From: Gyrodactylus bullatarudis
Taxonomy: Eukaryota; Platyhelminthes; Monogenea; Gyrodactylidea; Gyrodactylidae
Assembly (NCBI GenBank): GCA_012064415.1
Contig: SSNU01000026.1
Location: forward strand, 293,117 to 357,116
DNA: 64,000 nt
Direction of reading: 5' to 3'
Shown here: positions 1 through 64,000 of the stretch, one piece after another
Position numbering within the stretch: position 1 is the stretch's first letter
How the letters are laid out: the number at the start of each line of letters is the position of its first letter
Translations under genes and position numbers: made by a program
Notes under the pieces: model-generated
Seen by the model: the letters and a program-made list of their open reading frames with translations, nothing else
Databases searched by the model: none
Told to the model about the DNA's origin: nothing

Positions 1-3000
1 ATCAAATCCTCATTATTGTATTCAACCAATTCTATAAGTAAAAAACTACTCTGTTTTCTCGATAACTTATCAAGGGAATTTATTCATGCATGGATAAGCT
101 CATATGAACTCACCTTCTCATTAGTTCTGTATATATTGGAAAAAAAGTTTTTGTTATCATTTGGAGGGGGGGCGGGGGTTTGGCAGAGGAAATATTAATG
201 AAATTTCTCCTATCCTAAAAGAATACATTGGTTTCCCTCTGTGTACAACAATGTGTACATTTATTATTATTTCTCTTGTATTTTTGGAAAATTCCTTATT
301 TAGATAATGTAATATGGAAAGGGAATATGAAATGTACAAATACAAATGAAATAGCGTACGAGATTAAGGATTGTAGGCTACAATTTGTAGCGAATATAAT
401 CGGCATTGTACAATGAAAAATTAGTGAGAAAGTAGTTTTATACGGTACTGTATTGTGTCTCGTCTCCCCTCACTCCCTCTTTCTCAGAAAGAAATTAAAT
501 TTTCGTACTTTGATCAAAATGTATTCCCCATTGTTAAATGATTTCTTTCACACTTACTTTTTTCTCTTAGCCAAGAATTGAGCTTGAATAATGAATGAAG
601 AAGAAATCTGAGTTTTGGGGAATAAAATAAGATCAAGGTATTAATTGGACTTAAATTTCCGAAAAGCTTTTTAAGTAGGCCTCAAATTTTACCGTATGTA
701 ACAACAGAAACAACTATTTAAAAAAACCAATAAGATTTTCAAAACAGTCAATACATCAGAAAATGTAAAAAGCTTTTGTCTATATTTACATCTAAAGATT
801 CAGAGATGTGATTCATTTTTTTAGGTGTAGGTTCAAGCCGTATCAGGAGGAAATAAACTGTCAGGTTATTGGCAAAAAAATTATTGGCACCAAAAAAGAT
901 TCATAAAAAATAATTCTTTGATCGTGAATAGGTTCCGGAGGCTAAGATGAGAGATACTGTTTGGTTGAAAGAAGAAATTTACGAGCTATCAGATGGTCTA
1001 ATTTAAATTGAAAACTATTTTCAACTGTCTCCAGTTAGCACCAAGTCGCATTATTTTTATTAAGTTGATCATCTGGGATCATTATTAGAAAAGATAACCA
1101 TAAAATTACTGATACAAAAATTAATCTGAACATATCATTATAATTTTAAAACAGTAAAAATGGTCGAAAAGTAGGAAGTAAAAGGTCTCCAAATTGTTCA
1201 TAGAAATTACTCGAGTTTTCAATTTCGTACTTTTGTGTATTTTTTCTAATAAATCGAGAATGTCGATTGATGCGTGTATTTTGTAATTTGTAACTTGTCA
1301 GAGCATTTATGTGTACAATAAAATATCAATTTTAGAAAGATCAATTGGCCCCAATCATCATGGACACTGTGTATATTTCTTCCCTCCATCTAATTCTAAT
1401 GTGGGTGGTACACATTCCACTGTTAGAAGAGAGTTGAAGGGGAAATAATGACTATTGTCGTCAAAAATTAAAAACATCACTTTTATTCTCGTTGAGTTTT
1501 TGACAAGGAAGGCTTGTCCTATCTATTTATGCATTTACAAATTATAATTTCATCAATCAAGGTTGCTGGTATGAACAACATCCAGTCTTTACTTCCGATG
1601 AGTAAAAATAACAATCAATAAGCTTACCTTGTGTAGCATAATTTAACCAAGTTAACCAGAAAAGTTCCTCTTTCATGAATTGCATTTTTTAACTGGGTTT
1701 TTTGGCAAACTGATTACGAATCTCCAGGAACATGGAGGTTTTTTGAATCCTGAGTCGATAGGTCGTTAAATTAAGATAATTTTACAATATTCGAAATTAG
1801 AGTTATTCCGCTTCGAAAAGATGAGAAAATTCAGATTGACGAACATCTATAGTAGGGTAATACAAAATTTTATTTTCCCCGAACAATGTTTTATGTCTTA
1901 ATCAAAAATTGATGTTTCGATCACTACTTGGAGGTAATCATATTTGAGAGAATTTCTATCAAAAATGGAACTTTAACATAATCACTGCGACTTTTAATAA
2001 AAAATTAATTAGGAGAAATACGAAATTTAACATATTAGAATTGAACCAATGAGGTAATTATTTCTGGTCATGGAGTCATCGAAGAAACATTTGGGTCATT
2101 TTTTGATCAAAAATCACGTGTCAGATCAATGGGGGACAGCTGACCTCTCCTCTTATTCTTTTTTTAGAAAAGATTGAACTGTTAACCAAGTATTTATGAG
2201 CTAGAATAGAGTGAAACGAAGAATTGCCAGATAGATTTCAGCCCACAAATCTTAAATCAGTGATGATGGAAAATACTTTTTTCACTTATCCGAGAAAGGG
2301 CTTCTTTTTTACCATATTTGTTAGTTAGTTTCTCGGAGAAAACTCCCGTTGCGTGACCTTGGCTGGAAATGAGAGAAAAAGGGACTGGTAAACAAGAATC
2401 GGACAAGGGTGGTGGCCAGACTTGAAAAAGAGAACTACTGCTCAAATCATTCAGACTTACACACAGATTAGCTGGTTATGCTGGGGAAGATAAAAAAAAC
2501 GAAATGTTGAATTATTCAAATACAGAAGATAAGTTATTTTTGAAATCATGAATATTTCTACGTTCCAGCATACATCCAAGTGTATAAATAATATCTCACA
2601 TTGATTATAATTATTGAGATGGTTTGAGTCCATCTATGCAACGACATATCTCCCCCTCTCCTTGTGAATATTTCTTTCCGTAACACATAGGAATAATATT
2701 ATTTTCTCCCCATCTAATTCGTGTTATAAATAATAATAATAAAATCCAGAGAAAAGAAGGAACAAGATGGCCAGCATTTTCTATCTATTTAATTTATGTG
2801 GAATGTAGACCAAGGGTTAATAATGTGTTTGGTTGTGTGTCTTGGGCTCAAGAAAATATAACTTTTATTGTTCAGTGATGAATTGTATACTGAAGAAAAA
2901 ACAATTGACTTTTGGCTTATTATTTTACAGATAAGCCTGTACTTAATAAAAAGGCTTGATAGTTATTCGGATTGATTTTGAACTGAGAGCTCAGTAAATA

Positions 3001-3033
3001 GAGCTTGTTGATTAAGATGAATTTACTATTTGA
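1..3033. other. Gene-free AT-rich stretch
   Basis: No open frame here resembles a known protein or has a plausible chain of exons. The few frames of about 60 codons have random composition. The sequence is AT-rich and low in complexity, with a somewhat less AT-rich patch around 2.2-2.8 kb. I see no RNA gene or clear terminal repeats in it. Confidence 0.6.
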
Positions 3034-3497
3034 TAGACTTGGACGAAATTTTGCAAAATTACTTAAATCGCCTATCGATATGAAAAAGAGTATTTAAATA
3101 TAATCCCACCAAATTTCGCTTCAAAATACCTTTCCATGCTTCTGGAATAAGATAAACAAAATTGTGGAAATTGTTTTTTGACCTATCAAAATTGTCAATT
3201 ATTCATGAAAAATAAGATAAATTTCGTTTTTAGCTATTGAAAAAACAATTTTTATAGGATTCAAGTCATTTTTATAACTTTATTTAAAGAAATAATGTGA
3301 ATTCAAGTTAAAATCATAAATATAAAACAAAAAAATGTTCTAAATTTGGAAATTTTCACAATTTTGTTCATCTTATTCCAGAAGCATGGAAAGGTACTTT
3401 GAAGCGAAATTTGGTGGGATTATATTTAAATACTTGAAGATTAGTTTTTTCATATCGATGGACGATTTAAGTATTTTTGCAAAATTTCGTCCAAGTA
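3034..3497. mobile_element. Fold-back MITE with long TIRs and 10-bp target duplication (MULE-like)
   Basis: The arms at about 3037-3170 and 3357-3496 are imperfect inverted repeats, beginning acttggacgaaattttgcaa on the left and ending with its complement on the right. The element is flanked on both sides by the direct repeat tactatttga (3024-3033 and 3498-3507). A 9-11 bp target duplication with TIRs over 100 bp is the hallmark of Mutator-like elements, so I place it there by inference. There is no transposase; the short frame at 3386-3613 is arm sequence. Related diverged copies lie at about 13924-14299 and 8290-8470. Confidence 0.65.
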
Positions 3498-3507
3498 TAC
3501 TATTTGA

Positions 3508-5020
3508 GGCTTCTGATGAAAATCAGGAAAATAAGCGTGAATTTTCTATTTTTTTAACTTTGAGAGGAAATATTTTGTTCATTCCATGGTGTGAGAGGGA
3601 TCAAATTTTATAACTAATTTCGTAAAACTAATGAAACCGCCTGTAGTTTTGTGTAAATGATCTTTGAGCTTGATATTTTGAAAATATTCCAGCATGGTTA
3701 ACTCTTCTGATACTAAATTAACAAAATTTTGGAAAATTAAAAGAATTTTTTAATTATATTTTATTTTTCAGTTCAAATTTGGATTATTTTTGGATTTTGA
3801 ATATAAAAGATTAAGACATTTTTAATGAAAATTTAAATTATAAAGTACGATAATACAAGTTTTTTAACTTTTCGGGTTTATGCGTTCATTCGATAGAAAA
3901 TAAAAGAAGAAGAAAAAATTCCTATTGAACCTTATATTTTTTATTTTATTTAGATATGCATTATTTCAAGTGAAGATGTCACATTTTTAAATTCGCGCTA
4001 CCATTTTTCAATGTATTTTTCTACGAAAGAATTTTGAATTATTGGATAAGCTTTGATCTTTTTGAATCAGATTTTCATGTCAAATATTTTCTGAATGCAC
4101 CCTGAAAAAAAATCCAGTCAATTAGGGAAATATTAAAGATTTTAGGCAAATGGCATATCAGAACATCATAATTTTTGAATACAGAGCATAAAGAATCAAT
4201 TTGAAGCATAAAAAAGAAAATATTTTGTCTTTCTCCAATAGAGAGTATTAAGAACGTTCAAATTTTTAATGTTTGAAAACTCAGGAAGTGGTCTTTAACT
4301 CGTTAATAGGTTCTTTCCCATAATCTTATCTACCATATTAGTTTTCGTTGTCTAATGATGATTCTGAAAAATAACATTTGAAATCAACAAAAAATTCAAA
4401 CTCAAATTATAAACAATGGAAAATTCTACCAACTTCTTCAGCTTTATTCTTGATCTTTTACTAATTATCTTCTCGTATCTTTTAATCTGAAAAAAATCTG
4501 TTGTTATATTAAACAACATTACAGGATATAATTGATTATTAGAATCATTTAGAGTGAAATACTATGGCTATGAAAATTCTAATTGTTTAAAAAACGTTTT
4601 CTATTTGAATTTCTATATTTTGGAGAAAAATTTAGTCGAAAATTTCATCTAAACCTACTTCGAGCTGAAATAGGTTCATGATGATGCTTTTCATTTCAAC
4701 ATTCTACATTGTATGCATCAAACCCATCGAAGATATAATCAACTTTTTTTTTGTTAGACAATTTTTTTGTTTATAATTATAAGGATGAATTGGCTTTGGG
4801 AGTAGAACATCTTCGATGGTCCAGTGTTGGATGTAAATCTGAAAAGTTTAATGGAATAGCACTACTAGTTTCTACTTAATGAAGATCAGGATATAGGAGA
4901 GAGCAGGTGTAGTCGATTATAGATCGAATATGTTTCATAATATTTTTAGTCGAGTTTAGGTTGTCACAATTAGATAAGTCATATATATTTATCGTTAAGT
5001 TTATTATAGGTAGAGAGTAA
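3508..5020. other. Gene-free stretch
   Basis: No coding exons, RNA genes or transposon ends recognised. The sequence is AT-rich and contains short poly-A and poly-T runs. Confidence 0.5.
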
Positions 5021-5024
5021 GTAG

Positions 5025-5845
5025 TTATCTCTTGTAGCATTCCTCATAGCATCTATCCTGGCACTGATCAGCGACATCAGACATTTCAGATTTCTTACTT
5101 GCTGGATTCTCCTCGCAATCCCTATCGGGCAAAACAAGTAGCAATCTCCAACTATGTCATAGCAAGATTTAAGTCTTCTGGCAACTTGGTTCATGTCTGT
5201 AAGCATTTTTTTGTTAGAAAAAAATCTTATTTTGAATTGAAAATATAAATACAAATTATATCGAAATCTGCCTGTACAAATAGAAATAAAATACAATAAT
5301 TAAAATGGAAAGATTGATCAGTACAATTATGAAATGTTAAAAGTCATAAAATAAGGTAAAGGCTCTTGAGTTGTAGAAATTTGAGCAATAGTAGAGCCTG
5401 AGAACTAGAGTCTGCAAGAAATTCGAAAATCAACTGGTTAATGAAGATAAGAATAAAGCAAAGACTTAGAGTAATCGATTTTAAGCCTGATGTGAGACAT
5501 GACCAATTTAAGATTAGTCAAATCATCGCAATCAGATAATTCAAATTTAGTGTAGACAAAGTTATAAATAGAATATAAATAGTTAGGGTTATATTTATTA
5601 TTTCTCAAGGAATAATTATTATCATTAGAGTGAGAATAATTTCTGAGTGATTGGATGAAACAATCTCGAAAGGCACCTACTGGGCATTTCTGAAGTTCCC
5701 CAATTATAGCCTCAAGTTTCTGAAGAAAGACAGGACCAGTTTTCTCTGCTTGATTTCTGAGCTGATCAATCTTTTCATGAGTATAGCCAAAGAACAAACT
5801 AAGTCCGATGGCGAATAAGAATTGAAGCTTCGCATCGAACGATGG
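5025..5845 (-). pseudogene. Broken copy of the cysteine-rich secreted protein family
   Basis: Reading the minus strand, about 5838-5656 encodes a degenerate signal peptide and the first third of the family. It carries the block QKCPVGAFRDCFIQSL, which matches the intact gene at 10527-10988. The next family block (DMNQV.RRL.SC) resumes at about 5203, and a frame-shifted DQCQDRCYEECYKR ends at a TAA at 5025. Between them lies roughly 440 bp of foreign repeat. The initiator ATG is displaced by two bases relative to the signal-peptide frame, and at least one further frameshift follows the insertion. The locus cannot make the family protein. It could only be functional if the insert were spliced: a cag sits just before DMNQV, but no matching GT donor sits at the other border. 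Confidence 0.8.
5208..5655. repeat. Dispersed repeat interrupting the pseudogene (copy 1 of 3)
   Basis: This segment interrupts the cysteine-rich pseudogene. Its 5400-5655 part recurs, diverged, at about 21540-21760 (opposite strand) and 23030-23240 (same strand). Shared blocks include gcaaagacttagagtaatcg and a block around gattttcgaatttcttgcag. No terminal repeats or coding capacity were recognised, so the class is unknown. Confidence 0.6.
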
Positions 5846-5908
5846 CGTAACAGGCAGAAATAGATTTATCAAAGGAAAACAATAGGCAAAAATCGAGAAA
5901 ATTCTCAA

Positions 5909-7486
5909 GCCCCTAACCCCACCAAAGTTTATTTTAACTTAAAACAGAAGTGTAAATCAAACTGAAAACCAAGATAAGTTAGGAGTAGCCAATAATCACC
6001 ATACACAAGTGCAGAGTTCAGTCCTTGTAACTAGCGTAGAGCTGGCAAAATCTGAAAAATCCGAGAAGTCAACAGTAGTTGATAATCAAATTATGAGCCA
6101 ACCTGCAATTAACACTAGAGTAGATTCGATCAATAAAACCTCAATTAAGCGAAAACGGAAGAGAAACAGCGGTCGGTTACTAATGGATGAATTCTTGAAA
6201 GGCCCCAATCTGCTGAAGAGACAAAAGTAATGAGACCATGGTTACAGGATTGCCAGTGTTCCCCCCGTCCCAATTTGAGAGATTTATTTAACCAATGGAA
6301 GAGCAGAAAATGTTGCATTGTAAGAGTATAAAACTTAAGCTCGAGTTTAAGTCTCAAGAGACCCGGCGAAATAAAACGTTTATCACTCATTATTCGCTTG
6401 TTTTCTAATTTTCCTTATGAATCCAAATCAGAGTAGTAATATCTTAGATGGGGTTCGACAATATTACCGTTCTAAATTGAAGCTTCATTTTTTCGATTTG
6501 TGTAATGTACTTTCAATTATTTATTAAAATTCCTTAATTGATTTTGATTCTGAAACAAAAGGTTTTATTGAAATCGACAAGAAAATTACTTTTTTTCTAG
6601 TAATTTGGCGCCAATTTAAAAGAGCAAGTTTGAGTTTTAAACCCTTCATGTCCCATGGTTCCTCCAGGGGAACACAACACTTTCTTGAACGAGAATTTGA
6701 ACTAAAAGAATATTAAAATACTTTTTCGTTCCTTACTAGAAAGGAAATTTATTGAGCTTCAAAATTATTTATAATTCATAAAAGATAGCTTTCACAGATA
6801 CTAACTGAAATTACTCGAAGAAGGGGGATTTTTTAAAAATTTCGACAGATATTCAAAATAATATTTTTTTGAACGTTTTTTTGAAAACTATTTGCTGAAA
6901 AATAAAATAATAGTCTATCGTAAAACAGTACCTGCAGATTAGGAATATGCCTGCTCGATATATCTCATGGTTTTAGAGTCCAAAAATGAATGATAAGTCA
7001 GCTTTCAACGATTAAATTCAAATTCGGAATCTACAAATTTTCTCTCATCAAGGGTTAATCACCGAATGGCATTCGTTCTTATGTTATCCATATTTAAAAG
7101 CCGTTCTATCTCTTTGTCTCGTTCAGATAAACTGCTGGAGCATTAGATGCAGAGAAAAAGTTCTAGAGAAATTCGTAGCTTTAAAATTTAAATTAAACTT
7201 TTTATATTTTAAGAAACTCAATCGGATCAGTATTGTGAATCATGGTAAATCGGAGTACTTCGCCGAACTAAGCCGCAGTGAGCATTCGAGATTGAAGTAG
7301 ACTATGAATAGTTAATAATCCTAGTGAGTATTCAGAGATGTTGTTTTATTATGAATGATGTTGTATTAATTTCTAATTAGGAAAGAATTTGTACTTTTAT
7401 TAAAGAAGACAGAAAATTTCAAATGATCAATTAAAAAATTGTAAAAGAGCCTTTAAATATATTTCTCATATATCGAAAAGATACAA
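5909..7486. other. Intergenic stretch with a possible retroelement 3' end
   Basis: A plus-strand frame runs open from about 5942 to 6230 without a convincing ATG. It ends in a lysine/arginine-rich tail (SIKRKRKRNSGRLLMDEF...). Just downstream are a TATAAA motif (about 6327) and an AATAAA motif (about 6372) close together, an arrangement found in LTRs. I could not find a matching second LTR or a pol domain, so the retroelement reading is only a suggestion. Around 7050-7140 is a diverged member of the repeat that also occurs near 13.55, 15.1 and 31.5 kb. Confidence 0.3.
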
Positions 7487-7950
7487 ATGAAGGTTCTATT
7501 CTTACTCTCTATCTGCTTATGTTTGGCTTTCTGCTGTACTCATGGGAAAAGGATCGGTTGTGGGTTACACGAGAAACAAGTGGTCCTACGGTCCGTCAAA
7601 ATTTTGATGCCATCATTGCTGATCACCAACAATGTCCAGCTGGTGCCTATGGCGATTGCTTCATCCAATCACTATCAGTGGCAAGAGATGTGTACGAAGC
7701 TCTTGGTAAAGTGGAATCGCGCTCTGAATCTTATGTTGTTGGTTGCTACAAGAACATTTTTGGGGCTATTCCCGATTGGGAATGTGGAAGAGATCCAACC
7801 TGTTTTATCAGTAAAAGACCTGACATGACTAGTGCTGCTGATCAATGCCAAGATAGATGCTACGGAGAATGTATGAAGAGAATTATCGCAAGTTCACACA
7901 ACCGTAATGAACTTGACAGGGGAGTTGAAGAATGTGATGCACTATGTTAA
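7487..7950 (+). pseudogene. Cysteine-rich secreted protein, frameshifted after the signal peptide
   Basis: The ATG at 7487 opens a good signal peptide (MKVLFLLSICLCLAFCC) like that of the intact paralogue. The cysteine-rich body (SGPTVRQNFDAII... to ...EECDALC, ending 7950) lies in the next frame. The switch is needed around 7540-7548, about one base out of register. The body matches the family throughout: QQCPAGAYGDCFIQSL, ADQCQDRCYGEC. It lacks the family's third cysteine, where SRSES replaces a C-containing segment. A shorter product could start at the in-frame ATG at 7519 but would lack a normal signal peptide. Either this is a recent pseudogene or an assembly error removed one base; the rest of the frame is undamaged, which favours a young lesion. 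Confidence 0.75.
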
Positions 7951-9284
7951 TAAATTTAACATGAAATTCAATCAGTTTCATTTTTAAAAAAATTCAAATT
8001 TAATACGTTATCTTACTTGTTAGTAAACTGAATGAAAATATAAAAAATCAATAATTGCTGAAATCAAACTAAGGAATCTATATGACTTTTTGAGAACGTC
8101 TAGAAATATTATATTAGGGGTTGTCACAAATTTTAAAGCCACGTGAAAATAAAATTTCGAGAAAAAAGGTTTTAATTTTGCTGATCAATCGTCGAATTTT
8201 TCAAGCATTCAGATTGGTCAATAAGTGACAACTTAGAATTAGAGCCAAACAGATTACCAGTTATCTCTCCTCTGATTTTAAAACAGTTTTAAGAACATTG
8301 CAATTTTCATCGAAGAAATAATGTAAATTCAAGTTAATTTCATAAAAATAAGATAAAAACGTTTTTTATGTGAAAATTTTTAAGATTTTGTTTATCTTTA
8401 AAGTCTGAAAAGATATTTTTGGACCGAAAATTAATTTCATCGATTTTAGTAATTTTGAAAATATTTTTCAAAGTCAACTTCAGACTAATGAAAAGATCTT
8501 ACTGAACAAGTTATCGGTTTCAATTAGGGGAATGAATTTGTATATTTGATAAAAGGTAAACAATTGATTGATAAAGAAATTCAATAAAAGACAAAACAAA
8601 AATAAAGATTTCCGATACAGTGAAAAATGATCCAAAATTAGTTTTATAATAAAACTTAGGTCAATATTAGCCATGGTCATCCAAACTTTTTGACGGTGAT
8701 TGTCTTCACACGCCTTCTTCAGTGGTACGACAAGTTCATCAAAAACAAAATACAATTTGTATAAAGCTAATTGATATGAAGTTAAGAATCTATGATTTTT
8801 ACAGAAATCTCGATATTTTCATCAAGAAATAGAATTTGATCAAGATTTTCTGGAATCCTACTCATGCTGCCCACTTTTACCATTTGAAGAAAAAAATCTG
8901 AAAAAAATCATTTTTATGAAAAATATGGTCATTTTTCAAAATCCCATTTTTTCGAACTAATCAGGCTTTGACCTGTACAAAAGAGCATCGAAATTATTAA
9001 ATAGCCGGTGTAATAATCTGACGAGATCCGGTGAAATATAAGCTTTATTACTAAATATCCACTTGACTTTCACATCCTCTAAATGAGTCTTTTATTTGTA
9101 ACTCAATAATTTTATCGATTTCAAAGATTTAAAGCAACTCGGTACTTATTTTTCGGATCAAAATTTTAAAATAATGCCGAAATTTTAGGAGCTTCTTTAG
9201 TCGATTTCAAATTGTCCTTCTAATCCTGAACCAAAATATCAGTGTTGGATTGCTTTAAATCTTCGAAAGCGATAAAAAATTTAG
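7951..9284. other. Intergenic repeats between cysteine-rich copies
   Basis: Contains a partial copy of the 3.0-kb fold-back element (about 8290-8470). It also has a peptide-preserving repeat (8655-8755) shared with 33.57-33.71 kb, and at about 9110-9285 a copy of the internal part of the repeat family best seen at 27736-28455. That last copy runs right up to the truncated gene at 9287. No complete gene seen. Confidence 0.5.
8655..8755 (-). repeat. Dispersed repeat with a conserved reading frame (copy 1)
   Basis: On the minus strand this reads ...PLKKACEDNHRQKVWMTMA..., and the related sequence at 33567-33645 reads LKKACEDNHCRNVWMTMA in the same frame. Differences between the copies include synonymous changes. 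It may be a relic of a coding exon or of a transposon protein; I do not recognise the family. Confidence 0.4.
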
Positions 9285-9286
9285 TT

Positions 9287-9748
9287 TACTCTTACCATAG
9301 GTCTTGGTTTGGCTCTAGCCTGTACCCTTGAGAAAAGAGGACTAATTAGTTGATTATAATCAACGAAATAAAAGAGACAAGTGGACCCGCTTTACGTGAA
9401 AAGCTTGATCATGTTATTACTCAACTAGAACAATGTCCAGTTGGTGCCCATCGTGATTGTCTGATACAAGGACTCAGAGATGCTACAGATATTCGTGAGG
9501 TTAGCGAAAAAGAAGACTCCTGCTCAAAACTCATTACCGAATGCATTACAAAGGTATCTAATGCAGACCCTGATTACAGTTGCAGAGGTTCTTCAGAATG
9601 TTACGAAAGTAAAAGACAAGATCTAATTGAGGCTGCAGATCAATGCCAAGATAAATGTTATAGCGAGTGTTACAAGAAACTCATCAAAGCTGCACATGTC
9701 TTTAACGACTACGACAGTAAAAAAGCAACATGTGATCAAGAATGTTAG
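9287..9748 (+). pseudogene. 5'-truncated cysteine-rich secreted protein
   Basis: The body from about 9371 to 9748 encodes a full cysteine-rich domain (SGPALREKLDHVI... to ...CDQEC). It has all eleven body cysteines in the family spacing, including ADQCQDKCYSECYKK. Upstream, 9297-9336 still encodes the signal-peptide core IGLGLALACTLEK, but in another frame and without an ATG. An in-frame TAG and a frameshift separate it from the body. The 5' breakpoint at about 9285 coincides with the end of a dispersed repeat, so insertion or rearrangement probably removed the promoter and start. An ATG at 9350 could open the body but would give an unsecreted protein. Confidence 0.75.
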
Positions 9749-10517
9749 TATGATACTAAAAGATTTGTTTTCAAAGTTTAATTTAAAGATTTTTAAAAAA
9801 CCTTGAATTTACTTAAAGCTTACAACTGGATAGATTATTAAAGAAAGAAAGACGAGTAGGGAAAATATCTTCAAGCTGTAATGTTTCTTGACCAATTGAT
9901 CTACTCACTTCGGTTAGTGAGGGATCCACGTTTAAAGTTTTCATTCTCAATAAAGATTCTGTTTCTAAAGTTTAAAATGTGTAATGTACAAGAAAAAAGA
10001 TTTATCGAAAACAGCATAACCCTTAGTTCAAATATTTACTGACCTGTAGCTGTACAAGGAATGGATGGTTAGACTTAATCTTAAATACAAATTCGACAGT
10101 ATGTTCAATGAACATTTTTCATCAGATCGTAAAGTAAAGATTCTGAAGTTATTTAGGCGTTTAGATGTCGAGAAATATACGATTTTGTCCTTTATCAAAT
10201 TTTCGCTCTAGAAAGTTTTTGTAATTTTAAAAAAGATGGAAATCTGCAAAATATTCTTTTTAGAGATTTTCTTTACATTGACATGTGTGAAAATACCTGA
10301 AATATATGAATCTGTTTCGAAAATTAGAGAGAATGTCTTGAAACTAATCAAATAGGATGAAAAACGTTTTGTACATTTAACTTTTCAAGATCTGAATGAA
10401 TCTTTCGACAGCAATCTCTTCATAGTGAAAGTTTCATTCAGATTTTAATAAATTAAATACACAAGAAGCACAAGAAGACAAAGGATTCTCTAGAACTTAA
10501 AAGGTTAAATCAAAATT
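9749..10517. other. Gene-free spacer
   Basis: AT-rich spacer between two members of the cysteine-rich cluster. No exon, RNA gene or transposon end recognised. Confidence 0.5.
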
Positions 10518-10523
10518 TTTATT
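10518..10523 (-). terminator. Polyadenylation signal AATAAA
   Basis: On the minus strand AATAAA begins only three bases after the TAG stop of the 10527-10988 gene, implying a very short 3' UTR. Confidence 0.5.
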
Positions 10524-10526
10524 TCT

Positions 10527-10988
10527 CTAGCATTCTACATCGCATGCTTCCATTCCACCGTAGAAATCATTGAAGACTCTTGCACTTGTAATGTATTTCT
10601 TGTAACAAGCGCCATAACTTCTATCTTGGCATTGATCTGCAGCATTGATCATATCAGGTTTTTTACTCGTGAAACAATTTGAATCATTTCTGCAATCCCA
10701 ATGAGGGATAACAGCAAAGATGCCTCGGTAGCAATCATCGATAAAATGAGAGCAGGAGTCAAGTCTTCTAACAACTTGGTTCATATCAGTTGCCTCAGTG
10801 AGAGTTTGAATGAAACAATCCCTGTACGCACCAACCGGGCATTGTTGAAGTCGACTGATGATCTCATCAAGTTTTAGACGGAAGACAGGGCCACTTCTCT
10901 CCTGTTGATTGTTAAGGTCATTCGTTTTTTCCCGAGTACAGGCTAAAGCCAAACCAAGACCGATGGTGAGTAGGAGTAGAACTTTCAT
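10527..10988 (-). CDS. Small secreted cysteine-rich protein (intact family member)
   Basis: A single-exon frame of 153 codons. Residues 1-16 form a classic signal peptide (MKVLLLLTIGLGLALA) with likely cleavage before Cys17. The mature protein is about 137 residues with regularly spaced cysteines (QQCPVGAYRDC, LDSC..., DDCY, WDC, NCF, DQCQDRS, GAC, EAC, EC), suggesting a disulphide-stabilised extracellular protein. At the position where all three sister copies have DRC or DKC this protein has Ser (QDRSYGAC), so one cysteine partner is missing. A TATA box lies about 37 bp upstream and AATAAA directly follows the stop. I do not recognise the family and assign no function. The surrounding broken copies indicate birth-and-death evolution by tandem duplication. 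Confidence 0.85.
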   Translation of the reverse strand: MKVLLLLTIGLGLALACTREKTNDLNNQQERSGPVFRLKLDEIISRLQQCPVGAYRDCFIQTLTEATDMNQVVRRLDSCSHFIDDCYRGIFAVIPHWDCRNDSNCFTSKKPDMINAADQCQDRSYGACYKKYITSARVFNDFYGGMEACDVEC

Positions 10989-11024
10989 AGTTTTCTTTCG
11001 ATATGTGTTAAGAATATTTTCACG

Positions 11025-11032
11025 CTTTTATA
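11025..11032 (-). promoter_or_regulatory. TATA box of the intact cysteine-rich gene
   Basis: The minus strand reads TATAAAAG about 37 bp upstream of the ATG at 10988, the expected place for a TATA box with a very short 5' UTR. Confidence 0.55.
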
Positions 11033-11677
11033 GAATTTCTTAATTGACAAATTAATTTTGTCATCATCAAATTAATCAGCTATCCACGCTTACAATTTCT
11101 TCAAACTTAAAAGTTTTGAATTCTAAAGATCTGATACAAATAAGGATCAAATGTAATTGTTGTTGAACAGAGCTGTATGATTTCCTTCTTACGAAAACTT
11201 TTAAGAATTCTCTTCTTCTAGAGTATTTCCTTTTGTTCAAAGACTCAGGCCATCTAAGACTATATGCATTATATGAAGGAGAATACAGCTTAGGATCATC
11301 GATTAGTAGATCTTCTACACGAGTAGTTACTAATTAGTAATTACACCTGTATGACTAATTAAAAATAAAATTACGAATTTTATTACAAGTAATTTTTGTG
11401 TCTAACTTATTTGAGCTGATTTTTTATGAAACTTTAAGAACTCATAACTTTTTTATTAAACAAAATAGAAATTTGATTTTTTCAGAAAACTAAAGCTAAA
11501 GTCAACCTAATCTAAAAATGTATTTTTTGTATAAAAACCAGAACAGAATTTCAAATATCTCCATCAACGGAAGCATCAGATGATAACGGGTCTCAGAATT
11601 TCAAACAAAGATGAATTTCACATAAAAATTAATGCTTTCTTGACGACATACCAAACACTTACACACACTGTTGCATA
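11033..11677. other. Gene-free spacer
   Basis: No gene, RNA or clear mobile-element ends seen between the cysteine-rich cluster and the rRNA fragment. Confidence 0.5.
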
Positions 11678-12064
11678 CTATGCTTGCGTAGATTGAAGTC
11701 AGGGGAAACCCTGGTGGAGGATCGAAGCGGTTTTGACGTCCAAATCGATCGTCAAACGTGAGCATAGGTGCGAAAGACTAATCAAACCTGGTTTCCTCCA
11801 AAGTTTCCCTTAGAATACCAGTCTTATCCGATTTTATTCTCAAACTTTAAATGTGTAAGATGCTAGGCTCGCTTAATTGTAGTCTGGCCTTGAATGTGAG
11901 TGTCAAGTGGACCATTTTTGGTGAGCAGAACTGGTGGTGAGGGATGAAGCTATCGTGTAATTAAGATGCCTTATGCAGACGCTCATCAGATACAGTCGTG
12001 GACAGAACTGGTAGAGTAAGCCATTCCGACGAAAATAAAGCGGCATATACCACAAAAAGGTGTA
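11678..12064 (+). pseudogene. Decayed fragment of 28S ribosomal RNA
   Basis: Several blocks match the conserved middle of eukaryotic 28S rRNA in the right order: ctatgcttg, ttgaagtcaggggaaaccct, gcaaatcgatcgtca-like sequence, ggcgaaagactaatc-like sequence, tttcctccaaagtttccct, ctcaaactttaaat, gagcagaactgg and gacgctcatcagatac. It is not functional rRNA. About ten bases of the invariant stretch between 'aacc' and 'tgg' are missing, a larger piece before 'ctcaaactttaaat' is lost, and many otherwise invariant sites have changed. About 54 bp of unrelated sequence (11994-12047) separates 'agatac' from 'accacaaaaaggtgt', which is the expected continuation. This is a dispersed rDNA relic away from any array. 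Confidence 0.8.
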
Positions 12065-13520
12065 TTATTAAAATTTTGCAAGAAATCCATTGGTGGGATT
12101 ATTTTGTTCAAAAATAAATGTTTAGGGCCGCAAAATTTTTATGGGTCAAAATTGATTACTTTAGAGGTTAATACTGACTTTATTATTTGCTCCAGTGAGA
12201 ATAAAAAATGTTCATTGGAGCGCTCTTTCATTTGAAAATTAAAAAATTCTACAAAAACCCTTCTTTCAAAAGTTGTTTTACACCATTTTACTCAAAAGTA
12301 GTATTGTAATAAGTCCTATTTCGCTATATAGGAACACATTTTAGACCTTGTGGATCTAACTTCACAAAGTACCTAGCCAAATAAATTCTGATCATTATAT
12401 GTATAGGATTTATTAATTGGTAAGATAGATCCGTGTAAATTAAACCGAAAGAAGAAATTCATAAATTCATGAAAAATTGGACTTTTTGACTTTTTCAGGA
12501 GAATGAATAGATTTACCAGTCAGAAAACTATTAAGAACTATATATAAATGATTAATGGATGTTCTGAAAGACCCTGTCAGCAATCATAAGCCTAAAATAA
12601 AATTCTTCCAAGTCTGGTTAAAAAATGAGATCAAAAGATGTTAATAATGAGCTGTTAAACAGGTATGAATAATACTTAATTTTAGTTGTTCTATCGAACT
12701 ATTAAAAAATTTATTCGCTAAATAATCGTTTCATGTTAAAATTAACAAAATATGAAATTATTACTCCATACGAAAAGGTTCTGTTTATTTAAGAAAAAAA
12801 AAATTTTAACTTGAAAAGAGGTTCAGATTTGTTTTATTTTATAAAAATTCTTCATATTCGTATGATATTTTTTCAGATATTTCTAAATTGATGAGCTTAA
12901 ACAATTGTAGATGTTTTATTTTTTGAGTTTTACTTTGAACTTTACATATGTAAATTTTTAAATATAAATTCTAAAAAGGAGAAATTTCCTAATTCCTAAT
13001 TTTACTACTTTCAATCGAAGAAAGATCCATTTTATTTCCGAAAATTGAAGAGGACAAACAGTTATATTTTAATGTTTCCATTTCTTCAATATAATTGATT
13101 CCTATCTATGATTTATAATATTCATAAAATTAGAAATTTCATCTCCTCCGTTCTCTTTAATTAAGACAAAACTAAGTTTTATTGAGATGAAAATTATTGA
13201 AATAAGCATACTTTATAAGGATTATGTATTAAAATAACATATTTGTTGAATTTTAATCCATCTATAATTTATCTTGCAATCTTATATTCATGATTTTTAC
13301 ATCATAGTGTTCTATCACTTTTATCCGAAATTTAACGATTCCATATGTTTTCTCTTGCCAATATACCAATAATACATCAGGAATATACCGAAAATATTCA
13401 CGCAATTCCTCGCGAAGGTTTACTCCACCAGCTTTGTCCACGACTGTACCAAAAAATATGTATTAACACAGTAAGACGGTGACCATAAAAGTCAGAAAAT
13501 AAATCTTGAAACCTAGATGA
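12065..13520. other. Gene-free AT-rich stretch
   Basis: No exons or RNA genes recognised. An isolated sequence tttagggccgcaaaa near 12121 resembles the hAT-type ends found at 43.8 and 44.4 kb, but I found no partner end. Confidence 0.5.
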
Positions 13521-13539
13521 AAAAATGAAATTTTGGCTA

Positions 13540-13920
13540 ATACATAGGACATTTGACCCCTCTTGTTTTGCAGTAATTCTTCTGAATGACAAAGAGACTA
13601 AGGGCTTTTTAACCCTTTCGGTGCCGAGACTATTTCACAATTTTTTTTTTCACAATAAAAACCAAAAATTAGCTATGAAGATACCAAGTTATTTCCCCAA
13701 TAATATTACTAATACAAGTTCACATTGTGGGCTTCAATTTAAACTTTAATTGATCCAGAAATTTATCAAACTGGTAGAGTTATGAAGGTTTAAAAAAATT
13801 TGATAATGGACTCATATTTCCATCGGCACCGAAAGGGTTAACATCGATGAAAGGAAAACGAATCCCAAGACCAACAAGATTCAAAGCAAACTGTTCTCTA
13901 ATTTAACCAAAATTTTTGTA
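13540..13920. repeat. Dispersed repeat that hosts a piggyBac-type MITE
   Basis: The sequence on both sides of the MITE (about 13540-13612 and 13838-13920) matches, on the other strand, the continuous stretch at 31505-31620. Shared blocks are gacaaagagactaagggct and catcgatgaaa.gaaaacga. Weaker relatives occur at about 7050-7140 and 15110-15415. The repeat's class is unknown. Confidence 0.65.
13613..13837. mobile_element. piggyBac-type MITE, copy 1
   Basis: A 225-bp element with inverted ends ccctttcggtgccga and tcggcaccgaaaggg, flanked on each side by TTAA (13609-13612, 13838-13841). TTAA duplication with ends starting CCC is typical of piggyBac elements. It has no coding capacity. A second copy in reverse orientation lies at 29864-30093. 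The matching locus at about 31.53 kb carries a single TTAA and no element. Confidence 0.85.
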
Positions 13921-13923
13921 CAA

Positions 13924-14299
13924 TAGATTACCAACAAAATTAATAAAATAGCCTATATTCATGTGAATTAACATTATCCCACAAAATTTTTATGCTTCTG
14001 GAATAAAATGAGAAAATTATGAAAATTTTCAAATTTAAAATGTTTTTTGACCGACCAAAATTCTAATATTCATGAAAAATAAGATAAATTTCATTTTTAA
14101 ATATTGAAGAAACAATTTAAATAGGATTTAAGTCATTTTTGCAACTTTTCTGTTAATGTGAATTAAAGTTAAAACCTTGAAAATAAAACGTTTTTTATTT
14201 GAAAATTTTTGTTTATCTAATTCCCTAAGCATAAAATGATATTTTTCGTGGAATGATTTCATATCAAAGGGCGATTCTGGAAACTTTTGTCTAAGTCTA
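13924..14299. mobile_element. Diverged copy of the 3.0-kb fold-back element
   Basis: Shares the end sequence (tagattaccaac..., right end ctaagtcta) and the internal blocks atgcttctggaata, aaataagataaatttc and aggatttaagtcatttttg with the element at 3034-3497. No target duplication is recognisable. Confidence 0.55.
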
Positions 14300-17280
14300 T
14301 AAGATACATTAATTCTTGGTAAGTTAATGGAAGCATCACAAGGAACTTGATTAGATTTTGACCCAAGTTATATTTCTTCTAACCACGACTAGTCAAATAG
14401 AGCATTCGTTAATGCTTACTCCTTCTTCTCATCATCGGATTTTAAAGTAAAGATTATAGCAGCTGAATAAATTTTCCCTCGAATACATTCTAGAGTTTGC
14501 GTAACAATAAAAATGATCAAATATTTAATCTGGTCTTATTAATTTCACTCTTTACTCTCTGGGAATAAACTGAGGGCAGAGTTTGCCTGTCCTGATTAAC
14601 ACAAGATGTAAAATTGAGAAACGTATGATGCAATTGAATAGAATGGAATAAATATATTTTGCACAAAATATTAAAGTATCAACATCAGAAATTTTTAGCA
14701 AAATTCAATACTGATTTTTTATAAAATTTACCAATATTCATGGAATAATCGTCAAAGAAAAATGGTGTTCTGTCTAACAGATGAATATTCTTGATATTTT
14801 AAACATATTTAGGTTCAATGCGCCTTGGTTTTGTTCTCGGGTTAGAATGAGCTTTATTCAAATCTTTTAACACATAGAACTATAGATCTAGCGAGGCGTC
14901 TGTGGCGTAATAGATCAACTCTGAGGGCTGAATTCGGATGGCAATTATGATGCAATCGTGTTCTAATACTTTTAGTTGTATAGTAGTTATTCGGTCTATT
15001 TAAATCATTCATTTTTGTTTGTTTTAACCCCTAAAGTCACACTGTGTAAGATAGCTTTTATCGATCAATCACAGCCTTTGAGGAAAAGAGGTACAGATGG
15101 TATTCCAGAAAATTAACACGAGGGATTCGTTTTCATGTCATCGATTTTTTTTGTTAGAAATATAATCTGTATTAAATAGAGTAATTAATATGTACAATGG
15201 AAAATATAAAAAATAAATAAAAATTTTAATCTAGTTTTCTTGAAAAAATAAAAATCAAAGCTGGATGAGTGATCTTTTAAATATCGCACATGAGGCAATT
15301 GAATCAGTTTGTAAATTGTATCGATAATAAAAAGACCAACACGATTCAAACTAAACTTAGAGACAAATAAGAGGGGGCAACTGTTCTCTAATTTAACCGT
15401 TTATTGTACGGTTTTGTTCTATATAGAAATTAAAATCTTCTGAATGGTCTAAAAATTAACCGAAACTAATTTTTTAAGTTGAAAAACGATCATACGCCTA
15501 CTTCCAAGTGATGAGACGATTTATTTAAATATATTCTGGGGGTAGAGAGAAGAGGGGGTTAATTTTCCACATCCATCTCTGGGGTATATCTGTATCTGGC
15601 TTCTAAGTCAGATTTTATAGTACGTATTAAAAGATAAAAATATTGGTAGAATAAGAAATGAAATCGTGGCATCGTGCTCACATAACACAAAGAATCCCCC
15701 CTCTATTATCGTGTGAAATTTATCGAAAGTTTTATAATCGGTTTTCTTTTCATATTTTGATCCTAAAAATCAACATTTGATCACTTTCTCACTTTGAAAT
15801 CAACTCAAAATTCAAGAAATGGGAATTTACCGCTAACTCGAGATACGAAATGTATAAATCTATAATTTTCCTTAAAAATTAATTTTCTTAATTTTTTTTC
15901 TTCTAGATTCCAAAAAAAAACCTGATCAAATGTAAAAAATTATCGATGATAATTGAGAATTTTGTAGGTGTGTATTTCAGAAAAAATTGCTATTTCTGAT
16001 ATCAAGGTACTCTCAGACTTTTAACACGATAGAAAGTCTACAAGATCAAAAGGTTGAAAGATTTAAACTTTGGGGTTTTTTTACCATCAACCATTGATGA
16101 ATTCCTAAATGCATCGATAGCTCGGTTAATTCAATTAATTCATAAATAAATGAATAATGTCAGTGGCCATTTATATAAAGAATAGGCTGTTTGTTTGTGT
16201 TTTGTTCAATGTGGAAAATTTATGATAATTTTCTCACTTGTCGCAAGCTTCTTGACTACCAACTACTCAAAACCATCAACAAAAGAAAACACATGCCTTA
16301 CCGATCATGTTCATGGTATCGGAGAGGGGTCAAGTCCCCATCTCCGGGAACGTTTATTATTCTGGTAAAACAGAATTAATATGACCCATACAACGTTTAA
16401 GGGATTATTTACCCCCATATAAAAGCAATCCACCCTCAACATCCAACATTAATTTCATTATGTGACCTTTACGAATGGGGGATTTATTTGCGGCTAGGGA
16501 ATAATACATAATGGACGTCTCTGTATACAAGCACAAACACACTTTTGGTTAGTGAGTGATCTCAAAATAATAATAATAATAGCTCAAAGAAATTTGTCAC
16601 ATGTTTTTTTGTTATGTAGTCATAGTAACATATGTAGAAAATACAATATAATGAGTAAATACTTAAATAGTATGAGTATACTGTGTAATACAGTGTGTAT
16701 GGGCCGTGTCAATTCTATTTTACATGCGCGCACACACACACGCTCATTATGTAATAAAGTTTCCTTTTATGGTAAGATGGCAGCAGCCCCACTATCATTA
16801 CATTTCATCTTCAAATTGTTCAAGCAACAACAATGGCAAAAGACATCTCTCTTTCACCGTGTAAGGAAAAATTACAAAAAAAAAGAAAAATAAGGGCGTT
16901 GTTGCGCTTCTATTGAAAGAAATGGGACAGTCAGATCATCATTACACAAGAACATTTCCTGTCTCTTCTTCTTCTTATCATGTTTTCTATGAGTAAACTC
17001 TATTCGTCAAATTCCTCATTGTACTAGAAATAAATATATATTCATGGTTTTCCTCTCAGAGACAAAGATGCGGAAGAAGAAGAAAAGAGATAAAAGCAGT
17101 CTAAAATATATATAACAAGTGTGTTTACAATTCAATGTATTTCAATGTATATATAATATTTCCAACATTTTTCCTTATTTTAAATAAAAATCACAGAAAT
17201 TTTCTTTTTCTTACACATCTTTTCAAGTGTTTTTTGTATTTTTAGTTTTGTTGCATTCTTAAATATATATTGTCGATAAA
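14300..17280. other. Gene-free stretch downstream of Sox, including its probable 3' UTR
   Basis: No coding exon found. 15110-15415 holds diverged copies of the repeat hosting the MITE. About 16.4-17.28 kb is less AT-rich, contains a short CA run near 16730 and lies directly 3' of the Sox stop on the minus strand, so part of it is probably Sox 3' UTR. I could not assign the poly(A) site. Confidence 0.4.
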
Positions 17281-20200
17281 TCAAATGAGGAGAGAGTTGT
17301 TGGTCTTATCTATTTGCTTGCTGGGATCAGAGAAGGGATTTTCGTTTGAGCTAGGTTTACAATTTTGCTTATGCATTGATATCATATTCTCCATAGCACC
17401 TAGAGGGTTGCTATTCGAATAATCTGTTATCGTCCGATTTGTCAATTGTATCGGGGAAGTTGGACTTTCTGTTGAATCAGCTGAGGATTGTGTTGGCTGA
17501 TGACTTCTGTGTAGGTTCTGGGAGTAATCATACATTCCTGTACAGTCTGGATTTGTCTGTGGAGATTCGTAGTAATTTCCAGTGTTATTACCGCGATAAC
17601 TGCCATCGTAAGGGGTGAAATTCGACAGGGTACTGGTGAGCTGTTCTAGATAGGAATTTTTCGATGTCTTTTGTGTATTACTATTGTTATATTGTTGCCA
17701 GTTATTTGAGGATGGGGCTTGAGGGGTCTGTGTATGATTCGATGGTCCACTCTTGCTGTGACAACGATTTGAATTTATTGAATTAAGTGAAAAATCTTCA
17801 TTCGATGAAGACAGAGCGGAATAACTGCTATTATCATCAGCAAAATTGTTGTTACTGCTAGACTGGTTACTCGTGGAATAATTCGAGGCCAATTGAGAGG
17901 CCGCATAATTCATCATTGCCATCATAGCGGCCGTGGTACACCGAGGCTCATTCGATGTTACTGCCGAGTTGTTCATTTGTGGAAGGTTTTTATTCGTCGA
18001 ATTAGGATTACCAACTCTATCCTCATAACTGGTCCATGGGTTTTCCTGATAGTTTTGTATTCTCTGCTTATTGTCTAGGGCACTGGTATTATTGCTGCTG
18101 TTACTATTAGCCATTAGAGCGGCTTTTGCTATAGCTGAGAAGGGGTGTGAACTGGATGAGCTGTTCGTATTCGTTAGAACATTGTTATTATATGTATCAT
18201 TGAGGTGAATGTCAGAGTTCATACTGGCATAAGGATTCTTCATCATTTCAATAAACGGAGTATCGTACATATTTCCAAAGTTATAGGATGTTCCTTCAAA
18301 ATTTCCTGGATAATTGCTACTCATGTTCATGGCGGAGTTTCCATCAAAACTCCCGTATTCTGTATTGCTGCCAGAAACATTGTTGCTCTGTCCTGAATTG
18401 CTTGTGTGTTGTTGATAGTTTTTCATCATACTCGACCCCATCGGATATCCAAGGGTTTTCCCTTGATTCTGAGTTGAAGGGGTCTGTTTATCAAGTTGCT
18501 TATGTTTCCTTCTGGGCCGATATTTGTAATCCGGATATTGGTTCATGTGCTGAGCTCTAAGACGTTTAGCTTCGTCGATAAACGGCTTCTTCTCGACGTC
18601 ATTCAGTGCCTTCCACATGGAACCAAGGCGTTTCGAGATTTCTGAATTATGCATTTTCGGGTTATCTTGAGCCATACGCTTTCTTTGGCCTCTTGACCAA
18701 ACCATAAACGCATTCATTGGTCTTTTCACGCGGTCTTCCTTCTTACCAGCATTACTACGACAATTAGATCCATAACCCGAGGTATGCTGACGATTTGTCA
18801 TCTAAATTAAAAAAGGAAAATGAATATTTCATTCATTATCGATTTATCATTTTTTCGAATATCATTTTCCGGTTTTTGTATCAACTTTTATATTCAAGAA
18901 TTTTCCAACTTGACTACATTTATTTGAAAAAGAACAATAGAATATATCAATCATAGATGTTATAAGCCTTATCATATATTACTAATGTGTGTGTATGTTG
19001 GAAATATATCTAGTGTCTTTTTAACCATTATTATGTAAGTATAATTACCACCAGAGAGAGAACGAACGAATGAGTGGGGATATCTTGAGTGAACGAATTT
19101 TTTTTAACGGAAGTTAAATTATTATTTCAGGACAAGCTATTTCTCGTTAGTTGTAATACACCTTATCGTTATTATTAGAAGGGAACGATAACCAAAATCC
19201 ATTCATACTGCGTAGTTTTGGAATTTTATACTCTCAAGTAGAAAAAATGAAAGAGATCTCGAAATACTGAAGGAAATTCATAATCTGAGCGGTAACCACG
19301 AGTAGATGTGAGCCTCTCAAAAATGGGTAAGAAATGAAAAGGATGAAAATCATCCCAGGCAACTTAAAGAAATCCCAATAGAAGTTGGATATTTGTGCAC
19401 TTGAGAGCTGAGAAGATTTCCGGAATATGAGGCTGGCTGGCTTCCGTCTTCTCTTCTTGGTAGATTGGAAAATATAGAAAATGGCAAGAATATTTATATT
19501 AAAGTAGTGAACAAAAGGTCAACAACTACCCAGGTGTAAAATGGGAAGAAGAAATGCATTTTAACTAAATTAAAATTCTCTATCTTAAAATACGAATTAG
19601 AGTGAGTGCAAAATAAAATAATAGTTGAATCAGACCTGTTTATTAAACAGTGTTTAACTCTCTCCTATCCCGTCATCATAAGAGGGCCCTTATAATACAA
19701 CAACTAGAATAATGGGTTTTTTTCCTAAGGACCATGGTGACCGAGGGTAGGGAATAAAACCATCTGCACGACTAATAGTATCCGACTTACCAAATGGTTT
19801 TGATTGAACGATGACTGTGGTGTTAACTGTTGACCACAGGGAATCATCTTTTGATCTGAGGAAGAGTGAAATAAACCCGAAGATTTCGGTGATGGATTCG
19901 GATTCAAATTCGATGTCGAATCTTCTGGTGAGTAGTTTGAACTAGGTCCCGAGGTGGAATTTTCATCCTCGTAAATTTCCTCTTCAATTTCTTCGTCTTC
20001 ATCAGAGTTTCCCTTGACATTACCCACAGAGTTCGGTGTTCTCTGTAGGGGGGAATTGATGGCGTGAAACTTTTGGCCATAGCCATTCTCTGCTGACTGT
20101 TGACTGTAGAATAATCCATTTGTAGAATAACCATTATTGCTACTTGTGTTGTTGTTAGTCTCACATCTCGTCGTGTTACTTTGTGAATTATAGAAGCTGG

Positions 20201-20375
20201 TCACATAATCACTCGCATTACTACCCCCAGATCCGGTAAACAAATTTGATATGGGCATTTGGAATTCTGGCACGGAAGTGTTCCCCGGCTCATTCGAGTT
20301 CATCTGGAAGAGTTGAGGATTATGGTACCGGGCAAATGAACTGGCTGGTTTATTGTCACCTTTCAGTGTGGTCAT
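17281..20375 (-). CDS. Sox transcription factor, B-group type HMG box
   Basis: A DNA-binding, DNA-bending regulator, typically of neural and early development. Exon 1 spans 19791-20375 (195 codons). It ends in a GTAAGT donor at phase 0. Exon 2 spans 18801-17281 (506 codons plus stop) and is preceded by ...ttttttaatttag. Joining them gives one 701-residue frame. The HMG box is at about residues 219-297 and contains [29 protein letters not shown] and [11 protein letters not shown]. These match SoxB proteins, though some box residues are unusual ([15 protein letters not shown]). Exon 1 carries an acidic run at about 124-139. The C-terminal half is Asn/Ser-rich and disordered. Exon 2 also begins with ATG, so a short isoform from another promoter is possible. 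Large gene-free flanks fit a developmental regulator. Confidence 0.88.
18802..19790 (-). other. Sox intron (989 bp)
   Basis: Begins GTAAGT and ends TTTAG on the minus strand, phase 0. No other gene seen inside. Confidence 0.75.
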
Positions 20376-21535
20376 TTCCTCTTTTTGGCAATCAATACGA
20401 GGGGAGATTGATGATCTCTATGAGTGAGTCTTGTCTTTCTGATGAGTTTAATTAAGGGAATATTACTACTCTTTTGTTCAATACAATAAAATGAAACAGG
20501 ACTGAACAAGATGAATTATCCTTTTTTGGGAAGCTTTGTGGTCAAATGTGGCTATATTGTTTGAATTGAGGAAAAATCCAAGGCGCAGATTTGTCCAGTT
20601 CACATATACAATAGAGTAGATATTGAAATGAATATAAATAGACACACAAACAAATATATCCCCCTATATAATATATGGAGGAATAGACTGGGGTACATAT
20701 TTCCTTTTTCATGTATATGTGTAGGGCAAAGAAATAAAATTACCACCCCCCATTCATTCATTATAATTTCTATTCCACAAATAGAGATTTAAAAGTATAT
20801 GAGGGTAATATACCCAATGGGAAGAGAGACGAGAGATGTAATTTGCGTTGGATCACTAGTTCTCGTGTCTGATTGGCCAGTTATAAGAGAACAATAAGCT
20901 TTATACCTATATCTATACAACATACATCCATAGTTTCTTCTTATTTATCCAATACATTTCTCATTAACGAAAAAACTCAATCATTAAGTCTAATGAATAA
21001 AAAGAAACTTTTTTTTATTATCGTAGATTGGAATATTTTTTCTTTGATTAATTTAAATTGAATGGCTATTGATTTTTCCCATTTTTCCACTTTCCCTTCA
21101 GATATTCTCAAGTTTCTTATTCATCTTTAACCCTTAAAAAGTCCCAGAGAATTTTTTCATGACTCGCATTCATCAATCTTTTGTCTATCTTATGGTTGGT
21201 GAATACCCTAATTACGAATCTACAGTGGTTTTAACGCAACTATTTTTCGTTCAAAAGTTATCGGGTGGTAAGCGAAGTATTTTCTGAGGCTTGAATGAAT
21301 AATAATGAGTTGGTAAAATGGCGTGTGATAGAACTATCACTGTGGGACTTTGAATCTTGGAAAATGGAAATAAGAAAATCTATTTTAGTTCGTACTGTAA
21401 GATTATTGAGAATTGTGTTTTATAGTCACTTATGAGCCTCGAAGATGAGAATTTACTCTTTCCTCATATCGACTTGTATAATGCACTAATCTCAGTCTCA
21501 GGACGTAACCTTCTCCGGAGATATCAACTTTTAGT
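20376..21535. other. Sox upstream region
   Basis: Presumed 5' UTR and promoter of Sox. Contains no other coding exon. The sequence near 20.6-20.85 kb has TATA-like runs, none of which I can single out as the start site. Confidence 0.35.
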
Positions 21536-21770
21536 CAAGAAATTTTCAGAGTCTTATTCTCTCTCTAATAATAATTAGAGAAATTCAAAATATGAACCCA
21601 ATTATTTATTATCTATTCATAACTTTAATTATCTAATCTTAAGTCGGTCATGTCTCATATCAGACTTTAAATCGATTACTCCGAGTCTTTGCCTAATTGC
21701 AATCTTCATTAACAAGATGATTTTCGAATTTCTTACAGACCCTAGTCTTTATGTTTTTTACAAACTCCAG
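21536..21770 (-). repeat. Dispersed repeat, copy 2 of the family inserted at 5.2-5.65 kb
   Basis: Matches 5400-5655 in opposite orientation through ctaatcttaa.t.ggtcatgt, tcagactttaaatcgattac and gattttcgaatttctt.cag blocks. Confidence 0.6.
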
Positions 21771-21854
21771 AGCTTTAAATATTTTATAAATGATCAGAAA
21801 AATATCACTATTTGTTAATATTTTTTTGAAAAATCAGATTTATTTCATAATTTC

Positions 21855-22045
21855 TCTGTACCGGTGAGGCGTAGTGGTATCTCTGTCACCTCTCATTCGG
21901 ACCCCCTTACTCTCGGTCCAAGGTTCAAACCCTTCCACACCGGGCACATTGAACACTATTTCTCTGTTCTCTTAATTGTACAATTATTAATCATTATAAT
22001 TCTATTTAAATAAAAATGTTCGATTTCAAAAAAAAAATTCAAGAA
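21855..22045 (+). mobile_element. tRNA-derived SINE-like element
   Basis: 21861-21943 is tRNA-like. The ends ccggtg and caccgg pair, aaggttcaaaccctt forms a T-arm with a good B box, and ggcgtagtgg resembles an A box. A ggacc...ggtcc hairpin sits where a class II variable arm would be. The cloverleaf is imperfect and no anticodon arm is clear. About 100 bp of unrelated sequence follows and ends in a poly-A run (22029-22038). This is the structure of a SINE or a retroposed tRNA. I found no second copy in the window. Confidence 0.5.
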
Positions 22046-25000
22046 ATACAGGCAAATTTTGGCGTTTTTATCCACACTTATAAGTATGATAAATTACAGA
22101 AAAAAAACTGTTGATAAATCTACTGGATTAAAATATGGTTAGGCTGAGCTTGAGAATTTCTACAAACAAGCTAGTTTTTCTTTTGTTCTTGGTTACTTCT
22201 TGAATCTGAAATTATTATTGGTAAAGGGCAGGTAATCCTGACAACTACATATCTTCCGATACTCAATACCTAACAATTGCCTTGGTTACAATAATAACAA
22301 TAGGAATAAACAAATTACATATATCCATTATGTGAAGTATGAGTAAAATGGGTTAGCTCCCTTGATAAATTGCCAGACTGGTCGACTCATATCGAATTAG
22401 TAGTATTTTAAAAATTATTTTGAAACATTGATTTTTTTGTTTTATTATTATAGGACTCTTTTACATCCTGATCTTCATTATTGACCTGCTCTCAGAATGA
22501 TTCCGAATAAAATTTAATCTATTTATTGACTATAACAAGATCTACTATGTATATTGTTGTTATATATCATGCCTATTGTATAAAATAGAATTAAAATTTT
22601 TATATTCCTTTAAAAACATTTTCCAACAAAAAATGCTATCTGAAACTCCTATCATATCAAACTAATTTACACTTACTGACTATCAACTTTCCATCGAACA
22701 TTTGAAGCAAGAAAAATGCCAATACTTGAGACAAAAGATTCAAAATTTCTCACCCAAGGTCACAGAATTTTCAGGTAGAAAGTTGATTAAGGGGAAATTG
22801 GCCCTTTCAATATCAGAGGTCATATATGACCTCAATGTTCACACCAACTTTTACATGAATTTTTTTTCTTCAAATCGTAAAAAAACACATATTCGAATTT
22901 ATGATGAAAAAATCGAGGTTTTTGTAAAAAATCATTAATTCCCAACTTTATATCAACCAACTTTAGAACAAGGTATTATTTTTATGCATGGAATCAATAA
23001 GCAGCTCGATCAAGAGTCTCTTGAAAATGAAACTCTTGTGTCTGCAAGCAAGATGAAAATCTTCTGATTAAAGCAAAGACTTGGTGTAATCCAATTTAGA
23101 TCTAATGTGGGATATGACTAATTTAAGATTAGTGAAGTCATTAATCTTAAATCTTCAATATCTAATTTGTAATCAGATCGAATGATACCTTTTGACATAA
23201 ACCGAGTGTTCGTAACAATTAATTTCCAAATAATTCTTATTGGCGGAATTTAACTTTGAAATTACTCATTAGTAGATGGGAATTCCAATATAAATAGTCA
23301 GACCCTGGTGAAATTATGTGAAAGAAAACATTTCAATAAAATTTCTTCCTAGTAAATGTTTTTTTATCTCTGTAAGTAATTCTGTGAGAGATTCAAACTT
23401 CAAACTTTCTTCGTTTTGCTATGGTGTCGAAAATTACCAAATTTTTGTTAGATTGAATTTTTCTAAAAATAAGAGAAATAATTTTAAATAGATATTTGAG
23501 AGTGTACCGAATAAACTGAAAATTTGTTAATCTACAACATGTGTAACCGTGATCAGTGATCACATTGGTTGGTTAAAAATAAAATTTAATCCAGTAATTA
23601 ATCCCCTCATTATACCAAACGTTTGAGCATTTAATCCGATTTCATGTTTTGAAAAATACCCTGTTTATTTGCCTAATGATCACGAAATGTTTATGGTCCA
23701 GATGTAATATATCACAAAACCTTTTTTCCGTACGTCCATCTTGTACATCTTTCAACCAGTCGGTTAAATAAAACGATTCCTCAATTATTATTACTATTAT
23801 TATATTCGAACATATTTGATTCATTTCTGACAGGAAAGAAGCAACCATTTATGAGCCAAATGCTTCATTAGAGTTCTACAACTCGGAACCATCGTTTATA
23901 CCCTCTTATAATTCAAGACTATTTTAACAACTCAATTTAAGCTAGTTCATTGAACATCCAAAAGAAACATATTTCAAAACTTTTGCTTCACTTTCCTCGC
24001 ACGAAATTAACCAAACCCTCATATTAATATCATTTTCTTCTCAAATATTACAATTATCTAAAGAATCAAAGTTTTCCTTTCACTTTAAATTTATTATTCC
24101 GATGTATCATACGATTTAATTAAAAAAAATTTGTGCTTCCATTCAAAATAATCTGGCTGGATAAAGATAAAGTCAGAAAATCAGATTAAATTTCTCAAAT
24201 TTCCGTACATTCAAGTCTCTAGCATGGTAATTTTAATGCGTGAAGACTAAGAAGAAGTGTATTTTGGTGAATTTAGTAACCAGCCTGAAAATAATTCATA
24301 CTTGAAGAGGAGAGACATGAAATTGTAATGCATTGGGCAATGGAGGAAATCACTACCGACACACACACAAGACCAAAATACCTCTCTTTTTCTGATCACG
24401 AGAGGGCAAGCCATGTGTGTGTACTTGAAAGAATACAATTCCTCTCTACACTCTTGTGGGGAAAAAAACCCAGACGAGTCCAGTATGTGTAATTGGACTC
24501 ACACGAGCACATTAGGAATGCAGATGGGATTGGATGGGGTGTGGAGGGCGTATTGGATGTATGAGCATTGCTCAATGAGCAAGTCGGAAGATGTATCAAA
24601 AATAATAATTATATTAAATTCATTATAATGTAAGCTTGCATTACTCTCTTGATTTCATTTCGACCCCTAAAGGCTATAAAAATCTTGTACGCTTTGAGTA
24701 TGAGTGATTACCTTGAGTAATAAGAATACTAATGTCATGGTAAAATGTTCATTAACTGTATTTTCACGATAGCCATGAATGTAGGAGGGCTCTGTAACCA
24801 GGTCAAGACAGTGTTGTTATTATTATTGAAAATACAAATTGGAGTTTGGTTGAAATCGGCATTTTCTATTTGAATTAATCAGGCAATCTGATGGGTGTTC
24901 ATAACAAATTCAGATGACCTTTCCAATGATGATTGATTGACTATCGCAAAAGGTCTACTCAAAACAGTTCACCTATAGATAAAGTTTTATGAGAGCAGTT

Positions 25001-27735
25001 TAAACTGGTTCTTTTGAAAAAGAAGGATAGACTAAAAGACATTTCCAAAGAGATGGTTGAATATAAGACACCAAAATTCTTCAATAAGTTATAATGCTAG
25101 ATGATAGAGAGATTAGTTGTTGTAATATATAGAATAGAAATTCATTCCGATCTAAATTGGGCTAATTTTGGCCACTATTTCAATTTTTCTTCAATTTCGG
25201 AGATTTTAAAAAGGTTCATTTTCTGAAATCGGACTATCCGGATCATAAAATTATGACGGAAAACAACTCCAAATAATTTTACTATAATAAACCTAATAAA
25301 ATTAATCTTTTTGTTTAGATTTTATGATTAATTGCTTTTGTAAAAGGAAATTAATTGATGTTTGTATCATTACAAAAAACCCCACAAGGTGCTAGAATAA
25401 AATATTGAATTTCGAGAATGTGCCCTATTTCAACACTATACCTTATACAGACGAAAATGAGAAATTTTCGTTTCAAAGTGAGAGTATACAAAGGACATAA
25501 TGTATAAAGGTTAAGTACAATAGTATATTCAGTATAGTATGATTAATGGTATCTCAGACTTTGATTATATGCAATAAAAAGATACGCATGTTGAATTCAG
25601 TCTCATGAATGTCCTCTCAAATTACTCACAGAAGAGTAATTTTTAACCAATTGTATTTCATTCTATGTAAGACCTGGAAATTCCACTGGGGGAAATCAAA
25701 AAAAAAATTGCGATTATTTATCGTGACAAACTGATTATTGTGTAGAATGTTACGCAGATTCCGAATCTGCTTCGTAAAATTTTCTAAGTTGCTCAGTTTT
25801 TGCGCAATTCACGAAAAATCGAAATAGCACAATTTTCATAATCGGGACTTCTATATACCAATATTTTGACTTGATCCTTAGACATTTCAGAGTCAAATTT
25901 GATATCATTTGAAAGAACGTAAAATTTTCTATAAGATGTTTATAAGTTCAAACGTGCTTTTGGAATGAAACATCCTAAAAATTGGTCTTAAAGTTGAAAA
26001 ATGATGAAAAATTTGCGAAAATGCCATGCTCTTTTTTGTTTATACTCTTCAACAGGCTCTCAAATTTTAATAGAGAAAAGAATGTAAAATTCATTCCTCT
26101 ATCCATTGATACCTCGCATGACCAGTTATCTTTTCTGGTTCAGAAGTTATTCAAGGTTTTTTCATAAGTGATTTCACTCAATTTTTCTCGATTCTGATTG
26201 GTTTATTTTGATTAGCACAATAATTTCGTATAAAACTGAAGGATTTATAATAAATGATTAAATCAGTATAGACAATAACAGGGATGGAGCTCAGGATTTT
26301 TGTTGATATCGTATATTTGAAGTGAGCAAATGCTGATATTTGGGATCAATATTAAACAAAAAATTCTATAGCTTAAGTTTTTGGTAACTAGATCTAATAG
26401 ATTATAAGACACGGTCATCTTTCTTTTGGTCTGTATATAAAAAACTACCATTTTCACACAAAGTTGAAAAAAAACAAATTCTGTATTTTTATTATTCGCA
26501 GTTATTATTGCTATAATTTACACAGTAAGACATCTGTTTAAATTGAATCAAAAAATGTGACCTTTCTGATGAGACTAAAAAAAGTCAAGGCAAGTTTACA
26601 AATGAAAATCAGAGTCCTTCTATTGTTCTCTAGCCAAGATAAATGATGCTGACCTCTGTGACATGATACTATCAAATACGACCCCCTCCCCTCTAGAGTA
26701 ATAAACCTGAACTAGTCTTTTTTAATGTTGATCATCTCTCGAGATAAATTTTTAGCTTACTTTATGGAATTTCACATTCTTTTCAAGTTACTTTACAGAG
26801 CAAGCCAAGTCCCTTGTATTTAGCTCACTTCACTGGGCTACTCAAAATAACCTGATCGAAAAATAAACGTGAGAAAATAGTATTTCGAAAATATCTCGGC
26901 TTTGTTCCCAGAGTAATGCTAATAACTCAAAGTCTATGTGTATGGTTACCAATGTTTTGTTTTTAAAAATTTCTTTAGATTTTTCTTTCCCAGTTAGTTG
27001 ATGCTTTGTTTATTTGGGTAAAATAATAAACAATTTGATTGACACTAAAGACTCCATAAAACAACTTGTTGCTATTTTTCCAACACATTATAAATTGAGT
27101 ATTATTATATGCCCCACGTTGCATTATTTTCATATTTTTCCCTGTAACCATGGGCTGAGAACAAACTTTTATGCAAATGACGTAATCCACCCTTAAGAAA
27201 AGATTCTGCATCCTCGTATACTAATTAGAATGGGTCGCGTGTAGGCTGTTTTTTACTGCGAGCCATCTACTCAAATTAGTTTTTATTATTTCAACAAAAA
27301 AATGTATACTGACGTGTAACACTAACGAGGCAATGCTTTTGCAGTTTATACTTCCCATTAAATGTGGGCAATGATTCGGGGAAAAGGGATAATATCAAAA
27401 CGGCATTTTCTTTCCTATGTGGGCCACAAGCGACAAGACGAGTGAGGAAGAGACAGCAAGAAACACCCCCCAGAGAAGAAGATGAAGGAATCCATTTTGG
27501 ACGGGAACGTACATTGCATAATTAGATTATGAGATGGGAAATTTACCCAGTTCAACATTTTGGAAATTCTACATCTTCTCTTTATTTTCTATGGCACTAA
27601 ATTAGACATATTGATTTATATTATGGATAAATACATTCCTAATTTATCGAGGCAATTCATTGTTCTTCCAGGAGGAATACAAGACATTCTTGAGCAATAC
27701 TTTATTAGAATACTCTTAATATTGGAAATGAAATA
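22046..27735. other. Gene-poor stretch upstream of Sox
   Basis: No exon chain or RNA gene recognised. A repeat copy lies at 23030-23240. Two less AT-rich, apparently non-repetitive islands stand out, at about 24240-24600 and 27040-27540. The second contains a perfect octamer ATGCAAAT (27171-27178) overlapping TGACGTAA (27178-27185). Confidence 0.4.
23030..23240 (+). repeat. Dispersed repeat, copy 3 of the family inserted at 5.2-5.65 kb
   Basis: Matches plus-strand 5411-5600 through gtctgcaag, gcaaagactt.g.gtaatc and gactaatttaagattagt blocks, with substantial divergence. Confidence 0.55.
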
Positions 27736-28455
27736 TAAACCTAGTTGACATGAAGATGAGAATTTACTATTTTTACAAGGAAACTCGATATTTTTCTCCG
27801 TATTCACAGAAAGAAAAAAATCTTTTGAATTCTAAATGGAATGAGCTAATAAGTTGCTGATATTCAAAAAAGGATTTCCATCTAACCAAAATCAGGCCAA
27901 TTTTTGGATTTCGAAAATGCACCAAATTTCCACTTTTTTCATCGATTTCAAAGATTTGAAGCAGTTAAATTCAGATATTCGAGACCAATATAAGACAAAG
28001 AATTCGAACTGGGCCGTGGAGAAAGATAGGAATCTACTGTTTTTAAGAAAAAGTAAAACTTTTAAATTTTGGATCATTCCCCCTTCGTGATAATCGATAA
28101 AATTCAAATTTTTCGATTTACCACAATAATAACGAATTTCTGTGAATTTCTGCAGCCGAATTCGAATTCTTTGTCTAATGCTGATCTTGAATATCTGCAT
28201 TTAACTGCTTCATTGAAATTGATAACAATTTTGGCTCAAAAGTTGAAAAAGTGCAAATTCGGGGCATTTACGAAATTCGAAAAACGGCCTAATTTTGGTC
28301 AGATTGAATTTTTTCAGAACTTTTTTTAATGTCCACAACTTATTGGTTCATTTTATCATGGAATTCGAAAAATAAATTTTTTCCTGACTTTCTTGAGAAA
28401 AACATCGAGTTTTTTGTATAAAAAGTAAATTCTCATCTTCATTTCAATTAGGTTT
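27736..28455. mobile_element. 720-bp fold-back element with long imperfect inverted arms
   Basis: The left arm begins aaacctagttgacatgaag; the right arm ends in the near-complement (cttcatttcaattaggttt). Matching continues inward for about 90 bp, including aactcgatatttttct. Parts of the same sequence recur at about 9110-9285, 32475-32650, 38150-38530 and 48985-49330, so this is the commonest repeat in the window. No transposase seen; class unknown. Confidence 0.65.
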
Positions 28456-29863
28456 AGTTGGTTTTTTCGTCTATTGATGATATTGAAAAATAAAACCTTG
28501 AAATCAGCAAAAATTTTCTGTTTAAAATTCAAAATGTCATAAATCAATGTAAGTGTGCTTTTTGAATCGGTTTCCAAACAATCTTGATGAAAAAATGGGA
28601 TTTTTGTAAAACTCGAGAATAGCGGTAGATAAAGTATTCTGAGAGAGATAGAAAAAGTGCTACTTTTGGCTGGTTTTCAAATCGGACCGAAGCAAGCTTG
28701 AAGCAAAATAACAATTCTCTTTGCAAAGATCAAGATAGCAAACTCCAAAAAGTCATAAGTCTGAATGATTATCAAAGTGGGGGATGATTATATATTATTG
28801 AGAGTGAGTAACAAATTTCTTGTAAAAGGTCAAGTGACCCCAAAAATGACATTGAAAACAGGAGACCGACGCTTGTATTTTTGTTCGTTTAACATTTTGT
28901 TTCCAAGCCTGATGAGAACGCTCTCGTTCATGTTAGTATAATTTTTTTTCGTTGATCATGAGACTTGTATCACGATCACGAAGTAGATTCAAAACTATTC
29001 AAATTCTTAGCTTAGCAATGAATCAAAAGTTTTGATAATTCAAAAAATGACACAGCTTGAGGAATGTTGCCTAAATTTCTTTTCTTCAATCCGTTGTTTT
29101 TCCCAAAAAAATTATTTATTTGATACGTTTTTTTGAAAACTTATTTCCCAAGAGATAACTCTTATCGATTAATCATACCCGTAGAATTCAAATATATGCA
29201 ATCGCCTGAACTCTTTCTGCTAAAGCTACAAATTTATGTTGTTTTTGGAAATCTTGGAAAATGACCTAATATTTGATCCAAGACTCCCAAACTTAAAATA
29301 CTCGTATTAAAATAACTTTAGATTCGTAATCAGTGTATTCACAAACCATACGATGGACAAGAGATTGAATGCGAGTCACGAAAAAAATTCTCTCGATCAA
29401 ATAAAGTTTTCTTTAATTAAAAACAGACTACTGCTTAGCAATAAACTTTTCAGGGAATATTCTCAACCTGCATATTCAATAACCTGTTGAACAAAATAGA
29501 TTACTAATTCGGTTGACAAACTGTCGGAGGCAGGTGGAATTACTTTATTTCAAATTCCACTTTTGATGAATTCATCAAGATCCGCAGTTATTAATACACC
29601 CATTAGAGTACAGTTTGAAGGGTCAAATTGATGAATTCGAAGGTGGTGGAGTAGGGGTTAACAAGGAAGCTCTTGTGTATCCATCAGAATTTCCATTCCA
29701 TGTTGAGTATACATAAGAGGGACACTTGTATTTTGAATAAAACTAAAAAGTTGAGTGTTACGATTAGCTCTATTGTCCTGGCTACAATTGGATGTCTCGT
29801 TTAATTTGAGTACAGAACTAATATGATAAAGCCACATGATATAAATTCCTTTTCTGCATTTAA
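28456..29863. other. Gene-free stretch
   Basis: AT-rich, with no coding exon, RNA gene or element ends recognised. Confidence 0.5.
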
Positions 29864-30093
29864 CCCTTTCGGTGCCGATGGACTTATATGTTCATTTTCC
29901 AATTTTTTTGAACCTTTATAACTCTACCAGTTTGATAGGTTTCTGGATCAATTAAAGTTTAAATTCAAACCCTCAATGTAAACTTGCATTAGTAATATTT
30001 TTGGCCAAATAACTTGGTATCTTCAATGAAGATTCTTCATAGCTAAATTTTGGTTTTTATGAAAATTTTGAAATAATCTCGGCACCGAAAGGG
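29864..30093. mobile_element. piggyBac-type MITE, copy 2
   Basis: A 230-bp element with the same ends as copy 1 (ccctttcggtgccga / tcggcaccgaaaggg) and TTAA on both sides (29860-29863, 30094-30097). Its interior matches copy 1 in reverse orientation: aactctaccagtttgata and taacttggtatcttca. Confidence 0.85.
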
Positions 30094-30097
30094 TTAA

Positions 30098-31504
30098 GTG
30101 CCACTCTCATATCATTTGATCATCAAAAGTTTTACGCATTTCCAGTCATTAAAACTGAAAATTTCTTGTGCTTAATCTTCGATTTCAAGAACAAATACAT
30201 GACCATATAAATCTTTGAAAAATAATTTAAAATAGAACATCAAGAACTTGAATATGATTTTCTGATTGTGCGGTTATCATTTGAGAAAAACAATTTTTTT
30301 TGTTGATTTCAAAGTTGCAGGGGGATCAAAGAGGAGGATCACATTTTCGTATTCTACTGGTATAAAATTAAATTTGAAAATATAATTTCTTAAAAACTAT
30401 TTTTTTCAAATAGTCAAATTAGACAGCATGATCTGAATTCCAGAAAATTCTTTTCGAAATTTTGACGAGAATTTTGTATGGAATTTGTAGACCAGTGTGA
30501 AAAGTTTCTTGAAGAATAATTCAGAAAAAAGTATTAGAATTTTCTAAAACATTTTATCAACTCGTTCATATTCATTCCAGAGACAGAAAAAACTTCATTT
30601 ACCACCCATTTGATTCCCTCATTAATTCAAAGCAAAATTGGTTTGTTCCAAAAATTAATTTTGTAAACGTTTTCTTGGAAACCTACTTATCCTTACTACT
30701 TACCTCTAGAATCCAAATATGCAATCAGCTGAACTCTATCTGCTAACACTAAAAAGATAGCTTTAAAACAGACCGAGTCCATAACTCGTGAAAAAAAGAT
30801 AACTAAACAAAAATTTGATTTATCGCTTAATTTTGATACTTCTGAAATAGACTAGGCCCAGAGTAATTTTATTGTAAATAATCTTGAAATCATTCTAGAT
30901 AGCCTTACTGATATGAAAATTCTAATCTATTCAAAATAATTTATCAGACAGTTGGTTTAGTTCACTGTTCTGTCGATTGGGGTATTTTAATTGATTTTAA
31001 TTCTTTTGTTCCTGGATAGAATAGGGAATTAAATTTTCCTGTTCTCCCTCACTGATGAATTTTAAAAAAAAACAAGAAGAAGAAGGGAATTAATCCTTTC
31101 TTAGCTTGTTTCTTTGCCTGCGAATGTGACAGGATAGTCTTCGTGTCTCTAAAAGAATTAATTTTTCCTAGAAAAAGATTTAGATTATAAGCGAGATGCT
31201 GTTGTTAATCTGTTCTATAGTCCTAAACCATTCCTCTTTGGGACACTTTGCTGATTAATTTATAAGAGTTTAGAGAAATTTTAAATCGCCAATGATTTCA
31301 CAAAATACAAATGGAAAAACTTCTTGTGTGTCTGTGAATAACATTTTTCAAAATATCAAGAGATGAATTAGGCAATTTATGATTTTCACAAAAATCTTGA
31401 CTCAAGGAGTTTTTGAATTGAAAGACATACAGATAGCAAAAAACAACTTTAGATCCGTAGAAATAAAGAAATGATTAAAATTATTAATTGGAACATGAAA
31501 ACTC
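30098..31504. other. Gene-free stretch
   Basis: No exons, RNA genes or clear transposon ends. Around 30290-30345 there is weak similarity to sequence near 15.77 and 45.75 kb. Confidence 0.45.
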
Positions 31505-31620
31505 ACCGCAAGGAATTCGTTTTCATTTCATCGATGTTAAAAAGCCCTTAGTCTCTTTGTCATTCAGAAAAATTACTAGAAAACAAGAGGGAGCAAATGT
31601 TCTATAGACTAGCCTGTTAA
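31505..31620 (-). repeat. Repeat copy lacking the MITE (paralogous empty site)
   Basis: Reads through the sequence that flanks the MITE at 13613-13837 without interruption. It carries one TTAA (within catcgatgttaaaaagccc) where the other copy has TTAA-element-TTAA. Confidence 0.75.
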
Positions 31621-32114
31621 ATTGATAGATTCACGGTATATTTCAGTCTTTTAGTTCGTATTATTTCAGATTCAGAAAAATTAATCAAACTTAATTAATT
31701 GAATGTTGGTTTATTACAAGTTTTAGGAAATTTTTGACATCTTTGAGAAAAATATTTTGAGTTGGTGAACAAATACAAATTCTACAACAAAAGTATAGAA
31801 TGAAAAATATCGTTCGTTCGAAATTCTATAGAACTAGTTCAGAATTGGTTATACGTATTACTTTCGGAGCCTTAAGATGCAAAACTTTAAACGTAAGAAA
31901 AACATCAAAGAAAAAAAAATAAGGCCAAAAACACTTCGAAACTGCTTTCAATTCCCATTTTTCAACCTTTAAGCTCAAAATTTTGGTCGATTTTGAAAAT
32001 TTTAAAATTAACATGAGTAACTAAATAAGACATTGCGAATAATATGCTGTTTTTTTGTAGCATACCTAGTTTAGAAGATATGAGATGTACCGTATATGGG
32101 ACAGTGGAACTTCG

Positions 32115-32460
32115 TTAGTCATATCTACTTGTAAGCGACCAATAGAATGAGTGGGATGGATCATGACAACAATTTCGGTTGGATACAAAGCATAATCTCA
32201 AATCACATTTCGTGCAGTAAACTTCCGTTTTCATTGAACAATTACGACATCGACCTCGATCGGTATGTCCGGGCCAGTGACCCACACTGTCAAATCTAAC
32301 ATCTTCGATTGGAATTGGCTGGATTTTTCTCTTCTTAGCAGGGGGCTCTTCTGTAACTGATTCATTCAAACAGGGTCTTCCTCTCTTAATAGCATTGGTT
32401 TTGGACCCTATAAGACCCAGTGCGAGTTCAACCAAAAATTTACGACGATTCATGATAGAT
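32115..32460 (-). pseudogene. piggyBac transposase C-terminal fragment
   Basis: The minus-strand frame from about 32453 to the stop at 32115 encodes RRKFLVELALGLIG, a basic linker (PPAKKRKIQ), then GHWPG, GRCRNC, YCTKCDLRLCF and a C/H-rich end. This order of a last catalytic-domain helix, an NLS-like basic stretch and a cysteine-rich zinc domain is how piggyBac transposases end. The DDE catalytic core is absent, since the frame upstream turns into the dispersed repeat of the 27.7-kb family. This is therefore a truncated relic. It may derive from the source that mobilised the TTAA-flanked MITEs, but that is inference. Confidence 0.75.
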
Positions 32461-32474
32461 TTAGGATAAAGTAA

Positions 32475-32650
32475 TTCAACAATTTTGAGCTCAAAAGTCG
32501 AAATTTGGAGCATTTTCGAAATTCGTTAATTTTGCCGAATTTTTTGCTCAGAATGCAAAAATAAATTTTCCAGATAGAAAAATATTGAGTTTCTTGTAAA
32601 AATAGTAAATTCTCATCTTCATGTCAACTAGCTTTACTAATCTTGGAAGT
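32475..32650 (-). repeat. Partial copy of the 27.7-kb fold-back element
   Basis: On the minus strand it starts with ctagttgacatgaagatgag and continues through the arm into the internal tttcgaaaatgc block. It then abuts the piggyBac relic. Confidence 0.6.
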
Positions 32651-35600
32651 CTATAGAAGATTTTGAAATATCCAGACTCATTTTTGAAATTTGATAAGCC
32701 TAGATTAGAATTTTTTTGCTTTTTTTCTCATCAATTCTAGCTATGAATTTTGATTAAAATCAATACTTTAGTTAGCAGCTCCTATTGTTGAGAATATTTT
32801 TAACTTGAGAATATGACTAAAGAATTGCCAAGAAATTCATTATCCCTTACAGATGTACTTCGTATGTATGGATATATAGATGTAAATGTATCCTCATCCC
32901 AAATAATGTAAACATATTAAAATACAATGTAAAAAGACAATTGAAGATTTGAAATGCTATCTATCTTTCTTTCTATCCTGTATATGTACATACATAAATT
33001 CCATTCTATGGTATATTATGAAGAATAATAATCGATAATATATGAGAACACTGGTCAATATTTTACTCTGGTATATATATATGTCCCAATATTCTCATAC
33101 TCTTTTGTAAAGTAATTTGCTTAATTATTCAAAAATTTAGGCACACTCTATGGGTGGTCAATGAGTAGTGCTACTCAATGAGAAAAAATTTCCCAAGGAG
33201 AAACATTTGAAGAGTTTGAAATGCAATCTAGACCTGCTGGAATCCAGTGAGGTCTGATATTTTGGTGTCATTGATATAAAACCTAGAAATACAGATTTTC
33301 AATAAAAATATGATCTGGATTCCACGATCGAATCACCTGAGATCTGATGGGTTGATTCTTCTGTTCTGACTATTTATAAAATCTGCACTATTTTTTGACT
33401 TGATTCCCAGCCTCCCCCCCACCCAAACTATGTGATCCAAAACACTGACTTTGTTCGGAAACTTACAAGCAGACCTATATAAAACATGTTCTTTTAGAGT
33501 ACCTTTGAGGAAAGAAAATTTCATGTTATAATAAAATTTGAGCCAATTTATCATAATAATACTAATTAGTATTCTCAGCCATGGTCATCCAAACGTTTCG
33601 ACAGTGATTGTCTTCACATGCTTTCTTCAGTATGAGATAATGAAAGTATACAAATAGTGTATTTTTTGTCTGATGAGCCACTGAAGAAGGTGTGTGAAGA
33701 AAATCAACTAATTTTAGATCCCTTTTTACTGAATCTGAAAATTTAGTGTTCTTATGAAAAAGGATTTTTTATGCATTGACGGTTTATAAATTTTTTATTA
33801 TAAATTGGATTAATTCCAATAATCACCCCAATGAAAATTTCAACTCTTTACCTCGAAACAATTATTCTCATTTCAAAATTCCCCTCTTATTTAATGGTGT
33901 AACTTAAATGATTCAAATTCTTGATCCAACCTACATAAGTTTCAGAAAGATTGCAAGTGAACTTTCTCCTTATATAGAATCTTTGATGGAAAAAACCGTA
34001 CGTGAATCTAGGTTCTTACAAATTTTTGCTATCCTTAAAGAAGATTTATTTCTTGTTTCTCAAGATCGAAATAGTGAAATAAGAAGAGTTGTTAACTTCA
34101 CCAAACTCCCATGTCCTTGTAGTTTGCAAAAAATTAATGAATATCTCTATTAACATCTGTATGTCGTGGCTAAAAAGTTAGAAGTTGTTTTTAAAAAGTA
34201 TGCCCCATATGAATAAAAATAATCTCCTTGAAAGCAGCTTACTCGGAGATTATCATGCTCTGTGACGTCGAAAATCTGATGGAGTCGGAACTTGAAGGTT
34301 AAAAATATGGAAGATCATGCAAAAGCCGTAAAATATCAAGCGCTGAAAAAAAGGGTGGAGAAATTATTAAATTAAATTATTTCTTATTATTAAAAAAAAA
34401 ATATTTGGGGTGAATTTTGGAAAATAATTTCCTTTGGGGTGATTTTTGGAATTAACCCTTATAAATTATGGGATGGCCAATAAGTTCCGCTATCGACTTT
34501 TATAAACACAATGAAATATGCTATTTTCTCGACAAAAGCTTGAGAAAAAAAAATTAAGAATCAGATTTTGGAATTACTTTTTGATTTATCGAAACTTTAT
34601 GACCAAAAATTCAACTCCCCTACAATAATGATTTTCTTTCCTGAAAAACTATCTTTTGACGATTTTAAAAATATCAGCTTAAACTTCAAAAGATGGGATT
34701 TTCATGCCAAATGACCAGGTTAATTCTCAATGTAAAAATTGAAATTTCAGTTAAAATTATAGATTACCAACTTCACATTAATTGAAAATTGTAAAAATCT
34801 AAAAAAAATCCACAGTCATAATAATTTATTTTTTGAGTGCACAATTGAAAAAACCCTACCAATCTTCAGTGTGAAGTATTCATGTTAATTCAATTTAAAT
34901 ACCAGCCTTAATTACATACTAAATAGACAATTGAGTTTTACAATTACAAAATGAAAAAATACGAAATCGACTTCTTAATGTTACGAACTATAGACCTGAT
35001 AAAGTTATAGTTACAATTGCTTTGACTTTCTTTTGTTCTATTCTCAAGGTAAAATCATGCAAAACTGTATCAGTTTTTATTTATAATACCAATATTTTTT
35101 TCTATTTTTGTTTAGAGAAAGCTGCAAAGTCTCTACAATCAAGTTTCCTAAAACAAGAGAACTTTTTATAGTTTTTTTTTGATTTTTATTCATACTTTAG
35201 TTGTAATGGTTCCCTCTGACTGGGAAGAGTATAAGAATTAATGAATAAACAAAAGCAATTCCTGATAACAATAGGCCAGTTCTGCATTGCAGGCCAGTAT
35301 TCATGAGTAGGAGCTGATGATTTCCACCGATAATTGGGTACTTTTTTGTTAAACGATGCGTCGGAGAGGTTGGTGAGGTGCTTGCCTGCCTGATTAAATA
35401 ATCCAATTCATTACTCCCACAGAGAAGTAGTGCTTTGTTTTCATTTTCTTCCCATTGTGTAATACTACGGGACTCAATTGTGTGTGATGGATTATTAGTT
35501 GGGAATGATTAGTGATAGGATTAAGACACCTGTCTCAAATGTCAGTGAGTCCTTCTTCTTGGAGAAAGAAATCCTATAATATTACACATTTTTCCATCAA

Positions 35601-36424
35601 CGAGCATTCATCACGGACAAATGAGGATCTGGAGAAATACTCAACGATAAAACGAATCATATTCGTATGGAGGATAAGCCAAAGTAAATACGTCAAATCA
35701 TATTAATTTGAGTATGTTGCCTGTAATAGGTGGATAACTGTGAGAATGAGTGTAATTTAATTATAGAAATTTGATCAAAACAAGTAAAGAGATTCACATC
35801 AGCTGAAAAGATTTTTCACATCTATTTTATCTAATAAAATAATTATGAAAAAAATTACGTTTCTTCAATCATGATTTATTTAAAAATATTATAAGAATCG
35901 ATCTACTTAGTAGTAGATTTGTTGTAAAAAAAATAATATTGCATCCGGACGAAGGAAATAATGAACCCAACTTAATCAAACAGAATAAATTACAATTAAT
36001 AATTAATAATGAATTAATTAATTTAATGATCATTAACAATAAAAACTTAGATAGAAGGGAAGGAATATTCCAGTTTTGTTAGGCAAAAGAATAAAAGTAT
36101 GATGAGCCTTCATGTACGCTTACGAAGTAAAATTAAAAACATGACCAGGTAAGCCTTGTATTATGAGACATATTGTGAGGAGAATGTTGTTTGAAAAATC
36201 AACTAATAGATACAATAAATTCTCGAGAAAGAGCAGAACTGGTGAAAGGTTTTAATAAGAATCGAACACTAAATAGGGAGAGATTAGTATTGATGCTTTA
36301 ATAACTTTTGAATTAACCTCAAATAGAAAAAAAAGCTCATAAAAGCTTATTCTGGTTATAAGGAATGATCCAAATTCTGCTCAAAAATGTTTTGTTATTT
36401 GATTTAATGATAAATATATCTAAC
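32651..36424. other. Gene-poor stretch with one repeat
   Basis: No convincing gene. The 81-codon frame at 33908-34153 (plus) has an ATG and mixed composition, but no recognisable domain or splice partners; I give it low odds. 33567-33710 holds the peptide-preserving repeat also seen at 8.7 kb. Confidence 0.4.
33567..33710 (-). repeat. Dispersed repeat with a conserved frame, arranged head to head (copies 2 and 3)
   Basis: Minus strand 33645-33567 reads LKKACEDNHCRNVWMTMA. Plus strand about 33680-33710 reads EPLKKVCEENQL, an inverted, diverged partner. Together they make a short hairpin-capable unit related to 8655-8755. Confidence 0.4.
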
Positions 36425-36496
36425 GGCCTCATAGTGTAGCGGTTAGCACATTGGACTTTGAATCCAGTAACCCGAGTTCGAATCTCGGTGAGGCCT
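36425..36496 (+). tRNA. tRNA-Gln (anticodon TTG)
   Basis: A complete cloverleaf. The acceptor ggcctca pairs perfectly with tgaggcc, followed by discriminator t. The D-arm is gtgt agcggtta gcac. The anticodon stem ttgga/tccag carries loop ctttgaa, which gives TTG. The T-arm is ccgag ttcgaat ctcgg. It has no intron and no encoded CCA, as expected for a eukaryotic nuclear tRNA. It lies 107 bp 3' of the ABCB7 stop on the opposite strand. Confidence 0.95.
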
Positions 36497-36603
36497 AGAA
36501 CTTTTCAAGAAAAAGAGACTTGGTTTGAAATCTTGTTGTTTTTAATCATTTATAGAAGCTACATTCAAAATCTTTTATCAAACGTTTTCATTCAGGTCAG
36601 ATC

Positions 36604-39600
36604 TCAGATATTATTTTGTTGTTGTTCCCAGAGATTTTTGTAGAGGGTGTCCTTCTCTAGTAACTCAGAATGTGTTCCTGATTGGATCACTTTGCCGTTT
36701 TCAAGGAGGAATATTCGATCTGAATTTGTAATAGTACTTAAGCGATGGGCTATTATTATTGAAGTTATATCCGGAGTAATACTCTGGAGATTCCGCATGA
36801 TACTCTTCTCGGTGATGCTGTCGAGAGAAGAGGTGACCTCATCAAATACAAGGATGGGAGTCTTTTTCAGGATGGCCCGAGCAATGGCAACACGTTGTTT
36901 TTCGCCGCCACTTAATTTCAATCCTCTCTCGCCGACCTTGAAGAGAAATTATTGTTCAAGTTATAGCTGAGAAAATAAGTGAAACCAAGGGAAAACATAG
37001 AGAGTCAGTTATTGTATGACTTCTAAATAGCGAATTTGTTAATTTTTGTTCTGCTTATAAGTTCTACTTATTAGTATCTTAATTTTAGATAAATATATAT
37101 TAGAGTGGGCCAAATATTTCAGTTTTTACCAGCTTTATCTAATCTCATTTTGAAGATAATCGAAAATTAAGAATCTTATCTTCATACGTTTTCGAGTTTA
37201 TTCTGATCTACAAAATCTCGATTGAGAACGACAATTTTGAAGACGCGCCAAGATTTTTTCAATGAATTTTACTACGAGAAAGGAAAAAGATTTTTGAATA
37301 CTTTTTGCAATTTTTTGAATGAAAGTAGGGCTTAAAGTAAGAATTGAGCCTTTTTTTGTTGAAAGAAATTGCTAGGAAATTACGTAAATTTTGAAAACAG
37401 AATTCATGACGTCCCTCTTTTTATGCAGGGTTCAAATATGTATTAGCTCTTGAAATTAATCATTTTGATTCTTAGGCATCGTAGGTTAATTGGATGCGGA
37501 AAAGTCACACATCTGGCCTTACATCTAGTATCTAATTTATAAGCTAGTATGTAAAACTATGTATGGCAGTTATTGTAGCATTTACGTTATTTTTCAAATT
37601 TTTTATATCTGAAAAAATATTATTTTTGAGGTTCTTTTAATATAAAAAAATAATTCAGAAAGGGTAACTAACCAGATCAAGTATTTCCCAATGATATCTT
37701 ATCATACTAATACATAGTTTTACATATCACACACATGTTTGGTGTAATTGAAAAATCGATTTACCTGAGTCTCGTATTGATTAGGCATACTCATGATAGA
37801 ATTGTGAAGGTCAGCTGTTTTGGCTGCCTCGATAACCTGTTCGTCGGTAGCTGAAAGATTTCCATATCTTATATTATACATTATGGTGTTATGGAAGAGG
37901 ACTGTGTCCTGGGGTATGACTGATATCATTTTCCGCAACGACTCCAGATTAACTTGAGAGACATCTTGATTGTTGATGAGAATTCTGCCTTCCTGCGGAT
38001 CATAAAAACGATAGAGCAATCGAATTATCGTGGATTTACCACTGCCACTGCCGCCAACTAGAGCGATTCGAGATTTTGGTGGGACCTTTTTAAGAAATAG
38101 GATAACAAAAAGAACTTTCATTGGTGAGTTTTATTCTTAGATCTCTGGTTCAACGAGAAAATTCATGTATTTTTCTCTTGATTTGAAGGGTAAATTTGAT
38201 AATTATTGATTTCTAAGATTTAAACCATTTAAATTCTGATATTTCGAATCATCATTAGACGTAGAATACAAATTTCACCATAGAGGTTGATAGAAACTCG
38301 CCATTTCCAAGAAAAAGTTAAGCCTCCAAATTTTGGATCATTTCTGTGAACTTCTCTAGGCGAGTTCGAAATTTTCGTCTAATCTTGATCCGAAATATCA
38401 GCATTCAATTTCTTTATATTTTCGAAGTCGATAAAAAATCTTTCGAAAATTGAAAAACGGCCTCATTTTTGTCAGATTGAATATTTTTCATTTCAACAAC
38501 TAATAGGATTCAAAAAATGTAGAGTTTCCTTATGTTCAAGTGGGTTTCTTTTTGTCTGCAACAAAAAGGACTAAACTAAAACTTACCTCTAGACTGAATC
38601 CATCAAGAATATTTTTACCAGTCTTCTCGTTTCCATCATAGGCGAATTTGACGTTTTCGAATCGAATTGTTGATGTTTCCTTTGTCACATCCAGCATTGG
38701 GGCATTCGGTAAAGACTGAAAGATAAAAGTTGTGTTATTAATTTTCTTCAATTGGAAATTGTAGAACTTGCAGTTATCTTTGATTTAATATCCAAAAGCT
38801 CAAACATTGTACTCATGTCAATAAGGGATTGTCGAACTTCCCGATAAACAGTGCCGAGGAAATTCAACGGTACTGACAACTGGAACAAGAGGCCGTTGAC
38901 CAAAACTAAATCTCCAACTGTTAGAGGTGTCGACTAGAAAAGAAACGGTTCAATGAGCTATCCCAGAACTAACCGAGATAAAGTTTGGATCGATAATTTG
39001 AGTCACAACAAATCCCATAGTGCCAGCTATGCCCGCACTGAAAATAGCTGCCTGACCAAAATTTAAAAAGGCAAGACTTTTGGTGGTTTTGATACTTGCC
39101 ACTTCATATTTTGCCTGAAGATCATCGTATATTTTTGCTTCGTGATTTTCATTGTTGAAATATTTTACTGTTTCATAGTTTATGAGGGAATCTGTGGCAT
39201 GGTTTGCAGCTAATCCATCATTCTTGTTCATTTCCCTGCGAAATTGAGTTCTCCATCTTGTAATGCTAAATGTGAAAGCCATGTAGGATAAAATTGTCGC
39301 CAGGGATATGGCACTGCAGGGTAATCCATATTTTGAGTACAAAATCGAAGTTACTAGAAACACTTCAAAGAATGTGGGCAAAAGGTTGAAAGCAATAGCT
39401 GACAAAATGAATGAGATGCTTCTTGAACCTCGATCGATTGCTTTCCCAAGGCCCCCAGTCCTTCTGCTGAGATGGTATGATAAATCAAGATTGTGCATAT
39501 GTCGAAAAACTGTAACTCCTACATTTCTAATCGAGGACTGGGCTGCTTTAGCGAAAACAGCTGTTCTCAGCTCATTAAGACCACTTCCGGTAGCTCGAAA

Positions 39601-40065
39601 TATACCATCTTGAAATTAAAAGGTAAATGCAATAAATTACAAGCAATCATAACTGCTAGTGCTGAATCTGAAAACGAAAGATTCTCCACAGGAATAGGAC
39701 CTGTCAACTTGTCAACACCATATTTGAAGATGAATGGAACTGACACATTAACAAGCTTGGACATAACAAGCAATGAAAAGGCTAAAGAAACCCTTGCTTT
39801 AATATCGGGCCGGTCCTTTGGCCAGATAAATTTGAAGAGATGAGTAAATAATTTTAGATCCTCAAGATTAGAGTAAGACTTTTACCTTCTTTTCAAGATT
39901 TTTATCTTCGGAATTATTTCCATTTGCTTGGCTAGAGTGAAATTTATTATCAGCAGCAAACTTCCATAAGGGCTTAGTGGGGTTATTGGTTTTCAGATCA
40001 TGGAACTTGACATTATTTACATACAGAATATGACGATATTTAGGGAAAATACGATTAATAAACAT
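36604..40065 (-). CDS. ABCB7: Mitochondrial ABC half-transporter, ABCB7/Atm1 type
   Basis: Inner-membrane exporter linking mitochondrial Fe-S synthesis to cytosolic Fe-S assembly. The seven exons are 40065-39886, 39860-39641, 39608-38974, 38933-38772, 38715-38587, 38085-37765 and 36936-36604. They give 659 residues in one frame. Introns are 25, 32, 40, 56, 501 and 828 nt. The basic N-terminus fits a mitochondrial presequence. Family-specific blocks include [36 protein letters not shown] and [16 protein letters not shown] sequence. The nucleotide-binding domain has Walker [10 protein letters not shown] (about 453-461), signature LSGGE (about 557-561) and Walker B ILVFDE (about 577-582); Val replaces the usual Ala after DE. 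Exon 4 uses a GC donor. The gene diverges from the kinase gene. Confidence 0.93.
38150..38530. repeat. Partial 27.7-kb family repeat inside an ABCB7 intron
   Basis: Contains cgaaaaacggcctcattttt-like, tttgtcagattgaat and tcgaagtcgataaaaaatc blocks shared with 28.2-28.3, 9.27 and 49.1 kb. It accounts for most of the 501-nt intron. Confidence 0.55.
38716..38771 (-). other. GC-AG intron of ABCB7
   Basis: The minus strand reads ATAACT|GCAAGT...ATCTTTCAG|TCTTTACC. Only the GC donor keeps the frame; the GT four bases on shifts it. GCAAGT is the usual consensus for GC donors. Confidence 0.7.
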
Positions 40066-40177
40066 GATTTTTATACATTTTTCATTTTACTAAAATTTTT
40101 GATATTTAACCTTATTTAAAGCAAGAACGCAAACGAGTTAATATGATTATTTAGTTATAAATGTTGCGAAAATTCAA
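40066..40177. promoter_or_regulatory. Shared divergent promoter interval (ABCB7 / kinase)
   Basis: Only 112 bp separate the two start codons, which read outwards. Both 5' UTRs and core promoters must lie here or overlap the neighbouring gene. I see no clear TATA box or named factor site. Confidence 0.6.
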
Positions 40178-43100
40178 ATGAAGAAAATAATTTCTTTACT
40201 TCAATCCAATGATTTAGAGGATAGTTTACACAATAATCCTGTGAACAATAACTCTTGTTTATCACTTGTTGGAAAGAATGTATCCTTTGATCATTCTGTT
40301 TATCAGGTCGACGATGTCATTGCCGAGGGAGGTTTCGGAATTGTCTATCGAGCAAAATCCTTGAGAAATGAATATTTTGCTCTCAAAAGGCTGTTTGTCA
40401 ATAACCAAATGGATTTATCTACCATAAAAAGAGAGATAACAATAATAGTAATTCTATAATTTTTTCTTATTTATAAAGAGCTCAATCAATCATAAAAATA
40501 TTATAAAATATATGAACTCAAAAATTACGGAGACACACAATGGTGTCTATGAAATTCTACTGTTGACACTTTATTATCCAAAAAATCTGTCCAAATTAAT
40601 TTTGGATCGACAAAATAAGAAGAATCGTCTCACTGAAGATGAAATTGTCAAAGTTATTTGTGATATGACCGAAGCCATTGCTCGTCTCCATCATTGTCAA
40701 ACTCCGATTATCCATCGGGATATTAAGATAGAAAATGTCCTGATTGATATTCACGGGAATTATGTTCTATGTGATTTTGGTAGTGCCACTAGCAAAGTTC
40801 TTTCTCCTACGCATCATGGTTATCAGAGGTGTCAAGAAGAAGTAACACGGTTAGTCTTTAAAAATTATCTTATTCTCTCATTTTACTATCGAATATTTTG
40901 CTTAGGTACACAACTATGGCGTATCGAGCACCGGAAATGGTCGATCTATTCACTGAAGGCAGAATGGTTCTGGGCACCCAAACTGACATCTGGGCTCTCG
41001 GAGTTTTATCTTATTGCCTATGCTTTTTCAGTTTACCCTTTGGAGAGATGGGAACGCTGGCCATTCAATCTGGTGTCTTGCCCGTTCCACATAACCAAAT
41101 ATCCGAGAGACTTATGAAGCTAATTGGTTTGTTCCCTCTCTTTTGTATCACAACAGAATGAAATCATCAGAAAAAACTAGGTTAAAAATTCAACTAGATC
41201 ATCAACGATCAATTGCAGAATTTCTTCCGTTACTTGAAGAAAATATTGATTTTCTCTAAAAGATTATCATAAATTTTTATAATTACACTTTATTTACAGT
41301 ATACATGCTAACGTTTGACTGGAAGACAAGACCGGATATCTTTCAAGTAGCTTGGTTATCATTTGCTTTAATCGGAAAACAATCCCCAATAGAGAATCTC
41401 AATGCAAGTTTTTTTTTCAATACTCCTATATTTTTAACACTTCTTTCCTGTATAAAATTCATCAGATCTTCGTGTAGATTTCGATAAATATTCGAATTTG
41501 TTTTTTTTCCAATTCTAGCTCACATTACGGTATTAAAATTGTCTCTACAATTCGTCCCCTCAAATTTCTGAGCTACCTCTTTTGGTTTAGGAGCTATGCT
41601 ATTTCAATTTTTTTAGTAATACATACATAAAAATTCAAGATTCTTTTCAAAGTTGTCAGACCTAAAATAGTAAAAAAAGCCATATTTTTCAACTATATTT
41701 AACTTTTTAGAGTTTAAATTCGAATATTTCTCGAAATCAACACACAGTATAAACATTTCCGCTAGTTTCTGTGTAATTTTATTTGATAGAGATGAATAAA
41801 AGTAAATTTCTCTCTTCAAAGCCTGATGCCAACGTTTTTGTTACTCAAAACTAATCACATCTCATGTGAGATATCAATATATTCTATAAAAGTCTTGCAT
41901 CTACTCCTGTATATTCCTATCCCAGATTTATTTTTGGGCCTATATGGGATAATATATTAAATTCAATTTAATCTACTCTTACCTATTTTTATTGAAAATG
42001 TCTATCATTCATTGTGTTGAATCGATATTTGATTCTGATTAGTTAAATTTTAAATTTTTGATCATAATTTGACCTTTAACCTAGAATATGAATCTGCCAA
42101 ACTTTGAAAGCATTCCCCTCCACAGAAACTCGAACGGTAGTTTTATACTCAGTCAAATTAAAAATGGAAATGTAGAAAATCACGAGAAAACACAAAAGTT
42201 TGAATTTCAATCAGACAAAAAGTTGGTTCATTAGAGAGACCCCTTGAAATAATTACATTAAACTTTTAAATGTTTAGAGTTCCCCAAAGAGTTCTTAGTA
42301 CTTCAACTGATGGAAAGATTGAACGTCCCCGGCCAAAGACTAACAACCCTGTCAGTAACCAGACAAACCTGTTACTTATTGATAAGCCAAGTGAGTTGCT
42401 TTCTTTTGGCCGTGAATTTACAATAGGGTTCATTATTTACACCCAGAAATACAGTGAAAATGGGAATATTCTTGTTAAATTGTGTTGGACCAATCAAAAG
42501 CTCTTAGGCCTAGCCTTTTCACGAGATTGATTGGCCTTAGAAACAGCATGAATCAAGTGAAGAGATTATAAGTATCAAGAAAAACAAATTATTCTTTGAT
42601 TTTTAAGAATTTTTTTTCATAATTCTTATGAAAATTTTAGCAATTTGAGCATCATTATGAAAATGGATAATTATTGATTTTTCTTGAGAAAAATTCACTT
42701 ATTCTTTACCGTTTTCTTGTATATGACTAACCCTTTCTACAAGTTCTTTCACTCACATGTATGATGGATATTTAAATAAGTAAGATTACAATCATTGATG
42801 AAACATGAATGAATTTTCCAAGGATTTCTTTCAGAATTACAATAAAACTTTCATCTGTTGTCTAACTGTGAGAGCGACAAAATCAGATTCAAAATTAGAA
42901 TCGAAAAAGAGTTTATTGAAAAAGACCTAAAAAGGGGCTTGAGTTAAACATTTCAATTACTTCAGACAGAAAATCAATTGATACCAAGAATGTTAGTCTG
43001 AAAGTTTTGAAATCTAAGCCCAACTATTTAAAGATATTAAAAAATAATTAATACAATCAGCATGAAACTCGATCAGCATATTTAAAAATCAGTCTGGTAA

Positions 43101-46100
43101 TTATTTTTTCTCGAATCTGTTGACTAATCATTAACAATGAATATCCTTACTACATACAATAATATTTAAGAATGTATAAATCTGTAATCTTTTAGATGGG
43201 TCACTTTTTAGATTAGCAATTTAGTAGAACGATTAGGCCAAAATCCTAGGGTTCTGAACCCATTGAACTCTTTCAAACGAAAAATCGTTTAACCAATAAA
43301 AATGATAGAATTCCAGAACTCTGATTAGTTAACAAAATATAATCCAATAGAATTTCATTAACATGAAAAAATTTCGTTCTTCCTACTGCCTCTATCTGAA
43401 TGGGTGCAAAGGGTTCAGAACGCTACAAAATCCCATTTCAGTAGGATGAGATTTCAAAATGTACCAGAAATCAGGTCCAATTTTGAATTTTAATCCTCAT
43501 TAGGTGAAAATCAAGACCCCTGGCAAATGCAGAGCAAAGTTTTCGATGAAGAAGATCACGTGAGTCTACGTAGAAAATAGTCAAGTCAATTTCACACCTG
43601 ATGATGTCACATCTGCACAAAGCTCAACTTTATCTCGAAGCCCTAACTATGATTAGTCGAATCAAGTGTAAATTTATCATATTTGAGCTTTATAAGAATT
43701 ATCTCTTGACTTAAACTTGAGAATAAGAAGTAGTTCTTATTGGTTCATGCGAAAGAACGTAACATTTTCTACAAGATGGGCTCAAGTTTCAAATGTGTCA
43801 TAATTAGGGCCTCAAAAATAGTACCGAATAAATTAAACTGTTGCATATTTTACAAAATAAATCCTTATAGTTAAAATTTTTAATTCTATGTAAAAATTTT
43901 TGACTTGCTATCAGCTTACACGATAAAATACTGCTAGCCCATTCATCAAAAATTTTGATAGGTCGTTTACTAGTTGAAGATTACTTTAGTACTCTGAGAC
44001 TTAATTCAGAAAAATAGTTCAAAAAATTACCGGGACCACAGTTAAGTGCAGAAATAGTACCAGCTATCTTTAAATTGGGACAAGATAGCCAGATTTTTTC
44101 TTCAGATTATTGCAACTCAGCCAGTCCTCTGTCTAGAGTAAAAATAGACCAATTAGTACTTTTTTGAGGCCCTAGTCATAATCAACCATTACTTGTAAGG
44201 ATGAATTGACTGTGTTGAATTATTAGTTGAAGATATTTGTAAATATTTGTAGTTAATATCGACTGATTTTGAGAACGTTTTTTCGATAAGAAAGCCTTTT
44301 TGATGCTAAATTTACCGTATTACTTATGAGCAACTACAATAAATAATAACTAGGGCCCCAAAAAGTAGATTAAAATAGGGAAAAAACAGTTTTCAGAAAA
44401 AATTTTCATCTTTAGCCACGGTAAATTCATCAATGAATGTTACGCGGTACTTCAGGGCTTTTCTATAATGCTTGATGTGACATTTTAATCAATATGAATA
44501 ACCATTCGGCAAAAAAATTAGAAAATGGGGGGTGGTATTGATATCTTCTCTATGATTGTTCCATCACTTGGTATACTTGACGAGGACCAATAGGAGTAGA
44601 GATAGAATGTGAGAGATAGTCAAATGTAGAAATAATCATTTATAATAGTCTATTATTATTTTAGGCTTTTAACAATGAAATAGGCCAAAAAAGTCGTTTA
44701 TAAAATCATATTCAATAGGTATAACGTAACAAAAATGATCTGAAATGGCATATTACATAATATAGTAATATATAAAATTGAAAAGTCATTTTTAGGCTTT
44801 TTGAGGCCCCAGTGATAACTAAAAGATGTGTCCAATTGCATCGAGTTCATACATCATGTATTTTTAGGTATTTTTCCCAAGAATTTCTCCCACCTGTAAA
44901 CATACATGTAAGTTTAGTTTGTTAGTTAACCTTTTCATCCTTCACATTGGCTATTTCCCTACTGATTCTCATCCAAGCACAATTAAAGCAAAATACTGCC
45001 ACAATTTGAATTTTTTTCATTTTAGATTGTATTGTAATTTGCTAACAAGATTAACACTGGGGGGGGGGAGAGAGAGCTGAATTTCTTTCCATAGACTCGC
45101 ATTCAATATGTTCTCTATCACATTGTTGGTGAGCTACTTTGGGCCTTATTCTAAATAAATCAACTTTCTTCGAATGATTATTAGGCCGGTAAAAAGTCGA
45201 AATTTGCTAATAAACAGCTCATTTTAGTACTAATGCTACTTAAGGTTTCAAGTAATCTTTTTTTATAAGTGAGATAAAATGTCGATAAATGTCGAAAATT
45301 TAATCCATAACTGTAACAATCCCTTAGATCAATGACTGATACTGTAAATAATTCTTTTGAAAAATTCCTTATTTTCGAATCCATCCAATGAAAATTAAGA
45401 AACTAATTTTCTAGTCTTTTTGTTAATTTACTGACATAAGTGATGACTACAATCAAGTGGTTGGCATGTGTGGAATGGTCTTTCTCAATGCTCAAAAATG
45501 TTCTAACAAATAACGAATTATTCAAGACTGGCAATCTAAAAGAGCAATTTTATATTCGCTTAATTATATCACACTATTTTTGAAAGATTAATAAATTTAA
45601 TTTAATAGGCTCATATCCTCGTAATTTACCTAGAAAACGATGTCGATTTCGTGAAGTAAAAAATGTCGAGAATAAATTTCAAATCTTAAAGAAGCGTCAA
45701 ATTCCCATTTTTTTGAACTTCGAGTTGAAAAATTTTGCTGACTTCAAAGTGAGAGAGTGATCAAAAGTTGATTTTTAGGATCACAATAAAACAAGAAAAC
45801 CGATGAACTTGTCATTTTTCAGGGATTTTGGATCATCGAAATTGATTTTTAATTTGTGAAAATGATCATGAGAGGATTGTTCTCAAAATATATATGGTTT
45901 ATTTGATTTCTTTGACTAATTGTAATCATAAAAATTAATTTTTGGCTACACTTTGCAATCAGCAAACATTTTCAAGTTGAAAAAATGAGAATTTGGTGCT
46001 TAAAAGTTTTTTTCTCCGTATCTTGAAAGTGGATCTTATTTTATTCGATTTCTTGATGAAAAAATTGAGAATTTAATAAAAATCATGAATTCCCATCTTC

Positions 46101-46847
46101 ATATTAAGTAGCTTTATTTCCCAGGGTCATAGATAAAATGTCAAATAAATCGATTAATCATACCCATAGAATTCAAATTTAAAGGTGCCTGAAATTAATC
46201 TGCGAAAGCTTCAAAGATGGGCAATCTTTTGAACGATATCTCATGAACTAAAAATAATAGCGTTAAGGGTTAAGGAACGGGACTCGGAATCAGCTTTAAT
46301 TTCTGCACCAGTAAATGAATGTTGGATGAAAGACCTTTCATGAGACCAACCCAGTTTAAGTACCAATTGCCTCAAAAGATTTTCGACCAGTTGATATAAA
46401 ATTTGGCAATTTAGAAATTTTTATTGTTTTCAATGTTGAGATAAAACATCGTTTTTCCCATTTTTCCTATTATCTCCCATAGAGAAACAAATCGTAATCA
46501 CTATTTATCATTCATTAAAAATTGAGTGATTATTGAAAAAAAATTCTTCATATTAGTCTTTTCTGTATTAGATTTGGAATATGGTGCTTTTTTAGTTTTT
46601 AACGGACAATTTGAACATATTTTTTTCAAAATGCTTTCATTCAGTTTAAAACGGTTACAGCCAATTTTTTAAATTATCAAACTTATCATATGACAGTCTA
46701 CTTTAAAGTGCCTAAAAAGTTATTTAACCTCGTTAAGTATTTTTCACATCTTTCTAGACTGATTGGTTAGCCGCATTCGAAAAAGTTCCACCCGGAGATA
46801 TTCAGGCGGACATTGAAAATGCCTTCAAGTCTAGCAACAACTTTTAG
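40178..46847 (+). CDS. Numb-associated (AAK1/BIKE-type) Ser/Thr kinase
   Basis: NAK kinases phosphorylate the AP-2 mu subunit in clathrin endocytosis. Exons: 40178-40447, 40479-40849, 40906-41126, 41300-about 41403, 42278-42390, 43504-43559, 46758-46847. The kinase domain has glycine loop AEGGFGIVYRA (49-59), Lys70, Glu86, HRD at 169-171, DFG at 189-191 and APE. NAK-specific sequence includes CQTPIIHRD, YVLCDFGSAT, EEVTRYTTMAYRAPEM and RPDIFQV. The small sixth exon carries DPW, the core of the AP-2 appendage-binding motif, and the last exon is TDWLAAFEKV...SNNF. At about 407 residues it is far shorter than mammalian AAK1. Unresolved: exon 4 ends in phase 0 (GC donor) or 1, but the 42278 exon needs phase 2. 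A small exon is probably missing between them; an 8-nt candidate lies at 41466-41473. Confidence 0.82.
43805..44174. mobile_element. hAT-type MITE in the kinase's last intron (copy A)
   Basis: A 370-bp element with inverted ends tagggcctcaaaaa, flanked by a perfect 8-bp direct repeat gtcataat (43797-43804, 44175-44182). An 8-bp duplication and ends of this type indicate the hAT superfamily. Non-coding. Confidence 0.8.
44351..44811. mobile_element. hAT-type MITE in the kinase's last intron (copy B)
   Basis: 461 bp with ends tagggccccaaaaag and its diverged complement (cttttt.gaggcccca). The flanking 8-mers ataataac and gtgataac agree at six of eight positions, consistent with an older insertion of the same kind as copy A. 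Confidence 0.65.
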
Positions 46848-47399
46848 ACAGAATCAATCTTCCCAAGTCAGAATCTCTTGAACCCTTCCCCTCTTATTCG
46901 CATTATACATTATTCAAAATTCTATTTATCACAGGAACATAAACTTTGGCAAAGTTCAAGCCCAATTTTTTTTAAATTGAATACATGAATATTTAACTAG
47001 TCATCATCTCTTGTTTAAATTCTTCCACAATGCACCAAATTCAATTTCTCTCAGTTTTCAATTGACTATTTGAATGAAACAAAAATAGAAGAAATAGAAT
47101 AGCTTTAGTTAAACAGACAAGTTTTATATAAGAATATTTTTAATAATGGTTAAAATCGTTTGGAATCGGACAATTTTAGGTTATTCTTGTATCACTGAGT
47201 TTGACAGAATATCATCAAAATTACTAAAAGGGAGATATATACATTCATTAATTGATTATTTCAAGTTATGTTAAATAAGATATATAGTGTTGTAGGAGTT
47301 GAACCAACCAGAAGAGCAAAGAGACAACTCTGTAAAAATTAATTTATATTTATTTTTCTTTTCACATCGGCAAATTCAAAGGCAGATTGTGGAGGGGAT
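46848..47399. other. Convergent 3' intergenic region (kinase / Elongin A)
   Basis: 552 bp between two converging stop codons. On the minus strand AATAAA at 47349-47354 lies about 46 nt past the Elongin A stop. No clear AATAAA follows the kinase stop closely. No gene inside. Confidence 0.55.
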
Positions 47400-50300
47400 T
47401 TATCGAAACTTTTTGCGAAGTTTAGCTAAAAGATCACCCCCTGGTTTCGGCTTATTATTCTGGAGAGATTTTGTGGCCAAAAGTCCACGGGTACCATCAG
47501 GGTGACTCATATTCTTGGGTATAAGTATTTGACTACCCTGCGTTCGACTCGACGATGAGGTTGGATTTGTTCTGGCCGGCCTGGAGATTGAATGTGATTG
47601 AAGTGGAAAAGATTTACGCTGTGTATTTCTAGGGTTGATTGCATCTACTGTTAGTGTGGTTCTTTGGGCTGAAAAATATATGAATATTTCAATTTACTTA
47701 TAAAAAATATCTATTCTATTTTGATTTGGTGAAATTTCGAGAGTATTGATTGGTTCATTCTTGGGCTTTGAACTTAAGAGTTTTATATTTTTTTAATTTT
47801 AAGCCAAGTTGATAATTTAATATCGGTCGAGAATGGCGGATCTCTGAGAAAATTAATTATTGTTTGATTCTGATTCTAAATCCCCTCTCCAGACGACTTA
47901 TTTCCGAAATGATAAACAAAGTGAAGGATTTATTAGAAATCAAAATTTTTACGAATCTGTATGATGATATTATTTTCGAAAATTTTAATTCAGTCAACCG
48001 AGTATCAAGATGAGCAAGCTATATTTTATTGCTGAATAGCTTGTTAATCTTGAGACGTGGTAACAAGTTTAGTCTTAAGACTACCTGATAGTAACAGTTG
48101 GTCTTGTCAGGCAGAAACTTTTGCGATAATTAGAGTACTCTACGATCGACTATCGTTTATTTTATAAAGAATGATCCGTGTATTCGAATACTTTCAGTAT
48201 GAATTTCGTTAATTATACATTCAATGGACATTGTTAATTCGAGAAAGAGTCTAGCTTTGAATTTGCTAATGAAAAAAGAGAAAAACGAAAAGAAATTCTT
48301 CACAAACTGCCTCCAGTTCTAGACAGAAGAAATATTCTTTAAAATCAATCAATTCAATAGTGTTAGAAAAGAAATCTTGAACTTGTATTACAGTACGAAA
48401 TGTGTACTTTATGTCAAAAATCACCATTTCCTTTCTAGCCTCTTCTTATTTAAATAATAATACAACCTTTTTTTACTTATAAGTAGGCATGATTCAACTC
48501 AGATAACCTGATAAGACATGATACAGAAACTTTTAAATTAACAATGGTAAACCATATATATTACTAGCTGATTTATGATTGGTCGAAATGTGTAGCCATC
48601 ATAAGTTTTCTTACATTGACCAGAACTATGTTTAGAATAGTGAATTTGAACCGGGAAACAGTTCTCAGTACAATATGCATCCAAATTTCAAACCAAATAG
48701 AGACGTTAGAAATAAACGTGTTTAATGATTCAGGACTCAACTACTCAAAATTCACAAAACCAGACTCGTGTACATAAAATTTTTAAAAGATATTGATTTT
48801 ATGTAACAGAAACAGATCCATTTAATCAATAATTACTTATAAAGTAACCTGAATTGCTAGGCTTTTCTTTGTTTAAATAAATAAGAATAAAGAATGAGCT
48901 TGAATCAATTCGAAAATTATTATGAATTAGATATTATTATTAGTTTAAACGGGAAAACGTTCGAAAGTCATATTATCAGTATATATAAACCTAGTTGACA
49001 TGAAGATGAGAATTTACTATTTGTTATTCATCAAATAATTTTTTGAATTCTTAAACGGAATGAGCTAATAAGATGTGGATATTCGAAAAGATGCCGAAAA
49101 AATTCAATCTGACCAAAATGAGGCCGTTTTTCGAATTTCGAAAATGTACCAAATTTTTATCCATTTCGATGATTTGAAGCAGTTAAGTGATGATATTTGG
49201 GATCAAAATTGAACGAAGAATTCGAATTAACCTGTAGAAGTTCACTGAAGTTCGTCATTACTGTGGGAAATCGAACCATTTGAATTTTCCGATTATCACG
49301 AAGGCAAATTATCCAAAATCATGAAGTCTATGAATCCTGAAAATGATGAATTTAAAGATTGTTTTGATTAAAACAAACTGAAAGGTTCATTGTTACCAAG
49401 ATATTTCAATCTGATGTAAAATACATTAGAAAAGAGTATATATTATTTATAAATTTGATGGTCAAACTCTTTGTGGATCCAGCGAGAAGAAAATTAAAGA
49501 CTCTCCCGAATGTTGCAACGTGAATTTTCTTTAAACTCTATCTTGACTGACACAACATGCTTATTAGCAAGCAAAATACCATTTATTTATGAAAAATTAT
49601 GAATAGTCAGAGGAATAGGGTAGCGGAACTTGTTTTTCTTCTTTTGCCAAACAATTCGATTTTGAGAATGAAATCAATCTTGAAGTAAAAGATTTTCCCA
49701 ATCCAATGGGTTTTTTCCAAAAGTAGAAATATCATTCTATCACAAGGCAATGATGCAAATATGTACTTTATTTTAACAAATTTTAGGCAAAACTGTGTTT
49801 TCAAAGGAACCAAAAGTTGCTCGTAAACTTAAACTAACACTTTTAAATAAATAATGTTTACCTAATAGTGTCATAAACAAGGGTACACCATTTATCAAAG
49901 GTTCATCAGATTTCTATTTATTCGAAAAATTGTAAATTATTATCACTATCATTCAAACTTTTGGCACTAATGAACCTTTGAGAAATGTTCATTTGATGTA
50001 GTATGTAATAAAAATAATAATAATTTTGGATATTAGCCCATCGAATATACCGTACACAGTAGATTTGGACTAAATTCGCCCATCAATATATAAATTTTTT
50101 CAAGGTATATCACTGAAATTGGAAATTATGTATGGTTTCAGAATACGTTGATAACGAATACAATGCAATTTTCTTCAAAAACCAACCTTCACTTTAGAAG
50201 TTATTGACACATTAAGAGACCATTTTTAGAAGCTGAAAATGGCCAACTTTAATCTTAAAAGATGATTTCCAGCTGATCGCATTTCCGAATTCAACGGGTA

Positions 50301-53300
50301 TGGTTTCTCGATAAAAGTTTCTTTCTCTTTTCTCTTTGATCTTTGTGAGTTGTTTTTCAAAAAAAACGTTATTTAAATTTCAAGGAAATTTAAATAATTT
50401 TTTTTCAAGTCATAGCTTATTCGAGAAAATATTAGTTCTGAAAAGTGGCCAATAAATGAGTTTTAGCTTCTTTAGGACAGAATTATGGCTTGAGAAAGTT
50501 ACCTGTCCCATGTATATGACACACTGGGACTTGAAAGGTTAGAAAAGATTCAAGTAAAAGATACAACCAAAAGGTTTTGCACGAATAAATTATGTAAAAT
50601 ACTTACCGTTTTGTTCTGCTTTGACCTTGTTCGATGTTCGATTAATGAATTTCTCCAATTTATTTTCACAATCACGTTCTAGCTTTTTGTACAGATCTGA
50701 TGGTTTCAATTTGGGGTTCTCTTTCATAATCTTGTTAAAGTTGACCAGGGGATAATCTTTGCCGGCTTGTTTTATCCAATACGGCTGAAGTTCATCGTTA
50801 TATTGCTGAATAATAATAATAGCTATTAGATCCTTTTCTTCTCATATTGAACGAGCCTCAGAATTGGTAACCATCCAAAAAAAGGATTAAAACTGAAAAT
50901 TTCAAAAACACTAAAACACAAGTTACAAATATTTTTCAGATATAAATTTAGTTTAGTTGAATTCAGGAATTCAGGCAAGCAAATGGTAAAAAATTTTACG
51001 AATATCTTTTTTATTTAATATCAGATTTTATTTATAAATATACTAAACGAAAGATTTATTTTTTCGTTTAAATGACAGTTATTTCTTAAACTTAAAATTA
51101 GAATCTATCATAAAGGTATACAAATTTTAAAGATAATTTTCTCAATTTATCTTCCATTTCAGCACCTGATTGACTAACTAATGCTTTATAGCATTAAAAA
51201 TTTTGATATCGAATACAGTGAACTTCCTAAAAAAAGTATATAAAGAAGAGGATCTGACTAAATTATTTAAACCTCTCTACTAATGAGTAATGAGATGAAT
51301 TTAAGATTTTTTCTCTCCAAGTCAACCCACTTTAAGTGCTTCTATCTCTCTTATTTCAAGTTCAAATGGGTTGAAAATTCGAACATGTCATCTATGTCTA
51401 TCTTTATATCACCGGAATAAATTTCTAATTCATATCTCCTAAAACAACAGAGTTCACTATTTTTGATCCTAGCTCACTGAATTAAACACTATTCGATGCA
51501 GAATCAAAAGTTGAGTCAGCTGAGTAATTTCCATTGCAAAATATTGCCTGGGGACATTTTTATTAGAACATAAACCCCGTTTCTAATTTTTTAAACTCAT
51601 TTCAATTTTTTTTGGAAAATCTATAAGAAAAGTCGTTTTCACAATTGAGAGACCCCCTCTTTTAACCAAGCCAAACAACTACGTCACACTCTTTCTAGCT
51701 TAGTCATCGTATAGAAGACCCCCTTTTTTCCTATTTCACGTTCTGAGGATTTTTTCCTTTTCATTTTTAAACAGAGGAAACTTATTATTTCTCACTCCTA
51801 TAATTCAACTTTTTAACGAAGAATTTTTTCTCTTCAATCAAGAATCTTTATTCAATTAACATAAGATAATTTTTTAAAATAGTGAATGAATGGTGATTCT
51901 TTCCTTGTGCACTTTCGTTCCCTTTAACTTTGGGATTAACATGATCTCTTTTGTCCTTTATCATTCTTAAAGCTGAAAACGACTTTTCTTATAGATTTTC
52001 CAAAAAAATTGAAATGAGTTTAAAAAATTAGAAACGGGGTTTATGTTCTAATAAAAATGTCCCCAGGCAATATTTTGCAATGGAAATTACTCAGCTGACT
52101 CAACTTTTGATTCTGCATCGAATAGTGTTTAATTCAGTGAGCTAGGATCAAAAATAGTGAACTCTGTTGTTTTAGGAGATATGAATTAGAAATTTATTCC
52201 GGTGATATAAAGATAGACATAGATGACATGTTCGAATTTTCAACCCATTTGAACTTGAAATAAGAGAGATAGAAGCACTTAAAGTGGGTTGACTTGGGGA
52301 GAAAAAATCTTAAATTCATCTCATTACTCATTAGTAGAGAGGTTTAAATATTTTAGTCAGATCCTCTTCTTTATATACTTTTTTTAGGAAGTTCACTGTA
52401 TTTTCTTTTGACAACAACCTTGGAAGAAGATTTTTTATAGTTTAAGTAAATCGATCTAATAGCTGGACTTGAAAAAAAACCTGTAAAGAAATAAAATCTG
52501 AAGTGTAGCTTCACCAGATTATGTTCTGTAATCATTTCAAGAGTGATTAAAATCTAGAGTTGGATTTAGTTAAGATTATGATTAGAAAAAAACACGAACT
52601 GTTCAAGAAAGAGCTTACGAATGGACGTTATGCATTCAAACAAGAAAGTTCACCTTGCTATCGTTCAAACTCAACTAGAGAATGATTCAAAATGTTTATC
52701 TGGTCAAGCTTCCCAAAGTATTCATCAATAAATTGAATATCTTTACCAGTGGTGAACCTGAATCATATTTTGATCAAACTCATAAGAGACGTTGTAAGAA
52801 CCATTGAAAAGAAGGAAGAATTTCTAAATTAAAATACACAATCATGCAAAAAAGGAGGTAGCAATAAAATTTGGAGGGCTTGATGTGAAAGTAAGAAATA
52901 TCAAAAAAAAATTTTCAGCGTGTAGTTTTCGAGTAATTTGACATTTTGTAGAGAAAAAAGAGTCAAATTTTATCGTATAGTGTTTTCATTTCTCAATGAA
53001 TATTCGTATAAGACATACCATTTTGAAGAGCAGAAAATTAGCTACAAACCTTTGTTTGACCATTTTGAGCTTTGACATATAAATTCCGAGATATTTCCAA
53101 TAATAGTGAAATTTGTTCGAAAATAAAAAAAAATGAAAAAATTCAAAAGCTTTTTTCAGTCCTTTACTAATGGTCAAGAAAATTTTCCTTCAAATTCTAA
53201 ATAGTGTAATAGTGGAATTTAATTTTAATGCTTTTAAATTTCCAAAAAAGTCTTTTATAAGACCTAAATTCGGGAAAATGCGTACAATTTTACGGATTTT

Positions 53301-55490
53301 TAAAATTTACAATTTGTGATGTGAATGAACTTAGAAAAAATTTTGAGTATAGTAATTATCAATAAATGAAATATCTTTACCAGTGGTGAACCTGATCAAA
53401 CTCATAAGAGACGTTGTAAGAACCATTGAAAAGATTGAAGAATTTTTGAATTAAATTATTGAGAGTGGTAATTTTGAGTTTGAGAAATAACTTTCAATGA
53501 AACGAAAGATGTGAAATAGTAAAATCTTTCGTTTGGTAACAATTTCAATGAATTCTCGAATTCATTTTACACAAAAGAGATGAAATTATAACCTTTGATT
53601 TACAAGACGTAAATTTGAATTTATCAAGATATAGGTCCTCTCTTTTGGAAGATGGTTTACTTTCATAAGTAAAACTTTTAGAACAGCTCTAAAAACCCTA
53701 AAGCAAGAAGCTACCAAATTCAAGAAAACACAAATAAAGTATTACCCGAAAGAAGTTAGGAATAATTTTTTAGCAATATTTCAGTATTGAGAAAAAATAC
53801 TCATAGCACACGACAGAGAGTTGTTCCCATGAAAAACTTTTTGAATGTTAGCGAGAACAATTTCGAATATTGGAGAATAAAGTCTACAGTTGGCTGGCAT
53901 AAAGAAAATTTATCAAATTTTTTTTTATTCATTATTTTCACTCAAATAAAATAATAAAGTGTGCAGAATCTTTTTAGGTAGCAGAGTGTGTTACCAGATT
54001 GAATTCACACCACGCAATTTAAACTTCTAGAGAGAATTTTATGCTCTAAAATGTATTAGATACTCTTGAATAAGATGATGAGAATAGAGAATAGATTTTC
54101 ATTAGGTTCTCTCCAGATTATATTACAAGTATTTTGATTGGAAAGATAAAAATAACATGCATTAAAACATCAAATTTACATTGTACATTTCTCAAAGAAT
54201 CATCAAAAAACACCAAAAAACTCTTCAACTAGCAAGAGTTTAGAGAAAGGTGAAATATTGAATTTCTATAGTAAAAATGTAGATGGGTTTCTTTTCTTGA
54301 AAAAGCAAGCATAGGAAAATTAATTTGTTGTATTTGTCCAATGAAATCAATTATTGATTCCAGATTGTATTTGCTTTGAAGAAAAAACAAAGTTTAATCT
54401 CCATTTAGATCAGCTAGCTAGGAATAAAAGGGGAAAGCACAAACATTCACATAGCTTTGTAGACTGTATGTCATTAATAATTAAATTAAAGATTTTTCCA
54501 TGGAAATGTGCAAGAAAATCAATTTAACAGAACCAAAATAGATAGACTCTCAGATTGATAATCTTTTGATTATTCACGCAATAGAGGCAAGATAAATTCG
54601 CATAATTTGAGTAGAGATGATACAAAAAAACAATAAACGTACTGGATTGAACTTGTGAATCCGTCTAAGATCGGCTAGGGATATATTTGTAAGGGCTTTT
54701 TCAAAAATCTCAAATGGTAAATTCCCAACATGGTCCACTTGATGGATATGATTGGCCAGGACTTGAACACAGTTTAAAACTAGAGATTGGACCTTGTTAT
54801 TTTGACACGATTCTCCATTCGATGGTTTCCTCGGGGCATATAGAATTTTTTTGCTCTTGTACTTGAGGTTTCCAGCTTCAAATTCAGGGTCGATTTCTTC
54901 AGCTATAATACAGTAGTTTTAATAAGATAATTAAATGAAAAATTACCTTGTTGTAAGTCACTTTTGGACTTTTTAACCCTGTTTTTTATATAATCTGGTT
55001 CAAGACTAACATCAATTTTACCGCTAGTAGTTAATTCGATTGGTTTCCTTTTTAATGACTTTTTCTTTTGGGGAATGACTGGAACTTTGAGGGAATCCAT
55101 GAAGGATATTCCTGATGAAGAATCAATTGAACCATCATCATCAGGAAGCTTGACACATTTCTCAATTGGATTATTTTTTACAACGGGTTGGGGTTTTGGT
55201 TCTTTAATCTTTATGTTTTCCTTAGCTAAATGTTCCTCAAGAATTTTCTTCCATTTTTGAATGAGGGATTTTGAAAGACTACCTAATTCATTAGGTTCAT
55301 TCTTAAGACTCTTGACGGCTTTACCGATACCAGAACTTGAAAGTTCATTCAGGTTGAGGTCTATTTCTTCAAGAGTTTTGAGTACTTTGATTTTCTAAAA
55401 TGATGATAATCTATTTACTTTTTTGTTATTTATAGTTTTATCGCTTAAAGTCTGTCCCAAATGTATTAACTTATCAACGATAGATGTCAT
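47400..55490 (-). CDS. EloA: Elongin A (RNA polymerase II elongation factor)
   Basis: Elongin A stimulates Pol II elongation and binds Elongin B/C. The five exons are 55490-55419, 55394-54947, 54902-54643, 50805-50607 and 47668-47400. They give 415 residues; introns are 24, 44, 3837 and 2938 nt. The N-terminus has the TFIIS-N/LEDGF-like helical domain (LKTLEEIDLNL, GIGKAVKSLK, QKWKKILEE). The middle is basic and disordered. The C-terminal half has the BC box SLVLNCVQVLANH (about 213-225), then VGNLPFEIFEKAL, LADLRRIHKFNP and LQPYWIKQAGKDY, in Elongin A order. It ends with the basic tail LLAKLRKKFR, like the end of vertebrate Elongin A. It is about half the human length, mainly through a short linker. 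Confidence 0.9.
48985..49330 (+). repeat. Partial 27.7-kb family repeat in Elongin A intron 4
   Basis: Begins ataaacctagttgacatgaa and runs collinear with 27736-28120 through aatgagctaataag and gatttgaagcagttaa. It then ends without the opposite arm. Confidence 0.65.
51216..52398. mobile_element. 1183-bp near-perfect inverted repeat with TA/CAGT ends (Tc1-like fold-back)
   Basis: The left arm is 51216-51641 (426 bp) and the right arm 51974-52398 (425 bp), complementary apart from a few substitutions and one indel. The spacer is 332 bp with no coding frame. The ends read ta|cagtgaacttcc ... ggaagttcactg|ta. A TA target site and CAGT termini match Tc1/mariner elements. The high arm identity argues for recent insertion or for arm correction. 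It lies within Elongin A intron 3, so the pre-mRNA could fold a hairpin of over 400 bp. Confidence 0.85.
52682..53460 (+). repeat. Direct repeat pair of about 100 bp
   Basis: 52717-52835 and 53350-53460 share more than 90 bases, including tatctttaccagtggtgaac and actcataagagacgttgtaa. They differ by a clean 12-nt gap plus a few substitutions. In one plus-strand frame copy 1 encodes FTSGEPESYFDQTHKRRC. Copy 2 lacks exactly the ESYF codons. Whether it was ever coding is unknown. Confidence 0.6.
55395..55418 (-). other. 24-nt intron of Elongin A
   Basis: The minus strand reads AACAAAAAA|gtaaat...cattttag|AAAATCAAAG, phase 0. Removal is needed because the intron carries in-frame stops, and it restores the TFIIS-N-like domain. 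It is the shortest intron in the window. Confidence 0.85.
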
Positions 55491-55989
55491 AATTTTTTGA
55501 AACTTTCAAAACATAAAATTATTAAAACGAACACGAAAAATTAAAGATTACCATTAAAAATTGAAACTTTCAAATTCTCAATGATAAATGATTTGAGTCG
55601 ATGGAAAATTTCGAAATTCGAACGCTCCGGACGTTAACTTAACCTCGTTAAGCTAATCGGATCCTATTGACATTCTTCTACAGTCATTTGGAAAAATACA
55701 TTGCATAAATAATAAGATTTTATTTCCACTCCAGTATTTAGTTTTAGGTAATTTTGTGAGGTTAAGGGGCTACTCAATAGCAGAACATTTTCTTCCACAT
55801 TACAAATATGAATTTTTTCTTCAAATTAACAATAAAAAATGAAGAAAAAAATATAAGGAATACTTGAGTAACCTGATGATAAATTTAGTATACAAAAATT
55901 GGTTAAGATTATGTTTTGATATCATCTGTCGTAACTGAAATACATAGAAGTTTTCATTCATTAATACATTGGCAGTAGTTTCTCTTTCT
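55491..55989. other. Spacer between Arp1 stop and Elongin A start
   Basis: About 500 bp, holding the Arp1 3' UTR and the Elongin A promoter. No further gene seen. Confidence 0.5.
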
Positions 55990-57445
55990 TTAGTTAAACA
56001 ATTTCTTGTGGAGAATTTTGACTCCGTCTGTGTCGTATTCCCTCTTGGAGATCCAAATTTTCTTAAAAGTATCGAGGGAGGCAAGTATAGATCCACCTAT
56101 CCATGTCGAATAAATTCTTTCCTGAGGGGCACTTATTTTCATTCGAGCATCTTTGGGTATAGTCTTTTTTAATTCCGAAACGAGTCTGTCGCCAAATCCT
56201 GAATGAAGAAAATACAAATCAATATTCTCATGATAAAGATATATTAATCATTCAATTGTATCGTAAATTCCATTTCAATTTAATCTAAAATTAATCGATT
56301 TTATGCTAACTAAACTAAAAATAGGCTTGTCATTATTCTAGTGAGAGAGTTTGTCACTTACCTTTGAATAGAGTCGAGCCCCCGGACAGGACAATATTCT
56401 CATAGAGAGTCTTTCTAAGATCCATGTCACTCTTTTTGATTGAATAACTGAGAACCTAATGAAATAAAATAATCAGGTTAGATGAAAAAATGGATAAATA
56501 CTTCATGAATTCCATTGTACTCTTGTCCAATGATTTCAGGTCTAAAGAGGACCTCTGGAGCTCTGAATCTGGCAGAGCCGATATCAAGAATGGATCCATC
56601 TGGAAGACTATATTTAGCTGTTCCGTCAATTCCTTCGACTTTTCCTACATTCAAGCTGATGAAACAGGCTTTTTCTTTAATTTGTCGGACAATCTCGAAT
56701 TCTGCTGTAGTATCAAAGTTTGCTCCCTCTTTTCGGAGTAGAAGCCTTAAATGTCTGGTGACATCTCTACCAGCAAGATCTGAGCGTTCAATGGCATGAG
56801 GAAGTGCATATCCTTCATAAATAGGAACTGAGTGAGTAACACCATCCCCTGAATCTAGAACTACACCGGTTGTTCTTCCGGATGCATATCTAGAATAATT
56901 ATGTATAAAATATGAATAAATTACAAAGCGAGTACAGCTTGAATTGATATGTAAAGAGCTGGAACACTGAACGTTTCAAAAAATATTTCTGCCATTTTTT
57001 CACGATTCTTTCTAGGATTATTCGGTGGTTCTGTTAAGAGGACCGGATGCTCTACGGAATTAATCATGAGTTGATCTTTTCCATAGATGTAGGTCCAGAT
57101 GCGCTCCATGTCATTCCAATCTTGAATAATTCCGTGTTCGATTGGATATTTAATACTCATCAATCCGCGATGTTCTTCTCCTTTAGCCCCGATAAAGTAA
57201 TCTCCTTCCAAATACCCAGCCATTATTCTAGTATGCTTAGGACGAGCACAGCTTAATATTTTTAGAAATAATAAAATTACTAGTTAGGGAAGCGGTATTT
57301 AGGAATTTGATCACCGGCAAAGCCAGCTTTAATGAGACCAGTTCCCTGAAAATATTCATTTTAGAAGTTGAATAGTAATATAATTGTTAATACTAACTGT
57401 ATCAATGACAACAGGCTGATTGGTAATAACATCATAACCATCCAT
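55990..57445 (-). CDS. ACTR1: Actin-related protein 1 (centractin), dynactin filament subunit
   Basis: Arp1 polymerises into the short filament at the core of dynactin, the dynein cofactor. The six exons are 57445-57398, 57345-57281, 57251-56925, 56889-56502, 56455-56362 and 56198-55990. They total 376 residues, the exact length of vertebrate centractin. Introns are 52, 29, 35, 46 and 163 nt. Conserved blocks run the full length: [112 protein letters not shown]. The phosphate-binding loops ([20 protein letters not shown]) are present, so ATP binding is expected. VIANQ/VITNQ and IKAGFAGD distinguish it from conventional actin. Confidence 0.95.
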
Positions 57446-57734
57446 CAGAAATTAGGTTCAAATTATCAAAAAATTTTCTCAAGATTTAAAAAAGCTCAAG
57501 TTAAAAAGCTGATGTTGGTTTGTTTTTCAGTATTAATAAATTTAAAATTTCGGCAAAATAATTAAGCCGAGAGCTGTTGAAGAAGAATACTTCCTAATGA
57601 TTAGTAATAATTCACAACAATTAACTTTAAGGTGTTAACTTAAGCTTAGTCTTTAAGCTCAGTGTAATAAAAAATTGACTGATGAGTATGAGGAAATTTG
57701 AAAATTAGTTATCTTTATTAAAAATATAATATAT
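57446..57734. other. Arp1 promoter / CtBP 3' end
   Basis: 289 bp between two minus-strand genes. AATAAA (minus, 57714-57719) lies about 15 nt past the distal CtBP stop, so the rest is presumably the Arp1 promoter and 5' UTR. Confidence 0.55.
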
Positions 57735-60637
<2,903 letters not shown>

Positions 60638-63600
60638 TCAAGGGCGATGGTCTTTTTCGAGGATGCTGAAAACAAAAGTAGGAGATTAGATTTCATTAAA
60701 AGAAGGTTGAAATTCACAATAAACTTACTTGAGAATTTTTCCAACCTAGAGAAAGAGTAAAAGTTTATCAAGAGTTTTCTCAAAAAGATCAGTAAATTTG
60801 AATTAATTTTTAATTTTGTTACCACCATTGCTACAAGTAATTTGTAGCTCCTATTTCTTTAACCATAATGTTCAAAATGAAGGATTAACATTTGAAAGAG
60901 CCTTGGTGTGAATTCAAATAATAAGCTGTAATTGATTTTTCTTCTTCAAATTTTATGTGTGCAGTTTATGTAAAATTTGAGCAATCAAAAAGAGGTTGAA
61001 ATTTGAGTTAAGGATTATTCAAACTTTAAGTACATCATGTTAGGAAGAAAAGGAAATATCTACTATAGACGATTTACAAATTAAGATTTTTACGTTCAAA
61101 AACACCAGAAAATACACTTAAATACATAATTTAGAAATATGTAAGAAGATAAGAGATATATTAGTGGTCTCTCTTTAAAAGTGATAAAAACTACTCGTTT
61201 AGCCTTCAACTACCGTGGCCTATGTGAGCTTTCTCACCTTCTTCTCTTCCCTGTTGCTATTTATTGAAGAGTTTTTGGAGTTTTTTTCAGCTTACATCAT
61301 ATTCTTTTTTTCATTCATAACTTTTATTTTCTTTAACTCTTACTATTGCTTTTAAAAGTTGTAAATTATTATTTTTTATTCAGAATTTAACTTATCATTT
61401 TTAAAGAGAGATCACAGATGATCCTTTAAGAAATGTACATTTGATTTTAAATATATCTTCTTACATATTTCTAAATTAAGATTTGAGATAGTACAGAATC
61501 TTTTGGTGTATTTTTGAACTGATTTAAATGAGATTCATGCTGAAAATTGTAGTGATTGTACTACAACCTCTTAGTCTTGTACTTTTTCTACATTAGGGCG
61601 AGTCATATATTTATCTGTGTTTTTAGGGGTTAATAAATATTATTCATGGAGATGGGAATTTATTTTGGTACTGAGATAGTCGAGAACCTTCATCAGGTGC
61701 AGTGAATGGGACACTCGTAATCTTAACCCTTTTTAACTCAATCTTTATGCTTTAGAATTCCTATTGGTCTAGATCTGGAAAAAAGTTTGAATTTAAATAA
61801 AACCTAAACCAATCATGTCTAATCAGGAGAAAAAAGAGTCGAATTAAGAAGAAGTATAATTAAAATGATTTTGAAATCCAGATCAAGAGCACACTTTTAC
61901 CATTTGAAGAAAAATGAATATCTTTTTTCACCAACTAAGAACTGAGAGTTTTTTGTTCATTTCAAAGTCAAAGGTTGACCATTAGGCCTATTTGGCCAAT
62001 TTTATATGGCCTACTCGGCAAGTTATTCCTGACTAGCTCAACGATCTATAGGAAAAAATTTCAAAACGCTTTGCCATTCGGAAGAAGGTCCGGTCCAAAC
62101 GTGCTTGAGCCGCGTTTATGGAATTTCAAATATTTTACATCGTACTACTCATAAGCATATTTAGCAATCAAAAATTAGAAACCTTTTTTTTACTTGAAAA
62201 ATTACCATAGATTGATTCCAATTGAAGAAATTAGAAAAAAAATTTCTCATATTAGTTAGATCGTGTCATTCACTAAGGAAAGCACTTGACTATGTCAGTG
62301 CCAAAACGTCTAGAATTTTATAATGGATGGAAAAATAAACTAACCTTTTCATCAAGATCTCGCAAACGGGAATTTCTGCAAACAAAATAAAAATGAACGA
62401 GATAGGACACAGAATCAAAGTGGAGAAGAAAAACTGACATTTTTCTGACCTCTTTGGCAAGTTCATTTTCTCCTGTTGTAGCTGGAGATTCTGGCAATTC
62501 CTCATGAAATGTGAGAGGAGTTTCTCTTCTAAGCGGGGTATACTTGGGCAAGTTTAAAGAGGTATTTTTATCCTCAGCCGATTTGGTTACACTGAATCTC
62601 TTGGATATTCCTGATACATGTTAAAAGATAATCTTACTCGGCTTCTTAAAGATGTCATCGTTATTTTCACGGTCTCTTCTTGAGGTGGAAAACATTTTAC
62701 GTTTGGTTGTCATGTTTTTCGGCCTGAAAATTATAGAAAATACGACTAACGTCATCTGTAAAAAGTTTACATCATCGTAAATGTTTGGATTTTTTATGTC
62801 TGCTGAGGTGTCTGGACTCATCAGAATATCATAATCAATCTCAACTTTTTTTGTTTGCCTAGTTTTACTCCTTGTTTTGTAGTCATTTTTCTTGACTGTT
62901 GATCCTCGTTCCTTTGACTTTAACACTCGTTTTATAACATTCTTTTTCTTTGTATTTTCCAGGACAATTGCTTAAATAACAAAATTAGGTTTAAATCAAT
63001 CGTATATTTCAGCGCATCTCAGTACTAATTTTGTGTGCTTTTTCAGTTAAATGGTTCTGATTTGTTGGAAAATCAAATTAATTAATCAAAAAAATTAACA
63101 TGACCTCAATAGTTGAACAAGGAATGTGATCAAGTAGTTAATCGAAATATCTATAGATTTTTCAGGTTTCTAAATTTCTATTGATTACTTTGAGTATTCA
63201 AGTTGGATGTTGTGTAATCTATTTCTCGTGGATTTTCCGGGGATATTTCATTTAGAGAGTTCCTCATGGTCAAGTTGATAAGTCTCTTTGGGGTTTTGGA
63301 AATCTAAAATTTAATTTTTGTAAGAAATTTCAGCAAAAATTTTTTTTAATAAAAAAAATAAAATAAAACTCTGAAGCATACCGATTCCAGATCTGAATAA
63401 TCTGATTCTACATAAATTTTAGGGGGTAAACTGTAACTTGAAGCAAGATTTTTCAAAACTTACGCAAAAATGATTCAGAAAATTTGAAACTCTCTTCCTA
63501 GTAAAATTATTTCTTATAGATTCATCGTGTTCTTGCAAATTTATTTAAACTCACCAGTTTTGTAGGAGACTTTTCCCTTTTATCACATAGTAAATCAATA

Positions 63601-64000
63601 ATGTTTACTTTACTGACTGATTCCTGGGACAATATTTCCTGTTTGCCTGCTTCTTCTACTAGACTTTTTTCCTGGAAGTTTTCAAACGTATCAAACTCCC
63701 CATTGGTTTCCTCTGAGGGAATGACATTCGGCATGCTCTCTTCAATTTGAGGTGCTGAAGAAATTTCTTGCTGGCCTTTCTTTTCAACTATTTTCGTATT
63801 CTTCTTTTTTGCTGATTGAGCAGATAGATCCAAATCAACCTCTTCGCCAAGATGCTCCTCTTGCATGGTATCGATGAGGGATTTCTCTCCTTCAACTAAT
63901 CTTTCACAATTGGTAAGGGTTTCTTCAGGATTCTCGTCAATTAGAGATTCATTTAGTTGATTGATTTTTTTTGTTTTAATAATAAGGTTGAAGTCATTTG
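60638..64000 (-). CDS. Unidentified acidic/basic protein with C-terminal coiled coil (5' end outside window)
   Basis: I do not recognise the family. Exons read from the window edge: 64000-63555 (partial), about 63436-63382, 63303-63189, 62970-62751, 62723-62638, 62610-62439, 62375-62345, 60745-60729 and 60665-60638. From 63436 on, phases agree at every junction; introns are 78, 218, 27, 27, 63, 1599 and 63 nt. The 63555 donor (phase 0) does not match the phase-2 start at 63436. An exon there is unresolved; a 34-nt candidate at about 63465-63498 has the wrong phase. The protein is acidic near the start (EEHLGEEVDLDL) and basic in the middle (KKKNVIKRVLKSKERG). It ends in a heptad-like helix, EVRKINSRLRDLDEKVGKIL. 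The penultimate exon is a 17-nt micro-exon. A scaffold or chromatin role is possible but unsupported. Confidence 0.65.
61097..61520. mobile_element. Fold-back element in the 1599-nt intron
   Basis: tttagaaatatgtaagaaga at about 61131 recurs inverted at about 61449-61475, and tctctctttaaaa.tgata at 61170 recurs inverted at about 61395-61413. Weaker matching of caaaaacacca extends outwards. No target duplication recognised; arms are imperfect, so it is probably an old MITE. Confidence 0.5.

Follow-up and report, generated by a model that had tools for sequence, protein, structure and literature searches.

The window analyzed here, a 64,000-nt stretch lying in a 77.3 Mb genome assembly, carries genes for ABCB7, a NAK (AAK1/BIKE-like) kinase, Elongin A, Arp1, and CtBP, together with the 3′ part of an SYCP2-like gene (Table 1). 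The SYCP2-like assignment follows a Pfam SYCP2_SLD match with an E value of 0.003, under the family cut-off. An Rfam scan of the window returned one tRNA. The mitochondrial code is of the flatworm type (AAA = N, AGR = S, TGA = W), and COX1 shared 90% identity with a Gyrodactylus cluster and 85 to 86% with Macrogyrodactylus, Cichlidarus, and Paragyrodactylus among the best 120 of 7996 listed matches. On the basis of the 90% COX1 identity, the source was identified as a gyrodactylid monogenean.

Table 1. Introns and gene parts located in the window.
Feature	Length (nt)	Positions	Strand	Basis or remark
ABCB7 intron 1	25	39861..39885	-	GT-AG; acceptor TTGAG, off consensus; at edge of conserved region
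ABCB7 intron 2	32	39609..39640	-	junction alignment gap-free
ABCB7 intron 3	40	38934..38973	-	alignment gap adjoins junction
ABCB7 intron 4	56	38716..38771	-	GC-AG; junction alignment gap-free
ABCB7 intron 5	501	38086..38586	-	gene model
ABCB7 intron 6	828	36937..37764	-	gene model
NAK kinase intron 1	31	40448..40478	+	one-residue alignment gap four residues on
NAK kinase intron 2	56	40850..40905	+	junction alignment gap-free
NAK kinase intron 3	173	41127..41299	+	junction alignment gap-free
Elongin A intron 4	2938	47669..50606	-	gene finder; coordinates from exon lengths
Elongin A intron 3	3837	50806..54642	-	gene finder; coordinates from exon lengths
Elongin A intron 2	44	54903..54946	-	gene finder
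Elongin A intron 1	24	55395..55418	-	weak homologue alignment, near its edge
Arp1 intron 5	163	56199..56361	-	read on the sequence
Arp1 intron 4	46	56456..56501	-	gene finder; alignment gap-free
Arp1 intron 3	35	56890..56924	-	gene finder; alignment gap-free
Arp1 intron 2	29	57252..57280	-	gene finder; alignment gap-free
Arp1 intron 1	52	57346..57397	-	gene finder; alignment gap-free
CtBP intron 2	59	57796..57854	-	gene finder
CtBP intron 1	59	58516..58574	-	gene finder
SYCP2-like gene, 3′ part		61968..64000	-	gene finder; gene continues to ~65985 beyond window

Gene models were derived from an ab initio gene finder combined with homology; a first version of the gene finder, which lacked an exon cost and called thousands of introns, was superseded. 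The gene finder splits long genes (talin and MAP4K4) and fuses neighbors (Arp1 with Elongin A), and therefore merges were forced and a curated list was compiled. The automatic set contained 31 genes and 158 introns, and the curated list contained 26 genes and 160 introns, with 20 of the genes outside the window. Throughout, rank 1 denotes the first coding intron because introns of the 5′ UTR are unseen in the models. Left out of the curated list were two tiny introns (28 and 22 nt) of the forced talin model beside a 4-nt exon, nAChR intron 1, which follows a 3-nt exon, DLD introns 1 to 3 (upstream fusion in the model), an apparent AMPK-gamma/NF-YA fusion, model g12, a partial enolase-like gene at the end of its locus, and single-intron genes, which cannot enter a rank test. 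The two talin introns lie late in the gene and hence run counter to a 5′ bias. Model g7 was retained though under the score cut of 15, the fourth NAK intron was entered at a provisional 874 nt, and the MAP4K4 junction of 6447 and 79 nt was taken from a GC-allowing model, the other model having a stop there. An ankyrin-repeat gene of locus L029 (introns of 149, 37, 18, 57, 32, 1162, and 23 nt) was missing, through an oversight, from the first pair of rank-test sets. The rank tests were repeated on the complete automatic set and on a set to which the dropped multi-intron rows had been returned.

The intron lengths that the initial annotation gave for this locus were largely recovered. Those of ABCB7 were reproduced by the gene model and those of CtBP and of Elongin A introns 2 to 4 by the gene finder, which also returned the first four Arp1 introns; the 24-nt first intron of Elongin A was recovered as well. 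For Arp1 intron 5, the automatic model proposed 77 nt, which is wrong; removal of the 163-nt intron read on the sequence yields a protein that aligns to Arp1 over residues 1 to 375 of 376. The first three NAK introns agreed as well, but a tentative fourth, listed as about 874 nt, has a GC donor and is out of frame as read. The SYCP2-like gene was predicted by the gene finder to contain introns of 28, 29, 23, 30, 33, 29, 251, 218, 27, 27, 63, and 299 nt.

To judge the junctions against solved homologues, we counted one as covered when at least five residues were aligned on each side before any gap. Nine ultrashort junctions (26–40 nt) in six genes were covered gap-free: Arp1 (29 and 35 nt), ABCB7 (32 nt), talin (26 nt), AKT (40 nt), MAP4K4 (30 and 31 nt), and histidyl-tRNA synthetase (31 and 26 nt). 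Seven further junctions are situated at the edge of an alignment or have a gap closer to them, namely those in ABCB7 (25 and 40 nt), NAK (31 nt), talin (24 nt), Elongin A (24 nt), AKT (29 nt), and XRN2 (34 nt); the Elongin A intron, if retained, introduces an in-frame stop. The predicted introns have GT-AG ends, with a few GC-AG, and their removal leaves the conserved protein continuous. Some automatic models are wrong, which would be compatible with false introns that the gene model introduces to bridge sequencing errors, frameshifts, or pseudogenes. That account is scarcely credible given that conserved genes align gap-free on either side of the junctions and that two length modes and a donor/acceptor consensus are not expected from errors.

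For the introns of 100 nt or less (n = 102), a fit with two components, one at 32.1 nt and the other at 64.2 nt, was better than one with a single component (BIC of 81.8 versus 104.5), giving three classes of approximately 32 nt, approximately 64 nt, and long. Introns of 45 nt or less were defined as ultrashort. In the curated list, 31 of 52 introns at ranks 1 and 2 were ultrashort, versus 8 of 86 at rank 4 or beyond; with every dropped row restored the counts were 32 of 60 and 15 of 99. Within-gene permutation placed the ultrashort introns toward the 5′ end for the automatic models (z 2.75, p 0.004; 31 genes, 158 introns), for the curated list (z 4.69, or 3.34 for the genes outside the window), and with the dropped rows restored (z 4.23, or 3.05 outside the window). 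The portion of the earlier description concerning very short introns with a 5′ bias is thus upheld, as the ultrashort class favors ranks 1 and 2. The ∼64-nt class lies, if anything, later in genes, and 50 of 160 automatically modeled introns are 200 nt or longer. Late ultrashort introns are found in some genes, including the SYCP2-like gene (27 and 27 nt) and the ankyrin-repeat gene (32 and 23 nt). In families examined exon by exon over the genome, ultrashort introns occupied 5 of 27 N-terminal-domain gaps versus 1 of 30 C-terminal gaps (p 0.09). A first exon missed by the gene finder behind a long intron would favor a 5′-bias result; the Arp1 and MAP4K4 models reach or nearly reach the known N-terminus.

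We also weighed a true 5′-to-3′ length gradient over all introns, arising by 5′ shortening or 3′ growth. Length did rise with rank in the five genes listed in the initial annotation (z 3.49, and z 2.51 for their introns above 45 nt) and in all 26 curated genes (z 3.50); log length behaved similarly in the automatic set (z 2.56) and with dropped rows restored (z 3.00), and the introns of at least 200 nt lie later (z 2.74 in the curated list and 1.33 in its part outside the window; z 2.57 in the automatic set). Four of the 22 genes with at least three introns were monotone, where about one is expected. Outside the window the rise was smaller (z 1.73, p 0.04; after the dropped rows were restored, z 1.25 and p 0.10). 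Among introns above 45 nt, however, length did not rise with rank in the curated list of 26 genes (z −0.36; 22 genes and 113 introns), in the automatic set (z 0.16), with dropped rows restored (z −0.65), or outside the window (z −1.63). The dynein heavy chains are reversed, with N-terminal gaps longer than C-terminal ones (p 0.04). Because the rise disappears without the ultrashort introns and the dyneins are reversed, we regard these introns as a positional class rather than the end of a gradient, and consider a general gradient quite improbable. The graded increase proposed earlier is therefore not retained. The five listed genes overstate the effect, given the reversed dyneins and a TGR gene model that starts with 344 nt followed by introns of 55, 74, 56, 61, and 66 nt. 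As for the large repeat-filled 3′ introns of that description, Elongin A intron 3, the sole long intron searched for repeats, does contain multicopy repeats. It is similarly improbable that short introns are a mark of highly expressed or housekeeping genes: the workable exon gaps of the CCT genes are approximately 60 to 115 nt and the DLD introns inside the conserved part are 62, 42, 61, and 59 nt, as such a mark would have it, but ultrashort introns still come first within one and the same gene (MAP4K4, talin, and AKT, and the within-gene permutation).

The 5′ splice sites of the ultrashort class differ from those of the remaining introns. A G at donor position +5 was present in 21 of 47 ultrashort introns versus 92 of 115 others (p 2e-5), and an A at +3 in 81%, versus 52% in both the ∼64-nt and the long class. 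The low +5 G was seen in the homology-checked ultrashort introns of five genes (4 of 11, p 0.004; 5 of 13 with the two histidyl-tRNA synthetase introns included). By class, the donors of ∼64-nt and long introns did not differ (p 0.52), whereas ultrashort donors differed from both (p 0.045 and p 0.017, respectively). The pyrimidine fraction before the acceptor was 0.686 for ultrashort introns versus 0.759 and 0.72 for the other classes. These donor patterns, along with a RED_N protein encoded in the genome, might suggest that ultrashort introns are spliced in a separate way, through other factors and a 5′ splice site code peculiar to them (GTAAT/GTAAK, not GTRAGT), a reading we find rather doubtful; its likening to the SPF45- or Smu1/RED-dependent short introns of human cells would be an equally doubtful analogy. 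The all-position donor test gave only a modest difference, the +5 G difference restricted to ranks 1 and 2 was not significant (p 0.11), any of the 47 that come from wrong automatic models could weaken the donor pattern, and a branch-point motif in the ultrashort introns did not rise above shuffled sequences, of which 13 of 60 matched it. Moreover, the microintrons of Opisthorchis felineus are described, in the part of that report available, as nearer to consensus (PMC6530080), unlike the donor here, which leaves the long-intron consensus at +5. We would assign a comparably low likelihood to two differently recognized minimal classes, one of ∼32 nt (GTAAK, +5 G dispensable) selected into the first two coding introns and one of ∼64 nt that, like the longer introns, uses GTRAGT and is later or unordered. 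The example of selection offered with that reading is a first acceptor kept from the spliced leader.

Alongside the demonstrated lengths, classes, rank preference, and absence of a gradient without the ultrashort class, we think it likely that these are ordinary spliceosomal introns, predicted with GT-AG and a few GC-AG ends, that include a discrete ∼32-nt class found mostly as coding introns 1 and 2, whereas length does not rise with rank in the remainder. Such ultrashort introns would hardly be spliceable except via pairing across the intron (intron definition), a mode that the O. felineus paper, in its available portion, proposes for microintrons (PMC6530080). Near the 5′ end introns may be kept short if added length is costly to initiation and early cotranscriptional splicing. 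Alternatively, a long first intron may invite spliced-leader addition at its acceptor; in Schistosoma mansoni, according to the accessible text, spliced-leader addition is favored by long introns (PMC5832876). Downstream introns may drift and gather transposons.

O. felineus microintrons lie near the gene start, are clustered, and peak at 37 and 90 bp (PMC6530080). The introns described here are like those of O. felineus and other trematodes in having two short peaks (32 and 64 nt) and a 5′ preference. Neighboring microintrons may also cluster as in O. felineus (15 adjacent pairs versus 10.6 expected, p 0.022, partly a product of the 5′ bias), and the somewhat fewer pyrimidines before the acceptor (0.69 versus 0.76 and 0.72) may correspond to the weakened polypyrimidine tract reported there. 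A Taenia paper, which has a published correction, describes in its available part two peaks of approximately 36 and 73 bp, also in the monogenean Gyrodactylus salaris (PMC5036155). Two short peaks are likewise present here, but the 5′ position of the ∼32-nt class contrasts with that of the tapeworm peak-1 introns, placed toward the 3′ end, with peak-2 mid-gene. In Schistosoma, as excerpted, sgtp2 and sgtp3 have introns of 31 to 41 bp early and large ones late, the first sgtp2 intron being large (PMC4653847), and in S. mansoni TGR introns 2 to 4 are 34, 33, and 36 nt, later ones 170 to 4231 nt, and intron 1 is 1507 nt (PMC2873472). The early position of ultrashort introns is shared with these genes, as the initial annotation had indicated in pointing to schistosomes; unlike its S. 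mansoni counterpart, the six-intron TGR gene of this genome has none. Since microintrons at the 5′ end have been published for Opisthorchis and Schistosoma genes are known with early ultrashort introns, such introns do not alone mark the lineage, contrary to what was first suggested. Dicyemid introns, with a mean of 26.2 nt for 16 introns and a genome mean of 38 nt (PMC2222250, PMC6736024), are similar in size, but their means are short throughout, unlike the mixture with long introns found here.

The 5′-biased microintrons of Opisthorchis and the two short-intron peaks of tapeworms and G. salaris are thus already known. Within the literature searched, and as far as those searches show, the 5′ bias of the ∼32-nt class in a gyrodactylid and the distinct 5′ splice site of ultrashort introns are new. 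For annotation of such genomes, the minimum intron length should be near 20 nt, with read mapping set to match. The loose notion of a gradient is sharpened to a claim that can be tested, namely that a single intron class prefers ranks 1 and 2, and since the 5′ placement contradicts the 3′ placement published for tapeworm peak 1, flatworm groups can be compared directly. A distance of ∼50 nt is quoted for efficient splicing (PMC6692369); if the donor difference holds, introns of 24 to 35 nt would provide a natural test of how closely the machinery at the 5′ splice site and that at the branch site can be spaced.

Introns were modelled with a gene finder whose length prior is blind to rank (intron order from the 5' end of the coding sequence), trained first on 240 kb and later on 290 kb of C141, the contig carrying the window (positions 293117-357116), and applied to four further stretches (C467, C98, C241, and C420). 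Most of the introns of the initial annotation were recovered without help. The 56-nt ABCB7 intron was found once GC donors were permitted, and ABCB7 25, Elongin A 24, NAK 56 and 173, and Arp1 163 nt, missed or misplaced by the final gene finder, were confirmed by direct reading. All ABCB7 lengths agree with those listed. Junctions were compared with homologues, requiring at least five aligned residues per side before any gap. The alignment of Arp1 with its solved counterpart spans residues 1-375 out of 376 (631 bits), all five junctions being gap-free. Nine ultrashort junctions (introns ≤45 nt) in six genes passed: Arp1 29 and 35, ABCB7 32, talin 26, AKT 40, MAP4K4 30 and 31 (just five residues at the 31-nt intron), and histidyl-tRNA synthetase 31 and 26 nt. 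The claim that a conserved protein is restored on removing the short introns is borne out at these nine; seven junctions lay at an alignment edge or too near a gap, including ABCB7 25 and 40, NAK 31, and the weakly aligned Elongin A 24 nt from the original list, along with talin 24, AKT 29, and XRN2 34 nt. Other ultrashort introns, including those of the SYCP2-like gene, are gene-model predictions.

The automatic models contain 160 introns. Those of ≤100 nt, 102 in number, separated into a 32.1-nt and a 64.2-nt group (BIC 81.8 versus 104.5 for one), and the lengths of all 160 were best fitted by three (31.8, 63.7, and 480 nt). Position was assessed by permuting intron order gene by gene. Across all 31 automatically modelled genes that have at least two introns (the automatic set, 158 introns), log length rose with rank (z 2.56, p 0.005) and the ultrashort class came first (z 2.75, p 0.004); for 30 of these genes the values were z 2.60 and 2.94. 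The corresponding values were 3.50 and 4.69 after curation (26 genes, 160 introns), 1.73 and 3.34 for the 20 curated genes outside the window, 3.00 and 4.23 with dropped multi-intron rows restored (30 genes, 185 introns), and 1.25 and 3.05 for that restored set outside the window. Introns of ≤45 nt made up 31/52 at ranks 1-2 versus 8/86 at rank ≥4 (32/60 versus 15/99 with rows restored). The 5'-to-3' gradient originally proposed was thus right about tiny introns at the 5' end and wrong about a general lengthening, since removing introns of ≤45 nt left no rise in the curated (z -0.36; 22 genes, 113 introns), automatic (z 0.16), or restored (z -0.65) set. The five genes first listed retained z 2.51 after the same removal, which indicates that chance accounts for part of the window's graded look. 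Introns of 46-100 nt leaned to later ranks (z -1.91, outside the window -2.09, minus meaning later), as did introns of ≥200 nt when compared with all others (z 2.74; 1.33 for genes outside the window), and lengthening was strictly monotone in 4 of 22 genes versus 1 expected. We conclude that the ultrashort introns are a positional class, mostly known in kind; the phenomenon is real, and "gradient" misdescribes it.

Some results run against a 5' bias. Protein families were searched exon by exon genome-wide, a rough view in which single-match genes yield no gap, gap lengths are known only approximately, and any short intron that a match reads through goes uncounted. Kinesin motors are mostly N-terminal; their gaps showed no difference in length from those of C-terminal HECT domains (p 0.31; ultrashort 3/16 versus 0/19). 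In dynein, the N-terminal part had the longer gaps and the C-terminal part the shorter (p 0.04; 2/11 versus 1/11 ultrashort). Pooled, 5/27 N-terminal versus 1/30 C-terminal gaps were ultrashort (p 0.09), and CCT gaps were ∼60-115 nt. Pyr_redox_dim matched at only two places in the genome, where the models are presumably DLD and a glutaredoxin-thioredoxin reductase fusion (TGR). Introns in the conserved part of DLD measured 62, 42, 61, and 59 nt, and those of TGR 344 nt for the first and 55-74 nt for later ones.

The donor sites also differed. G at +5 was present in 21/47 ultrashort introns versus 92/115 of those in the two longer classes (p 2e-5); for A at +3 the shares were 81% versus 52%. 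In five homology-checked genes, 4/11 ultrashort introns had +5 G (5/13 including histidyl-tRNA synthetase). A whole-donor permutation test was weaker (ultrashort versus 46-100 nt, p 0.045; ultrashort versus long, p 0.017; 46-100 nt versus long, p 0.52), and the +5 difference was not significant within ranks 1-2 (p 0.11). The pyrimidine fraction before the acceptor was 0.69, 0.76, and 0.72 for the ultrashort, 46-100 nt, and long classes, respectively, and no branch-point motif better than chance was found in ultrashort introns.

The description of 3' introns as transposon-filled holds for the 3.8-kb Elongin A intron, the only one examined, where scoring 40 of 261 candidates gave at least two multi-copy repeats: a ∼1.2-kb element with inverted ends of ∼430 bp and a ∼530-bp repeat with at least 94 matches, itself included. 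Elsewhere in the window, the interval between ABCB7 and NAK is likely a shared promoter, and the cysteine-rich frames, one of which had no match when tested against Pfam, are possibly a lineage-specific family.

Locations of individual features (window numbering unless labelled L029, a further locus)
Feature	Location	Strand	Remarks
Cysteine-rich reading frames	4979-11027	both	∼5, related, small, secreted-looking; some apparently broken
HMG-box gene	17281-20375		two exons, single 989-nt intron; presumably SOX-family transcription factor, by its HMG sequence
tRNA gene	36425-36496	+	just beyond ABCB7 3' end
ABCB7 intron 4	38716-38771		clear GC-AG
ABCB7 and NAK kinase start codons	40066-40177	-, +	head to head, ∼112 bp between
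NAK intron 4	41404		possibly GC-AG; acceptor out of frame as read
SYCP2-like meiotic gene	61968-65985 (C141)		weak Pfam match only; six consecutive predicted ultrashort introns at 5' end (28, 29, 23, 30, 33, 29 nt)
TGR model	L029 613-3123	-	7 exons

The source of the genome (77.3 Mb, 471 contigs; window GC ∼32%) is a gyrodactylid monogenean. COX1, on a 14.9-kb contig, was readable with the flatworm/echinoderm mitochondrial code (TGA=W, AAA=N, AGA/AGG=S, e.g. DRNFN), and among the best 120 of 7996 matches its protein shared 90% identity with a Gyrodactylus cluster, 86% with Macrogyrodactylus, and 85% with Cichlidarus and Paragyrodactylus. Finding only DLD and TGR at the Pyr_redox_dim places fits a parasitic flatworm (PMC2873472). 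Published assemblies of three gyrodactylid species span 67-91 Mb with 31-39% GC (PMC12677651), and TGR has 17 exons in Schistosoma and Echinococcus (PMC2873472) versus 7 here, which points to intron loss in this monogenean.

Opisthorchis felineus microintrons peak at 37 and 90 bp; they are located close to the transcription start and also occur in clusters (PMC6530080). Early introns of schistosome sgtp2/3 are 31-41 bp, although the first of sgtp2 is large (PMC4653847), and those of TGR fall within this range, although the first is again large (PMC2873472). Tapeworms and G. salaris show peaks at ∼36 and ∼73 bp, the second mid-gene; the first is placed towards the 3' end, in contrast to our ∼32-nt class (PMC5036155, which has a correction). 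In the literature consulted, mostly without subscription papers, we found neither a 5' position described for such introns in a gyrodactylid nor a report of a donor difference between the two short intron classes.

An intron of 24-35 nt could hardly be recognized except across the intron itself. In human cells, Smu1 and RED are required if only a short distance separates the 5' splice site from the branch site (PMC6692369), and SPF45 takes the place of U2AF where the pyrimidine tract is truncated (PMC8363638); the present genome encodes a RED_N protein. As to the cause of the 5' preference, we can only infer. It might reflect selection against insertions near the gene start. In Schistosoma mansoni, spliced-leader addition at internal acceptors goes with greater intron length, acceptor strength, and pyrimidine-tract length (PMC5832876). 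On the basis of this tie between intron length and leader addition, and by analogy, short first introns may protect the first acceptor from the spliced leader.
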